Below the pieces are notes generated by a model. It was not told where the DNA came from. It worked only from the letters and a program-made list of their open reading frames with translations, and did not search any database. The position numbers were made by a program, and so were the translations under genes. 64,000 nucleotides of DNA from Edaphochlamys debaryana (lineage: Eukaryota; Chlorophyta; Chlorophyceae; Chlamydomonadales): the NCBI GenBank assembly GCA_016858145.1, contig JAEHOE010000165.1, positions 185,778 through 249,777 on the forward strand, given 5' to 3'. Of the stretch, positions 1 to 64,000 are shown one piece after another; the first letter of the stretch is position 1; every line of letters starts with the position of its first letter.

Positions 1-178
1 TGGGTCGGGGACGGGCGGATTGCTGCAAGGCGTGGCATGGAGGGGGCAGAGGGCAGCTGGTACAGTCATGTTGCTCAAGGAGGGGCGCAGGCGAGGAGGC
101 GAAAAGGCGAGAAGTCATACTTGGCCATGCGTGAGTGCTGCCGCTTCATGTTGAACGCCCTCGTTTTGCAACCCCCAG

Positions 179-3100
179 GTGACCACGCTTCTGTCCAAGG
201 CCAAGGAGCTGTCGGGGCAGCCGGGCGTGAGCCAGGAGGCGCTGGCGACGGCGCGCAAGGCGGTGGCGGACGCGGGCGACGAGGTCAAGGCGGCCAAGGC
301 GGTGGGTGCACGAGGACAAGGGGGGGTGGCAGGGGACATGTGGCGGGTGCATGGAGGTCTGGGCGGCGCAGGGAGCGACGGGGGCGTGTGGAGAGCGGGC
401 CCGGAGGATTTGGCAGCAGCCAGGGCTCCCGCGACAGGAGGTGCCCGGCCCTACCCGGCCCCCATCCGCCTCCCGCCAAGGTGACGCTATCTCGCTCAGC
501 AACAAACACACCTCGTCCCCCCTCTCCCCTGCAGGCCGCCGCCGCCAACAAGGAGGACAAGTCCCTGGCTGCTGCCTCCAAGGCGGCCGTGGACAGGCTG
601 CTCAAGCTCAAGGAGGAGCTGGCGGTGGCGGAGGACGGGTGGGTGGGCTGGGCCCTGGGGGTCTCAAGGCGTGGGGGCACGGGTGGGTGGCCTTCGGGAC
701 GGGGGATTGATGGAGGCTACCGGACATGACAGACTGGTTCCGGCGTCGGGGCAGGGTCAAGAGCTGCCTCAGCTTCGGCCCCGATCCTCGTAGCCATCAT
801 CCCCCTTAACCTGCCCCCGCCCCTTTCCCCCTCAACGTGTCCGTTTGTGTGCGCAGCGCCCGCGTCGTGGGCGGCATCAAGCGCCTGCCCGACGGCACCC
901 CCGACTACAAGGAGGACTTCTTCGGGAAGCCCTCGTTCCTCACCGTGTCGGGGCAGCTGCAGGTGGGGAAGGGAGGGGAGGAGCGAGGGCGGGGAGGGTC
1001 GGACAGGAGGGGAGGCGGCAGTCAGGGATTGCGGCTTACACACGGGGAGGGGCCCTTCCTCATGGGAAGGCAGCGGAGGAGGGTAGGGGAGCGGAGGGCG
1101 TGCATAGGGGGAAGAAAGCATGGGCCCTTGCAACTATGTTGGGGCGGCTGCAGTTGGGGATACTCAGTTGGGGAGCGGACCCTGGCCTTTCTTGACCTGC
1201 ACCGCCGCCTCGTGTGCCCACCCCAGGGCGAGTTCTACGCCTGCGCTCTGTCCAACATCTACACCTTCGGACCCACCTTCCGCGCTGAGTACAGGTGAGG
1301 GGTGCGGGAACGTGGTCGGCCGCTCTGTCCCCGCCCTTCCTCCTCGGCTCCTTCCGTTGCCCCCCTCTCCTCCCCCTTCCCTTCGCCCTAATCGTTGCTT
1401 CCCAACCCTCCATCACATCCCCCCAGCTACACCGCCCGCCACCTGGCCGAGTTCTGGATGATTGAGCCCGAGATCGCCTTCTGCGACCTCAAGGACGACA
1501 TGCAGTGCGCCGAGGACTACGTGCGCTTCTGCTGCAAGTGAGGAGGGGGCGGGGGGGCTGTAGGAGGGGGGCAGGAGGGGCGGGGGCGAGGGGAGGGGTG
1601 GAAGCGCGGGGATGGGTGGTTTGGAGAGGCGGGCGTGTCAAGCCGGCGAGCGGGAAAGCGGGCAGAGAGACGGGGGCCGGGTGGGGTGGCAGCAGAAGAT
1701 AGACACACTCGCGGGAAAAGACGTGCACGGGCGCATTGAGACGTTACCGATGATGAGAAACCATATCAATTCACCTTGGAGAACATAGCTCGGCCTTACG
1801 AAGCCGCTGCTGATAACCTAGGCTACTGAGGCACGTCTCGGCCCTATCGAAGCAAGCACGAGCAACGGCATTCCCATCCAGACGATGACTGCCCTGCGTA
1901 GGGTTTACACGCAGGTCTGGAGTTACAAAAAGGTTTGCAGACGTCGCCGTTGATGAGAAACCATATCAATTCACCTTGGAGAACATAGCTCGGCTTCAAC
2001 ATGCCGCTGCTGATAACTAAGGCTACTGAGGCACGTACTGGCCTGGAAGACTCCCATCGCTGCTTTCCGCCCATGAGGTTCCTTGCATGCATGCCCAACA
2101 TCACATAAGGTTGCAGTCGTTGCCGCTGATGATAAATCTAATCAATTCACCTTGGAGAACATACGGGCCCTAGTGGCCGCTGCTGATAACCTAGGCTACT
2201 GAGGCACGTCTGGGCCCTACCGAAGCAAGCACGGGCACTAGCATTCCAACCCACACTCCCAATGGCTCCCATGGCTGCCCTCCGCTTTAAGATATCCACA
2301 TTGCAATAATAATGTGTGCCCAAAGTTCCAGACGAGTTGAAGTCCCTGCCGTTGATGACAAACCACATCAATTCACCTTGGAGAACATACGGGCCCTAGC
2401 GGCCGCTGCTGATAACCTAGGCTACTGAGGCAAGACTGCGCTCACGTCACAACACTCCCCCACTCCCCACTGCATACCACCACTTCCCTTCTGCTTTCCC
2501 GAATGTCACGTCCCTCCACCGCTTGTGGGAATGAGGCGCAGGAGGCTCCTGTCCAACATTGTTTTCTATGCCCCACGTCAGGGCTGCATGCAGCTAGCCG
2601 CCGCAGCAGCCGCTGATGAGAAACCATATCAATTCACCTTGGAGAACATAGCTCGGCTTCGCCGGTGCTGATAACCTAGGCTACTGAGGCTCGCGGCCCC
2701 GGCTCTCTCCCGCACACTCCTCACCACCGCATCGCTCTCCCAGCACCCACGTGCCACTCCCGTTGCCACCCCGCCAGCCCCTCTGTTTTCCATACCCGCC
2801 ACCTCTCCGCGGGGCACGTCAATTGTGTCAACAAGCATGCATCCGCTTCACGCCCACGACGACACCACTCTTTCCTCCACTCACCCCCTCACCCCCAGGT
2901 ACCTGCTGGACAACTGCCGGCCTGACCTGGAGTTCATCAACAAGATGGTGGACAACACCGCCCTCGCGCGCCTGGAGCAGGTGTGTGTGAGCTCGGGGCT
3001 CCATGCCTCACACCATCATTCGGCATGCTATAAACCTCCACCGCCTCCGCCCCGCCCTTATCCCGCCCTTCAGGTCGCCTCCACGCCCTTCAAGCGCGTG

Positions 3101-4471
3101 TCCTACACGGAGGCCATTGAGCTGCTGGAGGGCGTGGTGGCATCGGGCAAGAAGCAGTTCGAGTTCAAGGTGGGGCTTGGTTGGGCTGGGGGCTTGTGGC
3201 ATGGTGGGGCTGGGGGCAGGGTGCATGGGCCCTCCAGTTGTTTAGGCGGCGGGATAGAATTAGTTCAAGTTCCAAGGTGCGAAATCGCAAGGAGGGTTTG
3301 GGGAAGGTGGAGGGCACGGCGGGAGGCTCTGGCGACGCCTTGGCTGGATGGCACCACGACTTCCGTCCTGGGCCCCCCCTGCGTGCCCACCCGTCCCCTC
3401 CCTGCAGGTGGAGTGGGGCATCGACCTGCAGACCGAGCACGAGCGCTACCTGACGGAGGAGATCTTCAAGCAGCCCGTCATCGTGTACAACTACCCCAAG
3501 GTGGGGGGAGGCCAGACCCGCGCTCATGGGGGGAGGGAGGAACGGCGGGGCGGGGCGGGGTGTACAACTACGGTACCCCAAGGTGGGGGACAGGGAGGCG
3601 GCTGGAGACAGGGGGGGGGGGGGGATGGAGGGGCAAAAACAAGCACTGGCACTACCTTACTGTGGGGGGCCTGGTCTTGGCCCTCCCCGTACGTACACCT
3701 CGTGCTCCTGCACCTGCTCATGAACCCCCTCCCCTCCCCTCTCTCCCCTCCACCCGCCCAACCCACAGGAGATCAAGGCCTTCTACATGCGCCTGAACGA
3801 CGACAACAAGACCGTGGCGGCCATGGACGTGCTGGTGCCCAAGGTGGGGGTGGAGGAGGGGAGAGGGCGGGGAGAGGGGGCGGACAAGGGAAGAGGATAG
3901 GGGGCGACAGGCCATCGGGGGGGGGCGCCATGAACGTGCTGGTGCGCAAGGTAAGGAAAAAGATGGGGCGCAAAAAGGGTGTGAGGGTGTGAGGCATGTT
4001 CGTGTGGCTGCTGATCACTCCGCATCCCATCAACTCCGGCCCCTGCCCAACCCCATCCCTATCCCCCAGGTGGGCGAGCTCATCGGCGGGTCCCAGCGCG
4101 AGGACCGCCTGGACGTGCTGGAGCGGCGGCTGGGGGAGTCGGGGTGAGCGGGGGCAGGGGGGGCGGGGTGGAGGCGGACCAGGCAGACCCGGCGCAGGGG
4201 TGTTTGCTGGTTCTTCCAGGGCGTGTCGCCGTGCTCCGTGTTGCCCGAAGTCGCTCTCCCCTGACGTTTCGTCTTCCCGCCGTCCGCCCCCCCCCCCCCC
4301 AGCATGGACCTGGCCGCCTACGAGGGCTACCTGGACCTGCGCCGCTACGGCACCGTGCCCCACTCGGGCTTCGGCCTGGGCTTCGAGCGCCTCATCCTCT
4401 TCGCCACCGGCCTCGACAACATCCGCGAGGTCATCCCCTTCCCGCGCTGGCCCGGCAACGCCTCCTACTAA
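179..4471 (+). CDS. Asparaginyl-tRNA synthetase, 5' end off window
   Basis: Class II aminoacyl-tRNA synthetase charging tRNA-Asn. Exons read from splice sites and frame: 179-301, 535-638, 857-962, 1227-1294, 1427-1537, 2899-2980, 3074-3169, 3408-3500, 3769-3843, 4070-4143, 4303-4471. Seen: the segment [20 protein letters not shown] followed by [10 protein letters not shown] (motif 2 region), and [15 protein letters not shown] (motif 3 ATP-binding) close to the C-terminal [11 protein letters not shown] and stop TAA at 4469-4471. Exons 179-301 and 535-638 encode an Ala/Lys-rich helical segment (starting [13 protein letters not shown]) that resembles the WHEP-type insertion of plant cytosolic AsnRS. 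The plant-type stretch [20 protein letters not shown] follows. AspRS and LysRS are less likely because this block order is typical of AsnRS. The start codon, any targeting peptide and the anticodon-binding domain lie left of the window. Intron 1538-2898 hosts five snoRNA-like elements. Confidence 0.93.
1738..1839 (+). ncRNA. Box C/D snoRNA-like element, AsnRS intron copy 1
   Basis: Box C TGATGA at 1751-1756 and box D CTGA at 1826-1829 are enclosed by a perfect 7-bp terminal stem, GAGACGT (1738-1744) with ACGTCTC (1833-1839), the kink-turn layout of box C/D snoRNAs. Inside is TTCACCTTGGAGA, the reverse complement of the conserved 25S/28S rRNA segment TCTCCAAGGTGAA. It is followed by a small CGGC/GCCG hairpin and a C'-like TGATAA. 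The host intron is spliced from the + strand, so processing from the AsnRS intron is the likely route. The methylated nucleotide cannot be fixed because the D' box is not clear. Confidence 0.8.
1938..2040 (+). ncRNA. Box C/D snoRNA-like element, AsnRS intron copy 2
   Basis: Close paralogue of copy 1. Box C TGATGA 1951-1956, box D CTGA 2026-2029. The terminal stem is CAGACGT (1938-1944) with ACGTACTG (2033-2040), one bulge. The rRNA-complementary block TTCACCTTGGAGA and the C'-like TGATAA are intact. Sequence between copies is unrelated except near the stems. Confidence 0.78.
2112..2212 (+). ncRNA. Box C/D snoRNA-like element, AsnRS intron copy 3
   Basis: Box C TGATGA 2127-2132, box D CTGA 2199-2202, weaker terminal stem GCAGTCGT/ACGTCTG. 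Antisense block TTCACCTTGGAGA conserved. The hairpin loop between the halves differs (GGGCCC...GGCC), which fits drift of an unconstrained spacer. Confidence 0.75.
2341..2437 (+). ncRNA. Box C/D snoRNA-like element, AsnRS intron copy 4
   Basis: Box C TGATGA 2353-2358, box D CTGA 2425-2428, short stem AGTC (2341-2344)/GACT (2434-2437). Antisense block TTCACCTTGGAGA and C'-like TGATAA conserved. Confidence 0.73.
2597..2697 (+). ncRNA. Box C/D snoRNA-like element, AsnRS intron copy 5
   Basis: Box C TGATGA 2614-2619, box D CTGA 2684-2687, stem GCCGC (2597-2601)/GCGGC (2693-2697). The inter-box hairpin is shortened to CGGCTTCGCCG. Antisense block TTCACCTTGGAGA conserved. Last copy before the 3' splice site at 2898. 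Confidence 0.75.
3560..3590 (+). repeat. Degenerate copy of upstream AsnRS exon end plus donor
   Basis: The end of exon 3408-3500 (encoding VYNYPK, then the donor GTGGGG; 3483-3508) reappears here about 77 bp into the intron. It has a 4-base insertion and the same AAGGTGGGGG donor-like end. Confidence 0.85.
3927..3955 (+). repeat. Degenerate copy of AsnRS exon end plus alternative donor
   Basis: Copy of 3820-3850, which encodes AMDVLVPK and its donor. Here it reads AMNVLVRK and ends in AAG|GTAAGG, a better donor than the original. It lies in intron 3844-4069 and could compete for splicing. Confidence 0.85.
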
Positions 4472-4700
4472 GCGGCGACAGCCTTGGTGCTGTGGCGGCT
4501 GGGGTAGAAGGAGGAGCAGGCAGGTGGCGGTGGGCCCGGCAACGCCTTGCTCGAAGCGGCACGAGCCGGTAGGGCTTGGGCCTTGGCTTGGGTGGAGGAG
4601 GCAGGAGGCGGGGATCCGGTAATGCCTCGTACGAAGCGGCACGCACCGGTGGTGCTTTTGCCGTGGAGGCAATGGGGGCTGCAGGAGGGAAAAGAGGAGG
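4451..4700 (+). repeat. Three degenerate tandem copies of the AsnRS C-terminus/stop region
   Basis: The segment containing the last codons and stop (from CCCGGCAACGCC at 4451) recurs at 4535 and, weaker, at 4615, a period of about 80-84 bp. The second and third copies lack the stop in the original frame and lie in the 3' flank. Confidence 0.75.
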
Positions 4701-6213
4701 AGCGAGCGGGGAGGTGCAGGCGGACAGGAGCAGGGGCAGGCGTGCGGGCTTGGAGCCGCTTTGAGGTAGCGGAGATACCGTGGGAGCTGCAGCGATGCAG
4801 GGTCTAGACAGAGCGGCCGACAGGCGTCTGGGCCGAGGGGTTGGGTGGAAAGTGAGGGTACTGGGGAGCAGGGTAGGAACATGGGCAGGCGCGAGCTGAG
4901 GGGGCGGAGATGAGCCTTGTGCCTCCCAGAGACGGGTGACAGGGTGCAGGGACGTGGGGCGTGAGCGCGTGTGCAGCGCACGGCGCGCAGTCGAGAGGGC
5001 GAGGTGCAAGGGTGCGTGAGCTTCGGGGTCGAGGCACTGAGCGGTCGATGAGTTCTCGGGTAGGGTGCTTGACCCATCGGATTGAATGGGTGAGGACACC
5101 GGTCCCGTGTAAAGGCAGAGGATGGTTCACTTTGTATCTACGCATGCTAGACGGAGGCCAGGCTGGGGCAGGCACGCAGGCGAGAGGTGCCACCGAGGGA
5201 TGAAGGCAGTGCAAGGGGCTGCTTGCGACGCTTGCGTCAGAACGGCAATTCTTCGCCTACCCCCGCTCCACGCCAGCTCACGAGTTATCGCACACTTGGC
5301 TTGGGTGGGAGGAGGAAGGCGCAGGAACGAAGGATTGCTGACGGGCCAGTAGCAGTGGCAGGCGTGGGGGTCAGGAGCTGTGAGGATCGAGCAGCGAGTG
5401 GGAGCAAGCCGCACCTGCAGGCGTGGCGCGGGGTGTTGGCCGCACGGGCGGAGCTGGGAGGAGGTAGCCGAGGTGCCCGAGCTGCGGAAACGCAGGATGC
5501 AGGGTCCAGGGGTTGATGGAGGAGACGCCGGGCAATGGGCAGCAGGGTAGGGGCACGGGGCAGAAGCGAGGAAGTACGTGTGCGGCGGGCGGAGCGCAGT
5601 CGGGAGGATGAGGTGCGTGAGCTGCAGACCGGGCTGGACTGATGACCTTAAGCCATGGGCTTACAACCTGGGCTTGGGAGCCGGCATCCCTTGGCACCCC
5701 TGCGCATTTTCAGCTACACCCCAACGCTGTCCGCTTCTTGCCAAGAATCTAGGAGATCGTCAATTGTTGGGCTGAGCCCCCGGCGTGTAGCGTCTGGCGC
5801 GGAGCGCCAGCCGGGGGGCTCAGCCCTCCAGGATTACCCCGTGTCGGTGTCCGTCCGTCCGTCCTTCTGTGTGTGCCTGCGTGGCCCGGGTCCCCTCAAA
5901 CCCAGCTTAGAATTTACCCGTCGACCACCTCCTACAATCTTACCCACGCCACCCATCACCTGACTCGTCCTGTTCCGAGCGTTGCGCGCTCAAGGTCCTA
6001 CCGCGGCCCGAGGTGGTCCGCTGCTGCACACCTGACGCTGACCCTCTCGCCCGCCCACACCGGCAACCAGGACCGGCACGTGCCTATCCTCGTGTGCTTG
6101 ACAACACCTCGGCACAGCCCACCCGCCAACTGCTACGGGCTCGTCCCTGCCCTTCTTCCCCCCCACCACGACCAGCCCAGCACGATTAGGCGGGGGCCCG
6201 TGCATGGTGGGTA
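4472..6213. other. Convergent intergenic region
   Basis: Lies between the AsnRS stop and the helicase stop, so it should hold both 3' UTRs. Apart from the AsnRS tail copies I see no supportable gene. A TGTAA, the usual green-algal polyadenylation motif, lies at 5108-5112 on the AsnRS sense strand but is 637 bases past the stop. The open frames here are GC-driven. Confidence 0.6.
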
Positions 6214-9200
6214 TCAAGCGCTGCCCGCCTCGCTGGCCTCCTCCTCCGTGTCCTCCTCCTCCACCGACGGCTCCTTCAGCTCCACGTCCTCCACGTACCA
6301 CCGCTCGGCGCTCTTGAAGTACGTGGCCTTCTCCAGCATCAGCAGGGCGATCTGGTCCGACTCCTCCTCCAGTGGGAAGAGGAAGCGACGGACGTGCATC
6401 TGGACAGCGGGTCAGCGCGGGGGGTTCAGAGCGAGCGGCCCGCAATAATGGAGGGCGAGGAAAGCAACGCAGCACATGAAGGAAGCAACCCTCGCACACA
6501 CACCGGCTAATCACCGCGCCCACGATTCTCAGGCTCATGCGAGCAGCCCTTCACACACCTGCTTGGCCGCCCGCGCACCGCTGCGCGCTCCAGCGTAAGC
6601 GGCGACGGCGGCAGCGGCGGTGGCGGCGGTGGCAGCGGCCGTGGCAGCGGCCGTGGCGGCGGCGGTGGCCAGAGACAACAGCCCGGCGGCACCACCGGTG
6701 GCCGCCGCGTCCCCCCTGTCCGCCGTCGCCGCTGCCGCCGCCGGGCCGCCGCCGCCGCCGCCCGCCCGCCCGGCGGGCTTGCGGGCCCGCTTGGGCCCGC
6801 TGGCGGCTGAGCCGTCGTACGGGCTCTCGGCCTGGTCCTCGTCCTCGTCAGCATATGCGTCCACCTGCGACGCCAGGCCCTCCGTGTCCTCCTGCAGGTC
6901 GTCCTGCCGCTTGGCCTCCTGCGTGAATTGCTTGAAGATCCCCACCTGCAGGGTCAAGGGCCAGCGAGGGGGGACGATGTGCGGGAAAAAACGGGGGGAT
7001 AGGAAGGAGGGCGGAGGCCCAGCGCCCAGAGCCCCGAAAGGAGGGCGTGCATCTCGTCGCATGGTAGGTGCTGGCAGCAGCTTAGGCAGGTTTACCAACG
7101 CCCACCAGGCTCCCTCACGCCCCACTCACCTGCCGGTAGTATTTATGCGTCACCACATGGCACACGTTGTCCTTGTACCGGATGCGCGTGCCCTCGCCGC
7201 TGCGGTTGAGCCGCACGCCGCGCCCCAGCTGCTGCGCGTAGGAGCCCACCGCCTTGATCTTGCGCAGCACGCCCACCACGGACACGCGGGCCTCGTCAAA
7301 GCCCTCGCCCAGCACCTGCGGGTTGCGGTGAGGGTAGCGGCCAGACAGAGGGTGGCGAGGGACCTACGGAAAGGACCCAAGGAGAGACTTGACCCTGTCC
7401 CTGGCCCAACGCAGCTGCACAGCACGCCGTAGCCAAGCATAGCCCCCGCAGCTCACAGTTCTTTGGCAGGAGCATCTCTAGCCCAGGTCACCCCTGCAGT
7501 CCTGCGGCGCATGCAAAAGTTCAGAATGCGGTGCGTGCTCACCGCGTCGTTGATCAGCACGTCGAAGCCCTCGTCTAGGTTGTTGGAGCTGAAGCGCCGG
7601 AGCAGGTCGTCCCGGTGGCGGTGCGACAGCTTTCCCGTGATCACCTCCGCGCGCATGGTCTGCAGGCGGGCAATGGCAGGATTGGCAGCCCCGCGCTCAT
7701 CATAACCTCGTCCCTCCTCGTCCTGCTCACCCGCCGCCCCATCTTGATCTTGGCATCCACGATTGCGTCACGCAGGGCCTTGCCGTTCTCCAGGCCCCTG
7801 ACTGAGATCAGGGCCCGGTGCGGCACCTCGGAGCCGCTGCGCTTGGCCTCCAGCAGGTGCGCCACCACCTGAGGTGCGGCAAGGATTGGGGGGGAGTGGG
7901 CGGGTCGATCGAGTGTGGGGTGGTGCCAGCAGGGGACAGCGAAAACGTGGCAGGAAGCTGCATCTATCGTATAGGTGAAGCAGGGGAGCTCCTCACCTTG
8001 ATGGCCTCCAGCTGGCACAACAGCTCGTCCGGCTCGGACTCCGACCCGGACCCGGACTCGGACCCGGACTCCGAGTCGGACTCGCTGCCGGAATCCGAGT
8101 CGACGGTGGGCCGGTATCCGCACACCTCCAGCATGACCATCTTCTGCGTGCACGCAAGGCCAGGGGCGGCCGCAGCGAGGGGCCGCATGCAGCCTCAGAA
8201 CTGTATGTGGGACTGTGGGGCAGCATTCCGCACTCACGCACATGCCCATCCGGGACGGGTTGTCAAGCCATGAATATCGCAGGCAGGAGACCCGCAGGCA
8301 GGTGCGTGCTGTGAGATGAGGGTCCACCATGCCCGCCCCGCATACCGTTACACACCTTGACGAACGGGGCCCACGGGCTGGCCCCCGTCGGGTGCAGGCA
8401 GCTGGCGCATGGCGTTGCGGAGGGTGAGGGGCGTCAGCTTGACTTCCACGGTAAAGTCCGTGAGGCCCTTGATGCGGTCAGGCGTGCCTGCAGTACGGCA
8501 GAGCATTAGGTGCGTGAAGCGGCAAGCAACCGTGAGGAAGGATACCAGGGTGGACTGTCACAGGCAAGCACGTCTGACATCAGGCCACACAAAGACCCCT
8601 TGACCTACCGGAGCGGGACGGCGTGGCCCCCCGGAAGCCAGGCCCCCAGGGAAGCCTCGCTCTATCTGTGCCTCTCTGCAGCAGGCCACACGGAGACCCC
8701 TTGACCTACCGGTGCAGAAGGCCACGAAGGGTTTCCGGGTGATGCCGTTGGCCGTCCACTTGACAGACCCCAGAGTGTCCTGGATGAGCCGCCAGGTCCG
8801 GGCCGGGATGTGGTGGCCCTCATCAAAGATAATGAGGTCGAAGAGGGGGGGCCCGCCCTCCTGGGGAGCATGGGAGGGCAAGGAGGCGGAGGAGATCAGG
8901 TTTCGTCGAGGGTTCAGGGGCACGGCAGGTAGCAGGGCCAGGCCGCACGGCAGGTAGCACGGGCCCACCTCCACCATCTTCTTGCTGGTCTCGAACAGGA
9001 CCTGCAGCCACTCGCTGTACTCCTCCGGGTTGCGCGGCTTGCGCTTGCGGCCCGAGCTCCTGCGGCCAGCAGCGTGGGACACACGTACGGAGCGGGGGGT
9101 CACAACGCAGAGCAGCAGAGGCCAGAGGTCACGCCGGAAGCCATCTGTCCCCATGAGAGCCAACGGAGTCCGATATCCACAACCTACGTGCTGGGACCCG

Positions 9201-10671
9201 CCCCGCCGGCGTCCTCCTGCTGCTCCCCGCCCTCGGTGCCAGCGGCCGCCCGGGCCTTGGCACGGCCCTTGGTCTCCTTGGCGACGGGCTCGGCCCGGCT
9301 GTTGGAGACTTTGCAGGCAGTGGCGATTACGATGTTGTACGCCTGATGGGTAGATGGAAGCACCATGTGCACGCATGCAAGAGGGCGCGTTTGTACGGTA
9401 CCCACGCGTTGGCATTACTGGCTGCTGGTGGGCCAGACCAGCTAGACCAACTATGCGGGATTAGGCGTGCCAGTGTACTCGCCTGGATGTTATGACGTCC
9501 TTGGAAGCCACTGGGCCGGACTCCGCTAGCAGCGTGACCCGCGGGCCCTTGTCATCACCCTGTTGCGGAAACGTGCAGCATCACTATGTCAGTAAGCATG
9601 TGGCTATCTTGATAGCTGGCCCATTCTGCTAGCTCCTCGAGTCAAGCCCAACGCCCGAAGATCCCCCCTTGGCGAACACACGCACGCACGCACCGTTAGG
9701 GCGTTAATGTGTTTCAAGAACTCCTTGCGGGAACCTGGGCGGGGATGGAACAGCGGATCTTAGCTAGCGAGGGTCGAGGGGCCCAGGTCAGTCGACACGC
9801 ACCGTCCGCTGTGCCCTTGAGCTGCTTATGAACTTCATCTTGAGTCTTGCGGGAGGGGGTAACGATGAGTGCCCGTTTGGCTTTGAGGGCATAGAAGTAG
9901 AAGACGAGGGTGGCGGTCTTGCCGGCGCCGGTGCACTTGTAGTCCAAGATGCGGCAGCCCTTGCCGTGCGCCGGGTGGCGCTGTATGTCGAGCAGCTCCT
10001 GATACATCTTCTTTTGGTGGGGGTACACCTTGTCACGACCCCGTGTGTAACCGCTCCCACACTGACGATGTGGGGGTTACACGGGCTGGCAAACAGGGCG
10101 GTATACCATCACCCCCTGTTCGATCAGGCCGCCAGGGCCCACCTCCCGTCCCCTGGACCGGACTCGGCTGCTCTCCAAGACTGGCGAGAGCCCTCTGCCC
10201 CCAGTTAGCAGCACCCCAAAAGGTGACTGAGCCCGGCCCTGGCGGCACACCTATCATCTCGAGCATCACCTTGGCAGGGTCGGGGGAAACGGCGGGCGGG
10301 CGGGGCCGAAGGGGTTGAAGGCTGGCAGGATGCGGGGGGCGGGCAGGATGCGGACGCGGGCAGGGAGCGGAGGGTTGACGGAAGGCAAGGCGCGCAGGTC
10401 CGACGCGGGATGTGCGCAGGAGGAGACTCGAGTGAGCGAAGCGGACGGCTGGGGCCGCCTACGTAACGCTCACGCCCACACGCTCAATGCCCCGCCCTCC
10501 CGCCGCCCTCACCACTTGGTTATCCAGCACGCGTATCCGCTGCTTCCGGCCGGAGGAGGTCGACGGCAGCTCAGAGGCGTGCGCGGTGGTGATGTGCGCC
10601 CCGAACTCCGCAAGGGACATGGGCTCCCAGCACCAGGGGCACGCCATCAGCGCGCCGCTGCTGGAGGACAT
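6214..10671 (-). CDS. SF2 DNA/RNA helicase with N-terminal C2H2 zinc finger
   Basis: Type III restriction/SSL2-like superfamily 2 helicase. First recognised exon (10671 down to about 10510): CPWCWEPMSLAEFGAHITTAH, a C-x2-C-x11-H-x4-H finger. Then about 10030-9797 has VYPHQKKMYQELL and motif I CTGAGKTAT; 9734-9692 KEFLKHINALT; 9559-9490; 9348-9190; 9056-8965; 8860-8711 with motif II DEGH (FDLIIFDEGHH); 8487-8355; 8144-8000 with an Asp/Ser/Glu/Gly run; 7870-7733; 7657-7540; 7317-7130 with motif VI QQLGRGVRLN; 6944-6557 with an Ala-rich run; 6399-6214. Motif order and DEGH point to a translocase of the ResIII family. The cellular role is unknown; similar enzymes occur in large DNA viruses and eukaryotes. 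The start at 10671 is a guess, and an exon near 10270 (VMLEMIGV) is possible. Confidence 0.8.
6503..6556 (-). repeat. Dispersed 54-bp repeat, copy 1
   Basis: Lies in the last helicase intron. It shares CCGGCTAATCACCGCGCC and GAGCAGCCCTTCACAC with 29278-29331; a diverged copy in the opposite orientation is at 37923-37979. Confidence 0.8.
8571..8626 (-). repeat. Degenerate copy of helicase exon end plus donor
   Basis: On the minus strand the exon ending FVAFCTG is followed by donor GTAGGTCAAGGGGTCTCCGT (8689-8711). A near copy, GTAGGTCAAGGGGTCTTTGT, with its preceding exon-like bases lies about 110 bp further into the intron. Confidence 0.85.
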
Positions 10672-11466
10672 CTGGGCGTGTTGGCGGTGGCTGGCTGCAC
10701 AGCTGAGCGCCAAGGCTTTGCTCACGAGCCAGTCCGTGCCGTGCGGCTGCGTGCGGCAGTCCGTGTGCAGCAGTGGCGGCTGGCAGCCTCGGCCCCGCCG
10801 TCGCGACCCGCACCAGTACCACAGCGGCCGGCATGTCAAGCGTGCATGTGAAGCATGGTAAGCGTTGCATCGTCTTTCATAGCGCCAAAGCCGCTCGTGC
10901 CTCCGCTCTCCCCTCCTTGCAAGGGCCTTGCCATACTAGGAACCGCCATTGCCGCACAAACTCCCGCCTCGGCTCTGATTGCGGCCTCGCCCCAGCCTTC
11001 CGTGACCCGAGGCGAAGCGAGGAGCGGGCAGAGGCAGAGGGCGGCCCGCGTTGCATCTCCTTGTCTGGCACCAAAACCAACGCGTGGGAGCAGCCCGCAG
11101 CAACACGGCCGCAAAACCCATGTCGCCTCCGCCGTCTGCCATCGGTCTCCCCTCCCGCCTCAGCCCCCGCATCAGCACACATAAGCTCACAGTGCCTATC
11201 TAACTGGTGCCAATCCGATGTCCAAGCTAACCCAGACCCTAGTACCCATGTGTTGTCTCACGCCCCCGGTCACCTAAGCCTTTTCCTGGCTCAATCTCCG
11301 CCTGCGCCACCGGACCAACCACCCTCAATATCCTTCAGTGCTCACCAGGCTATGCCCGCCGATCCCTTCCTGAAACACACCGTCAAGCCGCAGCTTGCTC
11401 GCTTACAAGCTTGCTCGCGCCACTTGCTTGCTCGCGAGCTAGCGCCTGCCGCCGGCCGCGCTCCGC
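10672..11466. other. Intergenic region upstream of the helicase
   Basis: Lies between the helicase start and the T-protein stop, both on the minus strand. It should hold the helicase promoter/5' UTR and the T-protein 3' UTR. An open frame extends upstream of 10671 to 10839, but the sequence does not look conserved. No other gene seen. Confidence 0.5.
11403..11407 (-). terminator. Candidate polyadenylation signal of the T-protein gene
   Basis: TGTAA on the minus strand, 60 bases past the stop codon. Green-algal nuclear genes typically use TGTAA 10-20 bases before the poly(A) site. Confidence 0.6.
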
Positions 11467-14400
11467 TCACTTCTTGGGCGGCGCGGGCGCCTTGTAGTAG
11501 GGCGTGGGCACGAAGGGCATCTTGGTCACCACGGCGTCGTTCTGCTTGCCGCGCACCTCCACGCGCAGGGCGGTGCCGGCCTTGGCGTAGTCCTTCTCCA
11601 CGTAGCTGCGGGCGGTTAGAGTTGGTTGGGGTTAGTTGTTGGTTGGTTGGAGCCCGTTGGGGCAGTTGCGGTCTCTGCTCCTCCCCTCCCGCCCAGAAGA
11701 CGCCATCCGCTCATCCGCCCACTCCCCTTCAGCAACGGGCCATCCCGACCCTGTTCCCTCCTCATTCCCTCCTCCACCCCCTCCCACCCCCCAGCGGCCG
11801 CTCACCCCATGGCGACGTTCTTCTTGAGGCAGGGGCTGAAGGCGCCGCTGGTGATCTCACCCACCACCTGGGAGGGGGAGCCGGGGGAGGGCACGCAGGG
11901 GGGAGTCAGGCATGGGCGTCGAGTCAGGGTGCTATAAAGCACCAGCTGCAACCGTCCATGGCGCCAACTCGCATCCCGCCCGCACAGTCTCGACCCGTTT
12001 GCTCTTTCACAACGCCCTGGGCCAGCCAACGGCTGCCCACACCAGAACCCTCCGGATTCCACCCCGACCCCTCGCACCTTGCCGTCCGGCGTGGACACGA
12101 CGCTGTGCTGGCGGGCGGGGGCGCCGCTGCTCACGAAGCCCACGCGGCGCTTGCTGCGGAGTGGGAAGGGATGGGTGCGAGTTGGACCCGGAAACGTAGG
12201 TCCCTGAAGACCCATGCTGCAGCTAGCTAGCTCGTCCATCATCGCCACCATCCCTTCCCCTTGCCTCCCCTCCCCCCCCCCCATGCCTTCCATGTCTGAC
12301 CTGACGCCCTCCGCCAGCTGCTTCTTGATGGTCTCCCCCCCCAGGAAGTCAAAGGCCTCCCGGCGCCGCTTGCCGATGGTCCAGGCCAGGCCCGCCTCCA
12401 CGGGGGTGAGATCCTCCGTCAGATCGTTGCCGTACAGGCACAGACCCGCCTCCAGGCGCAGGGAGTCGCGGGGGCCCAGGCCTAAGGATAGAGAGGCGAG
12501 GGAGGGGAGCGGAGGGAGGGGAAGTCCGCGGGGAAAGCGTGGGTCGAAACTCAGGCCGCAGCCGCCTCCCTGCCTGCTTTAGCCCGCCGAAGTGGCTCCG
12601 ACCCGCTTCGCCGGCGCCCACCCGCCCCGCCGGACTAGGCCACACCAGTTGCAAGATGCCGCGCGGCCCTCTGAGCACAGCACCCCACCCGCCTGCTGCC
12701 CCTTGTTTCCCCCTGCCGCCACCCCCGCCCCTCTCCCTCCCCCGCCCCTGCCCGCCACCCACCCGCCAGGCGCACGCGGCTGTTGGCCAGCAGCTTCTCC
12801 GTCAGCGCCACGGCGTGGGTGGAGGGCACAGAGATCTCGAAGCCGTCCTCGCCCGTGTAGCTGGAGGGGGGGGGGCAGGGTAGTGGGCGGAAGGTCAGGT
12901 TGGAAGTGATGGATTCGCTGGTCTTTCGAGGCGCCCGGCACGAGACATGAGGAGCCGCGCCACCGTCACCTCCAGCTGTCCCTCACGCCTCCCCAGTTCC
13001 ACCCTCCCTCCCTCCCGCCCCCGTCTCTCACCCCGTGCGGGTGACCCAGCAGGGGATGCCGGCGATGTCGAAGGAGCGGAAGTCGGAGAAGTAGAAGGTC
13101 TTGAGGTCGGAGGCCTTGGCGCCCATCAGGGGGCCCAGCACCTCGTGCGCGGCGGGGCCCTGGGGGGATTAAAAGTAGAAGGGAGGGGCGGAGGACATGT
13201 TGGGTGGCTGGCAACGCGGGGTGCGGCAGCATGGTGCAGCTGGGCAGTCTCCTGAGACCCAGAGCCAGGGCGGACGTCCCGTGACGTCCCGGGCTGCACG
13301 GTAAGGAACCGCCTGCAGCCCTGCACGGGGAGGCGCCGCCGGTGCTGCGGTGCCGCAGCCAGGGCCGGACCCGCCCAAGCCGTGGCGACTGAGCCGACGG
13401 GCACAGGCGGCGCAGGCAGCGCTCAACACGACGCATTGGGACAGCTGCCACCGCCCCTGACACCCGCGCCCCAGCCCTGGGCCCTGGGGCCCCTGGCGCC
13501 CGAACCTCCCTGCCCGCCACCGCCCCAACAGCCGCTAGGCGCCCGGGGCCCCTCCGCACGCCGGCCAGCACCTGGACGCAGAGCCCGCCGCCCCCAACAG
13601 CCGGATCCAAGCTGGATCCAAGCCGCGGCAGGCCGCGTGCCGCCGCTTCCGCTGCTGGGCCTTTGGGCCCCGACCCTCCCCTCTCCCTGCCCAGACGCTG
13701 CTCCTGCTTGGGCGCCCCGCCGCTCCGCCCCGGCCGGGTCCCGCCTCCCCCGGTCGTCCTCTGCAGGCGGCCCCCATTGAGCGCCACAGCGCAGCCAGGC
13801 CCAGTCGTAGCTCAGGCCAAGCCAGCGAGGGCCGCGGCCCATGGCAGCCCATGCAGCCCGCGCAGCTCCGGCGCAGGGCCCATGCAGCCCAGGGCAGTCC
13901 GGAGGGGCTGCAGTGCCCAGCCTTTAGGCCCGTTTGGGCCTCCCAGCCAACGAGGCTGTCAGCCAAGCATCATCATCTTTAGTGCGCAACCCCTCCCCCC
14001 GACGCCGCACTGCAGTCTGTAGTCCAGTACCAGTAGTGGCGCTGGGCGGAGCAGTCGAGCCGAGCGCACCGGAGCGCAGCAGCCCGAGCGCACCGGAGGT
14101 TCTGAACCGAGGGCACGCCTAACCGCTCACGTGGAGGGAGCCCCGGCAGCCACCGCCGCCAGGGGGCCTCGTGTGCTTCTGGCGCCTCTGCCGGCCCAGC
14201 CTCCCAGCCCCCGGCCTGCATCCATGCTGCCTGCGAGCCTGGCCTCCCCGTGCCCCACCTTCCCTGGCCTGACCTCTCCTGGCCTCCCATGCGCTGTCTT
14301 GCAAGGACGGCTGAGCACCCTTGCCACCCATGCTCGCCTTTCCCATACCCCCTCCCCTGCCCGGCCCCTCCCCCAGGCCCCCACCTGCAGCGCCAGAAGG

Positions 14401-15873
14401 CTGCGGTCGTCGTGGATGGTCATGCCCACATCCATGCCCTTGGCCTGGCGAGGAGGCGAATGTAAGGACTGAGATCAGTGTCACGGCCCCTGGTGGGCTT
14501 CGAGAATGCGAAACACCGTTCGCACACCCTGCCACCCCCCGCTTCCGGATGGCGAGTATCATCTTTAGTACCCCATCCTGACCCCATGCGCCCCCTCCCC
14601 CCCCTCCACCCACCTTGGCCTCCGCCAGGTGCTTGTTGAGGTGCGCCAGGTCCTTCTCGCGGCAGCCCGCGTTGACCACCACGTAGATCTGCTGGCCGTC
14701 CACCTGACAGGGGGGGTGGGGGTGAGAAGGGGGTACAGAGGAGGAGAAGAGGCGGGGTGAGCATGGGGCAGAGGAGGAGTGAGCAGGGGGTAGCTAGGCG
14801 GGGAGATGAGCACATGACAACTCCATGCCGTTACAGCACAGCCCAGCAGGCACAGCCGTACAGCACAGCCGTACAGCACACGTGTCGTACCTTGGTGATG
14901 ACGGTGTCGTCGATGATGCCGCCCTTCTCGTTGGTGAAGACCGAGAGCGAGCCGGTGCCGTTCTTGAGGCCGGCAATGTCACCCACCACCAGGCCCTCAA
15001 GCCACTTGATGGCGTCCTTACCCTGGGGGGTTGAGGGGAGGGACGGTGGTTGAGAACAGGGGCGATGGTGTTGCATGATGGCTCGGTGGGGAGTGAAGGA
15101 GAGATGTTTGTGTTAGTGGTGGTCGGGAAGAGGTGTTGTGGTGGTGGCGCCAGGGGTTCGGAGCGGCGGGTGCGTGGGGAGTTGACCCGTCCGGGCTGTT
15201 GCGCCGGAAGCCACGTGCAAGCCCCGCCGGGTCCGTCAACGCTCGTATCCCGCCCAAAGTTGACCGGGCTCCTGCTCTGCTAGGATTCACAGCTAGCCGT
15301 GCCCCTGTCAGCGGATGAGTGTCCTGGACACCGTTGCTCCGCCCACAGGCCCTGGCGGGATGGGATGCTTCAGGGGTGCACACCGACGGGTGCGCCTCAA
15401 CCACCCCGATCATGCCAGGACCGGTAGGCGAGGGCCACACGATGGCAGGAAGCGCGCTCGACTGAGCTGCGGGAGCGCGGGCCGCGAGCCTACTACTCAT
15501 GGGCTGCGCATGCCCACCTTGAGCGTCAGCCCGCACATATGCGACACGTCGAACAGTGACGCGTTCTGGCGGCACCAGGTGGTCGACTCCATGATGCTGT
15601 CCTTGTACTGGATGGGCATCGACCAGCCCGCGAAGGGCACCATTTTGCCTGCACGCCAGGTGTGCTCTGTCAGCTGCGACTCCCGACGAGAGCCCGTGTT
15701 GCAATCCTACCTCCATTAGCGACGTGCAGATCGTAGAGCACGGTCTTCTTGAGGTTCGCGTCGTCGGCAAAGCCGCGCGCGAAGAGCAGCGAGCCCGTCC
15801 CGCTCGCCTGCTCCGTCGCCCTGAAGGCACGACCCAGCTGGGGAAGCAGCGCGATGCAGCGACGGGAGGCCAT
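11467..15873 (-). CDS. GCVT: Aminomethyltransferase (glycine cleavage system T-protein)
   Basis: T-protein transfers the aminomethyl carbon from lipoyl H-protein to tetrahydrofolate in the mitochondrial glycine decarboxylase complex, used in photorespiration. The start [17 protein letters not shown] at 15873 begins an Arg/Ala-rich presequence; the mature part starts near [15 protein letters not shown]. In order I read [19 protein letters not shown], then [164 protein letters not shown], and a C-terminus ending PPKK before TGA at 11467-11469. This block order is that of eukaryotic GCVT over its full length (about 410 residues). Divergent from the hydrolase gene across about 490 bp. Confidence 0.95.
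13160..14384 (-). other. Long T-protein intron
   Basis: 1,225 bp between the exon ending [10 protein letters not shown] and the exon beginning GPAAHEV. Very GC-rich with no stop-rich stretches, so long open frames occur on both strands. None resembles a protein. No RNA gene or clear repeat seen. Confidence 0.6.
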
Positions 15874-16361
15874 TGTTACCGCTGTGTAGTGGAAAAAAGG
15901 CAAACGGGCTCGTCGGCCCGCGCGCCCTTGCATCCCCTCGCGCCACGCGGGCGCCCATGCCAGCACACCCGGCAAACCCTCTCCGACCCCAAGCGCATAC
16001 GTGGGCTTTAAACCTCGCCTACCGACAGGGTATCGGGTCTCTCTACGCCCTAGCGGCCTCGACGCGCTTTCTGCATTTCGGTCTGTCGCACTCGCTTGAT
16101 GCACGCAATAGCTGATCTGGCTCGCCTTGTAGCCTGATGCTTGTCAGAGTAGCTTCGTGGCACCTCGGAGCGGCGTCGACGAGAGCGAGCAGCGGGGCAC
16201 GACGATCTTTAGTGACACGCTGCCTCGGGCCAGCACCGACCCCTCTTGCCAGCGACTGCCCGCAGCAAAAAGCGACGCCAATCGCGGCACAGCGGGCGCC
16301 TCGGCTTAGCATCGGGCGCCGACCGGGCCACGACGGGGGGTTTCGCACGTCCATCCTCGCC
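15874..16361. promoter_or_regulatory. Divergent promoter region, T-protein / hydrolase
   Basis: Start codons at 15873 (-) and 16362 (+) leave 488 bp for two promoters and 5' UTRs. No convincing TATA box. An in-frame ATG at 16137 would extend the hydrolase by 75 residues with an Arg/Ser/Ala-rich, transit-like leader, so the usable promoter may be shorter. Confidence 0.5.
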
Positions 16362-19300
16362 ATGGCGGAGCACAGGTCTCCCAGCCACAAGCGCCAGCGC
16401 ACGGGCTCAGAGGTCCCCCGCCACGAGCCCGGCAAATCCTTCAACGTCCCGGGGCTGGTGGTGCGCGAGCACACCTTTACGCTGCCGCTCGACCACAATG
16501 CCCAGCCCGGCAGCCGCTACGATGGGCAGACCATCCAGGTCTTTGCCCGCGAGCTCATGTCTCCCACCCGGAACGAGAACCTGCCCTTCCTCGTCTACCT
16601 GCAAGGTGCGCAGCCGTGCACAAACGCACACCTGCACCCTGCTCTCTCCTGCCCTTGCCCTTGCCCTTGCCCTCCCCTCCTCCCTGCCTCCCACCTCCTC
16701 CACGCTCCTCCTGCCCGACCCACATCGCCCCCCCTCTCCCTCCCCCCTCCCTCCATCCCTCACCCCTCTCCCTTCCTCTTTCCCCCACTCCTCACCCAAC
16801 CCCAGGCGGTCCGGGCTTCGAGGCGCCCCGGCCCACGGACGCCTCCATGTGGATCAAGGCCGCCCTCTCCTCCCACCGCGTGGTCCTGCTCGACCAGCGC
16901 GGCACGGGCCGCTCCGCCCCCATCACCACCACCAACCTGGCGGCACGGGGGAGCCCGGAGGAGCAGGCAGACTACCTGGCGCTCTTCAGGTGCGGCTACC
17001 AGGGGGAAGGGGAACTGGGGGACGAGATTACGCGAAAAGCAAGGCCAGCGAAGTGCAGACCCCGGTCCTACCAGGGGGGCACGAAGCGAAAGGGGCCAGG
17101 TGTTGGGTTACCGGAGGTTGGAGCGCTTGACGGCCTAATGGGAGGAGCGGACAGGCTACCTGGCGCTGTTCAGGTGGGGGGTGGGCAGTTCGGCGCTGTT
17201 TGGGTGGGGCTGGCCGGGGAGGTGCGAGGCGGTGTCACGGCGACAGGTGTCGGTTAACTGGTGCTGGAGCCTGCCCGTGGCTTTCGCGCGCGGCAGGGCC
17301 GGTTGGCAACTCCGTTCGGGACGTGCCAGCCCTCCGGCTGGGATGCCAGGTCTCCCTGTCCCTGCTGACCCTTGCCCTCCGCCCCTCCTGCCCCCCACCT
17401 GCCCCCACCCCCACCCCACCCCAGGGCGGACAGCATCGTTCTGGACTGCGAGGCCATCCGCAAGATGCTGGTGCCGGCGGTGTCGTTCGGGGGCAAGTGG
17501 GCGGTGCTGGGGCAGTCCTTCGGCGGCTTCTGTGCCACCACCTACCTGTCCCTGGCGCCCGAGGGTGAGAGCCTGTTGGGGAGGGAGGGGAAAGGGGGAG
17601 GCGGGGACGGGGAAGGGGAGAGGAGGGGCCGGGATGGCCATGGGGTGGGGTCAGGAGAGCAGGGGAGAGCAGAGCAAGCACACAAGGCATCCTTGCTGCA
17701 TCCGGCATCCTTGCTGCATCCTTGCTGCATCCGGCACAGTTCCGTTTCCTGCACCTGGCGGTGATGCTTATATGAAAAGCGATATCGGACCAAACCAAAG
17801 ACGACAACACAACCGGACTTTGTCCACCTGAGCCTGTGCTGTGCGGTACAAGACAACACATCTGCACGATGTACGCAGAACGCTCGCTGTCGCTCGCTAT
17901 GGGGATGGGAGAGGTAGATGTATCGGCGTAACTCGCCCTACACTGCGGAGAGTAGTATCGCAAGCCTACTTGACCAATGGCGATGACGCTCACGTGAAAA
18001 GCGATATTGGACTAATGCACTGACGATATCACAACCCGGGCTGTGCCCCCCTGAGCCAAGTTGTGTTGTGTAGGGAGGGCTGTGTCGTACTCACGTGATA
18101 CGGGCGCTACGGTAGGAGCGCTGCAAAGGCCGAGGGTTAACCCACGGCAACTGGCGATGACGTTCACATGATAAGCGATATCGGACCAAAACCATTGACG
18201 ATATCACAGCCCGGGCTCTGCCCCTGAGCCAAGTCCTTTCGTTGTTTTCTGTTTGTTGATGGGGATTGGGTTAGGTGCATGCCACTTACGGAGGGTCAAC
18301 CCACGGCAGCTGGCGATGACGCTCACATGAAAAGCGATATCGGACAAAACCGGTGACGATATCACAACCCGGGCTCTGCCCACCTGAGCCACAACGCCAA
18401 GACCTCAACACCACGCACGCTGGACGGTTGGACTGAGGGGGTAGCGGTCGGAGCGTGAAAGCTGAAAGCTCGACCACCACGCACGCTGCCTCGCCTCATC
18501 GTCACACCCACTTCTCCACCACGCCCATGCCAAACCCCCCCCCAACCCCTCCAACCCCCCCCCAACCCCGGTCCCCCGCATGGAGGTGCTCGTGACCGGG
18601 TCCTGAACTCAGCGGGGCACCCGTCACAAGAACAGTAGAAACGCACCCCGCCCCGCCACCCCACCAACACCAACCCCACCCCAACCCGTACCCCCCCCCA
18701 ACCCCAGGCCTCATGGAGGTGCTCATGACCGGCGGCCTGCCCCCCGGCATCCGCCTGCCCTGCGCCGCCCCCACCGCCTACGCAGCGCTGCACCGCCGAG
18801 CGCTGGCGGCAAACGCCAAGTACTACGAGCGGTGAGGGGAGGGAGGGGGTGGGTGGGTGGGAGGGAGGGGGGTGGCTTCAGTTCTAAGTCTCTGAGCTTG
18901 GGCTTGCGTGGCTGGTCACCAGCAAGGGGCCTTGGGGCCTTAAATCGCTGGGCTCCGCAGAGGCTTGGCTTACCAGCGCCCAGCGGGCTTTCGCTAACCG
19001 CTCCTGGCCCCTTCACAGACCCTCTCGTCCCTCCTCTCCAACCCCACCACGCCCAGGTTTCCCGGGGACGTAGAGGTGGTGCAACGCATCGTGCGGCACC
19101 TGGCGGCGCAGCCCGGGGGCGGCGAGGCGCTGCCGGGGGGGTCGCTGCTCACGCCCCGCCTCTTCCAGACGCTGGGGCTGTCGGGTGGGTTGCTGCGCCC
19201 TGCGTGTTTTCTTGGGAAAGGGCGGGGGGCCGCCGTGATTGGGATATGGCGGCAGGGGCGTGCGTGGCGCTGAGCAGGGTGTGTTAGGGCGAGCGACAAG

Positions 19301-21014
19301 GGCCCCGGCGCGACCCCACATTGTCCAGCGTTGCCACTGGGCACTGTTGGCTCTCGCTTGTTCAGGAAACCGGCGAAATCTACATCTAACAGCTCACCTC
19401 ACCCAACCCAAACCCCACGCCCCTCCTCCCTGTCACCCCCCCCCCCAAGGCCTGGGCACGGGCGGCTCCTTCGAGCGGCTGCACTACCTGCTCGACTCCT
19501 TCTTCGACGGGGAGGGCAACATGACGCCCTCCTTCGCCAAGGTCGATAGCGGTTGGCGGCTGGCAGTTGGCGGTTGGGTGCCGTGGTTGGCGGTTAGGGG
19601 TCTGCGTGCGTGGGTCGCGATGCTCCACGTGCTGAATACCGGTGCACCCCGCCGCACCGACCGAAGCCAGCCCCACGCAGTACGCCCTTCGCGCCTGAAC
19701 CTTCACCCTTCACCCCCCCCCAGGCCTTCGAGTCGTGGCACTCGTGGGACACCAACCCCCTCTACGCGCTGCTGCACGAGCCCATCTACTGCCAGGTGGG
19801 GGTGAGGGCGACTGGAGGAAGTGCAGCGGCAGGCTGGCGCGGGTCGCGTGAGGTGCCGGTGGGGGGGCGTGGAGGGAGGGGATACGCGCGCGTCGCTGCG
19901 CTGCGCTGCCCCGTGCACGGGCACAGGAATGAGCTGCGGCAGGCTGGCTTGAGCTCATATCGGGGCTGGGACTACCGAAGTCTGCCCCTCTCCGCTCTCA
20001 ACCATCCTGCCCAACAACACGCTCCAGTCCCCTTCAACCGCGGAATGGCGGTGCGTGCAGTCTGCCTCACCCGGTGCCCTACCATCCCACCCCTCCAAAC
20101 CCAAACAACGGGGCAGGGCAACGACTCCGCGCCCCGCTGGGCCGGCATGTGCTCATGACGGAATCTAGTTATAGGCTATTGGAATCTTTCTAACCTCCGC
20201 ATCAACCCACCCCAACCTCACAACGGCGCAGGGCAACGACTCTGCGAGTCGCTGGGCCGCGGACCGCGTGCGCGACAGCGAGGAGTTCTCGGCCGCATTC
20301 GACGCCGTCGCGGCGGCCAACGAGGGGCGGCCCGTCATGTTCACGGGGGAGTGCGTGTACAGGTGGGGGCGAGGGGGGAAGCGGCGTGTGTTTCGTGCCC
20401 TTGTGCCGTGCCCAAGGGGCCGTGCGTGCAGGGCGGTGCCAAGGCCTTGCGGCGGTAACACGGTGAGGCACGCATGTGCAACGGTCCAACAGCCCAACCC
20501 CGCGTAACCCGTACGGCAGGTTCATGTACGACGACGTGGCGGCGCTGCGGCCGTACAAGGCTACGGCAGATGTTCTGGCCGAGCGCTCGTCCTGGTCGAT
20601 GCTGTACGAGCCCTTGGTGCTGGCCTTTAACCGGGTGCCCGTGGCGGCGCTGTCGTACTTCGAGGATCTGTACGTCGACTACCGCATGAGCGAGGTGGGC
20701 GCATGAGGGATGGAACGAGTGGGGGTCATAAAAAGAAGGCCTTGCCCAAGGGCTCAAGCCCTAAAGAGGCTGCTCACACCCTCCTCAACCTCGCTGCCAT
20801 AACTCTTCCCCATCCCTCAGTCTCACTCAAACCCAAACCAAACCAACCCCGCCCAACACAAATCCCCTGCTGCCGACCCCAGGAGACGGCTGCCTCCATC
20901 AAGGGCCTCAAGCTGTGGGTCACCAACGAGTACCGCCACTCCGGCATTCGGGACGACGGGGTTCGCATCTTCGACCGACTGCTGGGCATGGCCAGGAACG
21001 CAGTCTTCGACTGA
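16362..21014 (+). CDS. Proline iminopeptidase-like alpha/beta hydrolase (peptidase S33)
   Basis: Approximate exons: 16362-16604, 16806-16989, 17424-17563, 18710-18832, 19056-19183, 19450-19541, 19722-19795, 20231-20361, 20519-20695, 20881-21014. Family hallmarks seen: the oxyanion segment GGPGFEAP, the strand/turn VVLLDQRGTGRSAP, nucleophile elbow GQSFGGF (catalytic Ser), a candidate acid in EDLYVDYRMSE, and the candidate His in WVTNEYRHSGIRDDG. The C-terminal ETAASIKGLKLWVTNEYRHSG is typical of prolyl aminopeptidase-like enzymes in plants and actinobacteria, which remove N-terminal proline. Start: ATG 16362 gives MAEHRSPSHKRQR; the in-frame ATG at 16137 would add a possible organellar presequence. 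Intron 17564-18709 hosts four snoRNA-like repeats. Substrate is not proven by sequence. Confidence 0.9.
17141..17176 (+). repeat. Degenerate copy of hydrolase exon end plus donor
   Basis: Near copy of 16958-16993 (encoding EEQADYLALFR and its donor), about 180 bp into the following intron. It again ends TTCAGGTGGGG. Confidence 0.87.
17755..17836 (+). ncRNA. Box C/D-like element, hydrolase intron copy 1
   Basis: TGGC/GCCT ends enclose TGATGC (17762-17767, box C-like) and CTGA (17828-17831, box D). Core ATGAAAAGCGATATCGGACC is shared with the three other copies. The most diverged copy in its 3' half. No rRNA target recognised. Confidence 0.45.
17975..18061 (+). ncRNA. Box C/D-like element, hydrolase intron copy 2
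   Basis: TGGC (17978-17981) directly precedes GATGA (17982-17986), and CTGA (18051-18054) directly precedes GCCA (18055-18058), so a 4-bp stem abuts both boxes as in C/D RNAs. Box C reads CGATGA rather than TGATGA. The internal TGACGAT could be C'. Confidence 0.48.
18150..18234 (+). ncRNA. Box C/D-like element, hydrolase intron copy 3
   Basis: TGGC 18152-18155, GATGA 18156-18160, CTGA 18224-18227, GCCA 18228-18231. The upstream 20 bases (GGGTTAACCCACGGCAAC) are also duplicated before copy 4, so the duplication unit is larger than the element. Confidence 0.48.
18308..18394 (+). ncRNA. Box C/D-like element, hydrolase intron copy 4
   Basis: TGGC 18311-18314, GATGA 18315-18319, internal TGACGAT, CTGA 18384-18387, GCCA 18388-18391. 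The region before box D contains GGGCTCTGCCC, which can fold on itself, so its guide role is uncertain. Confidence 0.48.
18578..18602 (+). repeat. Degenerate copy of hydrolase exon start, upstream
   Basis: GCATGGAGGTGCTCGTGACC here matches the start of exon 18710 (TCATGGAGGTGCTCATGACC, 18711-18730). It lies 130 bp upstream within the intron and is preceded by similar CCAACCCC tracts. Confidence 0.85.
20103..20150 (+). repeat. Degenerate copy of hydrolase exon start with acceptor
   Basis: CAGGGCAACGACTCCGCG followed by CGCTGGGCCG copies the acceptor and first codons of exon 20231 (GNDSASRWA). It lies 117 bp upstream in the same intron. Confidence 0.85.
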
Positions 21015-22887
21015 GCCGGGCCCAGGCGCTGGGCCCAGACGGGGCTCTTGACTTAGTGGCGGCGGATGACTAATCGCGGTACGGTGTGCCACGTGGCGCA
21101 CCCGCGGCTGGCTCTCTTTACTGTGGAGGTGCAAGCAGCGGCGCGCGGGCGTGAGCAGGCAGCGCCTCGAGCATGCGCCAACGCCAGACTGGGGCGGTGG
21201 GGTGCCTATTTAGCGCCGACGGCTCAATGGAGTGGTGAGGCGTCTGGCCAGATGACGGTTGGCAGTTGACCGGGGGTAGGCCGAGCAGCTCTGTCATGCG
21301 CACGTGCTATGCAGTGTCGAGCGCGCAAAGGGCACGACGGGCGGGACCCTTAGCCGTGTGCGGAACAAATGATGTCTTGTACCTGTTGCTCACTATGCTG
21401 ACCCATAGACGTGTTGCCTTTGTGAGGCAAGAGAGTGCAGTTATCCTGTGCGGCATTACCATTCGCTCTGGAGGGCTGGCGGGGGGCCTGGTGGGCTCTT
21501 TACGGCTCTCGGGTGTTTCGCGGGCGTTGTTTCTTGAGTGTTGCGAGGGCTCAAGCTAGCAGGTAGCAACCCACCACGCGGCAGTGCTGTTTGGCCTGCC
21601 TGCAGCTTCGCCTAGTCTTCACTGTGAGCTTTGCGCTTGCATCACTAGCCTGCCCTTGTGTTGCTGCTAGGACCGCTGCCAGAGCTTTTGTCGGTTGAGC
21701 GGCAGAGAGGGAATTGAGAGGGAGAGGCGGTGGGCTGGCTAGGGAGGTGAGGCACGGTCCTTGTGCGTCCCCAATGAGGCCAGTCGAATCCGTCGTCCGG
21801 TTGGGGAGCAGGGGCTTGCGTGTCCTGTATGTGGGGGTGTCTGTATAGGGACATTGGCTGCGCTAGACGTTGAGGAGGCTTTCTGGAGCCGGGCGGTCGA
21901 CAGGTGTTGTTGGTGAGAGGGAGGAGAGAATGACCGTGAGAATGGGGACGAATGCGGGAAACCTGACCAGGAAATGGAATGGATTAGTGACCGCTGCAAT
22001 GGTTCTCATTGTAAATAAATCAATACCGGTACCAACGGGCAGGAGCAGGGCCGGGACCATTGGCTGCTGTGCGTTTGGCAGGTCTGGCACGGACCTCACG
22101 GTCTCCTGGCACGGTCTCCTGGTCTTGGACAAGGGTGGCTGCCCGAAGGCAGGAAAAGGGCTGAGCCCCGTGGTCCCCCCCCAGGAGGCCCAATGTTCGA
22201 GTGTGGCTCCGTGCAGCCCTTAACCCTCTCCACCACCAGCCCGCACCACGGCACGCGGGCTCGCACCCTTAATCCGTTGGAACCCCGCACTACACGAGGT
22301 GGTGCGCTCGTCAGGCGTCTACTCGCCTCGGCCTGGACATAGCCGGCCGGACCCACCCGCAGCTACGGCTACGGGAACCTCCGCCCTCCTCATCCCGCAA
22401 CACCGCCCCCTCCGCCTCCGCCTCCGCCTCCACCCGCAGCTGCGGCCCCGCCCGCGCCCCCCGCAGCGCGCACGAGAGCGCGATTGAGAGCCGCCGGCCT
22501 CGCCAGGCCCTCCAGAGCGGACCCAGCCGCCCAGGCTCAGGTGGGACACGTGCGTTTTCAGCCAGCAGAAGAGGTTGTGGGCCGGGCGGGCCGAGGGGAT
22601 GGGGGCGGGCTGACAGAAGGCACGGACGAGGTAGGGAATGCAGGGGCCGGGTCAATGCCCGGCTGCCGCTGAGCCGTCGGGCGAGGGGAACACAGGAACA
22701 CAGCAAAAGTATCCCCGAACTGCACCGTACTAAGGACTCCATTACATACACTTCTCACACTGAACCCGCGGAAGTCTGTCGATAGAGGGACGAGGCGAAC
22801 ACATGCTTCACATGCCAGTTTTGGCCCTGCTCCTGCGAGCGTGTTAGAAGCTGGACTGACGCTCCTGAGTATAAGCATATTGCCAGC
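21015..22887. other. Intergenic region, hydrolase to EEP gene
   Basis: Both neighbours are on the + strand. It should contain the hydrolase 3' UTR and the next promoter. A TGTAA is at 22010-22014. No open frame here has protein-like content or plausible splice partners. It is noticeably less GC-rich at 21300-22050 than the genes around it. Confidence 0.55.
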
Positions 22888-25800
22888 ATGCCACCACAAA
22901 GCGAAAATAAAGCGAAAGCCGGCGCCATAGCTCGCAAGGCCAATGAGGATGGGCCGTCTGCGCAGCAGTCTATCCGCGTCCAGGCCTTCGGTCGGCCCGC
23001 TGGCTTGGGCTCGGCTTTGCAGCCGAGGCTTGCAGCAGGCGCGTGCGGCCTGCAAGTGGGACTCGCGGGTCGCGGGGAGCACTCCGCGTCCGCATCAGCT
23101 GCGGTGGGCTTCCTGACCGCGCTGCCGGTGGAGGCAGCGGGGGAGGGTGCCGACACCGCGGACCTCCTGCGTCGACTGGGCGTGCAGAGCTCACTGCGCC
23201 ACGCCTCGGATGCTGTGCTTGCCACGGCACAAAGGACCACAGCTTCCAATCAAGAAACCGCGGGTGCGGCGGCCGAGGCCCCACCGGCGCCGCCGCCCCC
23301 GGGCTTCCAGGCCGTTAGCGCTCGCCTGGAGCGCTCGGACCGCGGCGCCAATGAGGGCTGGGTGGTCATCACTCTCACTCGCACAACCTTCATCACCAAG
23401 CCACGAGGCCAGCGCTTCGCGATCCTCCTGAACCCACTGCCGCCCTGGCTCTCTCGCACGAGCGCTAGGGAGATCGTCGTCACCACCCTCCAGCCCGGGG
23501 AGCCGGGGGAGGTGCGGGTGCCCGTCACGATCCACGAGGAGCGGCTGACTAAGGGTGCGGCAAAGCGTACGGCGTCGCTGCGGCTGCCGTACGATGCGGC
23601 CCTGGGCGTCCTGCTGTACCGGGCCCGCAACGCCAAGTGTACGGCGGACGGCTCGCGTGTGGGGGGCTTCGTGGGCGGTGCGGAGCTGCCGCTGCTTTGG
23701 TGGGCGCCGCTACTGAGGGAGGTGCGCTGGTACCGGACTTGGAGGCAGGGTCCTTGTGGGGTCCTCTTGTCAGTAAGAGCGAGCCCTGGCAAAGACAGTG
23801 GCGGCGGGGGCTACGGCTGCTGTGCGCCATGCAGATGACCGGTAGCACCAACTTCAGCTTTTCGCCAACACATTCGCCTTGCTTATCGCATTTGCCTGTG
23901 GCCTTGCCCTGTCTGTTCGTAAGGGCGCGCGCTGATGGCGAGGGCTGTGGCGCGGGACGCCGCAGGGCCTCATGCTCCTCCCCTCGCCTCGCCTCCTGCA
24001 GGCGCCCGGTATGGCCCGGCCGCGGCCGCCCCAGGACCTGCCCCCGAGCCTGCTGCGCCCCATGCACCCCCTGCTGGGGCCGGGCTGGGCGGCGCTGACC
24101 CTGACAGACGCAGCCAAGGCGGCGGGGCTGCCCAAGCGCCAGTCCCTTGCCTACGTGGCTTTCGTGCAGGGGCTGCTGCCGGGCCCCGCTGGCCCGGCAC
24201 GCCCCACGGTGCCGCCTTGCGCGCCGGCGGCCGAGGCCGGGAAGGGCGTCAAGGGGCAGGTCAAAGGCAGAAAGACAAGCGAGGGCGGCGGCGGCGGCGA
24301 GGTTGAGGGCGAGGGCGAGGGCAAGGGCGAGGTCAAGGGTGAGGGGAAGAGCAAGGGCCCGCTACAGACGGTGCTCGGGCCTGGCACCCCACAGCCCAAG
24401 GGCTCTCGCCCCGTCGCTCCGGACCCCAAGCCACCCGCGCCGCCCGAGGGCTACGAGTCCCCGGTGAAGGGCGTAGCCGGCAGCCGCAGCTCCCCGGCTG
24501 ACCCCCTTGCCCCCGCCACTCCCCCGCCGCCCAAGCCGCCCCTCGTCCCGGCCAGCCCAAACGACCAGGCCGCCGAGGCCGTGAGGTGCAACACAGCTCC
24601 TCTCAAAGAGGGGCACAGCAAAGAGGGGCACAGCAAAGTGGGGCACAGCAAAGTGGGGCACAGCAAAGAGGTGCACAGCAAAGAGGAGCACAGCAGGGCG
24701 CCTCCCAAAGACCAGCTGGGCCCAGCCAGCCCCGCCCTGCCGCTCCAGCAGCTCCCGCCCACGCTGCGGCTCGTGACCTTCAACGTGCAAAAGGCCACGG
24801 GGCCGGAGGACATCGTGGCCGCCGTGTTTGGCTTCGGCGGGGGCCTGGGGCCCCTGCCGGACGTGGTGTGCCTGCAGGAGGCGCCCAGTGCGACTGCCGC
24901 CACCAAGACCACTCGGGACCACCACCAGCAGCTCACGGAGCTCATGGGCAAGCGGGAGTACGATTGCGTGCACGTGAGTGAACACCGTCGGTTCCCCTTG
25001 TGCCTTGCATCTCGGACTCAGTGCCTCAGTGCCTCAGTGCCTCAGTGCCTCAGTGCCTCAGTGCCTCAGTGCCTCAGTGCCTCAGTGCCTCAGTGCCTCA
25101 GTGCCTGAGTCATCCCGTTGGCGATGTGCCGTACCCCCTCGGTTCCTGCTGTGCCTTTGAGCACGTACCATGCCTTGATGATCTGTAGCATGCGTGCCTG
25201 GCAAGATTCTCAGCAGTACACGCTCAAGCCTTCTTGACCGGTCCTTGCCTGCCTACGGCACTTGCCTGCCTCCTCTGCCCTCATGCAGGCGGGCGAGCAG
25301 ATGATCCTCTGGAACACGAGGACCATGGCCCGAGTCGCCAAGCCCAAGCCCTGCTGCGCCGCTGAGGCGCTGCCGGACGGTGCAGGCGACGAGTGCAAGG
25401 GCGGCAGGGGCGGCAGGGGCGGCAGGGGCGGCAGGGGCGGCAAGGGCGGCAAGGGCGGCAAGGCCGCCCAGCCGGACCCGGCCGCGCTTCCCGACATTGT
25501 GTGGAGCCTGGAAGGGGGCGACGGCGTGCTCCAGGCGGCGTGGGCGGGGCGGACGGACCTGGGCCTTGGGGCGGAGCTTGCGGACATCAAGCAGGCAGTC
25601 GACGACGCGGCGAAGGCGTCCAAGCAAAAGCAGCTGCGCAAAGCCGCGAAGCAAGGCAAGGAGCTGGAGCTAGGCGACATTGGCCCGTCAAAGCCCAGGA
25701 CGCACCCCGACCTTTCCTTTTTCTGCTACCCGCCCGTCACGGTCGTGCTACGGCACACGCCCACGGGTACGGCGTACGTCATCACCACCGTACACACGCC

Positions 25801-26787
25801 CGGATCACGTGATCACATCAGGAGGGCGCAGCTGGAGCGAGAGGTCAGGTGGCTGATGCAGCCGAGGCGCTACCAGGCGGTCATCGAGCAGCTCGCGACG
25901 AGGAGCAGCAGGTGCTTCAGTGAGGAGCTGAGGGAGCTGGCGGAAGGGCGTGGGCCCCCCGAGGCGCCCAGCCTCATGCCCCGAGGCGAGCTGCCGGAGG
26001 GAGCCACACCCGTGGTGCACATCGTGGCGGGTGGGTGGGTGGGTGGGCAGACAGGGTTTAGGGTTTAGGGTTTAGGACACAGGGGCGAGGAGGGGCGAGG
26101 CACCATGCATTTGATGGGTGGTGGCCCCTGCCGGAGATAGGCGGGCGCGGCGGGCTACGACGCATCCGTCATTCCCGCATCTCCCCGCCAAACCATGCTC
26201 GCTGCCCCCCTCTCACAGGCGACTTCAACGTCCACCTCTTCCCCGAGCCGGCAGCAGCCGGACCGGTGCCCGCGGCGGCTGATGCACCCGCTAACAACAC
26301 GAGAGAGCAGACGACCGCGCGCAACGTGGCGGCCCTCCTCAAGGACGGGGACGCCGTGGGGGCCGCGGCCGCGGCCTTCCCCTGCCTGGCCTCCTGGACC
26401 GGCTACCGCGGCGGCGAGGGCTTCGAGCCCACCACCGCCAGCAATCACGCCGACATTGTCTACGTCCTCAAGGCCAACATCCACGATGGTGGCGGCAGCC
26501 ACGATGCCCGGGTGCGGGCCTGCGGGCAGGAGGTGCACCCCTCCCGGCTCGTCGAGGGCAGCACCAAGCACGAGTGCGGGTCGGACCACAAGCCCATGGC
26601 GGTGGTGCTGCACGACGTGGCCGCCGCGCCCGTGGAGGCGGTGGACAAGCGGGCCGCGCTGGAGCAGGCGCACTGGCTCATGGGCTGCATCCTGGCCGCA
26701 GGGGGCGGCGCGGTCAACGTGGGGGTGCTGACGTGGCAGGTGGGCTGGTGCCACAGCATCATGGGCAAGATCCTGGGGCAGGGATAG
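22888..26787 (+). CDS. Endonuclease/exonuclease/phosphatase-fold protein with long N-terminus
   Basis: Exons 22888-23721, 24002-24973, 25289-26030, 26219-26787; all joins keep frame. The first 280 residues and most of exon 2 match nothing I recognise. The EEP (DNase I-like) domain starts at LRLVTFNVQKATG (metal-site Asn) and continues with DVVCLQEAPS (metal-site Glu), ILWNTRTM, VVHIVAGDFNVH (catalytic Asp/Asn, made across the 26030/26219 join), SNHADIVYVL and GSDHKPMAVVL (catalytic Asp-His). So all core residues are present and a metal-dependent phosphodiesterase or phosphatase activity is possible. Oddities are a six-fold GHSKE-type repeat (24602-24695), a Gly/Arg/Lys repeat (25395-25470) and a charged helical insertion (ADIKQAVDDAAKASKQKQL) inside the fold. 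It could be a remnant of a retroelement endonuclease, but no reverse transcriptase is nearby. TAG at 26785-26787. Confidence 0.72.
24602..24695 (+). repeat. 15-bp in-frame tandem repeat
   Basis: Six units of about GGGCACAGCAAAGAG encode a GHSKE/GHSKV run. A multiple-of-three period keeps the frame. Confidence 0.92.
25019..25106 (+). repeat. 8-bp tandem repeat in EEP intron
   Basis: About ten uninterrupted units of GCCTCAGT between exons 2 and 3. Simple-sequence expansion. Confidence 0.95.
25395..25470 (+). repeat. In-frame GGCGGCAGG-type repeat
   Basis: Units of GGCGGCAGG/GGCGGCAAG encode a Gly-Gly-Arg/Lys run within the EEP fold. The frame is preserved. Confidence 0.92.
26053..26076 (+). 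repeat. Interstitial telomere-type repeat
   Basis: Three and a half units of TTTAGGG, the plant-type telomere motif, 22 bases after the 5' splice site of EEP intron 3 (26031-26218). Confidence 0.9.
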
Positions 26788-28652
26788 GGAGGCGGGGGAC
26801 AGGCGGGCGGTGCTGGAATTGGTGAGGGTGCTGGGGAGCTTCGTGGCGGCCGCAGCGGGCGGTGCGGTCAACAAGTGGCTGGCGCTGCGGGTGTACGTGC
26901 TTCAGCATCACGGGCCGGGTCTTGGGCAGGCGTAACGGATCCTGCATGTTGTTGTTTCACGGACAGGGGCATCAGCCGTGAACTCCCAGACGGGCCCTGG
27001 GCCAAGGGGACGTGTGTTCAGCGAATTGGGAGGTCGTGCAACGAGGATGGGACGAGGGCGTTGGGGCAGCGTAGCGGATGGGACATACAGGGGCGGGGCA
27101 GGGCCAAGGCGTGGCACTAGGCAAGCGTGGCGGGGCGGTTGGGTACGGGTACAGCTCCGGGTAACGAGGAGTGAGCGGCGGTTGATGGGCAGTGGTGATG
27201 GGTGTCGGCACGGCAGGGGCGCAGGGCCATGCGTGCGTGCGTGAACCCGCATCTAGACGGCGCTTGGCCAGTTGGCGAGCCCGGGACAAAGTCGTGACCA
27301 GGGAGAAAGGCAGTGACGAAAGCGTGACTTGTATAGCGTGCCAGTACTGTACCATCCTGGGGCCATGCAACACCCCAGGTAGAATCTGTGTGGGTTACCC
27401 CCGCGATCCCTTCAGCCCGACCCTCGCGGCAGCGACCCTTCTCAGCACAGTCAGTGTGCGGACGTGTTGTGAGTGCTCCAGCATCGGGGCAGGTTCCGCC
27501 TCCTGCACTACCCCACCGCGCCCGGCGGACCGGGACCGGCGGAACGCCTGCACGCACGCGCACGCACGATACGTGGCACGTCCTAAGGCGTTGCGTAGTG
27601 CGGCCCCAAGGCGGCCCCGTGCGGTTATTTGCTCCTGCCTGTCGCTCTGCCTCTCCCTCTTTCTGTTGCGTTGCGCACAGCCTAGCTGCATCCGTCTTCG
27701 TCGCCATCCGGACTCCCCTGCCCGGCCCCTGCGAGCCTAGGAACCCGCGCCCCCTTGGGACCAGCGAGGTACCGCACCCAGTCATACTCGACACGGGCCC
27801 CAGAGCAACGCTTGCAGGAAGCCTGGCTTGGCACACGTGTCCCGATACAGCGTGGAAGCCAGGCGAGCGAGGGCCCGAATGAGGCACACCCTCGCACACC
27901 GCCCAGACGCAGCCCCTGCCCACCGGCGCCCGCCTTGCACTGGGTTGCAAGCCTCCGGGGCACCAGGTCCGCCCGCCCCCCGACAAGCAATAGCGCTTGC
28001 CCGCAAGGTCCGAGAACGTTCCTACTCCACAACACACCTGGGCGAGAGATCCCAACAGCTCACCGTCCGAGCAGGAAACACCTCGATCCTCGTACCGTAC
28101 TAGCCGTACTCGAGTACTAAAACGCGCCTCCTCCCAATCTTGGTTATCAATGTGTGCGCGCCTGACCGCTCCTGCGACCCGTTATTCGGGCCCTGCTCAA
28201 ACCCTGAACCGTCCAACTGCACCCGCGCCACCGGCCCCTCCCAACGCATCATCAAACGAAACCGACCGAGGACCAACGCTCCGCCCCTGGGCCCACCCGC
28301 GCACATCATCCCCCCGGGTACCGACGTCTCCGCCTCGGCACCTGCCCGGCAGCTCACTGGCACGCGCAACGATGCACATCACGCAACGCGCAAACAGCAG
28401 ATGTGCACAGCACACATGCCCACTCGCCGGCCCAGCAGAGGCGCCACTCCTCCCGCTCCTCTCCGCTCTCCACAGCTCACTCCCCACGAGCCCAGAGGGC
28501 CCGTGCTCGCCGCTGCCTCCCGCACGACAGCTCTCGACGAGAGACCGAAACGGTAAAGAAGCCGCCGACCACTCCACCGACACGCATCCTCCTGATGTCA
28601 GGCGTGCGTACCGACCGCGCCCTGAGCAAACTAGCTAGCGAGCTTCAGCCGC
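26788..28652. other. Convergent intergenic region, EEP / malate dehydrogenase
   Basis: Holds the two 3' UTRs. 26848-26882 is a degenerate copy of the EEP coding segment 26690-26728 (GCCGCAG..GGGCGG..GCGGTCAAC), just past the stop. 26948-26998 is one arm of a dispersed repeat. The rest shows no supportable gene. Confidence 0.6.
26948..26998 (-). repeat. Dispersed 51-bp repeat, copy 1
   Basis: In reverse orientation it matches 37421-37471. Shared blocks are GGGAGTTCACGGCTGATG and a following AACAA-rich end. Confidence 0.8.
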
Positions 28653-31600
28653 TTACGCCTCGGCGGGCTTGGGCGGGTTCTTGACAAAGTCAATGCCCTT
28701 CTGGATCTCGCCCTTGAGCTGCGGGATCATGGCCTGCAGGGCGGCCTTCTCGAAGGAGTCCAGCTCGCCCATGCCCATGACCTTGGCCACGCCCTGTGTG
28801 GTACGACAGTGCAGTACAGCAATGTTGTACGGCTTAGTACGGTGCGGGAGAGAAACCAAATTGCAGCGGGGTGCAGGTAGCGGCAGGACCCTGGCCACGA
28901 TCCCGCCATGGCTGCGCGCCAAACCTCCCATGACGCACCGCCCCTGCACCCTCCGACGACCACTCCAACCCAACAGCATTACCCCCGTCGTGACATCAGA
29001 CGGCCCTCCTTCCTTCCCCGACCTCATCTCTCCCTCCTCCCTGCCCCTCCCACCTGGGGGCCCAGCAGGACCTTAGTGGCGAAGTAGGGCACCTCGGGCA
29101 CCACCTGGGGGGGGGGAGGAGGCGGGGCAAGGGGCGGGTGGGTCCGGGAATGCCACGGCACACACCCCGCCAACACTCAACTCGGTGCCGCGCCCTGTCC
29201 CTGGCATGCCAAGCGCGACATTCCCCGCCCACCTCAAGACCACGAGGACGCACACACTAACCCGGCGCACACTAAGGCCGGCTAATCACCGCGCCTGAGA
29301 CTCCCAGGCTCATGTGAGCAGCCCTTCACACTAACCCGGCGCCCCTCCAGCACACCTGCCCTCCCCACTCCACCTGCCCTCCCTCCCATTTGCCCCCCTC
29401 CCCACCTCCCGAGGCCACGAATGCGCACCCACTTATCATCCGGCCCGCCCCCACCCCTCCCTTGACCCCATTCAACTCCCCTATACACCCACGCACGCAC
29501 ACCCACCTCCGAGGCCACGAATGCGCCCCCCCCTCCAGAACGTGCCCTCCCCAACCCACCCCCCATTCCCCCCCACACCCACCTCCGAGGCCACGAATGC
29601 GCACTCGTAGATGTTGGGCTCCCCGTTGAGCCCCAGCAGCGTGGACTCGGCCATGCGGGCGGCGGCGTAGGCCTGGGCAGGACGAGTGAGGAGAGGGAGG
29701 GGGTGGGAGGGCGTGAGCGGGTGCAAGGTGGTTACCGCCGGGAGATCCACGGAGGGAGGATTCGACCAAGCCCACGAGCTGGGCCGTTCCCTCGGCTGCA
29801 CACCCAGCGCGGCGTGCGGTGGGCGCTGGGACCCTGCCGTCCTTAAAATAAGCTTCCGCCCACCCCCCACACACACGCCGGGTCGGGACCGTTTGCCTGG
29901 GGCTTCTTCCCCGCGGCCGGTATGCTCACAACTGCACTTATACGTATCACGCGCCCACCCTACGCATCCTAAACACACGCCGCCCCGGTATGCAGGCCCC
30001 AACATCGTCCAGCCCTGTTTACTGCCAGCGCCCCGCCTCCTCCCCCAGGCCCCCCCGCCCGCCCGCCCCTCTCCTCCCAGCCACCCCAACCTTCCCACCA
30101 TGGACAGGGTGGCCGAGCCCTTGCCGGCCTTGGCCTCCACCACCACGGTGCCGGCGTTCTGGATCTTGTCTGTCATGGCCTTCTTCTCCGCATCCGTGAA
30201 GGTCACGGCGGGGGTGGTCTGGGGGAGAGCGGGGGCGGAGGCACGGGGGCGGGCGGGTTAAGGCGCAGAGGCGAGGGATGAGGCCACGGTGGGGGTCATT
30301 TAGGAGGCTGTAAGCTCTCATACGGCTCTTTCCCCCAGGATGGTTACGCGCAGGGCGAGGCGTGCGGCACGGCAAGCCTGGGGAGAGTGGGCTGATGGCG
30401 GGTAGATGGCTGGGCGGGGGACAGATGGGGACTGGCGAGAACAGCGCACTGTGTACCGAGCGGATGCGTCGATGTGGGTCGGGCGCGGATGTGCGGTCGC
30501 CACCGGGGGGAGCTGCAGCAGGCTCAGCCCCCGCAGGTGGAAGCCCCGCTCCCACGCCGCTTGGTGCGGGCTGTGCGTCGTCCGCACGGCGGTTGGGGGC
30601 TTCCGGGCGCAACCTTCGGTGGTGTGGGGTGCCGCGTTCGGCGCTCGCAGAGGGTACCGACGGGTGCAGGTACGCGCCACACCTTGGCCCCGAGTTCGTG
30701 GCTAGCCAGGGCCCTGTCCAGCAGGTGCTATCCGTGCTGCAGCTGACAGCTGGGGTTTTTTAAAGGGTGTGTGTGAGGCCGCAGCTAGGGTCTCACCTGC
30801 GAGAGGAGGGGCAGGATGGTGGCACCGGCGTGCCCGCCAATGACCGGCACGTCCACGTCCTTCATGTCCAGGCCGCGGGCCTCCGAGACGAAGGTGTTGG
30901 CACGGACAATGTCCAGCGAGGAAACGCCGATGAGCTTCTTGGGGTCATAGACGCCCAGAGCCTTGAGGGTCTCGGCCGCGATGGGCACGGTCGAGTTGAC
31001 GGGGTTGGTGATGATCTCAATCACGGCCTGTGAGGGCAGTAGAACGATAGGATTCGCCTCCAGGACCATACATAGCTGGGTACTGGGCGCCGAAGAGGCC
31101 TGTTGCAGGTCAAGCGTCGCGAGAGGCACCGCATGGTGGACACATGCCCACCTGCGGGGCGTGCTTGGCGACGGCCTCGATGAGGCCCTTCACGATACCC
31201 GCGTTCGTGTTGAACAGGTCGTCGCGGGTCATGCCCGGCTTGCGGGGCACACCAGCGGGGATGACGACCAGATCGGCACCCTTGAGGCAGGCACCCAGCT
31301 CCTCAGGCCCAGTGTATCCCGCCACCTGAAGCGAAAAGAGAGAACCGATCAGAATCGAGCAGAAACTGCAACATATGCTCGACACGCCGCACGCGGTGTT
31401 GCACGCCCATCCCGACACGGCCCGGAACCCCAGTGTGCCCGCGTGCGCGCGGCGGCTGAGCCCCGGCCCAACCCACCTTGACGGGGGTGTTGCAGTGGCT
31501 CAGGTCAGCCGCGACACCGACGACGTTCCCGATATCATAGAGCGCCAGCTCGGTCACGAACTTGTTCATCTTTAGCAGCAGCGCCAGGGGCTGGCCGATG

Positions 31601-31825
31601 CCACCAGCGGCACCCAGCAGAGCCACCTTGCGCGCCTCACAGCGCAGGCTGCGGCGAGAGGCGCGCACAGCCACGGCCGGGGCCGCGGTGCGGCCATTGA
31701 CCTGGCGGGCAGCCGCTGCAAGGCGACACGAAAGCCGCGAGTCAGAAGCATGTCAAGCAGTGACTCGCCCGACATCAATGCGGCCTGTGGCACTCACACA
31801 GCTTGCGGGAAGCGAGCAGGGACAT
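28653..31825 (-). CDS. NAD-dependent malate dehydrogenase, probably plastidic
   Basis: Interconverts malate and oxaloacetate with NAD(H). Exon 1 (31825-31798, MSLLASRKL) joins exon 2 (about 31716-31480), giving an Ala/Arg/Ser-rich leader [20 protein letters not shown] before the mature start [20 protein letters not shown] (Rossmann GxxGxxG). Then [40 protein letters not shown] (substrate Arg residues), [52 protein letters not shown] (catalytic His), [29 protein letters not shown], and a C-terminus ending [12 protein letters not shown] at 28653-28655. The leader and closeness to algal plastid NAD-MDH suggest the plastid malate shuttle. Mitochondrial targeting is the alternative. Divergent from CLP1. 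Confidence 0.95.
29278..29331 (-). repeat. Dispersed 54-bp repeat, copy 2
   Basis: In an MDH intron, same orientation relative to its host gene as the copy at 6503-6556. Confidence 0.8.
29401..29430 (-). repeat. Degenerate copy of MDH exon end plus donor (second)
   Basis: CACCTCCCGAGGCCACGAAT then GCGCACC repeats the + strand image of the exon ending ECAFVASEV and its donor (29580-29606). Confidence 0.88.
29511..29530 (-). repeat. Degenerate copy of MDH exon end plus donor (first)
   Basis: CCACCTCCGAGGCCACGAAT copies the exon/donor junction at 29580-29600. It is 70 bp further into the intron. Confidence 0.88.
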
Positions 31826-32127
31826 GGTTCCGGGATTGAAGAGTGTCGGCGGTCAGAACGGGTGTTCGCTGCGTCTGAGCGCTGCTTGTTGTGTGGCCGG
31901 ACTCGAGTAGCACGCACTGGGGTATGGCCACGATTACGGTTGGACGCGTGAAAAAGGCGACGCCCCCGAGTCCCATCACGGCCGACCTAATGCAAGCGTG
32001 CCGGATACCCTGCTGCGCTCTGTTACCCGCAAGCATCCGTAGGAGTACGCCTATCACACGAGCGGAGAACCGGCATAAATGGCGCAAAGCTAGGTTGACA
32101 GCAGACCGTTTATTAGGCGCTGACGAG
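31826..32127. promoter_or_regulatory. Bidirectional promoter, MDH / CLP1
   Basis: 302 bp separate the MDH start (31825, -) from the CLP1 start (32128, +). It must carry both promoters and 5' UTRs. Clearly less GC-rich than flanking coding DNA. No canonical TATA box recognised. Confidence 0.6.
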
Positions 32128-35100
32128 ATGGCGAACGAGGGCGGGTCATCCGAGTACACACTCAAAGCGGTAATTGATCAGGGCTTCTGTTAGGGCTATG
32201 GGTGCTGCTGGAGCCCGGCGCGATCTGCGCATGTTTCATGGCTGCTGTGCGCTCTATCTGCGCAGAACGAGGAGCTTCGGTTAGATTGCCCAGCCGGGCG
32301 ATCGGTCTCGGTGCGGGTGAGACTTCTGGGCAACTGCAGTTGCCGCCTGGCCCTGTACCCCTCCCCAAACGACCCCCTCGCAAGCCTTCTCCTCACCCCC
32401 AAGCCCCCTTCTCCACCCACTGACCCACGCAGCTAGAGGATGGCACCGCGGAGATTTTCGGATCGGAGCTCCATCGGGGGCGCTCCGTCTCTGTGTCGGG
32501 GCAGAAGGTTGCGGTAAGTTGCTGGACGACCAGGCGCTGAGTCTGCTCGTGGCTGGGCGCTCCTTGGGTCCAGGGCCCTCCACACGGAGTGCAGGTGCAC
32601 TCGAACGTCAGGGGCCAACCCAGCTGTGCGGCACGGATGTCAGTCCACCGGTCGCAACAGGCGACAGGACTCGGGCTGCTCTGCTTGGTTGGGGATACAG
32701 CCCTCTTTCCTCGCACACCGCGCTCTGGCGCCGTGGCCCAACCCACTAGCCCCGGACCCCAGCCGCCTCCAGCCATGCGGGCAGACCTCTTTGCCGCGAG
32801 CTATGCACGTCGTGTCTACCTGCCTCCAGCCTGTCTGCCAGCCTTCTTGTGCTGTGCCGTGGTCGTGTGTCACTGCTTACCCTCACCCTACACCCGGATC
32901 CCTTCAGCAGCCTCATGCGATGTGGCCAACCCTCCTGCACGTCGTGTGCTACTGCTTACTGCCCGCCTGCCCGCCTGCCCCCCCGCAGGTGTTCACGTGG
33001 AGCGGGTGCCGAGTGACCGTGCAGGGGGAGCCCGGCGTCGTGTGAGCACGGGGCGGAGACCAGGGGAGGCAGCGGGGGGTGCGGAGTCACGTTAGGACGG
33101 GCCACGTTGGAGGGTCCCAGGCCGTCCCTGAAGGACCAGGGTGGCCAAGGCAAGCTGCGTGACGGAGCCAGCCGGGTGCCCGGACCCGTGCGGTCCCCAG
33201 GGGGGCACGGGGTACCGATGAAAGGGGCCGGAGGGGCCCACGGGTGCGGGCCCCAGGGGGCCTTGGAATTGGGACAGCACGCGCACGGGGCAGGGGCGTA
33301 CCCGTGCTGCCATGTCGACGGGGAGGCAAGGGGAGGCAGGGAAGCCTCGCACGTGGAACACCGGAAAGGGAGCCGGCCTCAGGGCGCCCTGAGTGGGGAC
33401 CCCGCAGCCTGACGCGCGCAAAGGGGCAGCCCGCCGGCGGAATCTTGGGGCAGGACGTAGCGGGGACGACTGCAGGTGAGTGCCTGGGAATGCCCCTTCC
33501 TTTTCCCCTCCTGACCCCGCCCCACCCCACTCAAGTCCAACCCCACTACCCCCTCCCTAACCCCACCCACCCACCCCAGCTACGTGGCCGACGAGACCCC
33601 CAACGCCGCCTACCTCAACGTGCACCAGACCCTGAGCGCCCGCCGGGAGGAGGCGGCCAAGGCGGGGCCGGGCACGGCGGCGGCGCGGGGGCCCGTGGTG
33701 GTGGTGGTGGGGCCGACAGACAGGTGCGGGGACGGAACTCACGGAAGTCGGGGTGGGTTGTGAGAATGACCGCATGGTTGGTGGTTGGTGGTTGGTGGTT
33801 GGGGTGACGCGAGCTCGTGGCTGGAGCGTGGTCCGTGACCGTGGGCCGGCGGGTGTGTGCGTTGGCAGGTGGCAGCGCAATGTGGCGGCCGCCAAATGTG
33901 AGCCCTTGGCACTCGCGCCGAGGCCCCCCTCCCCCCGGTGCCATCTTCGTCCTCCCCCTGTCGCTGGAGCCCCTCCTCCCCCCCCCGGGCCCTGCACGGA
34001 CCCTTTCGCGCATCCCCTCCACCTCCCCGAACACCCCTTCCCCCCATCTCTCCCTCGCCTTCCAATGCTCCGAACCTCGACGCCCCTTCCCGCCCCCCCC
34101 CTCTGCAACAGCGGCAAGTCCACGCTGTGCCGCATGCTGTGCAACTGGGCGGTGCGGAGCGAGTGGCAGCCCACGTTCGTGGACCTGGACGTGGGTGGGT
34201 CAGGGGGGGTTAGGGGAGGAGGGGGGGTCCTGGGAGGGCGATGTGGAAGGGGGGTAAGGGGTAGGGGTAGGGCTCCAGGCGACGATGCCATAGCTCAACG
34301 TCGTGGACCTGGACGTGGGTGTGTCAGGGCGGGGGGAGGGAGGGGCGGGAGGAAGGGGGGTTGGAGGGGCGCCGCCAGGCGACATGCCGCGTTTCTGGAC
34401 CCTTGGGTCGATGGCGGCGGAGGGCAGGAGGCAGGGAGGACGGGGCTAGGGGTTGCAGGGGGGCGGAGCTCAGTTGTTGTGTACGGGAGTGGGAGGACGG
34501 TGCTGCGGTACGAAGGGGGATGCAGGCCAAGGCCTCGGATCTGGACGTGGGTGGGTGCTGAGTAGGGGGGGGCGGGGAAAGGAGCGCAGTTGTTGGGTGC
34601 GTAGAAATGTGATGGCGGAGTACCGGTACAGAGGGTGGGCAGCCGACAGGAAGGGGTATGTTGCTGTGGACCTTGCTGCTGTGGATGGAGAGGCGCGGCT
34701 GTTGGCTTGACCAGGGGTTCCGGCACGCCCACCTACCACCTCCTACCACCTCCTCACCCGTCCTGCCCCTCCTGTTCCTCCCCCCACCCGCATCTCCTCA
34801 CCCCCCAACACCCCCCAGGCCAGGGCTCCGTGACCGCCCCCGGCTGCCTCTCCGCCGTGCCCGTGGAGCAGCCGGTGGACCCCCAGGAGGGCTTCGCGGC
34901 GGACATACCCCTGGCCTTCTTCTACGGCCACGCCTCGCCGGGGGAGAACCCCACGCTCTTCAAGGTGGGGGGGGGGGGGGGGGGCTGGGAGGAGGGGAAG
35001 AGGTAGGGAGGGGGCGGGCAGGGGTGCTTGTGGATTAAGGGGTGAGTGTGTGTGGTGGGGGGTTGGCTGGGAGGAGGGGCAGGGAGGGAGGGGGCGGGCA

Positions 35101-37412
35101 GGGGTGCTTGTGGGTTTCATGGGCATGGGTTGCGAGGGGGGGAGCCCCGCGCTCGCGCCCGCCGCAGTAGCGACCCAGAGCTGGGGCGAGGAACACCGCA
35201 TCGCAATTGAGCCATCACAGCTGCTTGTCGAGGCTAGGAAGCTGCGCCGCTGGCCTCCCTTAGGGCGGCTCCTCGGCTTGAGCTCGGCCCCGGAACCAAG
35301 AGTCCACTTTTGGATCCGGCGCATTGACCCGGACATGCGCCAGCACATGCCTGCCTGGTGCTTATCACCAGCTCGCGCACACGCACAAACATTCCACCAC
35401 GCTTGCTGCAAGGGAATGCACTCGGCACACGCCAGTGCCTCGCCCCAAACACACTTGGGGGGCGGGGGGGGATGGGGGGTAATCTCCCCCTAAGCTGCCC
35501 TCACCATCATCTGTCCAAGCGGTTTAGCCACCTATCCCCATGCCTGTGCCCCACCCCTCCCCTCCTACCTTTCCCCCACCCCCCACCTCCCACCCCAAAG
35601 GCGCTGTGCGACAAGCCCTCGACTCCCTGCCCTCCTATTCTGGCCACAACTCCATCCCTCCCCTCCTGCCCCCCTCCCCTCCTGCCCTCCTGCCCCCCTC
35701 CCCTCCAAGGCGCTGTGCGACAAGCTCGCGGCGCTGCTGCAGCGGCGCGCGGCGGCGGACGCCAAGGCCTCGGCCTCGGGGCTGGTCATTAACACGTTTG
35801 GCTGGGTGGACGGCGTGGGGTACGAGCTGCAGAAACACATCATCTCGTCCTTCCAGGTGGGTTGGCCGTTGGCGGCGGTTGGGAGTTGGGGACTGCGGAC
35901 TGTGGGATGCTTGGTGTGGCTGGAGAAAGTACGGCGGCGGTGAAGCATACGGTATAGAGGCAGGCGGGCTGAGGCAGGGGGGCCTTGCATGGGCAATGGG
36001 GGCTTGAGCTGAGGCAGGGCACCGCTCTCCGTGCTCGTCCACGCTCGTCCATGCTCGTCCATGCGTGCAGGCTGACGTGGTGCTCGTCATGGAGGACCGG
36101 CTGCACTTCCAACTGCAGCAGGACCTCAAGGTGGGTGGTTGGGCGGGCGTTTGGGCGAAAGCTGGGCGGTTGGGTGCGCTGGACTCATCGACTCAAGTTG
36201 GAAAGCCCCCGACCTGTACTTCTCTCTGGGGCAAGGCAGGTGCGCTACCTCAACCCCTCCTTCCCCTCCTACCCGTCCCCTTCACCCCCCCTCGCCCCCG
36301 CAGTCCTCCCCCCGCACCTCCATCGTCAAGCTGGCCAAGAGCGGCGGCGTAGTGACGCGGCAGACGGACGAGCGCCGTACAGCACGTGACCACCGCATCC
36401 GGGAGTACTTCTACGGCACCCCCACCGCCCCACTGCAGCCCGCCACGCAGACCATTCGCGCCAGCGACATCGCCGTGTACCGGATAGGTGAGGCCCGTGG
36501 AGCTTATCCGGCCTCGGTATAGCTTGCCTAGAAGGGTCCAGGGCCCTCGCGTCTGATATGCTTGGGCAATACCTCTCCGGCTCCGCTCGCCACTCAGCAC
36601 GGCAGCATGTAGCACGCAGCCACGCACGCGCCTTTCTGTGCCTCAGTTCCTCCTGGCCCCCGCCGCCATTCGCCCCCACCACACCACTCACCCATTGATC
36701 CCCCTCCCCCGCTTCCCCCCCCCCCCCCAGGCACCGGCCCCCGCGCCCCCAGCTCCGCGCTGCCCCTGGGCGCCTCCTCCCTGGCCGACCCACTCCGCCT
36801 CACGGGCCTGCCGCCCTCCCTGGACTGGCAGCAGGCGCTCATGGCGGTCAGCTACGCGGCCACGCCCGAGCAGGTGGGGTGGGGAGTTACTGTAAGCATC
36901 AGATCATCTTACGGGTACCGGCGCTGATCACAGTAAGATACCAGAAGATGTTTAGGGGAGGGGTCCTGAACGCGCCTTGGCGGTCACCTACGCGGCCACG
37001 CCGGAGTGGAGAGAAGAGAATGGAGTGAGTGAGTGAGTGAGTAAGGGTGGAGAGAAGAGAATATGGAGTGGACGGCTGGTGCTGCGATGCTCGAGGACTC
37101 CAAGCGGGGCAGCTTCAGCTTGGTAGAAGAGGCTGCTGGGGGCTCATGGCAATACGCTGCCGGGCGCGTGAGCATCGACAAGGCACGGCACCTCGCCCCT
37201 TGTGTGCTTCACCCTAGCAAGTATCGGCGCCGCCACCCCCGCCCCACCCTCTTCCCCGCGTCCCTCAGATCCTCAACTCCAACGTCGCCGGCTTCGTGCT
37301 GGTCAAGGAGGTGGACACGGCCCGCGGCACCGTGACGCTCACCACGCCCGCGCCGGGGCCGCTGCCCGGGCGCTACCTGGTGCTGGGCTCGCTGCGCAGC
37401 GCCATCGACTGA
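32128..37412 (+). CDS. CLP1: CLP1, polynucleotide 5'-kinase / cleavage complex II subunit
   Basis: Component of the mRNA 3'-end cleavage factor and tRNA-splicing machinery; human CLP1 is an RNA 5'-OH kinase. Exons: 32128-32169, 32266-32316, 32433-32513, 32989-33041, 33580-33723, 34112-34194, 34819-34964, 35710-35856, 36071-36130, 36304-36487, 36731-36873, 37269-37412. The short first exon MANEGGSSEYTLKA joins NEELRLDCPAGRSVSVR in frame and supplies the only suitable ATG. Seen: N-terminal domain DGTAEIFGSELHRGR and VFTWSGCRVTVQG; P-loop GPTDSGKST (built across 33723/34112); VDLDVGQGSVTAPG (Walker B region); SGLVINTFGWVDGVGYE; KSGGVVTRQTDERR; RIREYFYGT; C-terminal SNVAGFVLVKEVD. Length matches the family. 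Nuclear. Confidence 0.95.
34302..34560 (+). repeat. Two copies of CLP1 exon end plus donor in the next intron
   Basis: The junction CGTGGACCTGGACGTGGGTG (34178-34197) recurs almost exactly at 34302-34320 and partially at 34537-34556 (GGATCTGGACGTGGGTGGGT). All three end in a usable GTGGGT donor. Confidence 0.9.
35149..35454 (+). mobile_element. 306-bp dispersed repeat, copy 1
   Basis: About 90% identical by eye to 39762-40065 in the same orientation, with sharp ends: GCGCTCGCGCCCGCCGCAG on the left and CCCCAAACACAC on the right. It sits inside CLP1 intron 34965-35709. No terminal inverted repeats, poly(A) tail or tRNA-like promoter seen. Probably a non-autonomous element of unknown class. 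Confidence 0.7.
35595..35625 (+). repeat. Degenerate copy of CLP1 exon start, upstream
   Basis: AAAGGCGCTGTGCGACAAGC here matches the acceptor and start of exon 35710 (AAGGCGCTGTGCGACAAGC, 35707-35725). It is 110 bp upstream in the same intron. Confidence 0.88.
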
Positions 37413-37420
37413 GCGGGCGG

Positions 37421-37471
37421 GGGCCCGTATGGGAGTTCACGGCTGATGCCCTTGGCCATGCAACAATAACA
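37421..37471 (+). repeat. Dispersed 51-bp repeat, copy 2
   Basis: Inverted relative to 26948-26998. Begins 9 bases past the CLP1 stop codon, so it is probably in the 3' UTR. Confidence 0.8.
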
Positions 37472-37497
37472 CGCACTGGGAAGGGGTTTGACTTGGG

Positions 37498-37554
37498 GAG
37501 GCGCTACCTGGTGCTGGGCTTGCTGCGGAGCGCCATCGACTGAGCGGGGCCTTG
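37498..37554 (+). repeat. Duplicate of CLP1 C-terminus and stop
   Basis: The last about 50 coding bases with TGA (37367-37420, encoding RYLVLGSLRSAID) recur with three substitutions, 130 bp downstream. The copy reads RYLVLGLLRSAID plus TGA and GCGGGG. Confidence 0.95.
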
Positions 37555-37922
37555 CTTGGATGAGGGCACTTGGGTGAGGGCAGGGTTTTGACTTGAGGAG
37601 GTGGTGTGACTTGTGGGTCAGAGTGCGAGTACCGGTGTGCAGCGGTGGTACGCTCGGCGTGAGGGGGTTGCGGGGGGGCGCGGAGGCCTCCGTGCTCTGG
37701 GCGGAATGGTGGATTGCGCCCTGCGCTCCTATCCCTGGCAGTGGGGTGGTACCTGGCCGCTGGCGCCGGGGTGGTACCTGGGTGTGTGATCGCTGTCGTG
37801 TGCCGTCGGCGTGCTCAGGGGCCAGGCGGGGGGGGAGGAACCTCGGGGTGAAGCCTCCGGGTGCGTTGGGTGGAAGATCAGCGTTGCCGTGCTTCATGGA
37901 TTCTGTGGAATCACAGGAGGGA

Positions 37923-37979
37923 GTGTTCAGGGCTGCTCGTGTAAAGGCCAGGGAAAGCGTAGGCGCGGTAATTAGCCGG
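37923..37979 (+). repeat. Dispersed 54-bp repeat, diverged copy 3
   Basis: GGCTGCTCG ... GGCGCGGTAATTAGCCGG is the reverse complement of the pattern at 6503-6556 and 29278-29331. It contains a TGTAA (37940-37944) that could serve as the CLP1 polyadenylation signal. Confidence 0.65.
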
Positions 37980-38663
37980 CCGGTCGTAGATACGGAACCG
38001 AAAGCCCTGGGAGTCCGAAGCCCGACCCATCCCGACCCATCCCGAACCCGTTACGTTTGTGTCACCGCTGGAGTCGCGCCGGAGCCGTAGTGTAGCTGGT
38101 AGTAGTGAGGTAGACTAGAGCTGGTGCGGCCCGCCGGCGGCGCAGAAGGGAACAGCAAAGCAAGTAGACATGCGGACCGAGCAGCCCGCGAAGCCGAAGC
38201 CCGCCCTGAACGAAACAATCCCGTTTCTCACCTTAGACAGAAGGGTCGAAGGTGGCGCCACCACGGAGGCAATGCGGAAAGTGGGGAATGGGCCAAGAGG
38301 GGTGTCAATAGCCGAGGAGGCAGCTGAAGCGCAAGAGAGGAGGAGAGGCGGAATACACGAGCGACCGCCGGCGGGCAGAGAGGGAGGGAAGAGGCGGGAC
38401 CGGGGTGGGACAGGAGGGAGTGTGCATGCGCGAGCTCCAGGGGCTGTGAGGTTGCTCCACTGTACGAGCTGGTGGCTGGGCAGTACGGCGGTGGGAGGAA
38501 CGCAATCTGCGGCTCACGGAATCGGCACCGAGCTACGCAGGGCTCAGCCATGTACGCTCGCTTCTCGTCTCTTTCTGCGCTTTGTGGCAGGTCCTTCGTA
38601 CAGACATCTCTGCACCGTTGAAGCGACCACTGTGGGAGACCTCACCGACGGGCGTGCCACGCT

Positions 38664-39078
38664 CCCAGCGGGCAGTGTTGCTATCTTCCGTGGCGAAGGT
38701 TTTTGAAATCCCAGAACTTTCCTAGCCGGCTGGGCAAGAATGTTACGTGGCGGACAGAACTTTCTCGCCGCTACGGGTTAAAATGTTACGGCCAGAACAC
38801 CTTCCGGCTGACCCCCAGAGAGTTTCGATGCGGCGGTGGTGGGGCCCTGGTCACACCTGCCCCTCCCGCCCCCCCTGCGCCCCGTCACCTCAGCTGCCCA
38901 CCCCTGGCAGGCCCTGGCTTGGCCTCCTACACACCGCATAGCATCCCACACTGCCAAGTCACGGGCCCTTGGCCAGAACATTGGGGCCTTGCGGAGGCAA
39001 AATGTTCCGTGGCGGGCAGAACTTTTGCGTCCTTTGGGGCAGAACTTTGAACTATGATAGCAACACTGCCAGCGGGGG
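38664..39078. mobile_element. 415-bp element with terminal inverted repeats
   Basis: CCCAGCGGGCAGTGTTGCTA at the left end (38664-38683) is mirrored at the right end (39056-39078; 14 bases GGCAGTGTTGCTAT exact). The interior repeats CAGAACTTT-type blocks in both orientations. This size and structure fit a MITE-like non-autonomous DNA transposon. No clear target-site duplication. Confidence 0.55.
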
Positions 39079-39761
39079 CTGCCGGCTGCAGAGAGCGGGA
39101 ACTGGGCCGGGGTGCTGTTTGGGCGGGATCGATATGGACCGTGCCGGTGAGGCTGGCGTGTTGCGGGGGCGAACCTGCCTGGGGCGGGCCTCGCGCTTCG
39201 TGGACAAATGAAGGGCCGGGGCCAGCCGGGGTCTTCGGGTGTGATGCGAGGTGCGTTGGGGCGGGTTGGGGCGAAGCTGCCGCGCCTTTGCCCGCATGGC
39301 GTGACTGGAGTCCGGAGACTCCCGGCCTCGAGCGACCGCTGCCCTTTCCGTCTGGGGACAGGGGGGAGCGGCTGCGCGGGAATTTGTTGCGCGGGAGGTC
39401 GTCCGGAGTCTGGGAATGCCCAGTGATCGACTCAACTTCAACCGTGCTGCCGAACCCGCCAACCGGTCTGACGGCTTTCAAGGATACAAGCCCAGGCACA
39501 TCATATGCCATCATGTCAGCATGCAGCAGCAGGGTGAATGGGGCGGGGGGTAAGGGCCGTGACACCGGTGCAGGTCCGGCTGTGGCCCGATCGTTTGCCC
39601 GTGCACCGCGCCCGTGACGGTCCGGCCCCGAGCTTCCCAGCGCCCGCAAGCCTGCTTTCCGTTTGAGCAGTAGCCTGCCCTTGAATGCACAGGGTCAAGT
39701 CGCGGGCCGCAGGCCGACAAAACGTGGACGCGACGGGGCAACAGCCGGGGTCACGTCGCGC

Positions 39762-40065
39762 GCGCTCGCGCCCGCCGCAGTAGCGACCCAGAGCTCGGGC
39801 GAGGGACACCGCATCGCCATTGAGCCATCACAGCTGCTTGCCGAGGCTAGGAAGCTGCGCCGCTGGCCTCCCTTAGGGCGGCTCCTCGGCTGGAGCTCGC
39901 CCCCGGAACCAGTGGTGGCTTTTGGATCCGGCGCATCGACCCGGACATGCGCCAGCACATGCCTGCCTGGTGCTTATCACCGCCCGCGCACGCGCACAAA
40001 CATACCACCACGCTTGCTGCAAGGGAATGCACTTGGCACACGCCAGTGCCTCGCCCCAAACACAC
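39762..40065 (+). mobile_element. 306-bp dispersed repeat, copy 2
   Basis: Intergenic partner of 35149-35454. Ends 149 bp before the start of the small gene at 40214, so it could lie in its promoter. Confidence 0.7.
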
Positions 40066-40213
40066 GCCTGCAGCCCGCAACGCCGTAGCGGCCCTCCGCC
40101 CACGCGACTCCTGCCGGCCATTGCTCCCTCAGCTAGCCCTTCCATCTGAGCCGGTTCATCGGCATAGCACCAGCCGGTCAATTTGCGGCCGCTCAGAAAC
40201 TCCTCCATCAGCC

Positions 40214-41134
40214 ATGGAGAACGCCGGCGTGTCTGTTCGCGACGCTCGTCGCGTGGTGCAAGTGCTTGTACCAGGCGTACCACCTCCCATCTTGGTAAGC
40301 AGCTACGGGCCTGCGGAGGGTCGGGGCCCGGAATCGACATGGGCCCCTACCTTGGACGGCCTCGTGCTCTCATTTCCAGCTAGTGGTGTAGGTGTTGTTC
40401 ACCTATTATTGAATTGGCGGTGACGGGACCGAGGTTGGGCCCGCTTCGGGGCGGGTGCCTCGTGCCAGCGCAAATAGCGACCTCCCGCGTCTCTGCACGC
40501 CTTGCGCGCTACCCCCGCAATTCGAATAGTGGTGGTTGCGATCTATCCACTGAGGTTGCGGTCGCGCTGATAGGGCGTGCTGGCGAGCGTTGTTGGCGCT
40601 GAAGGCAGGTCCGGCCGAGGTTGCGCGAGGCGCTCCGACCGCGCGGCGAGGCAGCAGCAAGATAGCAATGCATCTTCTGAGCTCGCGGTCAGCGTCAATG
40701 TGGGCGACACGACGGTGTCTCTTCAGCGGTCACGTCAACAACGCGGCTAACCTCGGGCGCGGCCACAACCCACTCCGGGCGCGCAGCCTCCCCCCTGCAA
40801 GTCCACCTAGCCTCCTGCATTGTTGCTTATGGACATCCTCCTGACCTTCCCTCTCCCGCCCGTCCCCCTCCCACCACAGGACTTTGCCTTCGCCTCCATG
40901 GCCATGGCCTCGCGGAACAGCCTGGCCTCCTCCGCCAAGCGGCCCGGGATCGCCCCGTCGCTGACCACCTCCAGCCGGGTCGTGCTGCGCCGCTGCGAGA
41001 GCGGCGAGATGGGGGAGCCTTCGTTGCTGGAGCTGGCCAGCATCAACGCTGGATCGGGATCCGCATCCATGGAGCCCATGCACTGGAACTGGAACCCGTC
41101 GCCCGCTAAGAAGCACGGGGACCGCCGGCGGTGA
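40214..41134 (+). CDS. Small unknown protein, two exons
   Basis: Exon 40214-40294 (MENAGVSVRDARRVVQVLVP..., ending CCCATCTTG before GTAAGC) and exon 40880-41134 (after CCACCACAG) join in phase 0 to about 111 residues, TGA at 41132-41134. The second exon encodes DFAFASMAMASRNSLASSAK and SSRVVLRRCESGEMGEPSLL, ending in the basic AKKHGDRRR. No domain, signal peptide or membrane segment recognised. The strong donor, pyrimidine-rich acceptor and codon-like composition support a real gene. Another exon inside the 585-bp intron cannot be excluded. Confidence 0.5.
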
Positions 41135-43121
41135 CTGGGTCTTTCTTGAACGCAGCGAATTGTGGCGGCCATGCGCCGGCAGGCTGCTGGCCGTCACGCT
41201 GCATGCTTATGGCTTGATATAGCTTAGGCAGAGGCCCTCGGACCGCGGATTCTTGATGCGTTGACCTAGCCAGAAAGCGGCAGTTCTTGCGCTAATGCTG
41301 CTGCAGATGAGAATGAATTGCGTGTACTGTTTTGTCGGCCGCCGGGCCAGGCCGGAGAGTTGTCTCGGGGGCATGTCCCCGGGGGCGCGCCGACCTGTGC
41401 CGCCGCAGCGCATTGCCAAGCGGCACGGCCCAGCATTGTGTGTGCCCTTCATCTGACGCGTTTTTGACAACTACGTTTTGTCGTGGTGACAGAAGACTAT
41501 ACGTAGGGTGTGTTGCAGGAGGCGCTCAACTGACACGACACCATTTTCCCCCCGGCTTGCGGTGCCCCGCATCGTGGCCTCTAGAAGCTTACTTCGTGTG
41601 CGCGTGTCGTGGTTTTGCCATTTTGGATAATTCTGGAGCTCCCCCGTGTGCTTCAATGCTTGCCCGCCGTTGTGCGGGGACAACCGGGGCGGGCTGCCTC
41701 CTGTTGGAGACAGCCGCCGCTGCCATCTTGTGTGACAAGTTCTGACCAGTGCATGCCTGTGCTTGTGGGAAGGGGAGGACGGATAGACACTAGCTCATTC
41801 ACGGCTTAGGGGATGTGGTGCGTGCACGTTGCGCGGAGCTGCTTGGGAAGCGTGACAAGTTGGTGAGGGCAGGGCGTCCTTGCACCTGGGTCAGGGAATG
41901 ATGCGTGTATCGTGCATGAACGCGCGGCAGGTGTGTGTTGGCTAGCATTGGTTAATACCGTACATGGGCTGTGCCTTCAGCGGTGACTCGACGATAAAGC
42001 AAGTCCTGGAAGGGGACGTACCGGGTTTCGAAGCCCTCGGCCGCTGTGTCGTAAGAGCGGCGTGTAACGTATCGGATGCTGCTACGCGCTCCTGGTTGCT
42101 GTGGCCCGTCTCCGGCCTCCTGCCCTCCACCGGAACAGCCTGCTGCCAGCATGCGTGACGCCTCAGTGCCCGAACCGGAGCCTCTCTGCGGTCATGCCGT
42201 GCGCTCGCCGGGCAATCCCACTCGCTAGGCCCCCGGCTGGGGTGGCAGCGGCTGTGTCCAGGGCACTGCCTCATAAGACACCGAACCGACAAGCATAAGC
42301 TGTGCAAATCCTGTTGGCTCCTGGCGTCCTGGGCTCGGGAACCCGTTCCCTCTCTGCACCCTCCTTCCCGCCGACGTGCCATCGTGCTCTGCGCTGCATA
42401 GCGCTTTGCTTTAAACCCTCCTTCCCGCCGACGGAGAGCTGACGGCCACGGCCACGACAACACGCGCGCCACTCCGACACCTGCCTCACGCCCCACAGCG
42501 CTCCGGTGGCTCCCCTCCCCTCTGATATCTGCTGCCCGTCACGGCTGATATACGTGCCCTCATTGCACTTGCCTTCACCTCCCTTGGCCGACCCAAGGGA
42601 CCGCCCCAAACCTTGCCGCAGATCTAGACTATTCGGGTTGCGCATGTGAATCCTGCAGGCGACTGATAGCTTCTGCTGGTGCGCGGGCCCTGCGCGGCCA
42701 AGCTCGCCAGAACGCGACCCCAGCAATTCCGTGCAAGCGACAGCCCTAAGAGAGGCCCAGTCCCCCACGCCGTTAAATATAGCCCTTGTGGCTTCGTTTG
42801 CGCTGCGCGGACGATGGGCGACGCGACCCGAGCAAGACTCGCGAACTTGGCGGCGGCCTGGTTCTGGGTTTGCAAGTGCAGGGGGCTTTAAGTGTGCACA
42901 GGATGAGCACAGGGCTTTTAGAGTGCACCACAGTGGTTAACGCATACGTGGCTGCTCAACCACAATAAACTGTGCATGGGGGTGGCCCCCCTCGTTTTGC
43001 CCCGCCTGCTGCACTTGGTTCTTTCCTTTAGGACGCTTAGGTGGAGCCAGGGGCCGCCCAAACCATTTGCTAGTAGGGCTGAGCCTCTTTCTGACTCGAC
43101 TACTTCACCACAGAACCAGCC
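41135..43121. other. Intergenic region upstream of the sigma factor
   Basis: About 2 kb, lower GC than the genes. Holds the small gene's 3' UTR and the sigma-factor promoter. An 18-bp direct repeat CCCTCCTTCCCGCCGACG lies at 42358 and 42415. No RNA gene or coding exon I can support. Confidence 0.55.
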
Positions 43122-46104
43122 ATGTGGGCCGGCTCCGTCCTCGGGGCCTCTGCGCCCCTTACAGCCCCCATCAGCTGCCCAACCACGCCGGCCCGGTCGG
43201 CTGTGGTTGCGCGCGCGGTGGTGGCTCCCGCACGACCCAAAGCAGCCGAAATTGTCGACGGCCGTGGCGTGGCTTCCACAGTGAACTTCCAGGAGTACAC
43301 GCAAGCAACACAGATGCTCAATAGGCTGAAGGGGCAAGCCTCGGACCTGGAGCTTCTCCTGGACCAGCTGAACGCGCTTGAGGCCAGCCTCGACGATGCT
43401 GTGCTGGTGAGTCTCCCGACGCTCGCGCCATCCCCGCTGAGTGCTTCTGCTGTGCCAAATCAATCGGCGTGCCCGTTTCGCCGTGTGGGCCCTGGCTGTG
43501 CGCATCACCTCACGACTCGGTCTTTATTGGTGCGTAGGCACCACCGGCCGCGGAGGACACCGTGGAGCGGGAGGCTCGGCAAGCAAAGCGAGCAGCTAAG
43601 CGGGCGGAACGCAGGGCGACAGCGACCGCCGCCACAGTCCAAGCTCCCGCATTCTCCGACCGCGCGACGTGGTCGGAGCCCGCTCCCAGCCCGAGCGCTA
43701 GCGCGAGCCTGAGCAGCTTCGATGTCGGAATTAGCGAGACGGCGTCCTCCAGCAGCTCGGCGAGCAGCACCGCTTCCGACGTGCAACACCTCGAGGAGCT
43801 GTTCAAGCTGACGGCCTTCGAGCCCGACCTCCCAGCCTCCGCTCCCGCACCCCAGCCGGCGGCCTCCGCACCGGCCCCAGCCCCCGCAGCCGTCCTCCGA
43901 CCACGCAAGCCCGCGCGGAAACCCGCCGCCCCGCCGGCCGCGGCCGCGGTGGAAGCCCCGCCGGCCCCCGCGCCCGCCCCGGCGGAGCGCCTGGCGGACC
44001 AGTTCAACCGCTGGCTCGGCGCCCCCACGGCCAGCCCGGAGGAGGATCAGGTAGACCTGGACCTGGACGCTGCGGCAGGGCCGTCAGAGGCTGACCTGCG
44101 CGCGCTCCTGCTGGAGGTGGAGGCCGAGCCGTCCTCCTCCCTCGACGGCGAGGACCAGGACCCGGAGTTCTCCATCCCAGGCGCAGCGGAGGACGACGAC
44201 CTGGAGGCCTCCGCCATGGCCCCCCGCACGGCGGAGCAGCTGGCGGTCATGCAGGCGGGGCCGTCGCTTCTCAGCCTCGTGCCCTCGACCGCCGCTCAGG
44301 GCCGCACCGCGCGCGTGCGGCAGGCGCGCCGCTCCGCGCGCTACGGCGCTCGCACGGTCCGCGCGGGCGGGGCCGTGGACGGCTCGGGCCGTGCCGCCAA
44401 GCTGGGTCGGGACGGGACCAACCAGTTCATGTCGTCCACGTCCAACGTGGCCGTGCTGGACGCGGACGTGGAGCGGGAGGTGACGGAGGTGTGCCGCGAC
44501 TTCTTGTTCCTGGAGAAGGTGAAGCGGCAGTGCGCCAAGACGCTGCACCGCAAGCCCAACGTGGAGGAGGTGGCGGCGGCCGTGGGCATGGACGTGCCGT
44601 GAGTCGGGCTCACTGGGGCGACGTGATGATGGGGGCGGGCGTTGGGCGGGGAGCTCCGGAGTCCAGGCAGGCCTAAACGCTGGCATGCGGGAAGGCCCAA
44701 GCGCTCATGTGGTTGGGGTGCCCGGGGGCTGGCCTGCATCTCGGCCAGGGGCTCGAGCCCCCGGAACCTGAGCTCAGGCTGAGGTAAATGCCTAGGTGCA
44801 TTATCACGGTCTCACGCGGTCTCTGCCCTGCCTCGCTTGCCTCCGCAGCTCCTACAACGCGCGCTACGACGCGGGCCTCAAGGCCAAGGAGCTGCTGCTC
44901 AAGTCCAACTACAAGCTGGTCATGACGGTGTGCAAGAAGTACATCGGCAAGGGCGCGCAGCTGCAGGTGCGTGCGCTTGAGCAAGCGAGCTCGGAGGTTC
45001 AGGGCGGGCAGCTGACGGCCACGGTTTGGGGCGAGCGAGGATCTACAGGGCGGCCGACGGCTTGCGCTCGTGCTTCCCATCCTCTTGACTCGCTTCTTTC
45101 TGAGCCTTTTCACTGCTGGTTGCCCACCCCTCAGGACCTGCTGTCGGAGGGCGTGAAGGGCCTGCTGCGCAGCGTGGAGAAGTACGACGCCTCCAAGGGC
45201 TTCCGCTTCGGCACGTACGCGCACTGGTGGATCCGCCAGGCCATCTCCCGCTCCCTGGCCGAGACCGGCCGCGCCGTCAGGTGCGTCGTGCGGATCTAGG
45301 TTCCCCCAAGCGGATCTCGGTCCCCCATGCGGACTTGAATCCCCCATGCGGGTTTCTCTCGTCCTGAATGTCCCTCGCTTTTCCCTGCATGTCCCCTCCC
45401 CCTGCGCCTGAGTCCTTTTGCGTGCCTCAGCTCGTCTCTGACCGCCCCGCTTGCACCCTCTTCCCGCTCCCTCGATGTCTGTTCTGTGCCTCAGGCTGCC
45501 CGTGCACATGATTGAGCAGCTGACTAAGCTCAAGAACGCGACGGCCGAGCTGTCGGCCAAGCTTAACCGCGACCCCGACCTGGAGGAGCTCTCGGCGGCC
45601 GTGGGCCTGCCCGTGACCCGCATCCAGCTGCTCATGGACGCGGCCCGCTCCGCCTCCTCCCTCGACACCCCCCTCTCCAACAACGACCAGGTACGGCACC
45701 GTGCTTGGTGATGCCGTACGCGCGCGCGCACGGCTGCCTTGCTAACGCACGCAGCAACCAAGCTCTCACGGCCACGGCGCGCGCAGTAGGGCGTATCCCA
45801 GCCGCGCCCGCGCGCCCTCTCTCAACCCGCTCTCTTCTCAATCCCTCTGTCTACCCTCTGTCTTCTTTCCCTGACCCCTCCCCCACCCTCCTCCCCCCCA
45901 CCCCAGGGCGCCACCGCCAAGGACAACGTGGAGGACGAGCGCGCGGCGGCGGACGAGGAGTTTGGCTCGTCCAGCCTCAAGGGGGACATGGAGGGCATGC
46001 TGGCGGACCTGACGGAGCGCGAGGCCAAGGTGGTGCGGCTGCGGTTCGGGCTGGAGGACGGCAAGGAGTGGACGCTGGAGGACATTGGCGACGCGCTGTC
46101 GGTC

Positions 46105-46153
<49 letters not shown>

Positions 46154-46451
46154 AGGTGGGCAGGGGGGACAGGGGCCGGGGTCTGGGGGATGGCCGGTCC
46201 CATCACTGGTGTCGGCGCTGGGACATGGGAGCAGGGAGCAGGGCAGGGGCGGCGAGGGTTCGGCTGAGCAACTGGTCACCTCGTGCGTTTCACTACTAGT
46301 ACCGGGTGGGCTTTACTGACGTGTCTGCTCTCGCTCGCAGGTGCTGTCTGTGGACGCGAGCGGCAAGCTGCGGGAGTACTCTGACAACCTGCACCTGCTG
46401 GAGTCGCGGGAGATGGCGGCGCGCACGTCGTCGGGCACCCGCAAGACGTAA
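43122..46451 (+). CDS. Plastid RNA polymerase sigma-70 factor
   Basis: Nuclear-encoded promoter-specificity subunit for the bacterial-type plastid RNA polymerase. Exons: 43122-43406, 43538-44598, 44849-44966, 45135-45280, 45495-45690, 45907-46155, 46341-46451. The N-terminus [20 protein letters not shown] is a plausible transit peptide, followed by a long low-complexity Ala/Pro/Ser region with acidic patches. Region 1.2/2 begins near [20 protein letters not shown]. Region 2: [39 protein letters not shown], and [17 protein letters not shown] (2.3/2.4, melting and -10 recognition). Region 3 starts [13 protein letters not shown]. Region 4: [18 protein letters not shown] and the helix-turn-helix [20 protein letters not shown] (-35 recognition). 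All core regions are intact. Green algae commonly have a single such gene (RpoD/Sig1), so this may be it. Confidence 0.95.
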
Positions 46452-48429
46452 GGGCCGGTCCGCGGAGAACCGATGCCCCCGGGCTTTGAGCCGCGCCGCC
46501 TGCCTGGGACGGGTTTGGCTTCGGGCGCGGGCGCGATCGTGGAGCGCGGCAATAGCTCGAGGGCCCATTAGGGGCCTGGCTCGTGCAGTCGTGGCTCAAC
46601 GGCGTCTGCGGGTAGGGGGGCGCAGGCGGGACTAGGGCGAAGAGAGCATTGCGTGGACATGGTCTTTGGAGGCTGTCGGAGGCTGAGGGGGCACAGGTAC
46701 TCGGGCTGCGGCGCAGGCTGCTGGCGTGGGCTGGGTTGGGGTAGGTACATGCGTATGCTGGGGCGGGGGTAAAGGTAGCGAGAACCCAATGGCATGGTAG
46801 GGGCTGCACGTGAGCGGCGGGCGGCGCGAGTGCGGGGGGCGTACAGGCGGAGAGACTGGGAGCGAATTTCTGAGGCTGGGGCGGAGGCGCAGGTGCGGAT
46901 TGTACGGTACGGGGGCGGCGGGGCGGCACGATTGCGTAGGCTGATGGTTCTTTGATGTAGGCTGACTGGGTCGTAGGCATCTTCCGCAGGCAAGGAGTAC
47001 GCACCAGACTGCATGTGCGTTTGGCAAGATGGTTCTAGGGCTTCCCGAGTGTGGGGAAAGCAAGTTGTCGAGCTGGCGATGGGCTGCGTGGCGTCAAGGT
47101 TGTGACCGGGGCATGGGGCCCGATCAGGGTGCCTGCTCGCGCCGCCCAATTTTGTTGCGCATGTGCACGGCTCTGCTTGACTCGCGCTTGGGTCGCGCCA
47201 TTACAAGGTTGTAAAGTTGATTCGACGTCCGTTGGCCCCCGTACACCTGGCCCCCCTCGGTTGGCTTGCCCCTATCCGGGAAGACTGACTGCGAGCCGGA
47301 AGCAGGCGGCAACCCCCTGTGAAACTTCACAGAGCGGTATGCGCGGACAGACCGGGGACGCAGCTGAGCCGGCGGCAATGCAGAAAGCCGGGGGCAAGGA
47401 GCAAAGTGCGAATGCGGTCGGCGAGGGTGCGCACAGCTCCGGAGAAGCGGGGTGATGCTGGCCTCTGGTGGCAGACCGGTTTCTGGATGCACTCGGGCAC
47501 GCACAAACCCCGAGCATGGGGGCTGTCACGTGCTCCGCAGAGTGTGCAGCAGGACCTGGAGTGGCTGCCGCAGGTGACGCGTGGTGCGGCAAGTGACCGC
47601 AATGTGGTGGTACCGGTGTAGCACTGGCTCCACATTTGCTACGCCGGGGGTGGTGCCCGACAGTATAACCGGGTTCGGCCAGGACATGAGGACCAACCCG
47701 ATTGGCCAAGAAAGCAATGTATGGTTGGGGGAATGGGGGTGCGACGGGCGACCCTGGGGGTCCCTAGAAGCAGTGGGTGGAAGACAGGCGTACCCCGGAG
47801 GAAGCTGATCCAGACAGACAGATGTTACAGGTGTTGACCCAACCCGCACGCTCCGTTAGGGCCAGAGTCGGGGCACATCCGGCGGCATGGGGGCAATGGG
47901 GGCAGCGGGCACGCGGGCCAGCAGCCCAGCACTGGCGCCTCCTTTCTGGTGTGCGCCATGCCACCGTCATACCGGTACAAAGCCTCGCTGGGCTAGGGAG
48001 CCAAAGCGGCAGTCCAGAGCTCCAGACTGCTGCGGCGGCCCCCATCCCTGGGGGAGGCGCCCGCACCATCGGATATCAGCCCTTTCCCTGCGGCGAGGCC
48101 CCCGCACGGAGACCTTGATCCTATCCCGCACTCCCGCCTTGAGACAGGAGTTCTCACCTGCTCAGTGCCACGCAGTCCTCAACCCGCAGCCGGGCATTCG
48201 GGCAAGCCTAGGCGTGGCGCTCAGCATGTCAAGCGCGGTGATGGGGATCAATGGGAAGCATTAGTCAGCGCTCCCCTGGCTGTGGCGGGGCCAAGTGCGC
48301 TCCGTGGGCTTGGCTTGCCACACACAGGAGTGCGGCCTGCACCTGGCGGGTCGCAAAACTGAAGAACAGCAAGAACAGGCAGGGAGGCAGGGGGCCTGGT
48401 CAGAGCAGACACAAGCCGTACTCGGGCGG
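46452..48429. other. Intergenic region, sigma factor to transposon
   Basis: Sigma-factor 3' UTR plus unassigned sequence. A TGTAA is at 47210-47214, 759 bases past the stop. No coding exon or RNA gene supported. Confidence 0.55.
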
Positions 48430-48739
48430 CAGCCAGGTCTCTCGGTAACTTTCCGTCTATGAGGGGGGGAGATCAATGGCGGTGACCGTCATATGCGGAC
48501 ACCCAACACCCGAACACCGATTGGCCGCACCGCCATAGACGGAACGCCCTATCGCGTTGACCGCGAGTCAGCGCGCTGCATCAAAGCAGACTTGCACGCC
48601 ATATGCGCTACTCGTATACTGCACCCCCCGCCATAGACGCGCCGCAATAGCGACTTGACTGCGACTTATCGCGCGACATTGCGCACGCCTCCTGCCTCAC
48701 TCCTGCACCGTTAGACCCCAGACCCCGCGCGACTGTTGC
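48430..48739 (+). repeat. Left terminal inverted repeat of the transposon
   Basis: 310 bp. It contains CCGTCTATGAGG, CCGCCATAGACGG and CCGCCATAGACGCG, i.e. three occurrences of a CCATAGACG-like core in both orientations, plausible transposase-binding sites. Confidence 0.93.
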
Positions 48740-48762
48740 CATGTACCCCCAGCAAGCCATGA

Positions 48763-51700
48763 ATGGGCCGCGCGCGGGCCGCGGAGGGCCTTCGCGCTGA
48801 ACGCGACTGCATGGCGCGAATGCTCAGCCGCCAGCGCTGCACCGCACAGGCGCCACCAGCGCCATCCGCGCCTAGTTCAGACGATCCGGGCAACATCAAA
48901 CGGATCAAACTCGTGTTGCCGGACAGCTGTGACTTAAACCCATGCGTGCAAGCCCCGTCCTTGCGGGGCTCAGCGGGCGTTAAGTACAACGTGCCGGAGG
49001 CGCTCTCGCTCGTGCTTCGGGACCTCAAGGTGAGAACAGCATACCCCCGGTTTGGCACTGCTGTGTTTCGGCACGCCGGCGCCCACTCCTCCCCCTCTCC
49101 CCCCGGTTGCAGAACCCGGACACCTGCGACGATGAGGGACTGAGCGCAGCTGTCCAGGCGGCAGCGGGACGATACTTCCAGTCCTTGCCCGCCGTGAAGG
49201 CGCGGCCCCGCCTCTTGCAGCCATGCGTCGCTCACTTCGTGCAGCGGGTCACGGACATACGATTCCCGTTCAGGGACTTCCTGTCCCGGCCTCCGGCGGC
49301 GGCGGACTCAGGCGGCGAGGGCCCTGGCGATGCCCCCACAGCGGGCGTGGAGATGGAGGTAAGAGTTGGCTTGCAGCGCAGGCGGTTGCACTTTATGCTC
49401 GCATAGCCAGTCCACAGTCCTGGCCACCCCACCTTACTGCCAGCGATCTGCCCCTTCCCTCATGCGCAACGCCTCACGCGGCCTGCCTCCGCCCCGCAAT
49501 TCCCCTCCTAGGGCTCTGGCCTCGCTGCCGCTGCTGTGGCTGAGCCGGCAGCATCCACGCACGGGCCTACGGCGCAGGGGCTTGCGGCGGCGGGCGAGGA
49601 GAGGGAGGTGAGAGTTGGCTTACTGCATTGTCCTCACGGCCTGCTTTCTGTTGGCCCTCCCCACCCAATCACAGCGAACGTTAGTATATGACACCATGCT
49701 CCCTTGCATGGTGGTATGTGTAGGTGACGTGCGAGTTTGAGAGAGGGCTGGCTGAGCTGAGGGCGGAGTGCGACGTGGAGCCTGGGCTAAGGACGACTGA
49801 GGAGATCCAGAGGTTAACGGCGGAGATGGACAAGCTGGCGAAGGCGTTGGCCAGCACTGGCAAGAAGAGACCCCGACCCCTAAAGGAGCGGCTCGGACCC
49901 CTGCCCGGACAGGTGAGCAACTTATTGCCCTTTGCTCTGTTGCCAGCCACACGGTTACTACCTTCTTTTCAACCACAGACATGGAGAGAGAACCTGGAGC
50001 TTGCGGCCGAAGCCGCAGCAGCCGCACGAGGAGAACCCTCCAAGGCTACGCCAGAGCACATTCCCTACGTGACCGCACCCTTCCTCCTGGAAACGGATGC
50101 CGACCTGCAGAGGGAGGTGAGCGCCCGCGCACGGTGTTGCCCCATCTGCCTCCTTGCTGCAAGCTCTTTTCCCGGTCCATAATGTCTCCCCATCTCACGT
50201 GCGCTGTTCCCGCCCGGAACTTCCCTCCTCAGGGCTCTGGCCTCGCTGCCGCTGCTGTGACGGAGCCGGCAGCATCCGCACGCACGGCCACGGTGCAGGG
50301 GCATGCGTGCGGCGAGGGCTCTGGCGGTGTCCCCACGGCGGGCGAGGAGAGGCAGGTGAGCGTGGCACTGGGAGAGCACGTTCAGCAACAGCCCCTCCTC
50401 GGCTCACTTGCAGCTGGGTCTTGACCCCCTCCATCTTGTCCAGCACCTCACATGTCTTGTCACCCGCCCTACACTGCCCTCCTCAGGCCTCTGGCCTCGC
50501 AGGCCCGTCGAGGACGGCCGTGCAAAAGCCAGGACTCAGAATCAAGCTGCGGATACCCGGACGGGTTCCCCTACAGGCCATCCAGGCGCCGCTCCACGCG
50601 TTTGATGGAGACGGCGTGCTCGGGGGCGGCGGAGGCGGAGGCGGCGGTTCTGGTGGGGCACCCACCTCCGCCGCCGATGGCGCCGAGGGCGGCGAAGGCG
50701 GCCTCGGCGGGGCAAACCCCTTGGCCCTGGCCGTTGCCGCCGCCGGCGCCTCGGAGCTCGGCGTTGCCGCTCAGCAGCCGGGAATCCAGCCGCCACCGCC
50801 CCACGCGCGCGAGGGGGAGGGTGTGCTCGGGGGTGGCGGAGGCGGAGGCGGAGGCCCTGGGGGCCCCGTTGCTGCCGCCGCCGCCTCCGCCTCCGGCGCC
50901 TCGGAGCTCGGCGTTGCCGCTCAGCAGCCGGGAATCCAGCCGCCACCGCCCCACGCGCGCGAGGGGGAGGGTGTGCTCGGGGGTGGCCGAGGCGGAGGCG
51001 GAGGCCCTGGTGGGGCACCCACCTTCGCCGCCGCTGGCGCTGCGGGGGGGTTCGTCGCCGGTCCTCCGCACCTGCCCCTCACAGCGCCTCGGGCTCGCGC
51101 CCTGGGACCCCCGCAGCAGGGCTTCCAGGAGCCACCGCTCCCCCCGCCTGACCGGGGCGGTATGCTCGAGGGCGGCGGAGGCGGCGGAGGCGGGGCAAAC
51201 CCCTTGGCCCTGGCCGTTGCCGCCGCCGCCGCCTCCGGCGCCTCGGAGCTCGGCGTTGCCGCTCAGCAGCCGGGAATCCAGCCGCCACCGCCCCACGCGC
51301 GCGAGGGGGAGGGTGTGCTCGGGGGTGGCGGAGGCGGAGGCCCTGGGGGCCCCGTTGCTGCCGCCTCCGCCTCCGCCTCCGGCGCCTCGGAGCTCGGCGT
51401 TGCCGCTCAGCAGCCGGGAATCCAGCCGCCACCGCCCCACGCGCGCGAGGGGGAGGGTGTGCTCGGGGGTGGCGGAGGCGGAGGCGGAGGCCCTGGTGGG
51501 GCACCCACCTTCGCCGCCGCTGGCGCTGCGGGGGGGTTCGTCGCCGGTCCTCCGCACCTGCCCCTCACAGCGCCTCGGGCTCGCGCCCTGGGACCCCCGC
51601 AGCAGGGCTTCCAGGAGCCACCGCTCCCCCCGCCTGACCGGGGCGGTATGCTCGAGGGCGGCGGAGGCGGCGGAGGCGGGGCAAACCCCTTGGCCCTGGC

Positions 51701-53890
51701 CGTTGCCGCCGCCGCCGCCTCCGGCGCCTCGGAGCTCGGCGTTGCCGCTCAGCAGCCGGGAATCCAGCCGCCACCGCCCCACGCGCGCGAGGGGGAGGGT
51801 GTGCTCGGGGGTGGCGGAGGCGGAGGCGGAGGCCCTGGTGGGGCACCCACCTTTGCCGCCGCTGGCGCTGCGGGGGGGTTCGTCGCCGGTCCTCCGCACC
51901 TGCCCCTCACAGCGCCTCGGGCTCGCGCCCGCGACGGGGGCGGCGGGCTTGACGGAGGCGGCGGGCTCGACGGTGGCGGCGGCCTTGGCGAGGTGTTTGC
52001 AGCCGCCACCACGGATGCTGCCTCAGGGCTCGGCGGCGGGGAGATGCCTGACTGGCCGGGTGGTCCCGCTGGTGTGGATGGCTTCGATGACCTCCTCGGC
52101 ATCAACGGTATGGAGCTGCTGTCGCCGCCTGGCATGGGGCCCATGACAGGCCTCCTGCTCGGCAGCCCATCTTCATCCGCCGATGGCCAGACCAGGCAGC
52201 AGGAAGCACCCTTGACGGCGTATGCCGCCGAGACCACGGGGCTCCCCGCAGGAGGAGGCCAGCAGCTGGAGCAGGTGGACGAGGAGCCTGAGGCAGGCGG
52301 CATCCGGAACCCCACAGCGGAGGTCATCGAACTCGCCATGCGGGTACCGGTGAAGCCCACGCCGGGCGTTCCACCCTGCATCTCATACGCGGCTTCTCAG
52401 ATCACCCAGGGGCTGAAACAGACGCGAAAGCCGGCGTTCTTCCGCACCGAGCGGTGCGCAGAGCTGCTATTGCAGTTCCACGGCCTCCCAGTCCCGCCTC
52501 CGGCCTGTGCCCACCTGCCGCACATGATGCAGCTCGAGAACGCACAACGGGGCAAGTGGCGGAGCAAGCTCTACGCCGTCAACACCGCCCTCTCCAACGC
52601 CCGCGCCCTTGAGACGTCGGTGCTGGTGCCCAATAGCGACATCATCGCTATGTCCCGGAGCGGCCTGGTCAAATGTTGATGGGACGTCGAAATGCAGGGC
52701 CGGCAGCTGTCCAAGATGTCCGACAAGCAGCGGCAGAACTTCACGGCGTACGTGGCAACATTTATCGATGCGCCAGAGGAGAAGCAGCAGGAGCTCGCCA
52801 ACGCCGCGTGAGTCTCTGCACTGGGGGGTCATTCAACCGCATGCCAAGGTGGTTCAAGTCCTTTTGCGTTCCGTTCGTTCCTCCTGATGTCCATGTGCCC
52901 CTGTCCCTCATCCACAGGCGCTCTGTGGACCCGGCCAAGTTCGACCGTGAGCTGGCCGCCTGCAAGGTGCCGGAAGCACGAGAGCAGCCACTCCCCCTGC
53001 CCCCGCCGGCGGCTGCGGCGAGGGCGGAGGGTGGGGCTGCGGCCGCGCCGAGGGAGGCGCCCAGGCTGGGGGCGATGGATCCGCCCGCACCCCAGCGGCT
53101 GCAGCTGGCCCCGGCGCGAGCGGTGACGGCGGCGGTGGGAGCTGCGCCGGCGGTGACTGCGGCTGCGGCCGGGGCAACGCCCAGGCCCGGAACCTTGCTG
53201 CCGGCCCCGCCCTGGCAGCCGCAGCCCGGCACATTGCAAGCATGGCCGGCGGCGGGTGTGGCAACGGCGCCTATGCCGGGGCTGCCCGCGCTCCCGCGCC
53301 CAGCCTGGCCGCCACAGCAAGCGCCAGCACACGTGCAGGCGGAGGCTGAGGGGGCCGCAGCGGCTGACGGCGCGGCCTTGGCCGAGGGAGCTGCAGCGGC
53401 GACTCGGGACGTGGCGATGACGGAAGACGCTGTCCCGGCAGCTGTCCCGGCTGCCCCGGCTGCCGGAGCGGAGAGCGATGGCGAGGCCGCAGACAACTAC
53501 AACGACTGGCGTAGATGCAGGGCGGACAAGCCGGCAGTAATCGCTTTCTTTGAGGCGGACATTAAGGAGCGGAAGGTGCGGGCGGTCAAGGCGGAGCGGA
53601 AGCAGGGAAAAGCCGCCGGCATTGCTGCCTGGCGGGCATCCAACCAGAATGCCAGGCTGCAACGGCTAAGTGACGCATGTCTCACCAAGGCCTGGGACGA
53701 GGCGTACGACAACATCACAAAACCATTCAACATCAAAGCCAGAGAGCTCGAGAAGCTGCTGGCCGCAACGCCATTCGATTGGGCGACGGCCATGCAGCTG
53801 GCCCAGGCGGTGACGCACCACGCCAGCAACCAGGCAGAGCAGAAGAGGGCAAGCAGCCTCAAGAAGAAGGTGGACTCGCGGATTGAGTAG
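48763..53890 (+). CDS. Transposon accessory protein, Gly/Pro repeat-rich, with in-frame TGA
   Basis: Exons 48763-49029, 49113-49358, 49512-49607, 49724-49912, 49979-50116, 50233-50355, 50487-about 52804, 52919-53890; the first six introns are phase 0. The N-terminal part reads KRIKLVLPDSCDLNP and NVPEALSLVLRDLK. Exons 3 and 6 are paralogous (GSGLAAAAV...). Exon 7 carries a large Gly/Pro/Ala repeat. After it come a conserved-looking ITQGLKQTRKPAFFRTERCAELLL..LPHMMQLENAQRGKWRSKLYAVN, then an in-frame TGA at 52677-52679 (LVKC-stop). The same frame continues as WDVEMQGRQLSKMSDKQRQ and across the next intron (ELANAARSVDPAKFDREL) to a lysine-rich C-terminus, TAG 53888-53890. No known domain. Its role in transposition is inferred only from location. 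It may be a nonsense-mutated gene or a readthrough gene. Confidence 0.65.
50740..51950 (+). repeat. In-frame Gly/Pro/Ala tandem repeat array
   Basis: Five copies of a block starting ASELGVAAQQPGIQPPPPHA, at about 50749, 50898, 51238, 51382 and 51726, are embedded in a larger, nearly exact duplication of about 490 bp (51001-51240 against 51490-51730). Period is a multiple of three, so the long frame survives. Confidence 0.92.
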
Positions 53891-53916
53891 AGTCGGGGAT
53901 GGACGGGGAGAGGCAT

Positions 53917-54320
53917 GGTGCACGGCGGGGAACGGGTGGGTGTCGCTGGCTTCCTCGCCTGGGGTCCGGTTGTCAGGGCATCGAGACGGTGTGGACTGCG
54001 GGTCAGCGGTGACGCAGAGTGGATACAAGACATGTGTTGATAGTGGTAGCCATAGCTGCACATTGGCAGTTCAGCTTTGTCGTAGCTGGCGGAGTCGGAG
54101 CACTAGCCAGATGCGGGGAGGTGGGCGGGTGCGAAGCACGGTGCACGTCTGGCGGCGGATGGGTGGGTGTCGCCGGCTTCCTCATCTGGGGTTAGGTTGT
54201 CAGGGCATGAAGACATCGGTGTTGACTGCAGTCAGTAAGGCGTAGAGCGGAGACAAGACAGGTGTCGGTAGTGATAGTCATGGCTTCACATTGGCGGTTT
54301 ACCTCGACTTCGTAGCTGCC
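53917..54320 (+). repeat. Tandem duplication of about 220 bp
   Basis: 53935-54100 and 54155-54320 share blocks such as GGGTGGGTGTCGC, GGTTGTCAGGGCAT and CACATTGGC. Diverged. Lies just past the accessory gene stop. Confidence 0.75.
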
Positions 54321-57024
54321 TTTGAGCTGTGGTCACCGACGTGACAGCAAGAAGAGAGGGGTGGGGCAGGGCCTTCGTTGTCGCTGTGAGCCCGCTGCCC
54401 GCTGTCCCCGTGACCTGTATGTTGAAGCTGCCCTGCCGCGACTACATCCCAGCCCCAAACCCAAACCCTGGCCTGCACTGCGGGCCGCCCGCTCTCCCCT
54501 CCCACCGCTGTGCGTGCACCTGCGGCCCCGCCGCCCTCCCACGACCGACGTGCTCAGCCCACGCCTCAGGCCCCACCCTTCCAGACACACGCCTCACACG
54601 TCCCCTTCGCTTTGGCACGCCAGAGGGATTTGATGGGAGCGTTTATGATGCATTAGGGGCCTGGTTCCCAACCCTAAGCGGCCTGCCACCCTCCTTCGTC
54701 TCTGTCGCTTGCAGGTGCGCGCTCACGCATGATGGCGCCATACAAGACTGGAGCACACTTCGCGGCTGGGGGCCCAGCTCTACAACTCCGCTAGGTGGGC
54801 GGAGCGGAGGAGGGAAAGGAGTGACGCAGTGCATGGTGGAGGAGGCCGCAGGCGCCCATGCCTGGCCCAAGGAAAGGCTGCCTGGCCGCACCCGCACCCC
54901 AGCCCCCACCCCAACCCCGCACCCTAACTTGAGCTGCAGGCAGGCCGCTGTCGCTGCCTTATGCCAATGACGAGGGCCGCAGCAGGGTACTCGTCGTTAG
55001 GCACAACTGTGGTTACAAGGGGCTTAGAACCTTGACCCTCGTCGCCCGAGCATTTCCTCACGCGGCTCAGTCGCACAGTGGACCCACTACCCAGCAGCTT
55101 AGCCTGTAGCCCAGACGGCCATGCCCTAGTCGCATCTCGCCCTGGAGCAGCTAGAACCCTGGTGAGCACGCTGAGGGAGGCTGTCCTCAGTGCGCGCCGC
55201 CCTCGCGGAATGCCTGCAAGACCCCCTCCTTCCTTGCCTAACGCCAAGTGGCGGGGCTGGACGGATCCTGTCAGCTGGCGTGACGCTGCATGCTGTCCGC
55301 TGTTCCCGTGTCCTGTCAACGCTGCCAGCTGCCTTGCCGCACCCGCTGGATGGGCGTGCGTGCATGCAACTAAGGGAGGGCTTGCATCACAACTCATCAC
55401 CATTTCAACCGGAGGTGCAGCGTCCTTTATCCGGCTAGTCGTTTTACCCGTCCGAGATACACTGCACGCTAGCCCCACGTCAGGAGCGGTTACAAGTGCA
55501 ACGGCAGGCCAAGCAGCCACGGCACCCTGACCCTGGCCCAGCCTAGGACCCGGACAGCGCGGACCCTCAGCACAGGCACCCCTGCGGCCTGTGAGAACCA
55601 CCCAAAACAGCGGCAGACGACACCACCAGGCGGAGTGCCTGCACCGGAGCACGTTTGGTCTAAGTCTCTAGCGAACCACGGCAGCGCGCAGCAGACCGGA
55701 GACAAGGAGTAGCGCTCCGAGCCACCCAGGCCCGCAGGCCACGCAACGAAGACACAAGGCACAGAGCGAAGCCCACACAGGGGCGGCACCAAACCACAGG
55801 AAACGAGAAAGGGGCACGACAGAACACTCACGACGGGCCGGGAGGCGAGCCCACACTGGAAACACTCGCAGACAGAAAGCACCAGTGGTCAGAGGGCACA
55901 CGGCCCCAGCCACGAGGGCGCTGGGGACGTAGGGAGAAGGACCGAAGCCGAGCCCAGAAGTCAGCAACCACGCTAACCCCCACGCGCAGCACTACACCCG
56001 CGCCACTCGCGAGGCCTCCCGAGCGCTATACAGGGCCTGACGCCCGTGCTCCCGTGCTGTAACGGCAGCCAGGCAGACGACGTCCGGCACCCGTGGGCGC
56101 ACGCCGGTTTCAGGGGGCACCAAGGCCAGCCGGCGAAGCCATTGACCGCCGGCCGCCAGAAGGGCTCGTTGTGCCAACGAGAGCCTACAGGCCTCAGAAG
56201 GTAAGCGCCTGGCCTGTACGGAGAGGGAGGCGGGAAGCAAGGGAGGAGGGCTGAGAGCCACGACAGGAGCAAGGCGCGCGGAGCAAGAGACGGCCCGTCC
56301 GCGCCCAGCCCCAAGCACCCTGGCGTCATCCCACCCACGCGCCTGCACCACCCGCCCATGCCCACCTGCCCAAACAAGCACGAGGCACGCAGCAACGCCT
56401 GCCCAGGCCGCAGAAGGTAAGCGCCTGGCCTGTACGGAGAGGGAGGCGGGAAGCAAGGGAGGAGGGCTGAGAGCCACGACAGGAGCAAGGCGCGCGGAGC
56501 AAGAGACGGCCCGTCCGCGCCCAGCCCCCAAGCACCCTGGCGTCATCCCACCCACGCGCCTGCACCACCCGCCCATGCCCACCTGCCCAAACAAGCACGA
56601 GGCACGCAGCAACGCCTGCCCGGGCCGCAGAAGGTATCCGCCTGGCCTGTACGGAGAGGGAGGCGGGAAGCAAGGGAGGAGGGCTGAGAGCCACGACAGG
56701 GAGCAAGGCGCGCGGAGCAAGAGACGGCCCGTCCGCGCCCAGCCCCAAGCACCCTGGCGTCATCCCACCCACGCGCCTGCACCACCCGCCCATGCCCACC
56801 TGCCCAAACAAGCACGAGGTACCCAGCAACGCCTGCCCGGGCCGCAGAAGGTAAGCGCCTGGCCTGTACGGAGAGGGAGGCGGGAAGCAAGGGTGGAGGG
56901 CTGAGAGCCACGACAGGGAGCAAGGCGCGCGGAGCAGGAGACGGCCCGTCAGCGCCCGGCAGAGCTCCACGCTGCCGCCCCACCCACCTGGACCTGGATG
57001 CCCGCCCACGTGCGGGGTGCGTGG
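54321..57024. other. Transposon interior between its two genes
   Basis: 3' flanks of the convergent accessory and transposase genes. It contains the 217-bp minisatellite and weakly repeated CTGTCCGCTGTTCCCGTG-like blocks (54395, 55297). No protein-like frame recognised at 54321-56190. Confidence 0.5.
56195..56960 (-). repeat. 217-bp minisatellite, about 3.5 copies
   Basis: Unit boundaries marked by CAGAAGGTAAGCGCCTGGCC at 56195, 56411, 56628 and 56844. Period 216-217, not a multiple of three, so long frames on the minus strand are artefacts of the array. Confidence 0.93.
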
Positions 57025-60000
57025 TCATGGCATGGAGAGGAGCCTCTCGCTGGCCCCAAGGGCGGTGTGAAGCGCCTGGATGTCTGCCAAGTGGCAGTCC
57101 AGCAGGTGCACGCTGCCTTGGCAGCCTGTGGCAGCTTTCGCCGCACGTGCGGCTCTGATGCACGCCAAGGCCCCGCTGATCCAGTTCTCGAGCCGGCTCT
57201 TATCCATCTGCACGTAGCCCAGGTGCTCACGAGCCCGAGCCAACTCGGAGGCGGCTTCGTGACACTTCCGGCCATGGAACAGGTTGAGTGCGGCATCGGA
57301 ACTGGATGGGGTTGCCCACGGGGGCTGGCGGCCGGGCACATACAGCCCTTTGACCTGGTCCTCCGTCAGGCGCTGAACGCTGCTGGGACCCAGCTGCATG
57401 CCCTGCCATACGTACATCTCGTCTAAGAGAGTGCGGATCTGCGACCGCTTACGCTTCAGCCGACTCTGGATGCGCTTGGTTTCCCGATCTGCGCACCCAG
57501 CCTGCGCGCGCTCCTGCTGGCCGTGCTGCACCTCCAGGACGTACGCGCCGATGCGGGCCTGGCACCTACGGCACAGACGGTACTTAAGGGCAGCCCTCCA
57601 TCGACCGGGCTCCAGCCAGGCTTTCATCCCGCAGCGCACCTGCTAACTTCGCGCTCGCATAGCCTTTGGAGGGCGGCGTCGAAGGGGCCATGGCCGCGCT
57701 TCCACTGCTTCCAGCCGTCCGGGAGCAGCCCATGCTTCCCCTCGAGCCGCCGCAGGGCAGCATCCACCTTCGTGATCTGGTCGCTGGTGCTTGCCGCGGC
57801 CAGCGCAAACAGCGGAGCTACTGGACACAACGGCGAGTGAGGGGGCTTTGTCCTTGAGCCCCTCCATCTCCGCGCGGCGCAGGCGCAGCAGGACGTAGTC
57901 CATCTGAGGAAGCGGAAGAGGCCGGGGCGGCTTTGTTGGCGCCCTATGATCTACGTGGTGGTTGTACCCTGGCTACGCCCCACGTGCCCAAACACAACCT
58001 GCCACGCGTCCGTGTCACCGGGGACACCTCCTGGCGGCGAAAGTGCCGACAGCAGACTGCACGAAGCGAGCTGCCGCTGCTGCTGGATCCTCAACTCCGG
58101 CGGCCCGGGCGGCCCGACTCCGCCTTGCGCACCTCACCTCGGACTCGCCTGCGGTGTTCATGCACGCAAGGGTCACAGACACGCACCTTACGGACCTTGA
58201 CCAACCACACCCCAGCCAGTAAGAACACACTCACGAATCTAGCCACGGTGCGCTTGTAGGCTCGGACCAGGAGCTGGACGACACGCTTGCTCTTAGCTCG
58301 CGAGACTGAAGCCAGCGCCATCTCGATGAAGTCCCGGCGCCGTGCGAGGGTCATGTATCTGGCCAGAGGGCCGACGGGCTGGGGGGGAGGCAGGGAAACC
58401 AAGAGGCGGGATTGGGCTGAGCTGCAAGGAGGTCACCGTGCGCAAGGTGCTGCTCCTTCGCCCTGGACAAAAGCCACCAGCGCGCACACGCCTCACCTTT
58501 GTGCTGCTCCACAGCTGCTCAATCTCCTCTCCTATCTGGCGACCAGCTCCCTCCGTGAAGCGGCCACTGTTGGTCATACGCTGGGCAGGCCAGGTCGTGG
58601 CCTGCCCCATGCATCCAGTTGACCATGATCTTCAGCTGAGCTGCGCTCTGGGGCAGATCTGGCTGCCGCGCCACGTAGCGGCTCCAGGTGTGCTTGAAGC
58701 GGCAGCCAAAGTCGATGTAGACGTGCTTCAGGTCGGGGCGCTCCTTCACCAGGTGCCCGAGCATAAGGAGGTAGTAGGCGAACTGCTCAGGGGTCTGCAT
58801 GTCGCAGAAGATGCCGCGCACGGGGAAGCCGTGCATGCACACGGCCCCGCATACGCCGTGCACGTCCAGAGGACCGCTAGAAGCTGGGGCCTCCGGGCGC
58901 GAGCAGTGCAGAGAGGACTGGCACACGCAGGCATCGGCCTCAGCGTCAGCATCTGCCGTCGCCAGCGTGCTGCGAAGGTTAAGCCGGCCCTGCCCATGAA
59001 GGGCTTTGCACTCGGGCGTCCACGGGGCCGAAGCAGCTGCTCAGCCGCGGCTTGAGGTCCCTGGACGCCGCACCGCACGAGGAGTAGTGGCCCAGCTTGT
59101 TGCCGCAAGCGTCCATCGCCACCGCCAGCGGGTACGGCGTGTCTGTGGAATGGGTTTACAGTACTGGTTAAGAGTGTGGGGGTGACTGACGAGGTGCCTT
59201 GGTTCCGGACCTTGCGCACTTCGGGCGCCTGCGCTCCTTCTGCGCCCTCGCTACCTATGAAGAGAGAGGAGTAGTATATAGGTTAGACTATGGCAGGCAA
59301 CGGCAGGTTCGGGCTCATGTACCAGCCCATGCGCAACCCGGGGGCTGGGGCCGGCGGGGAGCAGATTGGACACCCGCACAGTGCTGCCTTGTCCATGCCC
59401 GTCACGACCGAGCCGCTGGAGGTCCGTGCACATGAACCGTGCCCGCGGAAGGCCATGAAGGATGCGAAGAAGCGCCGGCGGTCCACCGACAGCCGCTCTG
59501 GCGAGCACGGCTGATCAGGCAGCTCTGAGTCGAGTCTGAACTCAGTGTCCGACTCCTGCAACGGTGCGCGGGAGATGCCATGGCGCGCCCACGGCCATAG
59601 CTTCGAGGAAGTCCGTTGACACCCTGCAGTTGGGGAGGCAGACAAGGTAAGGGGTACGTCCACGGCATGACGGCAGAGGAAGGGATGAGGCGCAAACCCT
59701 ACCACCCACCGCACCGGTGCTTCCCCCATTGATGGTGGCCGAGAGCGTGAGCCCCCCGTCTCGCCAGACACACCTGTCACGCTCAGCCCGGTCGCAGCAC
59801 AGCACGCCATAGGCTTTATGGACTTGGAGGTCGTACCTGCGTGCGCATCGACAGGGGAGCGGACGAAGCAGCCCGCCTCGACGGCAGTGGGGTGAAAGAG
59901 TCGCCACACCTCGAGCACTTGGCAGTGCTGAGGTAGACGATGCCGCTGCAGGTTCAGGCCCACGTATCGAACTGACATTAGGGGAAGCTGTGTCTCCGCG

Positions 60001-60509
60001 CCGACGACCCCAGCTGAACGTGGCTCCGGCGCAGTTGCGGCTGTGAGCTGCGCACAGGCGCTCGCACGCAGAGTCGACACGCCCCTGGGCAATTGCCAAG
60101 ATGCGGCCGCCAGCTCTCGCTCCTGCTGAGCGGGAAGGGTGTGCGGTGCGTCACGAAGGCCTCTCCAGCGCTGGCGACGCGGCGTCCCATGCGACTCTTC
60201 CCTCTCAACCCGCTGCCTGTGGGCTGCACTCCGCGGATTGGTAGGGGCGCGCCGGCAGCCGCCGGTGCACCACCATGCTGGACCCCGGCTCTGGCAACGC
60301 TTCTTGGCCCTTGCCGCCGCGGGGAACGAGCTGGCCGGGGCGATGGGGCCGCGCTGATGCTGCTCCTGCGGTGGCGGCGATGCCGGTCGCCACGTGGGGG
60401 CTGCAGTGACCTTGCTGGGCTCGGAGCGCTGGCCCTGGGGGGTGGATGGAGGGTGCGGGCATGACGAGGGAGGGGGGAGACTGAGAGAGCGTCCAGCCAG
60501 CACGAGAGG
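57025..60509 (-). pseudogene. KDZ-family transposase, apparently frameshifted
   Basis: DDE-type transposase of Kyakuja-Dileera-Zisupton elements, judged by motif order on the minus strand. LQRHRLPQHCQVLEVWRLFH and AGCFVRSPVDAH lie near 59950-59840; the CxC-like CGCPICS near 59370; then, past an intron, YPLAVAMDACGNKLGHYSS (first Asp, about 59110); GPLDVHGVCGAVCMHGFPVR (58880-58820); LKHVYIDFGCRFKHTW (second Asp, about 58700); NSGRFTEGAGRQIGEEIEQL (Glu, about 58540); then MTLARRRDFIEMALASVSR and a basic helical C-terminus ending LGASERLLSMP, TGA at 57025-57027. The frame changes without a splice site near 58585 and probably near 58970 and 59840, so this copy looks inactive. Start not determined. 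I do not reconstruct the intact protein. Confidence 0.75.
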
Positions 60510-60909
60510 GGATCATCCGTCACTGGCCTCCAGCGCCTTGGAGCGCCCGAGCGGGCACTTGCCTTCGGATGTCGTCACCGGCCGGCATGTCCCCACATGC
60601 GGCAACTGCTGAATTGGTGCCAAAGAGGCGCTGCTGGTCTTGTGCCGGAGCAATCAGGTGGGTCCAAGTCGCCCGAAATGCCGAAGCCGCGGCTAGCCGC
60701 GGCTGTCAACCGTTGGCCAATCCGTTGCGTGGCCAGGGCATAGCCTTCTGGAAGAAGCTGGCTTGACACGGGCCGTAGAGGCTACAGTGGCGTAGTTGCG
60801 GGGGTTGAACAAGAACGTCAGGCGTGTTCGCTTTGTGAATGGGGATCAACCTAATGAGGCTCTCCGCAGCCCGCGCGCGACCCGCTCATGGCTTGCTGAG
60901 GGTAACGTA

Positions 60910-61222
60910 GCAACAGTCGTGTGAGGTCTGGGGTCTAACGGTGCAGCAGTGAGGCAGGAGGTGTGCGCAATGTCGCGCGATAACTCGCAGTCCAAGTCGC
61001 TATTGCGGCGCGTCTATGGCGGGGGGTGCAGTATAGGTGTGGCGCAATATGGCGTGCAAGTCGGCTTCGATGCAGCGCGCTGACTCGCGGTCAACGCGAT
61101 AGGGCGTTCCGTCTATGGCGGTGCGGCCAATCGGTGTTCGGGTGTTGGGTGTCCGCATATGACGGTCACCGCCATTGATCTCCCCCCCTCATAGACGGAA
61201 AGTTTACCGAGAGACCTGGCTG
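60910..61222 (-). repeat. Right terminal inverted repeat of the transposon
   Basis: Inverted partner of 48430-48739, with the same CCATAGACG-type motifs. Its outer end is 139 bp from the start codon of the next gene. Confidence 0.93.
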
Positions 61223-61361
61223 CGGGGCGGCGTACCCGTGTCCGACTACTTTTGGTGTCACGAAAGCTCGATGAGACATAGACGCTGCCGAGAATGCCCG
61301 TGTCTGTAGGGTTATCGTTGGAAACGTTAACGTGGGAAGGAGGCGACGGAATGGAGACACC

Positions 61362-64000
61362 ATGAGTAGACTGCGGCTGCTGCTCCTGCTCGCGGGGCTT
61401 GCGAGCAGCGTGACAGCGTGCAACTACACGGATGGAGCGTGCACGGCTGCGTTGGTGCGAGACACACTCGCGGCATACTCGCAGAGGTAATTCGCCCTAG
61501 AACGCACAGCGTTTACTGCCTGGGAGTGATGATGTGCGCGAGGATACGAGAGCGTGTTGATAAGCGCGCCAGGGTGTTGGCTGCGCACGAATGCGTACCC
61601 CTTCAAGCTTTCAAGCCTGTCTCTCCCGCAGCGGCGTGGTGGTACAGGATCCAGGAGCCTTTAGCAGCGCGCTTGCGACAGCAGTCGCGGGCTTTGGGTC
61701 GCGCTGCTTGGGCATTACGCAGAGCGTTCTACGGGTAAGCTCGCTGCTGCCCTCGCGTCGCTCGAGCCCTGTGGGACGAGGAGCAACTGCAGGGAGGGAG
61801 GGCAGGGGAGGGTATATCGAGCTTGGGAGCGGGAGAGAGTGACCTGCCGTGGGGCCGGGTGCCGGGGGTCGAGCTTGGGAGCGGCAGAGAGTGACCTGCC
61901 GTGAAGCCGGTGAGTGAGGCACCGTGCAGCCTCAACGCAAGACTGCCCCGCCGCCCCTGCTTGTGCCACAAGGAGCAACGGCGCAGCCTGGAGCAAGCCC
62001 GCCCAGCTCTCCCCAGTCCCCTGCCCGCGACCTCATCCCGGCCTCCCACACCACGCCTCGCGCCCGCCCCAACGCTGATCCCTGCTGTGCTCCTCACCCC
62101 GTCCTTGCCGCCCGTTCGCATCCGCTGCGCAGGCTGCCCGCATGCTCGTGCCAGCGGGCAATGAACAGCTCATGAACTCAATCGGACAGGTGCGTTACTG
62201 GCAGTAGCCCCGCACGGCACGCACCTCCCCTCCTTCGGCGTGAAACAAGCTGCGTCCAGGCGTGCTGCACCATTGGCCAACGTTGGAACGAGGCCTGGGC
62301 TCGGAACGGCCGCTGAGCTCCCGGAGCCATGGATGCACGGGAGGGCGGTTGCTGACTCTGCGCTCAGGGCTCACATGGAAGGGACCGGGCATGTGAATGG
62401 AGCGTGGAACAAAGGGCGCGCCGGGACGACCAGGCTCAGCCCCGGAACCCCTTTGCCCCGGCTTACCGTACCTCACCCACCCTTTCGCCCCTACCCGCCC
62501 GGAGGACGTACCCTCTGCAGCCCTAAACTTCCCCCCTCCTCCTCCCCCTCCCTGTCAGGCCTTCACCACCTCCACCGGCTACCGGGTGGACTACACGTTC
62601 ATGGAGCTGCAGCGCATCGCCGAGGAGGTGGCCTTCCAGCTGCAGACCAACGGTGGGGGGAGGGGGAGGGGGATGTTTGGGAGGGGGAAGGGAGGGATAG
62701 GGAGGGGGGGAGTGAGGTGGCGTTCCAGCTGCAGACCAACGGTGGGGGGCAGGGGGGAAGGGGATGTTTGGGAGGGGGAAGGGAGGGGGAGGATGGGGGG
62801 GGAGTGAGGTGGCGTTCCAGCTGCAGACAAAAACGGTGGGGAGGGGGCAGGGGGTGATCGTTCGACGTTCTCGGGAGCGGAAGAAAGAGCAAAGAGGGGG
62901 CAGCAGCAAGGGAGATGGAGGGGGAGGGGGAGGGGGGGGGGGGGGGTGGTGAAGTACGGAAGTAGGGTTTGAAGATACGCGTGATGCCATGCTGAAGGAC
63001 TCGGGAACGATACACGCTCGAAGGGGCTTGGGAAGGGGCATCCCCGAGGACCAAGGGAGGGTACATCCCCAGCGGGACTTGGGGAGGTGACTCGCGAGCT
63101 GCAGACCAACGGTGGGGGGAACGAGGAGAGGGAGGGGGGCAGAGTGAGGGAGGTCGCGTTTCAGCTGCAGACCAATGGTGTGGGCCTATCGGACACTAAG
63201 CTGGGGGCCTGCCAGCCGACGGGCCGAAACCGAACCCCGCGACCCCCCTTCATGCCCCCCTCTCATCCTCGCTCTCCGACTCACCCTGGATCCCGTCGTT
63301 CCCATGCAGTGTCGTTGTACGACGCCTGGATCCTGGATGTGATCAGCAGCGAGGTGGCTCTGAGATCCAACGCGGTTGCCGGACTGGAGGGCGTGGCAGG
63401 AGCGCGGCGGGGAGCGCGGGACGTGCACCCGTGAGCGGGCGCTGGCGGTTGGGAGTTGGCCGTTGGCTTATTGCCATTTGCAGTTGCGGGGGCTGACGGT
63501 TGGGCTAACGACCGGGGGGCTGCATATGTCTTGTGTTCCCAGACCCCGGCGCACACACCAGTGCATGGTGGTCGCCACACATACGTAGGCCAACGGTACA
63601 GGCCCTGGTAACATCTGGCGCCCTGCCTTGTACCGAAAACCCTGCCAGTATTTCCACGAGTTCGCAGCGACGTACCAGAACCGGAGTACGGCGGTCGTAC
63701 TGTCCGGCATGGTGCCGCTCCTGTACTGGCGCAAGGACATCCTCGCCCGCTTCAATATAACCGCCGCGCCCGCCACGTGGGACGAGATGCTTATGGTCGT
63801 ACGGATGCTGAACGGCTCGGACTTCAACGGTGGGCGGGAGGGGACCTTCCCGGCGTGCTGGGTCCTGGCGGCGTCCCCGCTTGTGATTCTCTGCCCCCAG
63901 CGCTCACGCTAACCCGTGTCCCCTACCCGTCCGGCCCCTCCCCCGACCCAAAGGCGATGGTATCCCCGACGCCCCCTTGTGCTGGCGTGCCGTCGTACGG
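61362..64000 (+). CDS. Secreted/periplasmic-type solute-binding-domain protein, 3' end off window
   Basis: Exon 61362-61486 encodes a signal peptide, MSRLRLLLLLAGLASSVTAC, then NYTDGACTAALVRDTLAAYS. Further exons: 61632-61734, 62133-62189, 62559-62652, 63310 onward, about 63643-63831, and from 63953. They encode GAFSSALATAVAGFG, AARMLVPAGNEQLMNSIGQ, VDYTFMELQRIAEEVAFQLQ, SLYDAWILDVISS, then VVLSGMVPLLYWRKDILARF and WDEMLMVVRMLNGSDFNG joined to DGIPDAPLCW. The YWRKDIL...P.TWDEM pattern is that of bacterial extracellular solute-binding proteins (family 1). In chlorophytes such domains often form the extracellular part of receptor-like nucleotide cyclases, but nothing downstream is visible here. 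The exon between 63310 and 63643 is incompletely resolved. The upstream ATG at 61351 opens only a 4-codon frame. Confidence 0.75.
62700..63175 (+). repeat. Four copies of an exon end plus donor in the next intron
   Basis: The end of exon 62559-62652 (GTGGCCTTCCAGCTGCAGAC then CAACGGTGGGGG) recurs at about 62716, 62808, 63098 and 63155, each with CTGCAGAC(C/A)AA and most with a GGTGGGG donor-like end. Separated by purine-rich tracts. Confidence 0.92.

Follow-up and report, generated by a model that had tools for sequence, protein, structure and literature searches.

Local same-strand copies of coding-exon edges in introns and 3' flanks of Edaphochlamys debaryana

This stretch of Edaphochlamys debaryana DNA raises the question of why short pieces of coding-exon edge reappear in the adjoining introns and 3' flanks, and what kind of process left them there. 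A sequence-only reading had named fifteen such positions and offered local tandem duplication growing introns, intron gain or decoy splice sites as explanations. We analysed the window, i.e., the 64 kb at the end of a contig of 249,777 bp (in an assembly of 141.9 Mb and 502 contigs; the published genome is described as 142.14 Mb with 67.1% GC in 527 contigs and 19,228 genes, PMC8226300), together with 28 ten-kb samples from other contigs (L002 to L029). Genes were called with a purpose-written two-strand HMM, trained iteratively on the window and the samples, which over these 344 kb gave 72 predicted genes with 485 introns and 970 intron sides.

Two gene models were compared with published proteins. 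HYH03_017352 (473 aa) corresponded to one of them with 100% identity and coverage, and the longer HYH03_017355 (425 aa) was a 100% match over 99% of the other (354 aa). Six of the seven proteins submitted to Pfam gave hits (the C-terminal part of AsnRS, PF00152; helicase; alpha/beta hydrolase; malate dehydrogenase, MDH; CLP1; and glycine-cleavage T protein), while the gene fragment near 62.6 kb, previously called solute-binding, gave none. On the sense strand, introns of at least 260 bp started G-rich (G made up 56% of bases 1 to 20 and 33% at 180 to 200) and ended C-rich (54% C over the final 20 bases). GC donors made up approximately 8% of the trained donor matrix.

All fifteen positions turned out to be local same-strand copies of coding-edge DNA. 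The features at the AsnRS, helicase, hydrolase and EEP genes are listed here by window position and strand, with the position named earlier in brackets where it differs from the start of our alignment.

3139-3169, + strand: AsnRS exon end with a weak echo, boundary after 3276, 27/35 identical; absent from the earlier reading
3484-3508, + strand: AsnRS exon end and donor (exon 3408-3500)
3560-3588, + strand: echo, about 82 bp away, of 3484-3508; carries an insertion of 4 bases and has its boundary after 3582; below the scan thresholds and recognised by reading the sequence
3820-3845, + strand: AsnRS exon end and donor (exon 3769-3843)
3927-3952, + strand: echo of 3820-3845, 24/26 identical, 107 bp away; G-rich single-copy spacer
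4449-4688, + strand: AsnRS stop edge (CDS end 4471) and two more copies in the 3' flank at about +84 and +164, so that three units follow one another at about 84 and 80 bp (named as 4535)
8679-8715, - strand: helicase donor region (exon 8710-8860), 6 bp of exon and 31 bp of intron
8578-8614, - strand: echo of 8679-8715, 89% identical, 101 bp away (named as 8571)
16957-16995, + strand: hydrolase exon end and donor (exon 16806-16989)
17141-17179, + strand: echo of 16957-16995, 34/39 identical, 184 bp away
18507-18599, + strand: echo of the acceptor and start of hydrolase exon 18708-18831, about 133-140 bp upstream, AG lost (named as 18578)
20088-20144, + strand: echo of the acceptor and start of hydrolase exon 20232-20362, 115 bp upstream; single-copy spacer (named as 20103)
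26634-26926, + strand: EEP gene 3' end, 144-bp segment (26634-26777) and its 69% identical copy (26788-26926) at offset 154; the source stops about 10 bp before the CDS ends (named as 26848)

The MDH, CLP1 and remaining loci of the window carry the following features.

29574-29604, - strand: MDH exon end and donor (exon 29583-29672)
29498-29526, - strand: MDH echo 1, 26/26 identical including the donor, 76 bp away (named as 29511)
29401-29428, - strand: MDH echo 2, 27/28 identical, 177 bp away
34168-34200, + strand: CLP1 exon end and donor (exon 34112-34194)
34292-34349, + strand: CLP1 echo 1, 124 bp away, single-copy spacer (named as 34302)
34505-34556, + strand: CLP1 echo 2, 356 bp away, lower similarity (named as 34537)
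35551-35621, + strand: echo of the acceptor and start of CLP1 exon 35710-35856, 109 bp upstream (named as 35595)
36978-37006, + strand: echo of CLP1 exon end 36842-36870 (exon ends at 36873), 136 bp away, donor lost; single-copy spacer
37369-37417, + strand: CLP1 last codons and stop (CDS end 37412)
37500-37548, + strand: copy of the CLP1 stop edge, 131 bp away with 96% identity (named as 37498)
56190-56960, - strand: 217-bp tandem array across exon edges
62625-63184, + strand: exon end 62652 and four more copies at +89, +183, +459 and +525, the first two units sharing a G-rich spacer (named as copies from 62716)

Beyond the positions named earlier, the window held echoes at boundaries near 1153 (weak, 20/23), 3276 (weak, as above) and 37009, in addition to the 217-bp array.

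A sensitive scan, in which 40 exon and 6 intron bases from both sides of each intron served as the query, recovered 39 echo copies in 25 of the 485 introns, i.e., in about one examined intron in twenty. The boundary was reached by 37 of the 39 copies, in agreement with the claim that echoes are anchored there. Only 4 copies were found in 9465 random control pairings, against 39 on the 970 intron sides, which bears out the view that the echoes exceed chance. Chance similarity, low complexity or an assembly artefact is thus scarcely credible as an explanation: introns are indeed low-complexity and G- or C-rich, but most copies carry substitutions relative to their source and two of the gene models equal published proteins over the compared part. 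Orientation was one-sided as well. Local pairs with a start distance below 700 bp and a score of at least 26 numbered 184 on the same strand and 15 inverted.

The sequence-only reading had set its own refutation, namely that exon interiors should be copied into introns as often as edges. Among 124 non-overlapping same-strand pairs, several of which derive from one and the same array, 27 joined an exon edge to non-coding DNA, 28 were non-coding on both sides, 46 were exon to exon and 22 were mixed; a single pair joined exon interior to non-coding DNA, this being the EEP 3' end with its source about 10 bp from the CDS end. Of the exon 30-mers at the very edge, 12 out of 470 at donors and 10 out of 472 at acceptors matched the adjoining intron (score of at least 16), where 0.2 were expected in each case. 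At 30 bp inside the edge the counts were 3 of 429 and 2 of 435, respectively, and from 45 bp on they were 1 or 2. We also aligned exons of up to 600 bp with the adjoining intron on 942 sides, keeping at most six alignments per side for the real intron and two for the controls. Edge-touching alignments numbered 31 on 18 sides, against 0 in the reverse complement and 0 in random introns, in line with the reported same-strand rule. No clear excess of interior matches was seen in this test (21 alignments on 20 sides, compared to 19 on 18 for the reverse complement and 27 on 24 for two random draws per side). Three interior matches were near-identical: one in the L014 array, and two (59/60 and 29/30) in an 85-bp predicted intron of L024 that sits between long exons of a repetitive gene.

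In a uniform ungapped scan (120 exon bases, intron, 120 exon bases; 473 introns, those below 60 or above 1500 bp being left out), the 454 non-array introns yielded 18 edge-to-intron, 8 intron-to-intron, 3 exon-to-exon and 1 exon-to-edge copies, and no exon-interior-to-intron copy; the 18 edge-to-intron copies include 2 from the 217-bp array, which the array rule left unflagged. The claim of edge preference thus survived its refutation test in this sample. Spiked 35-bp copies at 0 and 5% divergence were recovered in 136 to 150 of 150 cases in introns, intergenic DNA and at edges (7 of 12 cells). The 8 intron-only patches outside arrays had offsets of 42 to 122 bp (one being the MDH match of echo to echo), and the duplication process is therefore not wholly edge-specific. 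The idea that donor-side intron interior is copied as often as the edge was rejected, most intron-to-intron copies in the uniform scan lying within array introns (23 versus 8). Echo introns were more frequent in the window (13 of 87) than in the samples (12 of 398; Fisher p = 7e-5), and 5 of the 12 in the samples sit at one locus, L027. This regional excess may reflect either a process that is patchy along the genome or a window that was noticed for its richness.

The echoes fell into two anatomical classes. In five introns, they were contiguous tandem arrays across the exon edge (class T), among them 56190-56960 (217 bp) and 62625-62853 (about 90 bp) in the window and those in L027 (118 bp) and L014 (150 bp). 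The other 20 introns carried 23 spaced patches (class P), in which the median copied piece comprised 18 exon and 7 intron bases at donors and 22 exon and 10.5 intron bases at acceptors. The exon part was 14 to 33 bp long in 20 of the 23, and the copied piece covered a median of 24% of the copy distance. The sequence-only reading had placed copies 70 to 250 bp from their source; locality held, with 17 of 23 patches within 140 bp (61 to 136 bp) where uniform placement would give 31%, but the full range was wider, the remainder lying at 177 to 795 bp. Introns with a patch echo had a median length of 397.5 bp, compared to 181 bp for introns without an echo. The five array introns were left out of this patch median as well as of the patch statistics and the quadruplex and GT/AG figures below.

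Could all echoes be contiguous edge-spanning tandem duplications, in which the intronic part of the unit has diverged past recognition while selection held the coding part? Such duplications clearly occur, as the arrays (217, 118, 150 and about 90 bp) and the stop edges (about 84 and 154 bp) demonstrate, and because the duplicated unit must contain the edge, boundary anchoring and the missing interior sources are explained for free. Same orientation and proximity, as expected of tandem or minisatellite repeats, were found throughout, and the nearest copies in the five array introns showed unit-wide homology. In 17 of the 23 patches, however, the rest of the would-be repeat unit was at null level, with no detectable homology, even where the exon part was 96 to 100% identical (L022 at 117 bp, patch 27/28, spacer score 8.5 versus a null median of 10; L021, patch 26/27, 12 versus 11; MDH at 76 bp, patch 26/26, 9 versus 8). 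By our inference, divergence of intronic copies should proceed at only about double the rate, and the exon parts keep to their narrow size range rather than being spread over the copy distance. The other six patches (109, 112, 124, 133, 177 and 184 bp) had a unit remainder scoring above at least 94% of null introns, where one or two would be expected by chance; a tandem past is possible for these, and since residual homology is what tandem origin predicts, we count it against our own preferred reading. Taken as an account of all echoes, tandem duplication seems to us an unlikely though serious alternative. The earlier proposal that local tandem duplication grows introns is supported as to the lengthening and the edge-spanning arrays, but its plain form does not account for those 17 patches.

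The spacers between source and copy bear on another account, in which a small mobile element forms the spacer and the echo is its target-site duplication. Dispersed repeats were indeed present in two of the ten spacers searched:

37422-37471, + strand: dispersed repeat fragment, family A, with a CAA-rich tail, inside the CLP1 stop-echo spacer (at least 39 further matches, among the best 40 of 227 candidates scored)
16999-17066, + strand: dispersed repeat fragment, family B (at least 41 further matching rows), nested in the hydrolase donor spacer

However, the family B fragment is flanked by its own 11-bp duplication, and without it the hydrolase echo would lie about 105 bp away. The other eight spacers matched only themselves in a search that skips simple repeats (four acceptor spacers, in L020, L021, L013 and window 20140-20210; four donor spacers, in window 3844-3928, 36874-36977 and 34201-34291 and in L022). 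For the spacers tested, this refutes target duplication as a general account, and we regard it as very improbable. Repetition of whole introns, as with introners, was absent among the matches listed for two gene regions with simple sequence skipped, where fragments of dispersed families alone appeared. Donor spacers were also G-rich (donor-proximal G of 0.577 versus 0.456, p = 0.001), and 9 of 12 held a quadruplex motif, compared to 3.6 expected (p = 0.0013) or 4.4 expected from long introns (p = 0.007). For acceptor spacers, neither quadruplex motifs (4 of 7 versus 2.6 expected, p = 0.24) nor C enrichment (p = 0.38) was significant.

Given that a splice site with about 20 bp of exon is usually copied, and at a fairly regular distance, the copies might be decoy splice sites selected to regulate splicing or intron retention. 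GT/AG was kept in 18 of the 23 patches. The pooled patch identity of 640/725 (88%) implies that both bases would survive by drift in about 78% of cases (0.88 squared), so retention matches neutral decay and selection for splice signals is not needed. Moreover, stop-codon edges were echoed in 5 of 45 genes, against 1 of 1980 in a cross-gene control: AsnRS and EEP with long copies, CLP1 and L022 (39/39, offset 43) with close ones, and L008 with a weak one 399 bp away. Start edges were echoed in 1 of 36, weakly. Echoed stop edges and neutral GT/AG retention both speak against selected decoys, as does the presence of an echo in so few introns, and the proposal now appears improbable. An argument for decoy selection from the mismatch gradient (11/250 in the ten edge-nearest exon bases versus 54/292 beyond fifteen) was dropped, since a local alignment may extend too far, into sequence that is unrelated, and GT/AG retention is neutral. 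Intron gain by exon duplication, also proposed earlier, predicts copies at the far end of the intron; such copies were found at just 4 of the 768 wrong-side edges, and three of these lie in array introns, so this explanation is not supported.

We, therefore, prefer to read the echoes as footprints of short-range DNA duplication in or next to the non-coding flanks of coding exons, lengthening introns, and give this reading a probability of about 0.48, i.e., close to even odds. The observations comprise the copies themselves, their common orientation, their closeness to the edge and contact with it, the missing interior sources, the longer introns, the G-rich donor spacers and the neutral loss of GT/AG. 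Mechanistically, the G-rich tracts at intron starts or C-rich tracts at intron ends may stall or break replication, and repair or template switching could then sometimes copy 20 to 70 bp of the tract edge a second time beyond the tract, which would produce class P; other events, those of class T, would be plain tandem duplications across the edge. Within an intron or 3' flank, copies would be near-neutral and add length, and they would remain visible chiefly where one partner is coding and so slow to change. The tight centring on edges could result only in part from such slower decay beside a coding partner, together with selection removing insertions in exons. By our estimate, edge copies and intron-only patches number about 16 and 8 on roughly 27 and 95 kb, respectively, a several-fold edge excess per base that counts against the preferred reading because slower decay explains only part of it.

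A narrower version of the duplication reading, which we find rather doubtful, would be that a recurrent direct-orientation template switch in this alga specifically re-copies the transition between coding sequence and the G-rich or C-rich intron flank (about 20 bp of exon and 7 to 10 bp of intron) past the flank, so that splice junctions give rise to almost exact copies of themselves, seemingly unused, and thereby make introns grow. Microhomology of donor motifs as a guide for the switch was unsupported at six or seven bases: donor hexamers recurred at +50 to 150 in 19 of 291 introns, like exon hexamers (17 to 21 of 263 to 291). Donor five-mers showed a modest excess in the same zone (59 of 291 versus 34 to 48 of 263 to 291), and acceptors showed none. 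Templated end-joining would be expected to yield some inverted copies as well, and none were seen at exon edges, which we count against the preferred reading.

Related processes are known from other systems. In a potato RdRp gene, a tandem duplication across an intron-exon boundary is described as having created a new intron (PMC4974935); as with the echoes, the duplicated DNA spans a splice junction, adds intron sequence and carries splice signals, whereas in E. debaryana an existing intron seems only to have become longer, and the majority of copies are spaced patches lacking homology over the whole unit. According to the same paper, gain of introns by duplication of an AGGT-containing exon segment is a widely cited model; there, too, an intron receives exon DNA, but that model would place the copy of the exon end at the opposite side of the intron, in contrast to the rare wrong-side copies found here. 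In Caenorhabditis elegans, breaks provoked by quadruplexes are reported to be repaired with insertions templated from the break flanks (PMC8654963). The templated insertions and tandem duplications attributed there to polymerase theta at G-quadruplex or other breaks are likewise short flank copies near a G-rich obstacle, whereas the E. debaryana copies are direct only and centred on coding edges, without a demonstrable deletion or break. Short-range template-switch mutations in great apes also involve local re-copying of tens of bases through two switches, but in the model of that study the copying is reverse-oriented (PMC7954356), and edges here show direct copies only. Titles and abstracts, with subscription journals mostly outside the search, held no description that we recognised of edge-centred spaced exon-edge copies. 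Boundary-spanning tandem duplications are already known (PMC4974935).

For genomes this compact, the introns of this algal group are strikingly long, and the genome paper gives their advantage, if any, as not known (PMC8226300). With patch-echo introns about twice as long as those lacking an echo, local duplication at exon edges offers a specific contribution to intron length that can be tested. Near-identical junctions beside those predicted by the gene models also provide a natural test of what else directs splice-site choice. If the template-switch reading is true, the genome would offer many natural experiments in which the spliceosome passes a near-identical junction about 100 bp away.

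Several further repeats were noted. In an MDH intron, 88 bp at 29891-29978 had at least 37 further matches in the genome, 82 to 99% identical, as for a dispersed element with some very similar copies, and a 307-bp piece of a CLP1 intron (35148-35454) recurred with 94% identity about 4.6 kb downstream (39761-40065). The introns at 1739-2693 and 17751-18391 contained five and four spaced repeats, respectively, of roughly 60 to 140 bp. At 50140-50517, a 124-bp acceptor-spanning segment was copied (69%) into the intron downstream of exon 50233-50355, the sole wrong-side echo outside array introns; a predicted gene (48763-53890) has coding repeats of about 480 bp at 50589-52039, rich in Gly, Ala and Pro. 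The array in L027 (1299-2798) consists of 118-bp units, about 97% alike, that repeat an exon edge with its donor and encode a motif that looks ankyrin-like. Finally, predicted exons in L024 (2883-4137) carried internal repeats that were 94 to 97% identical and about 600 to 650 bp apart.
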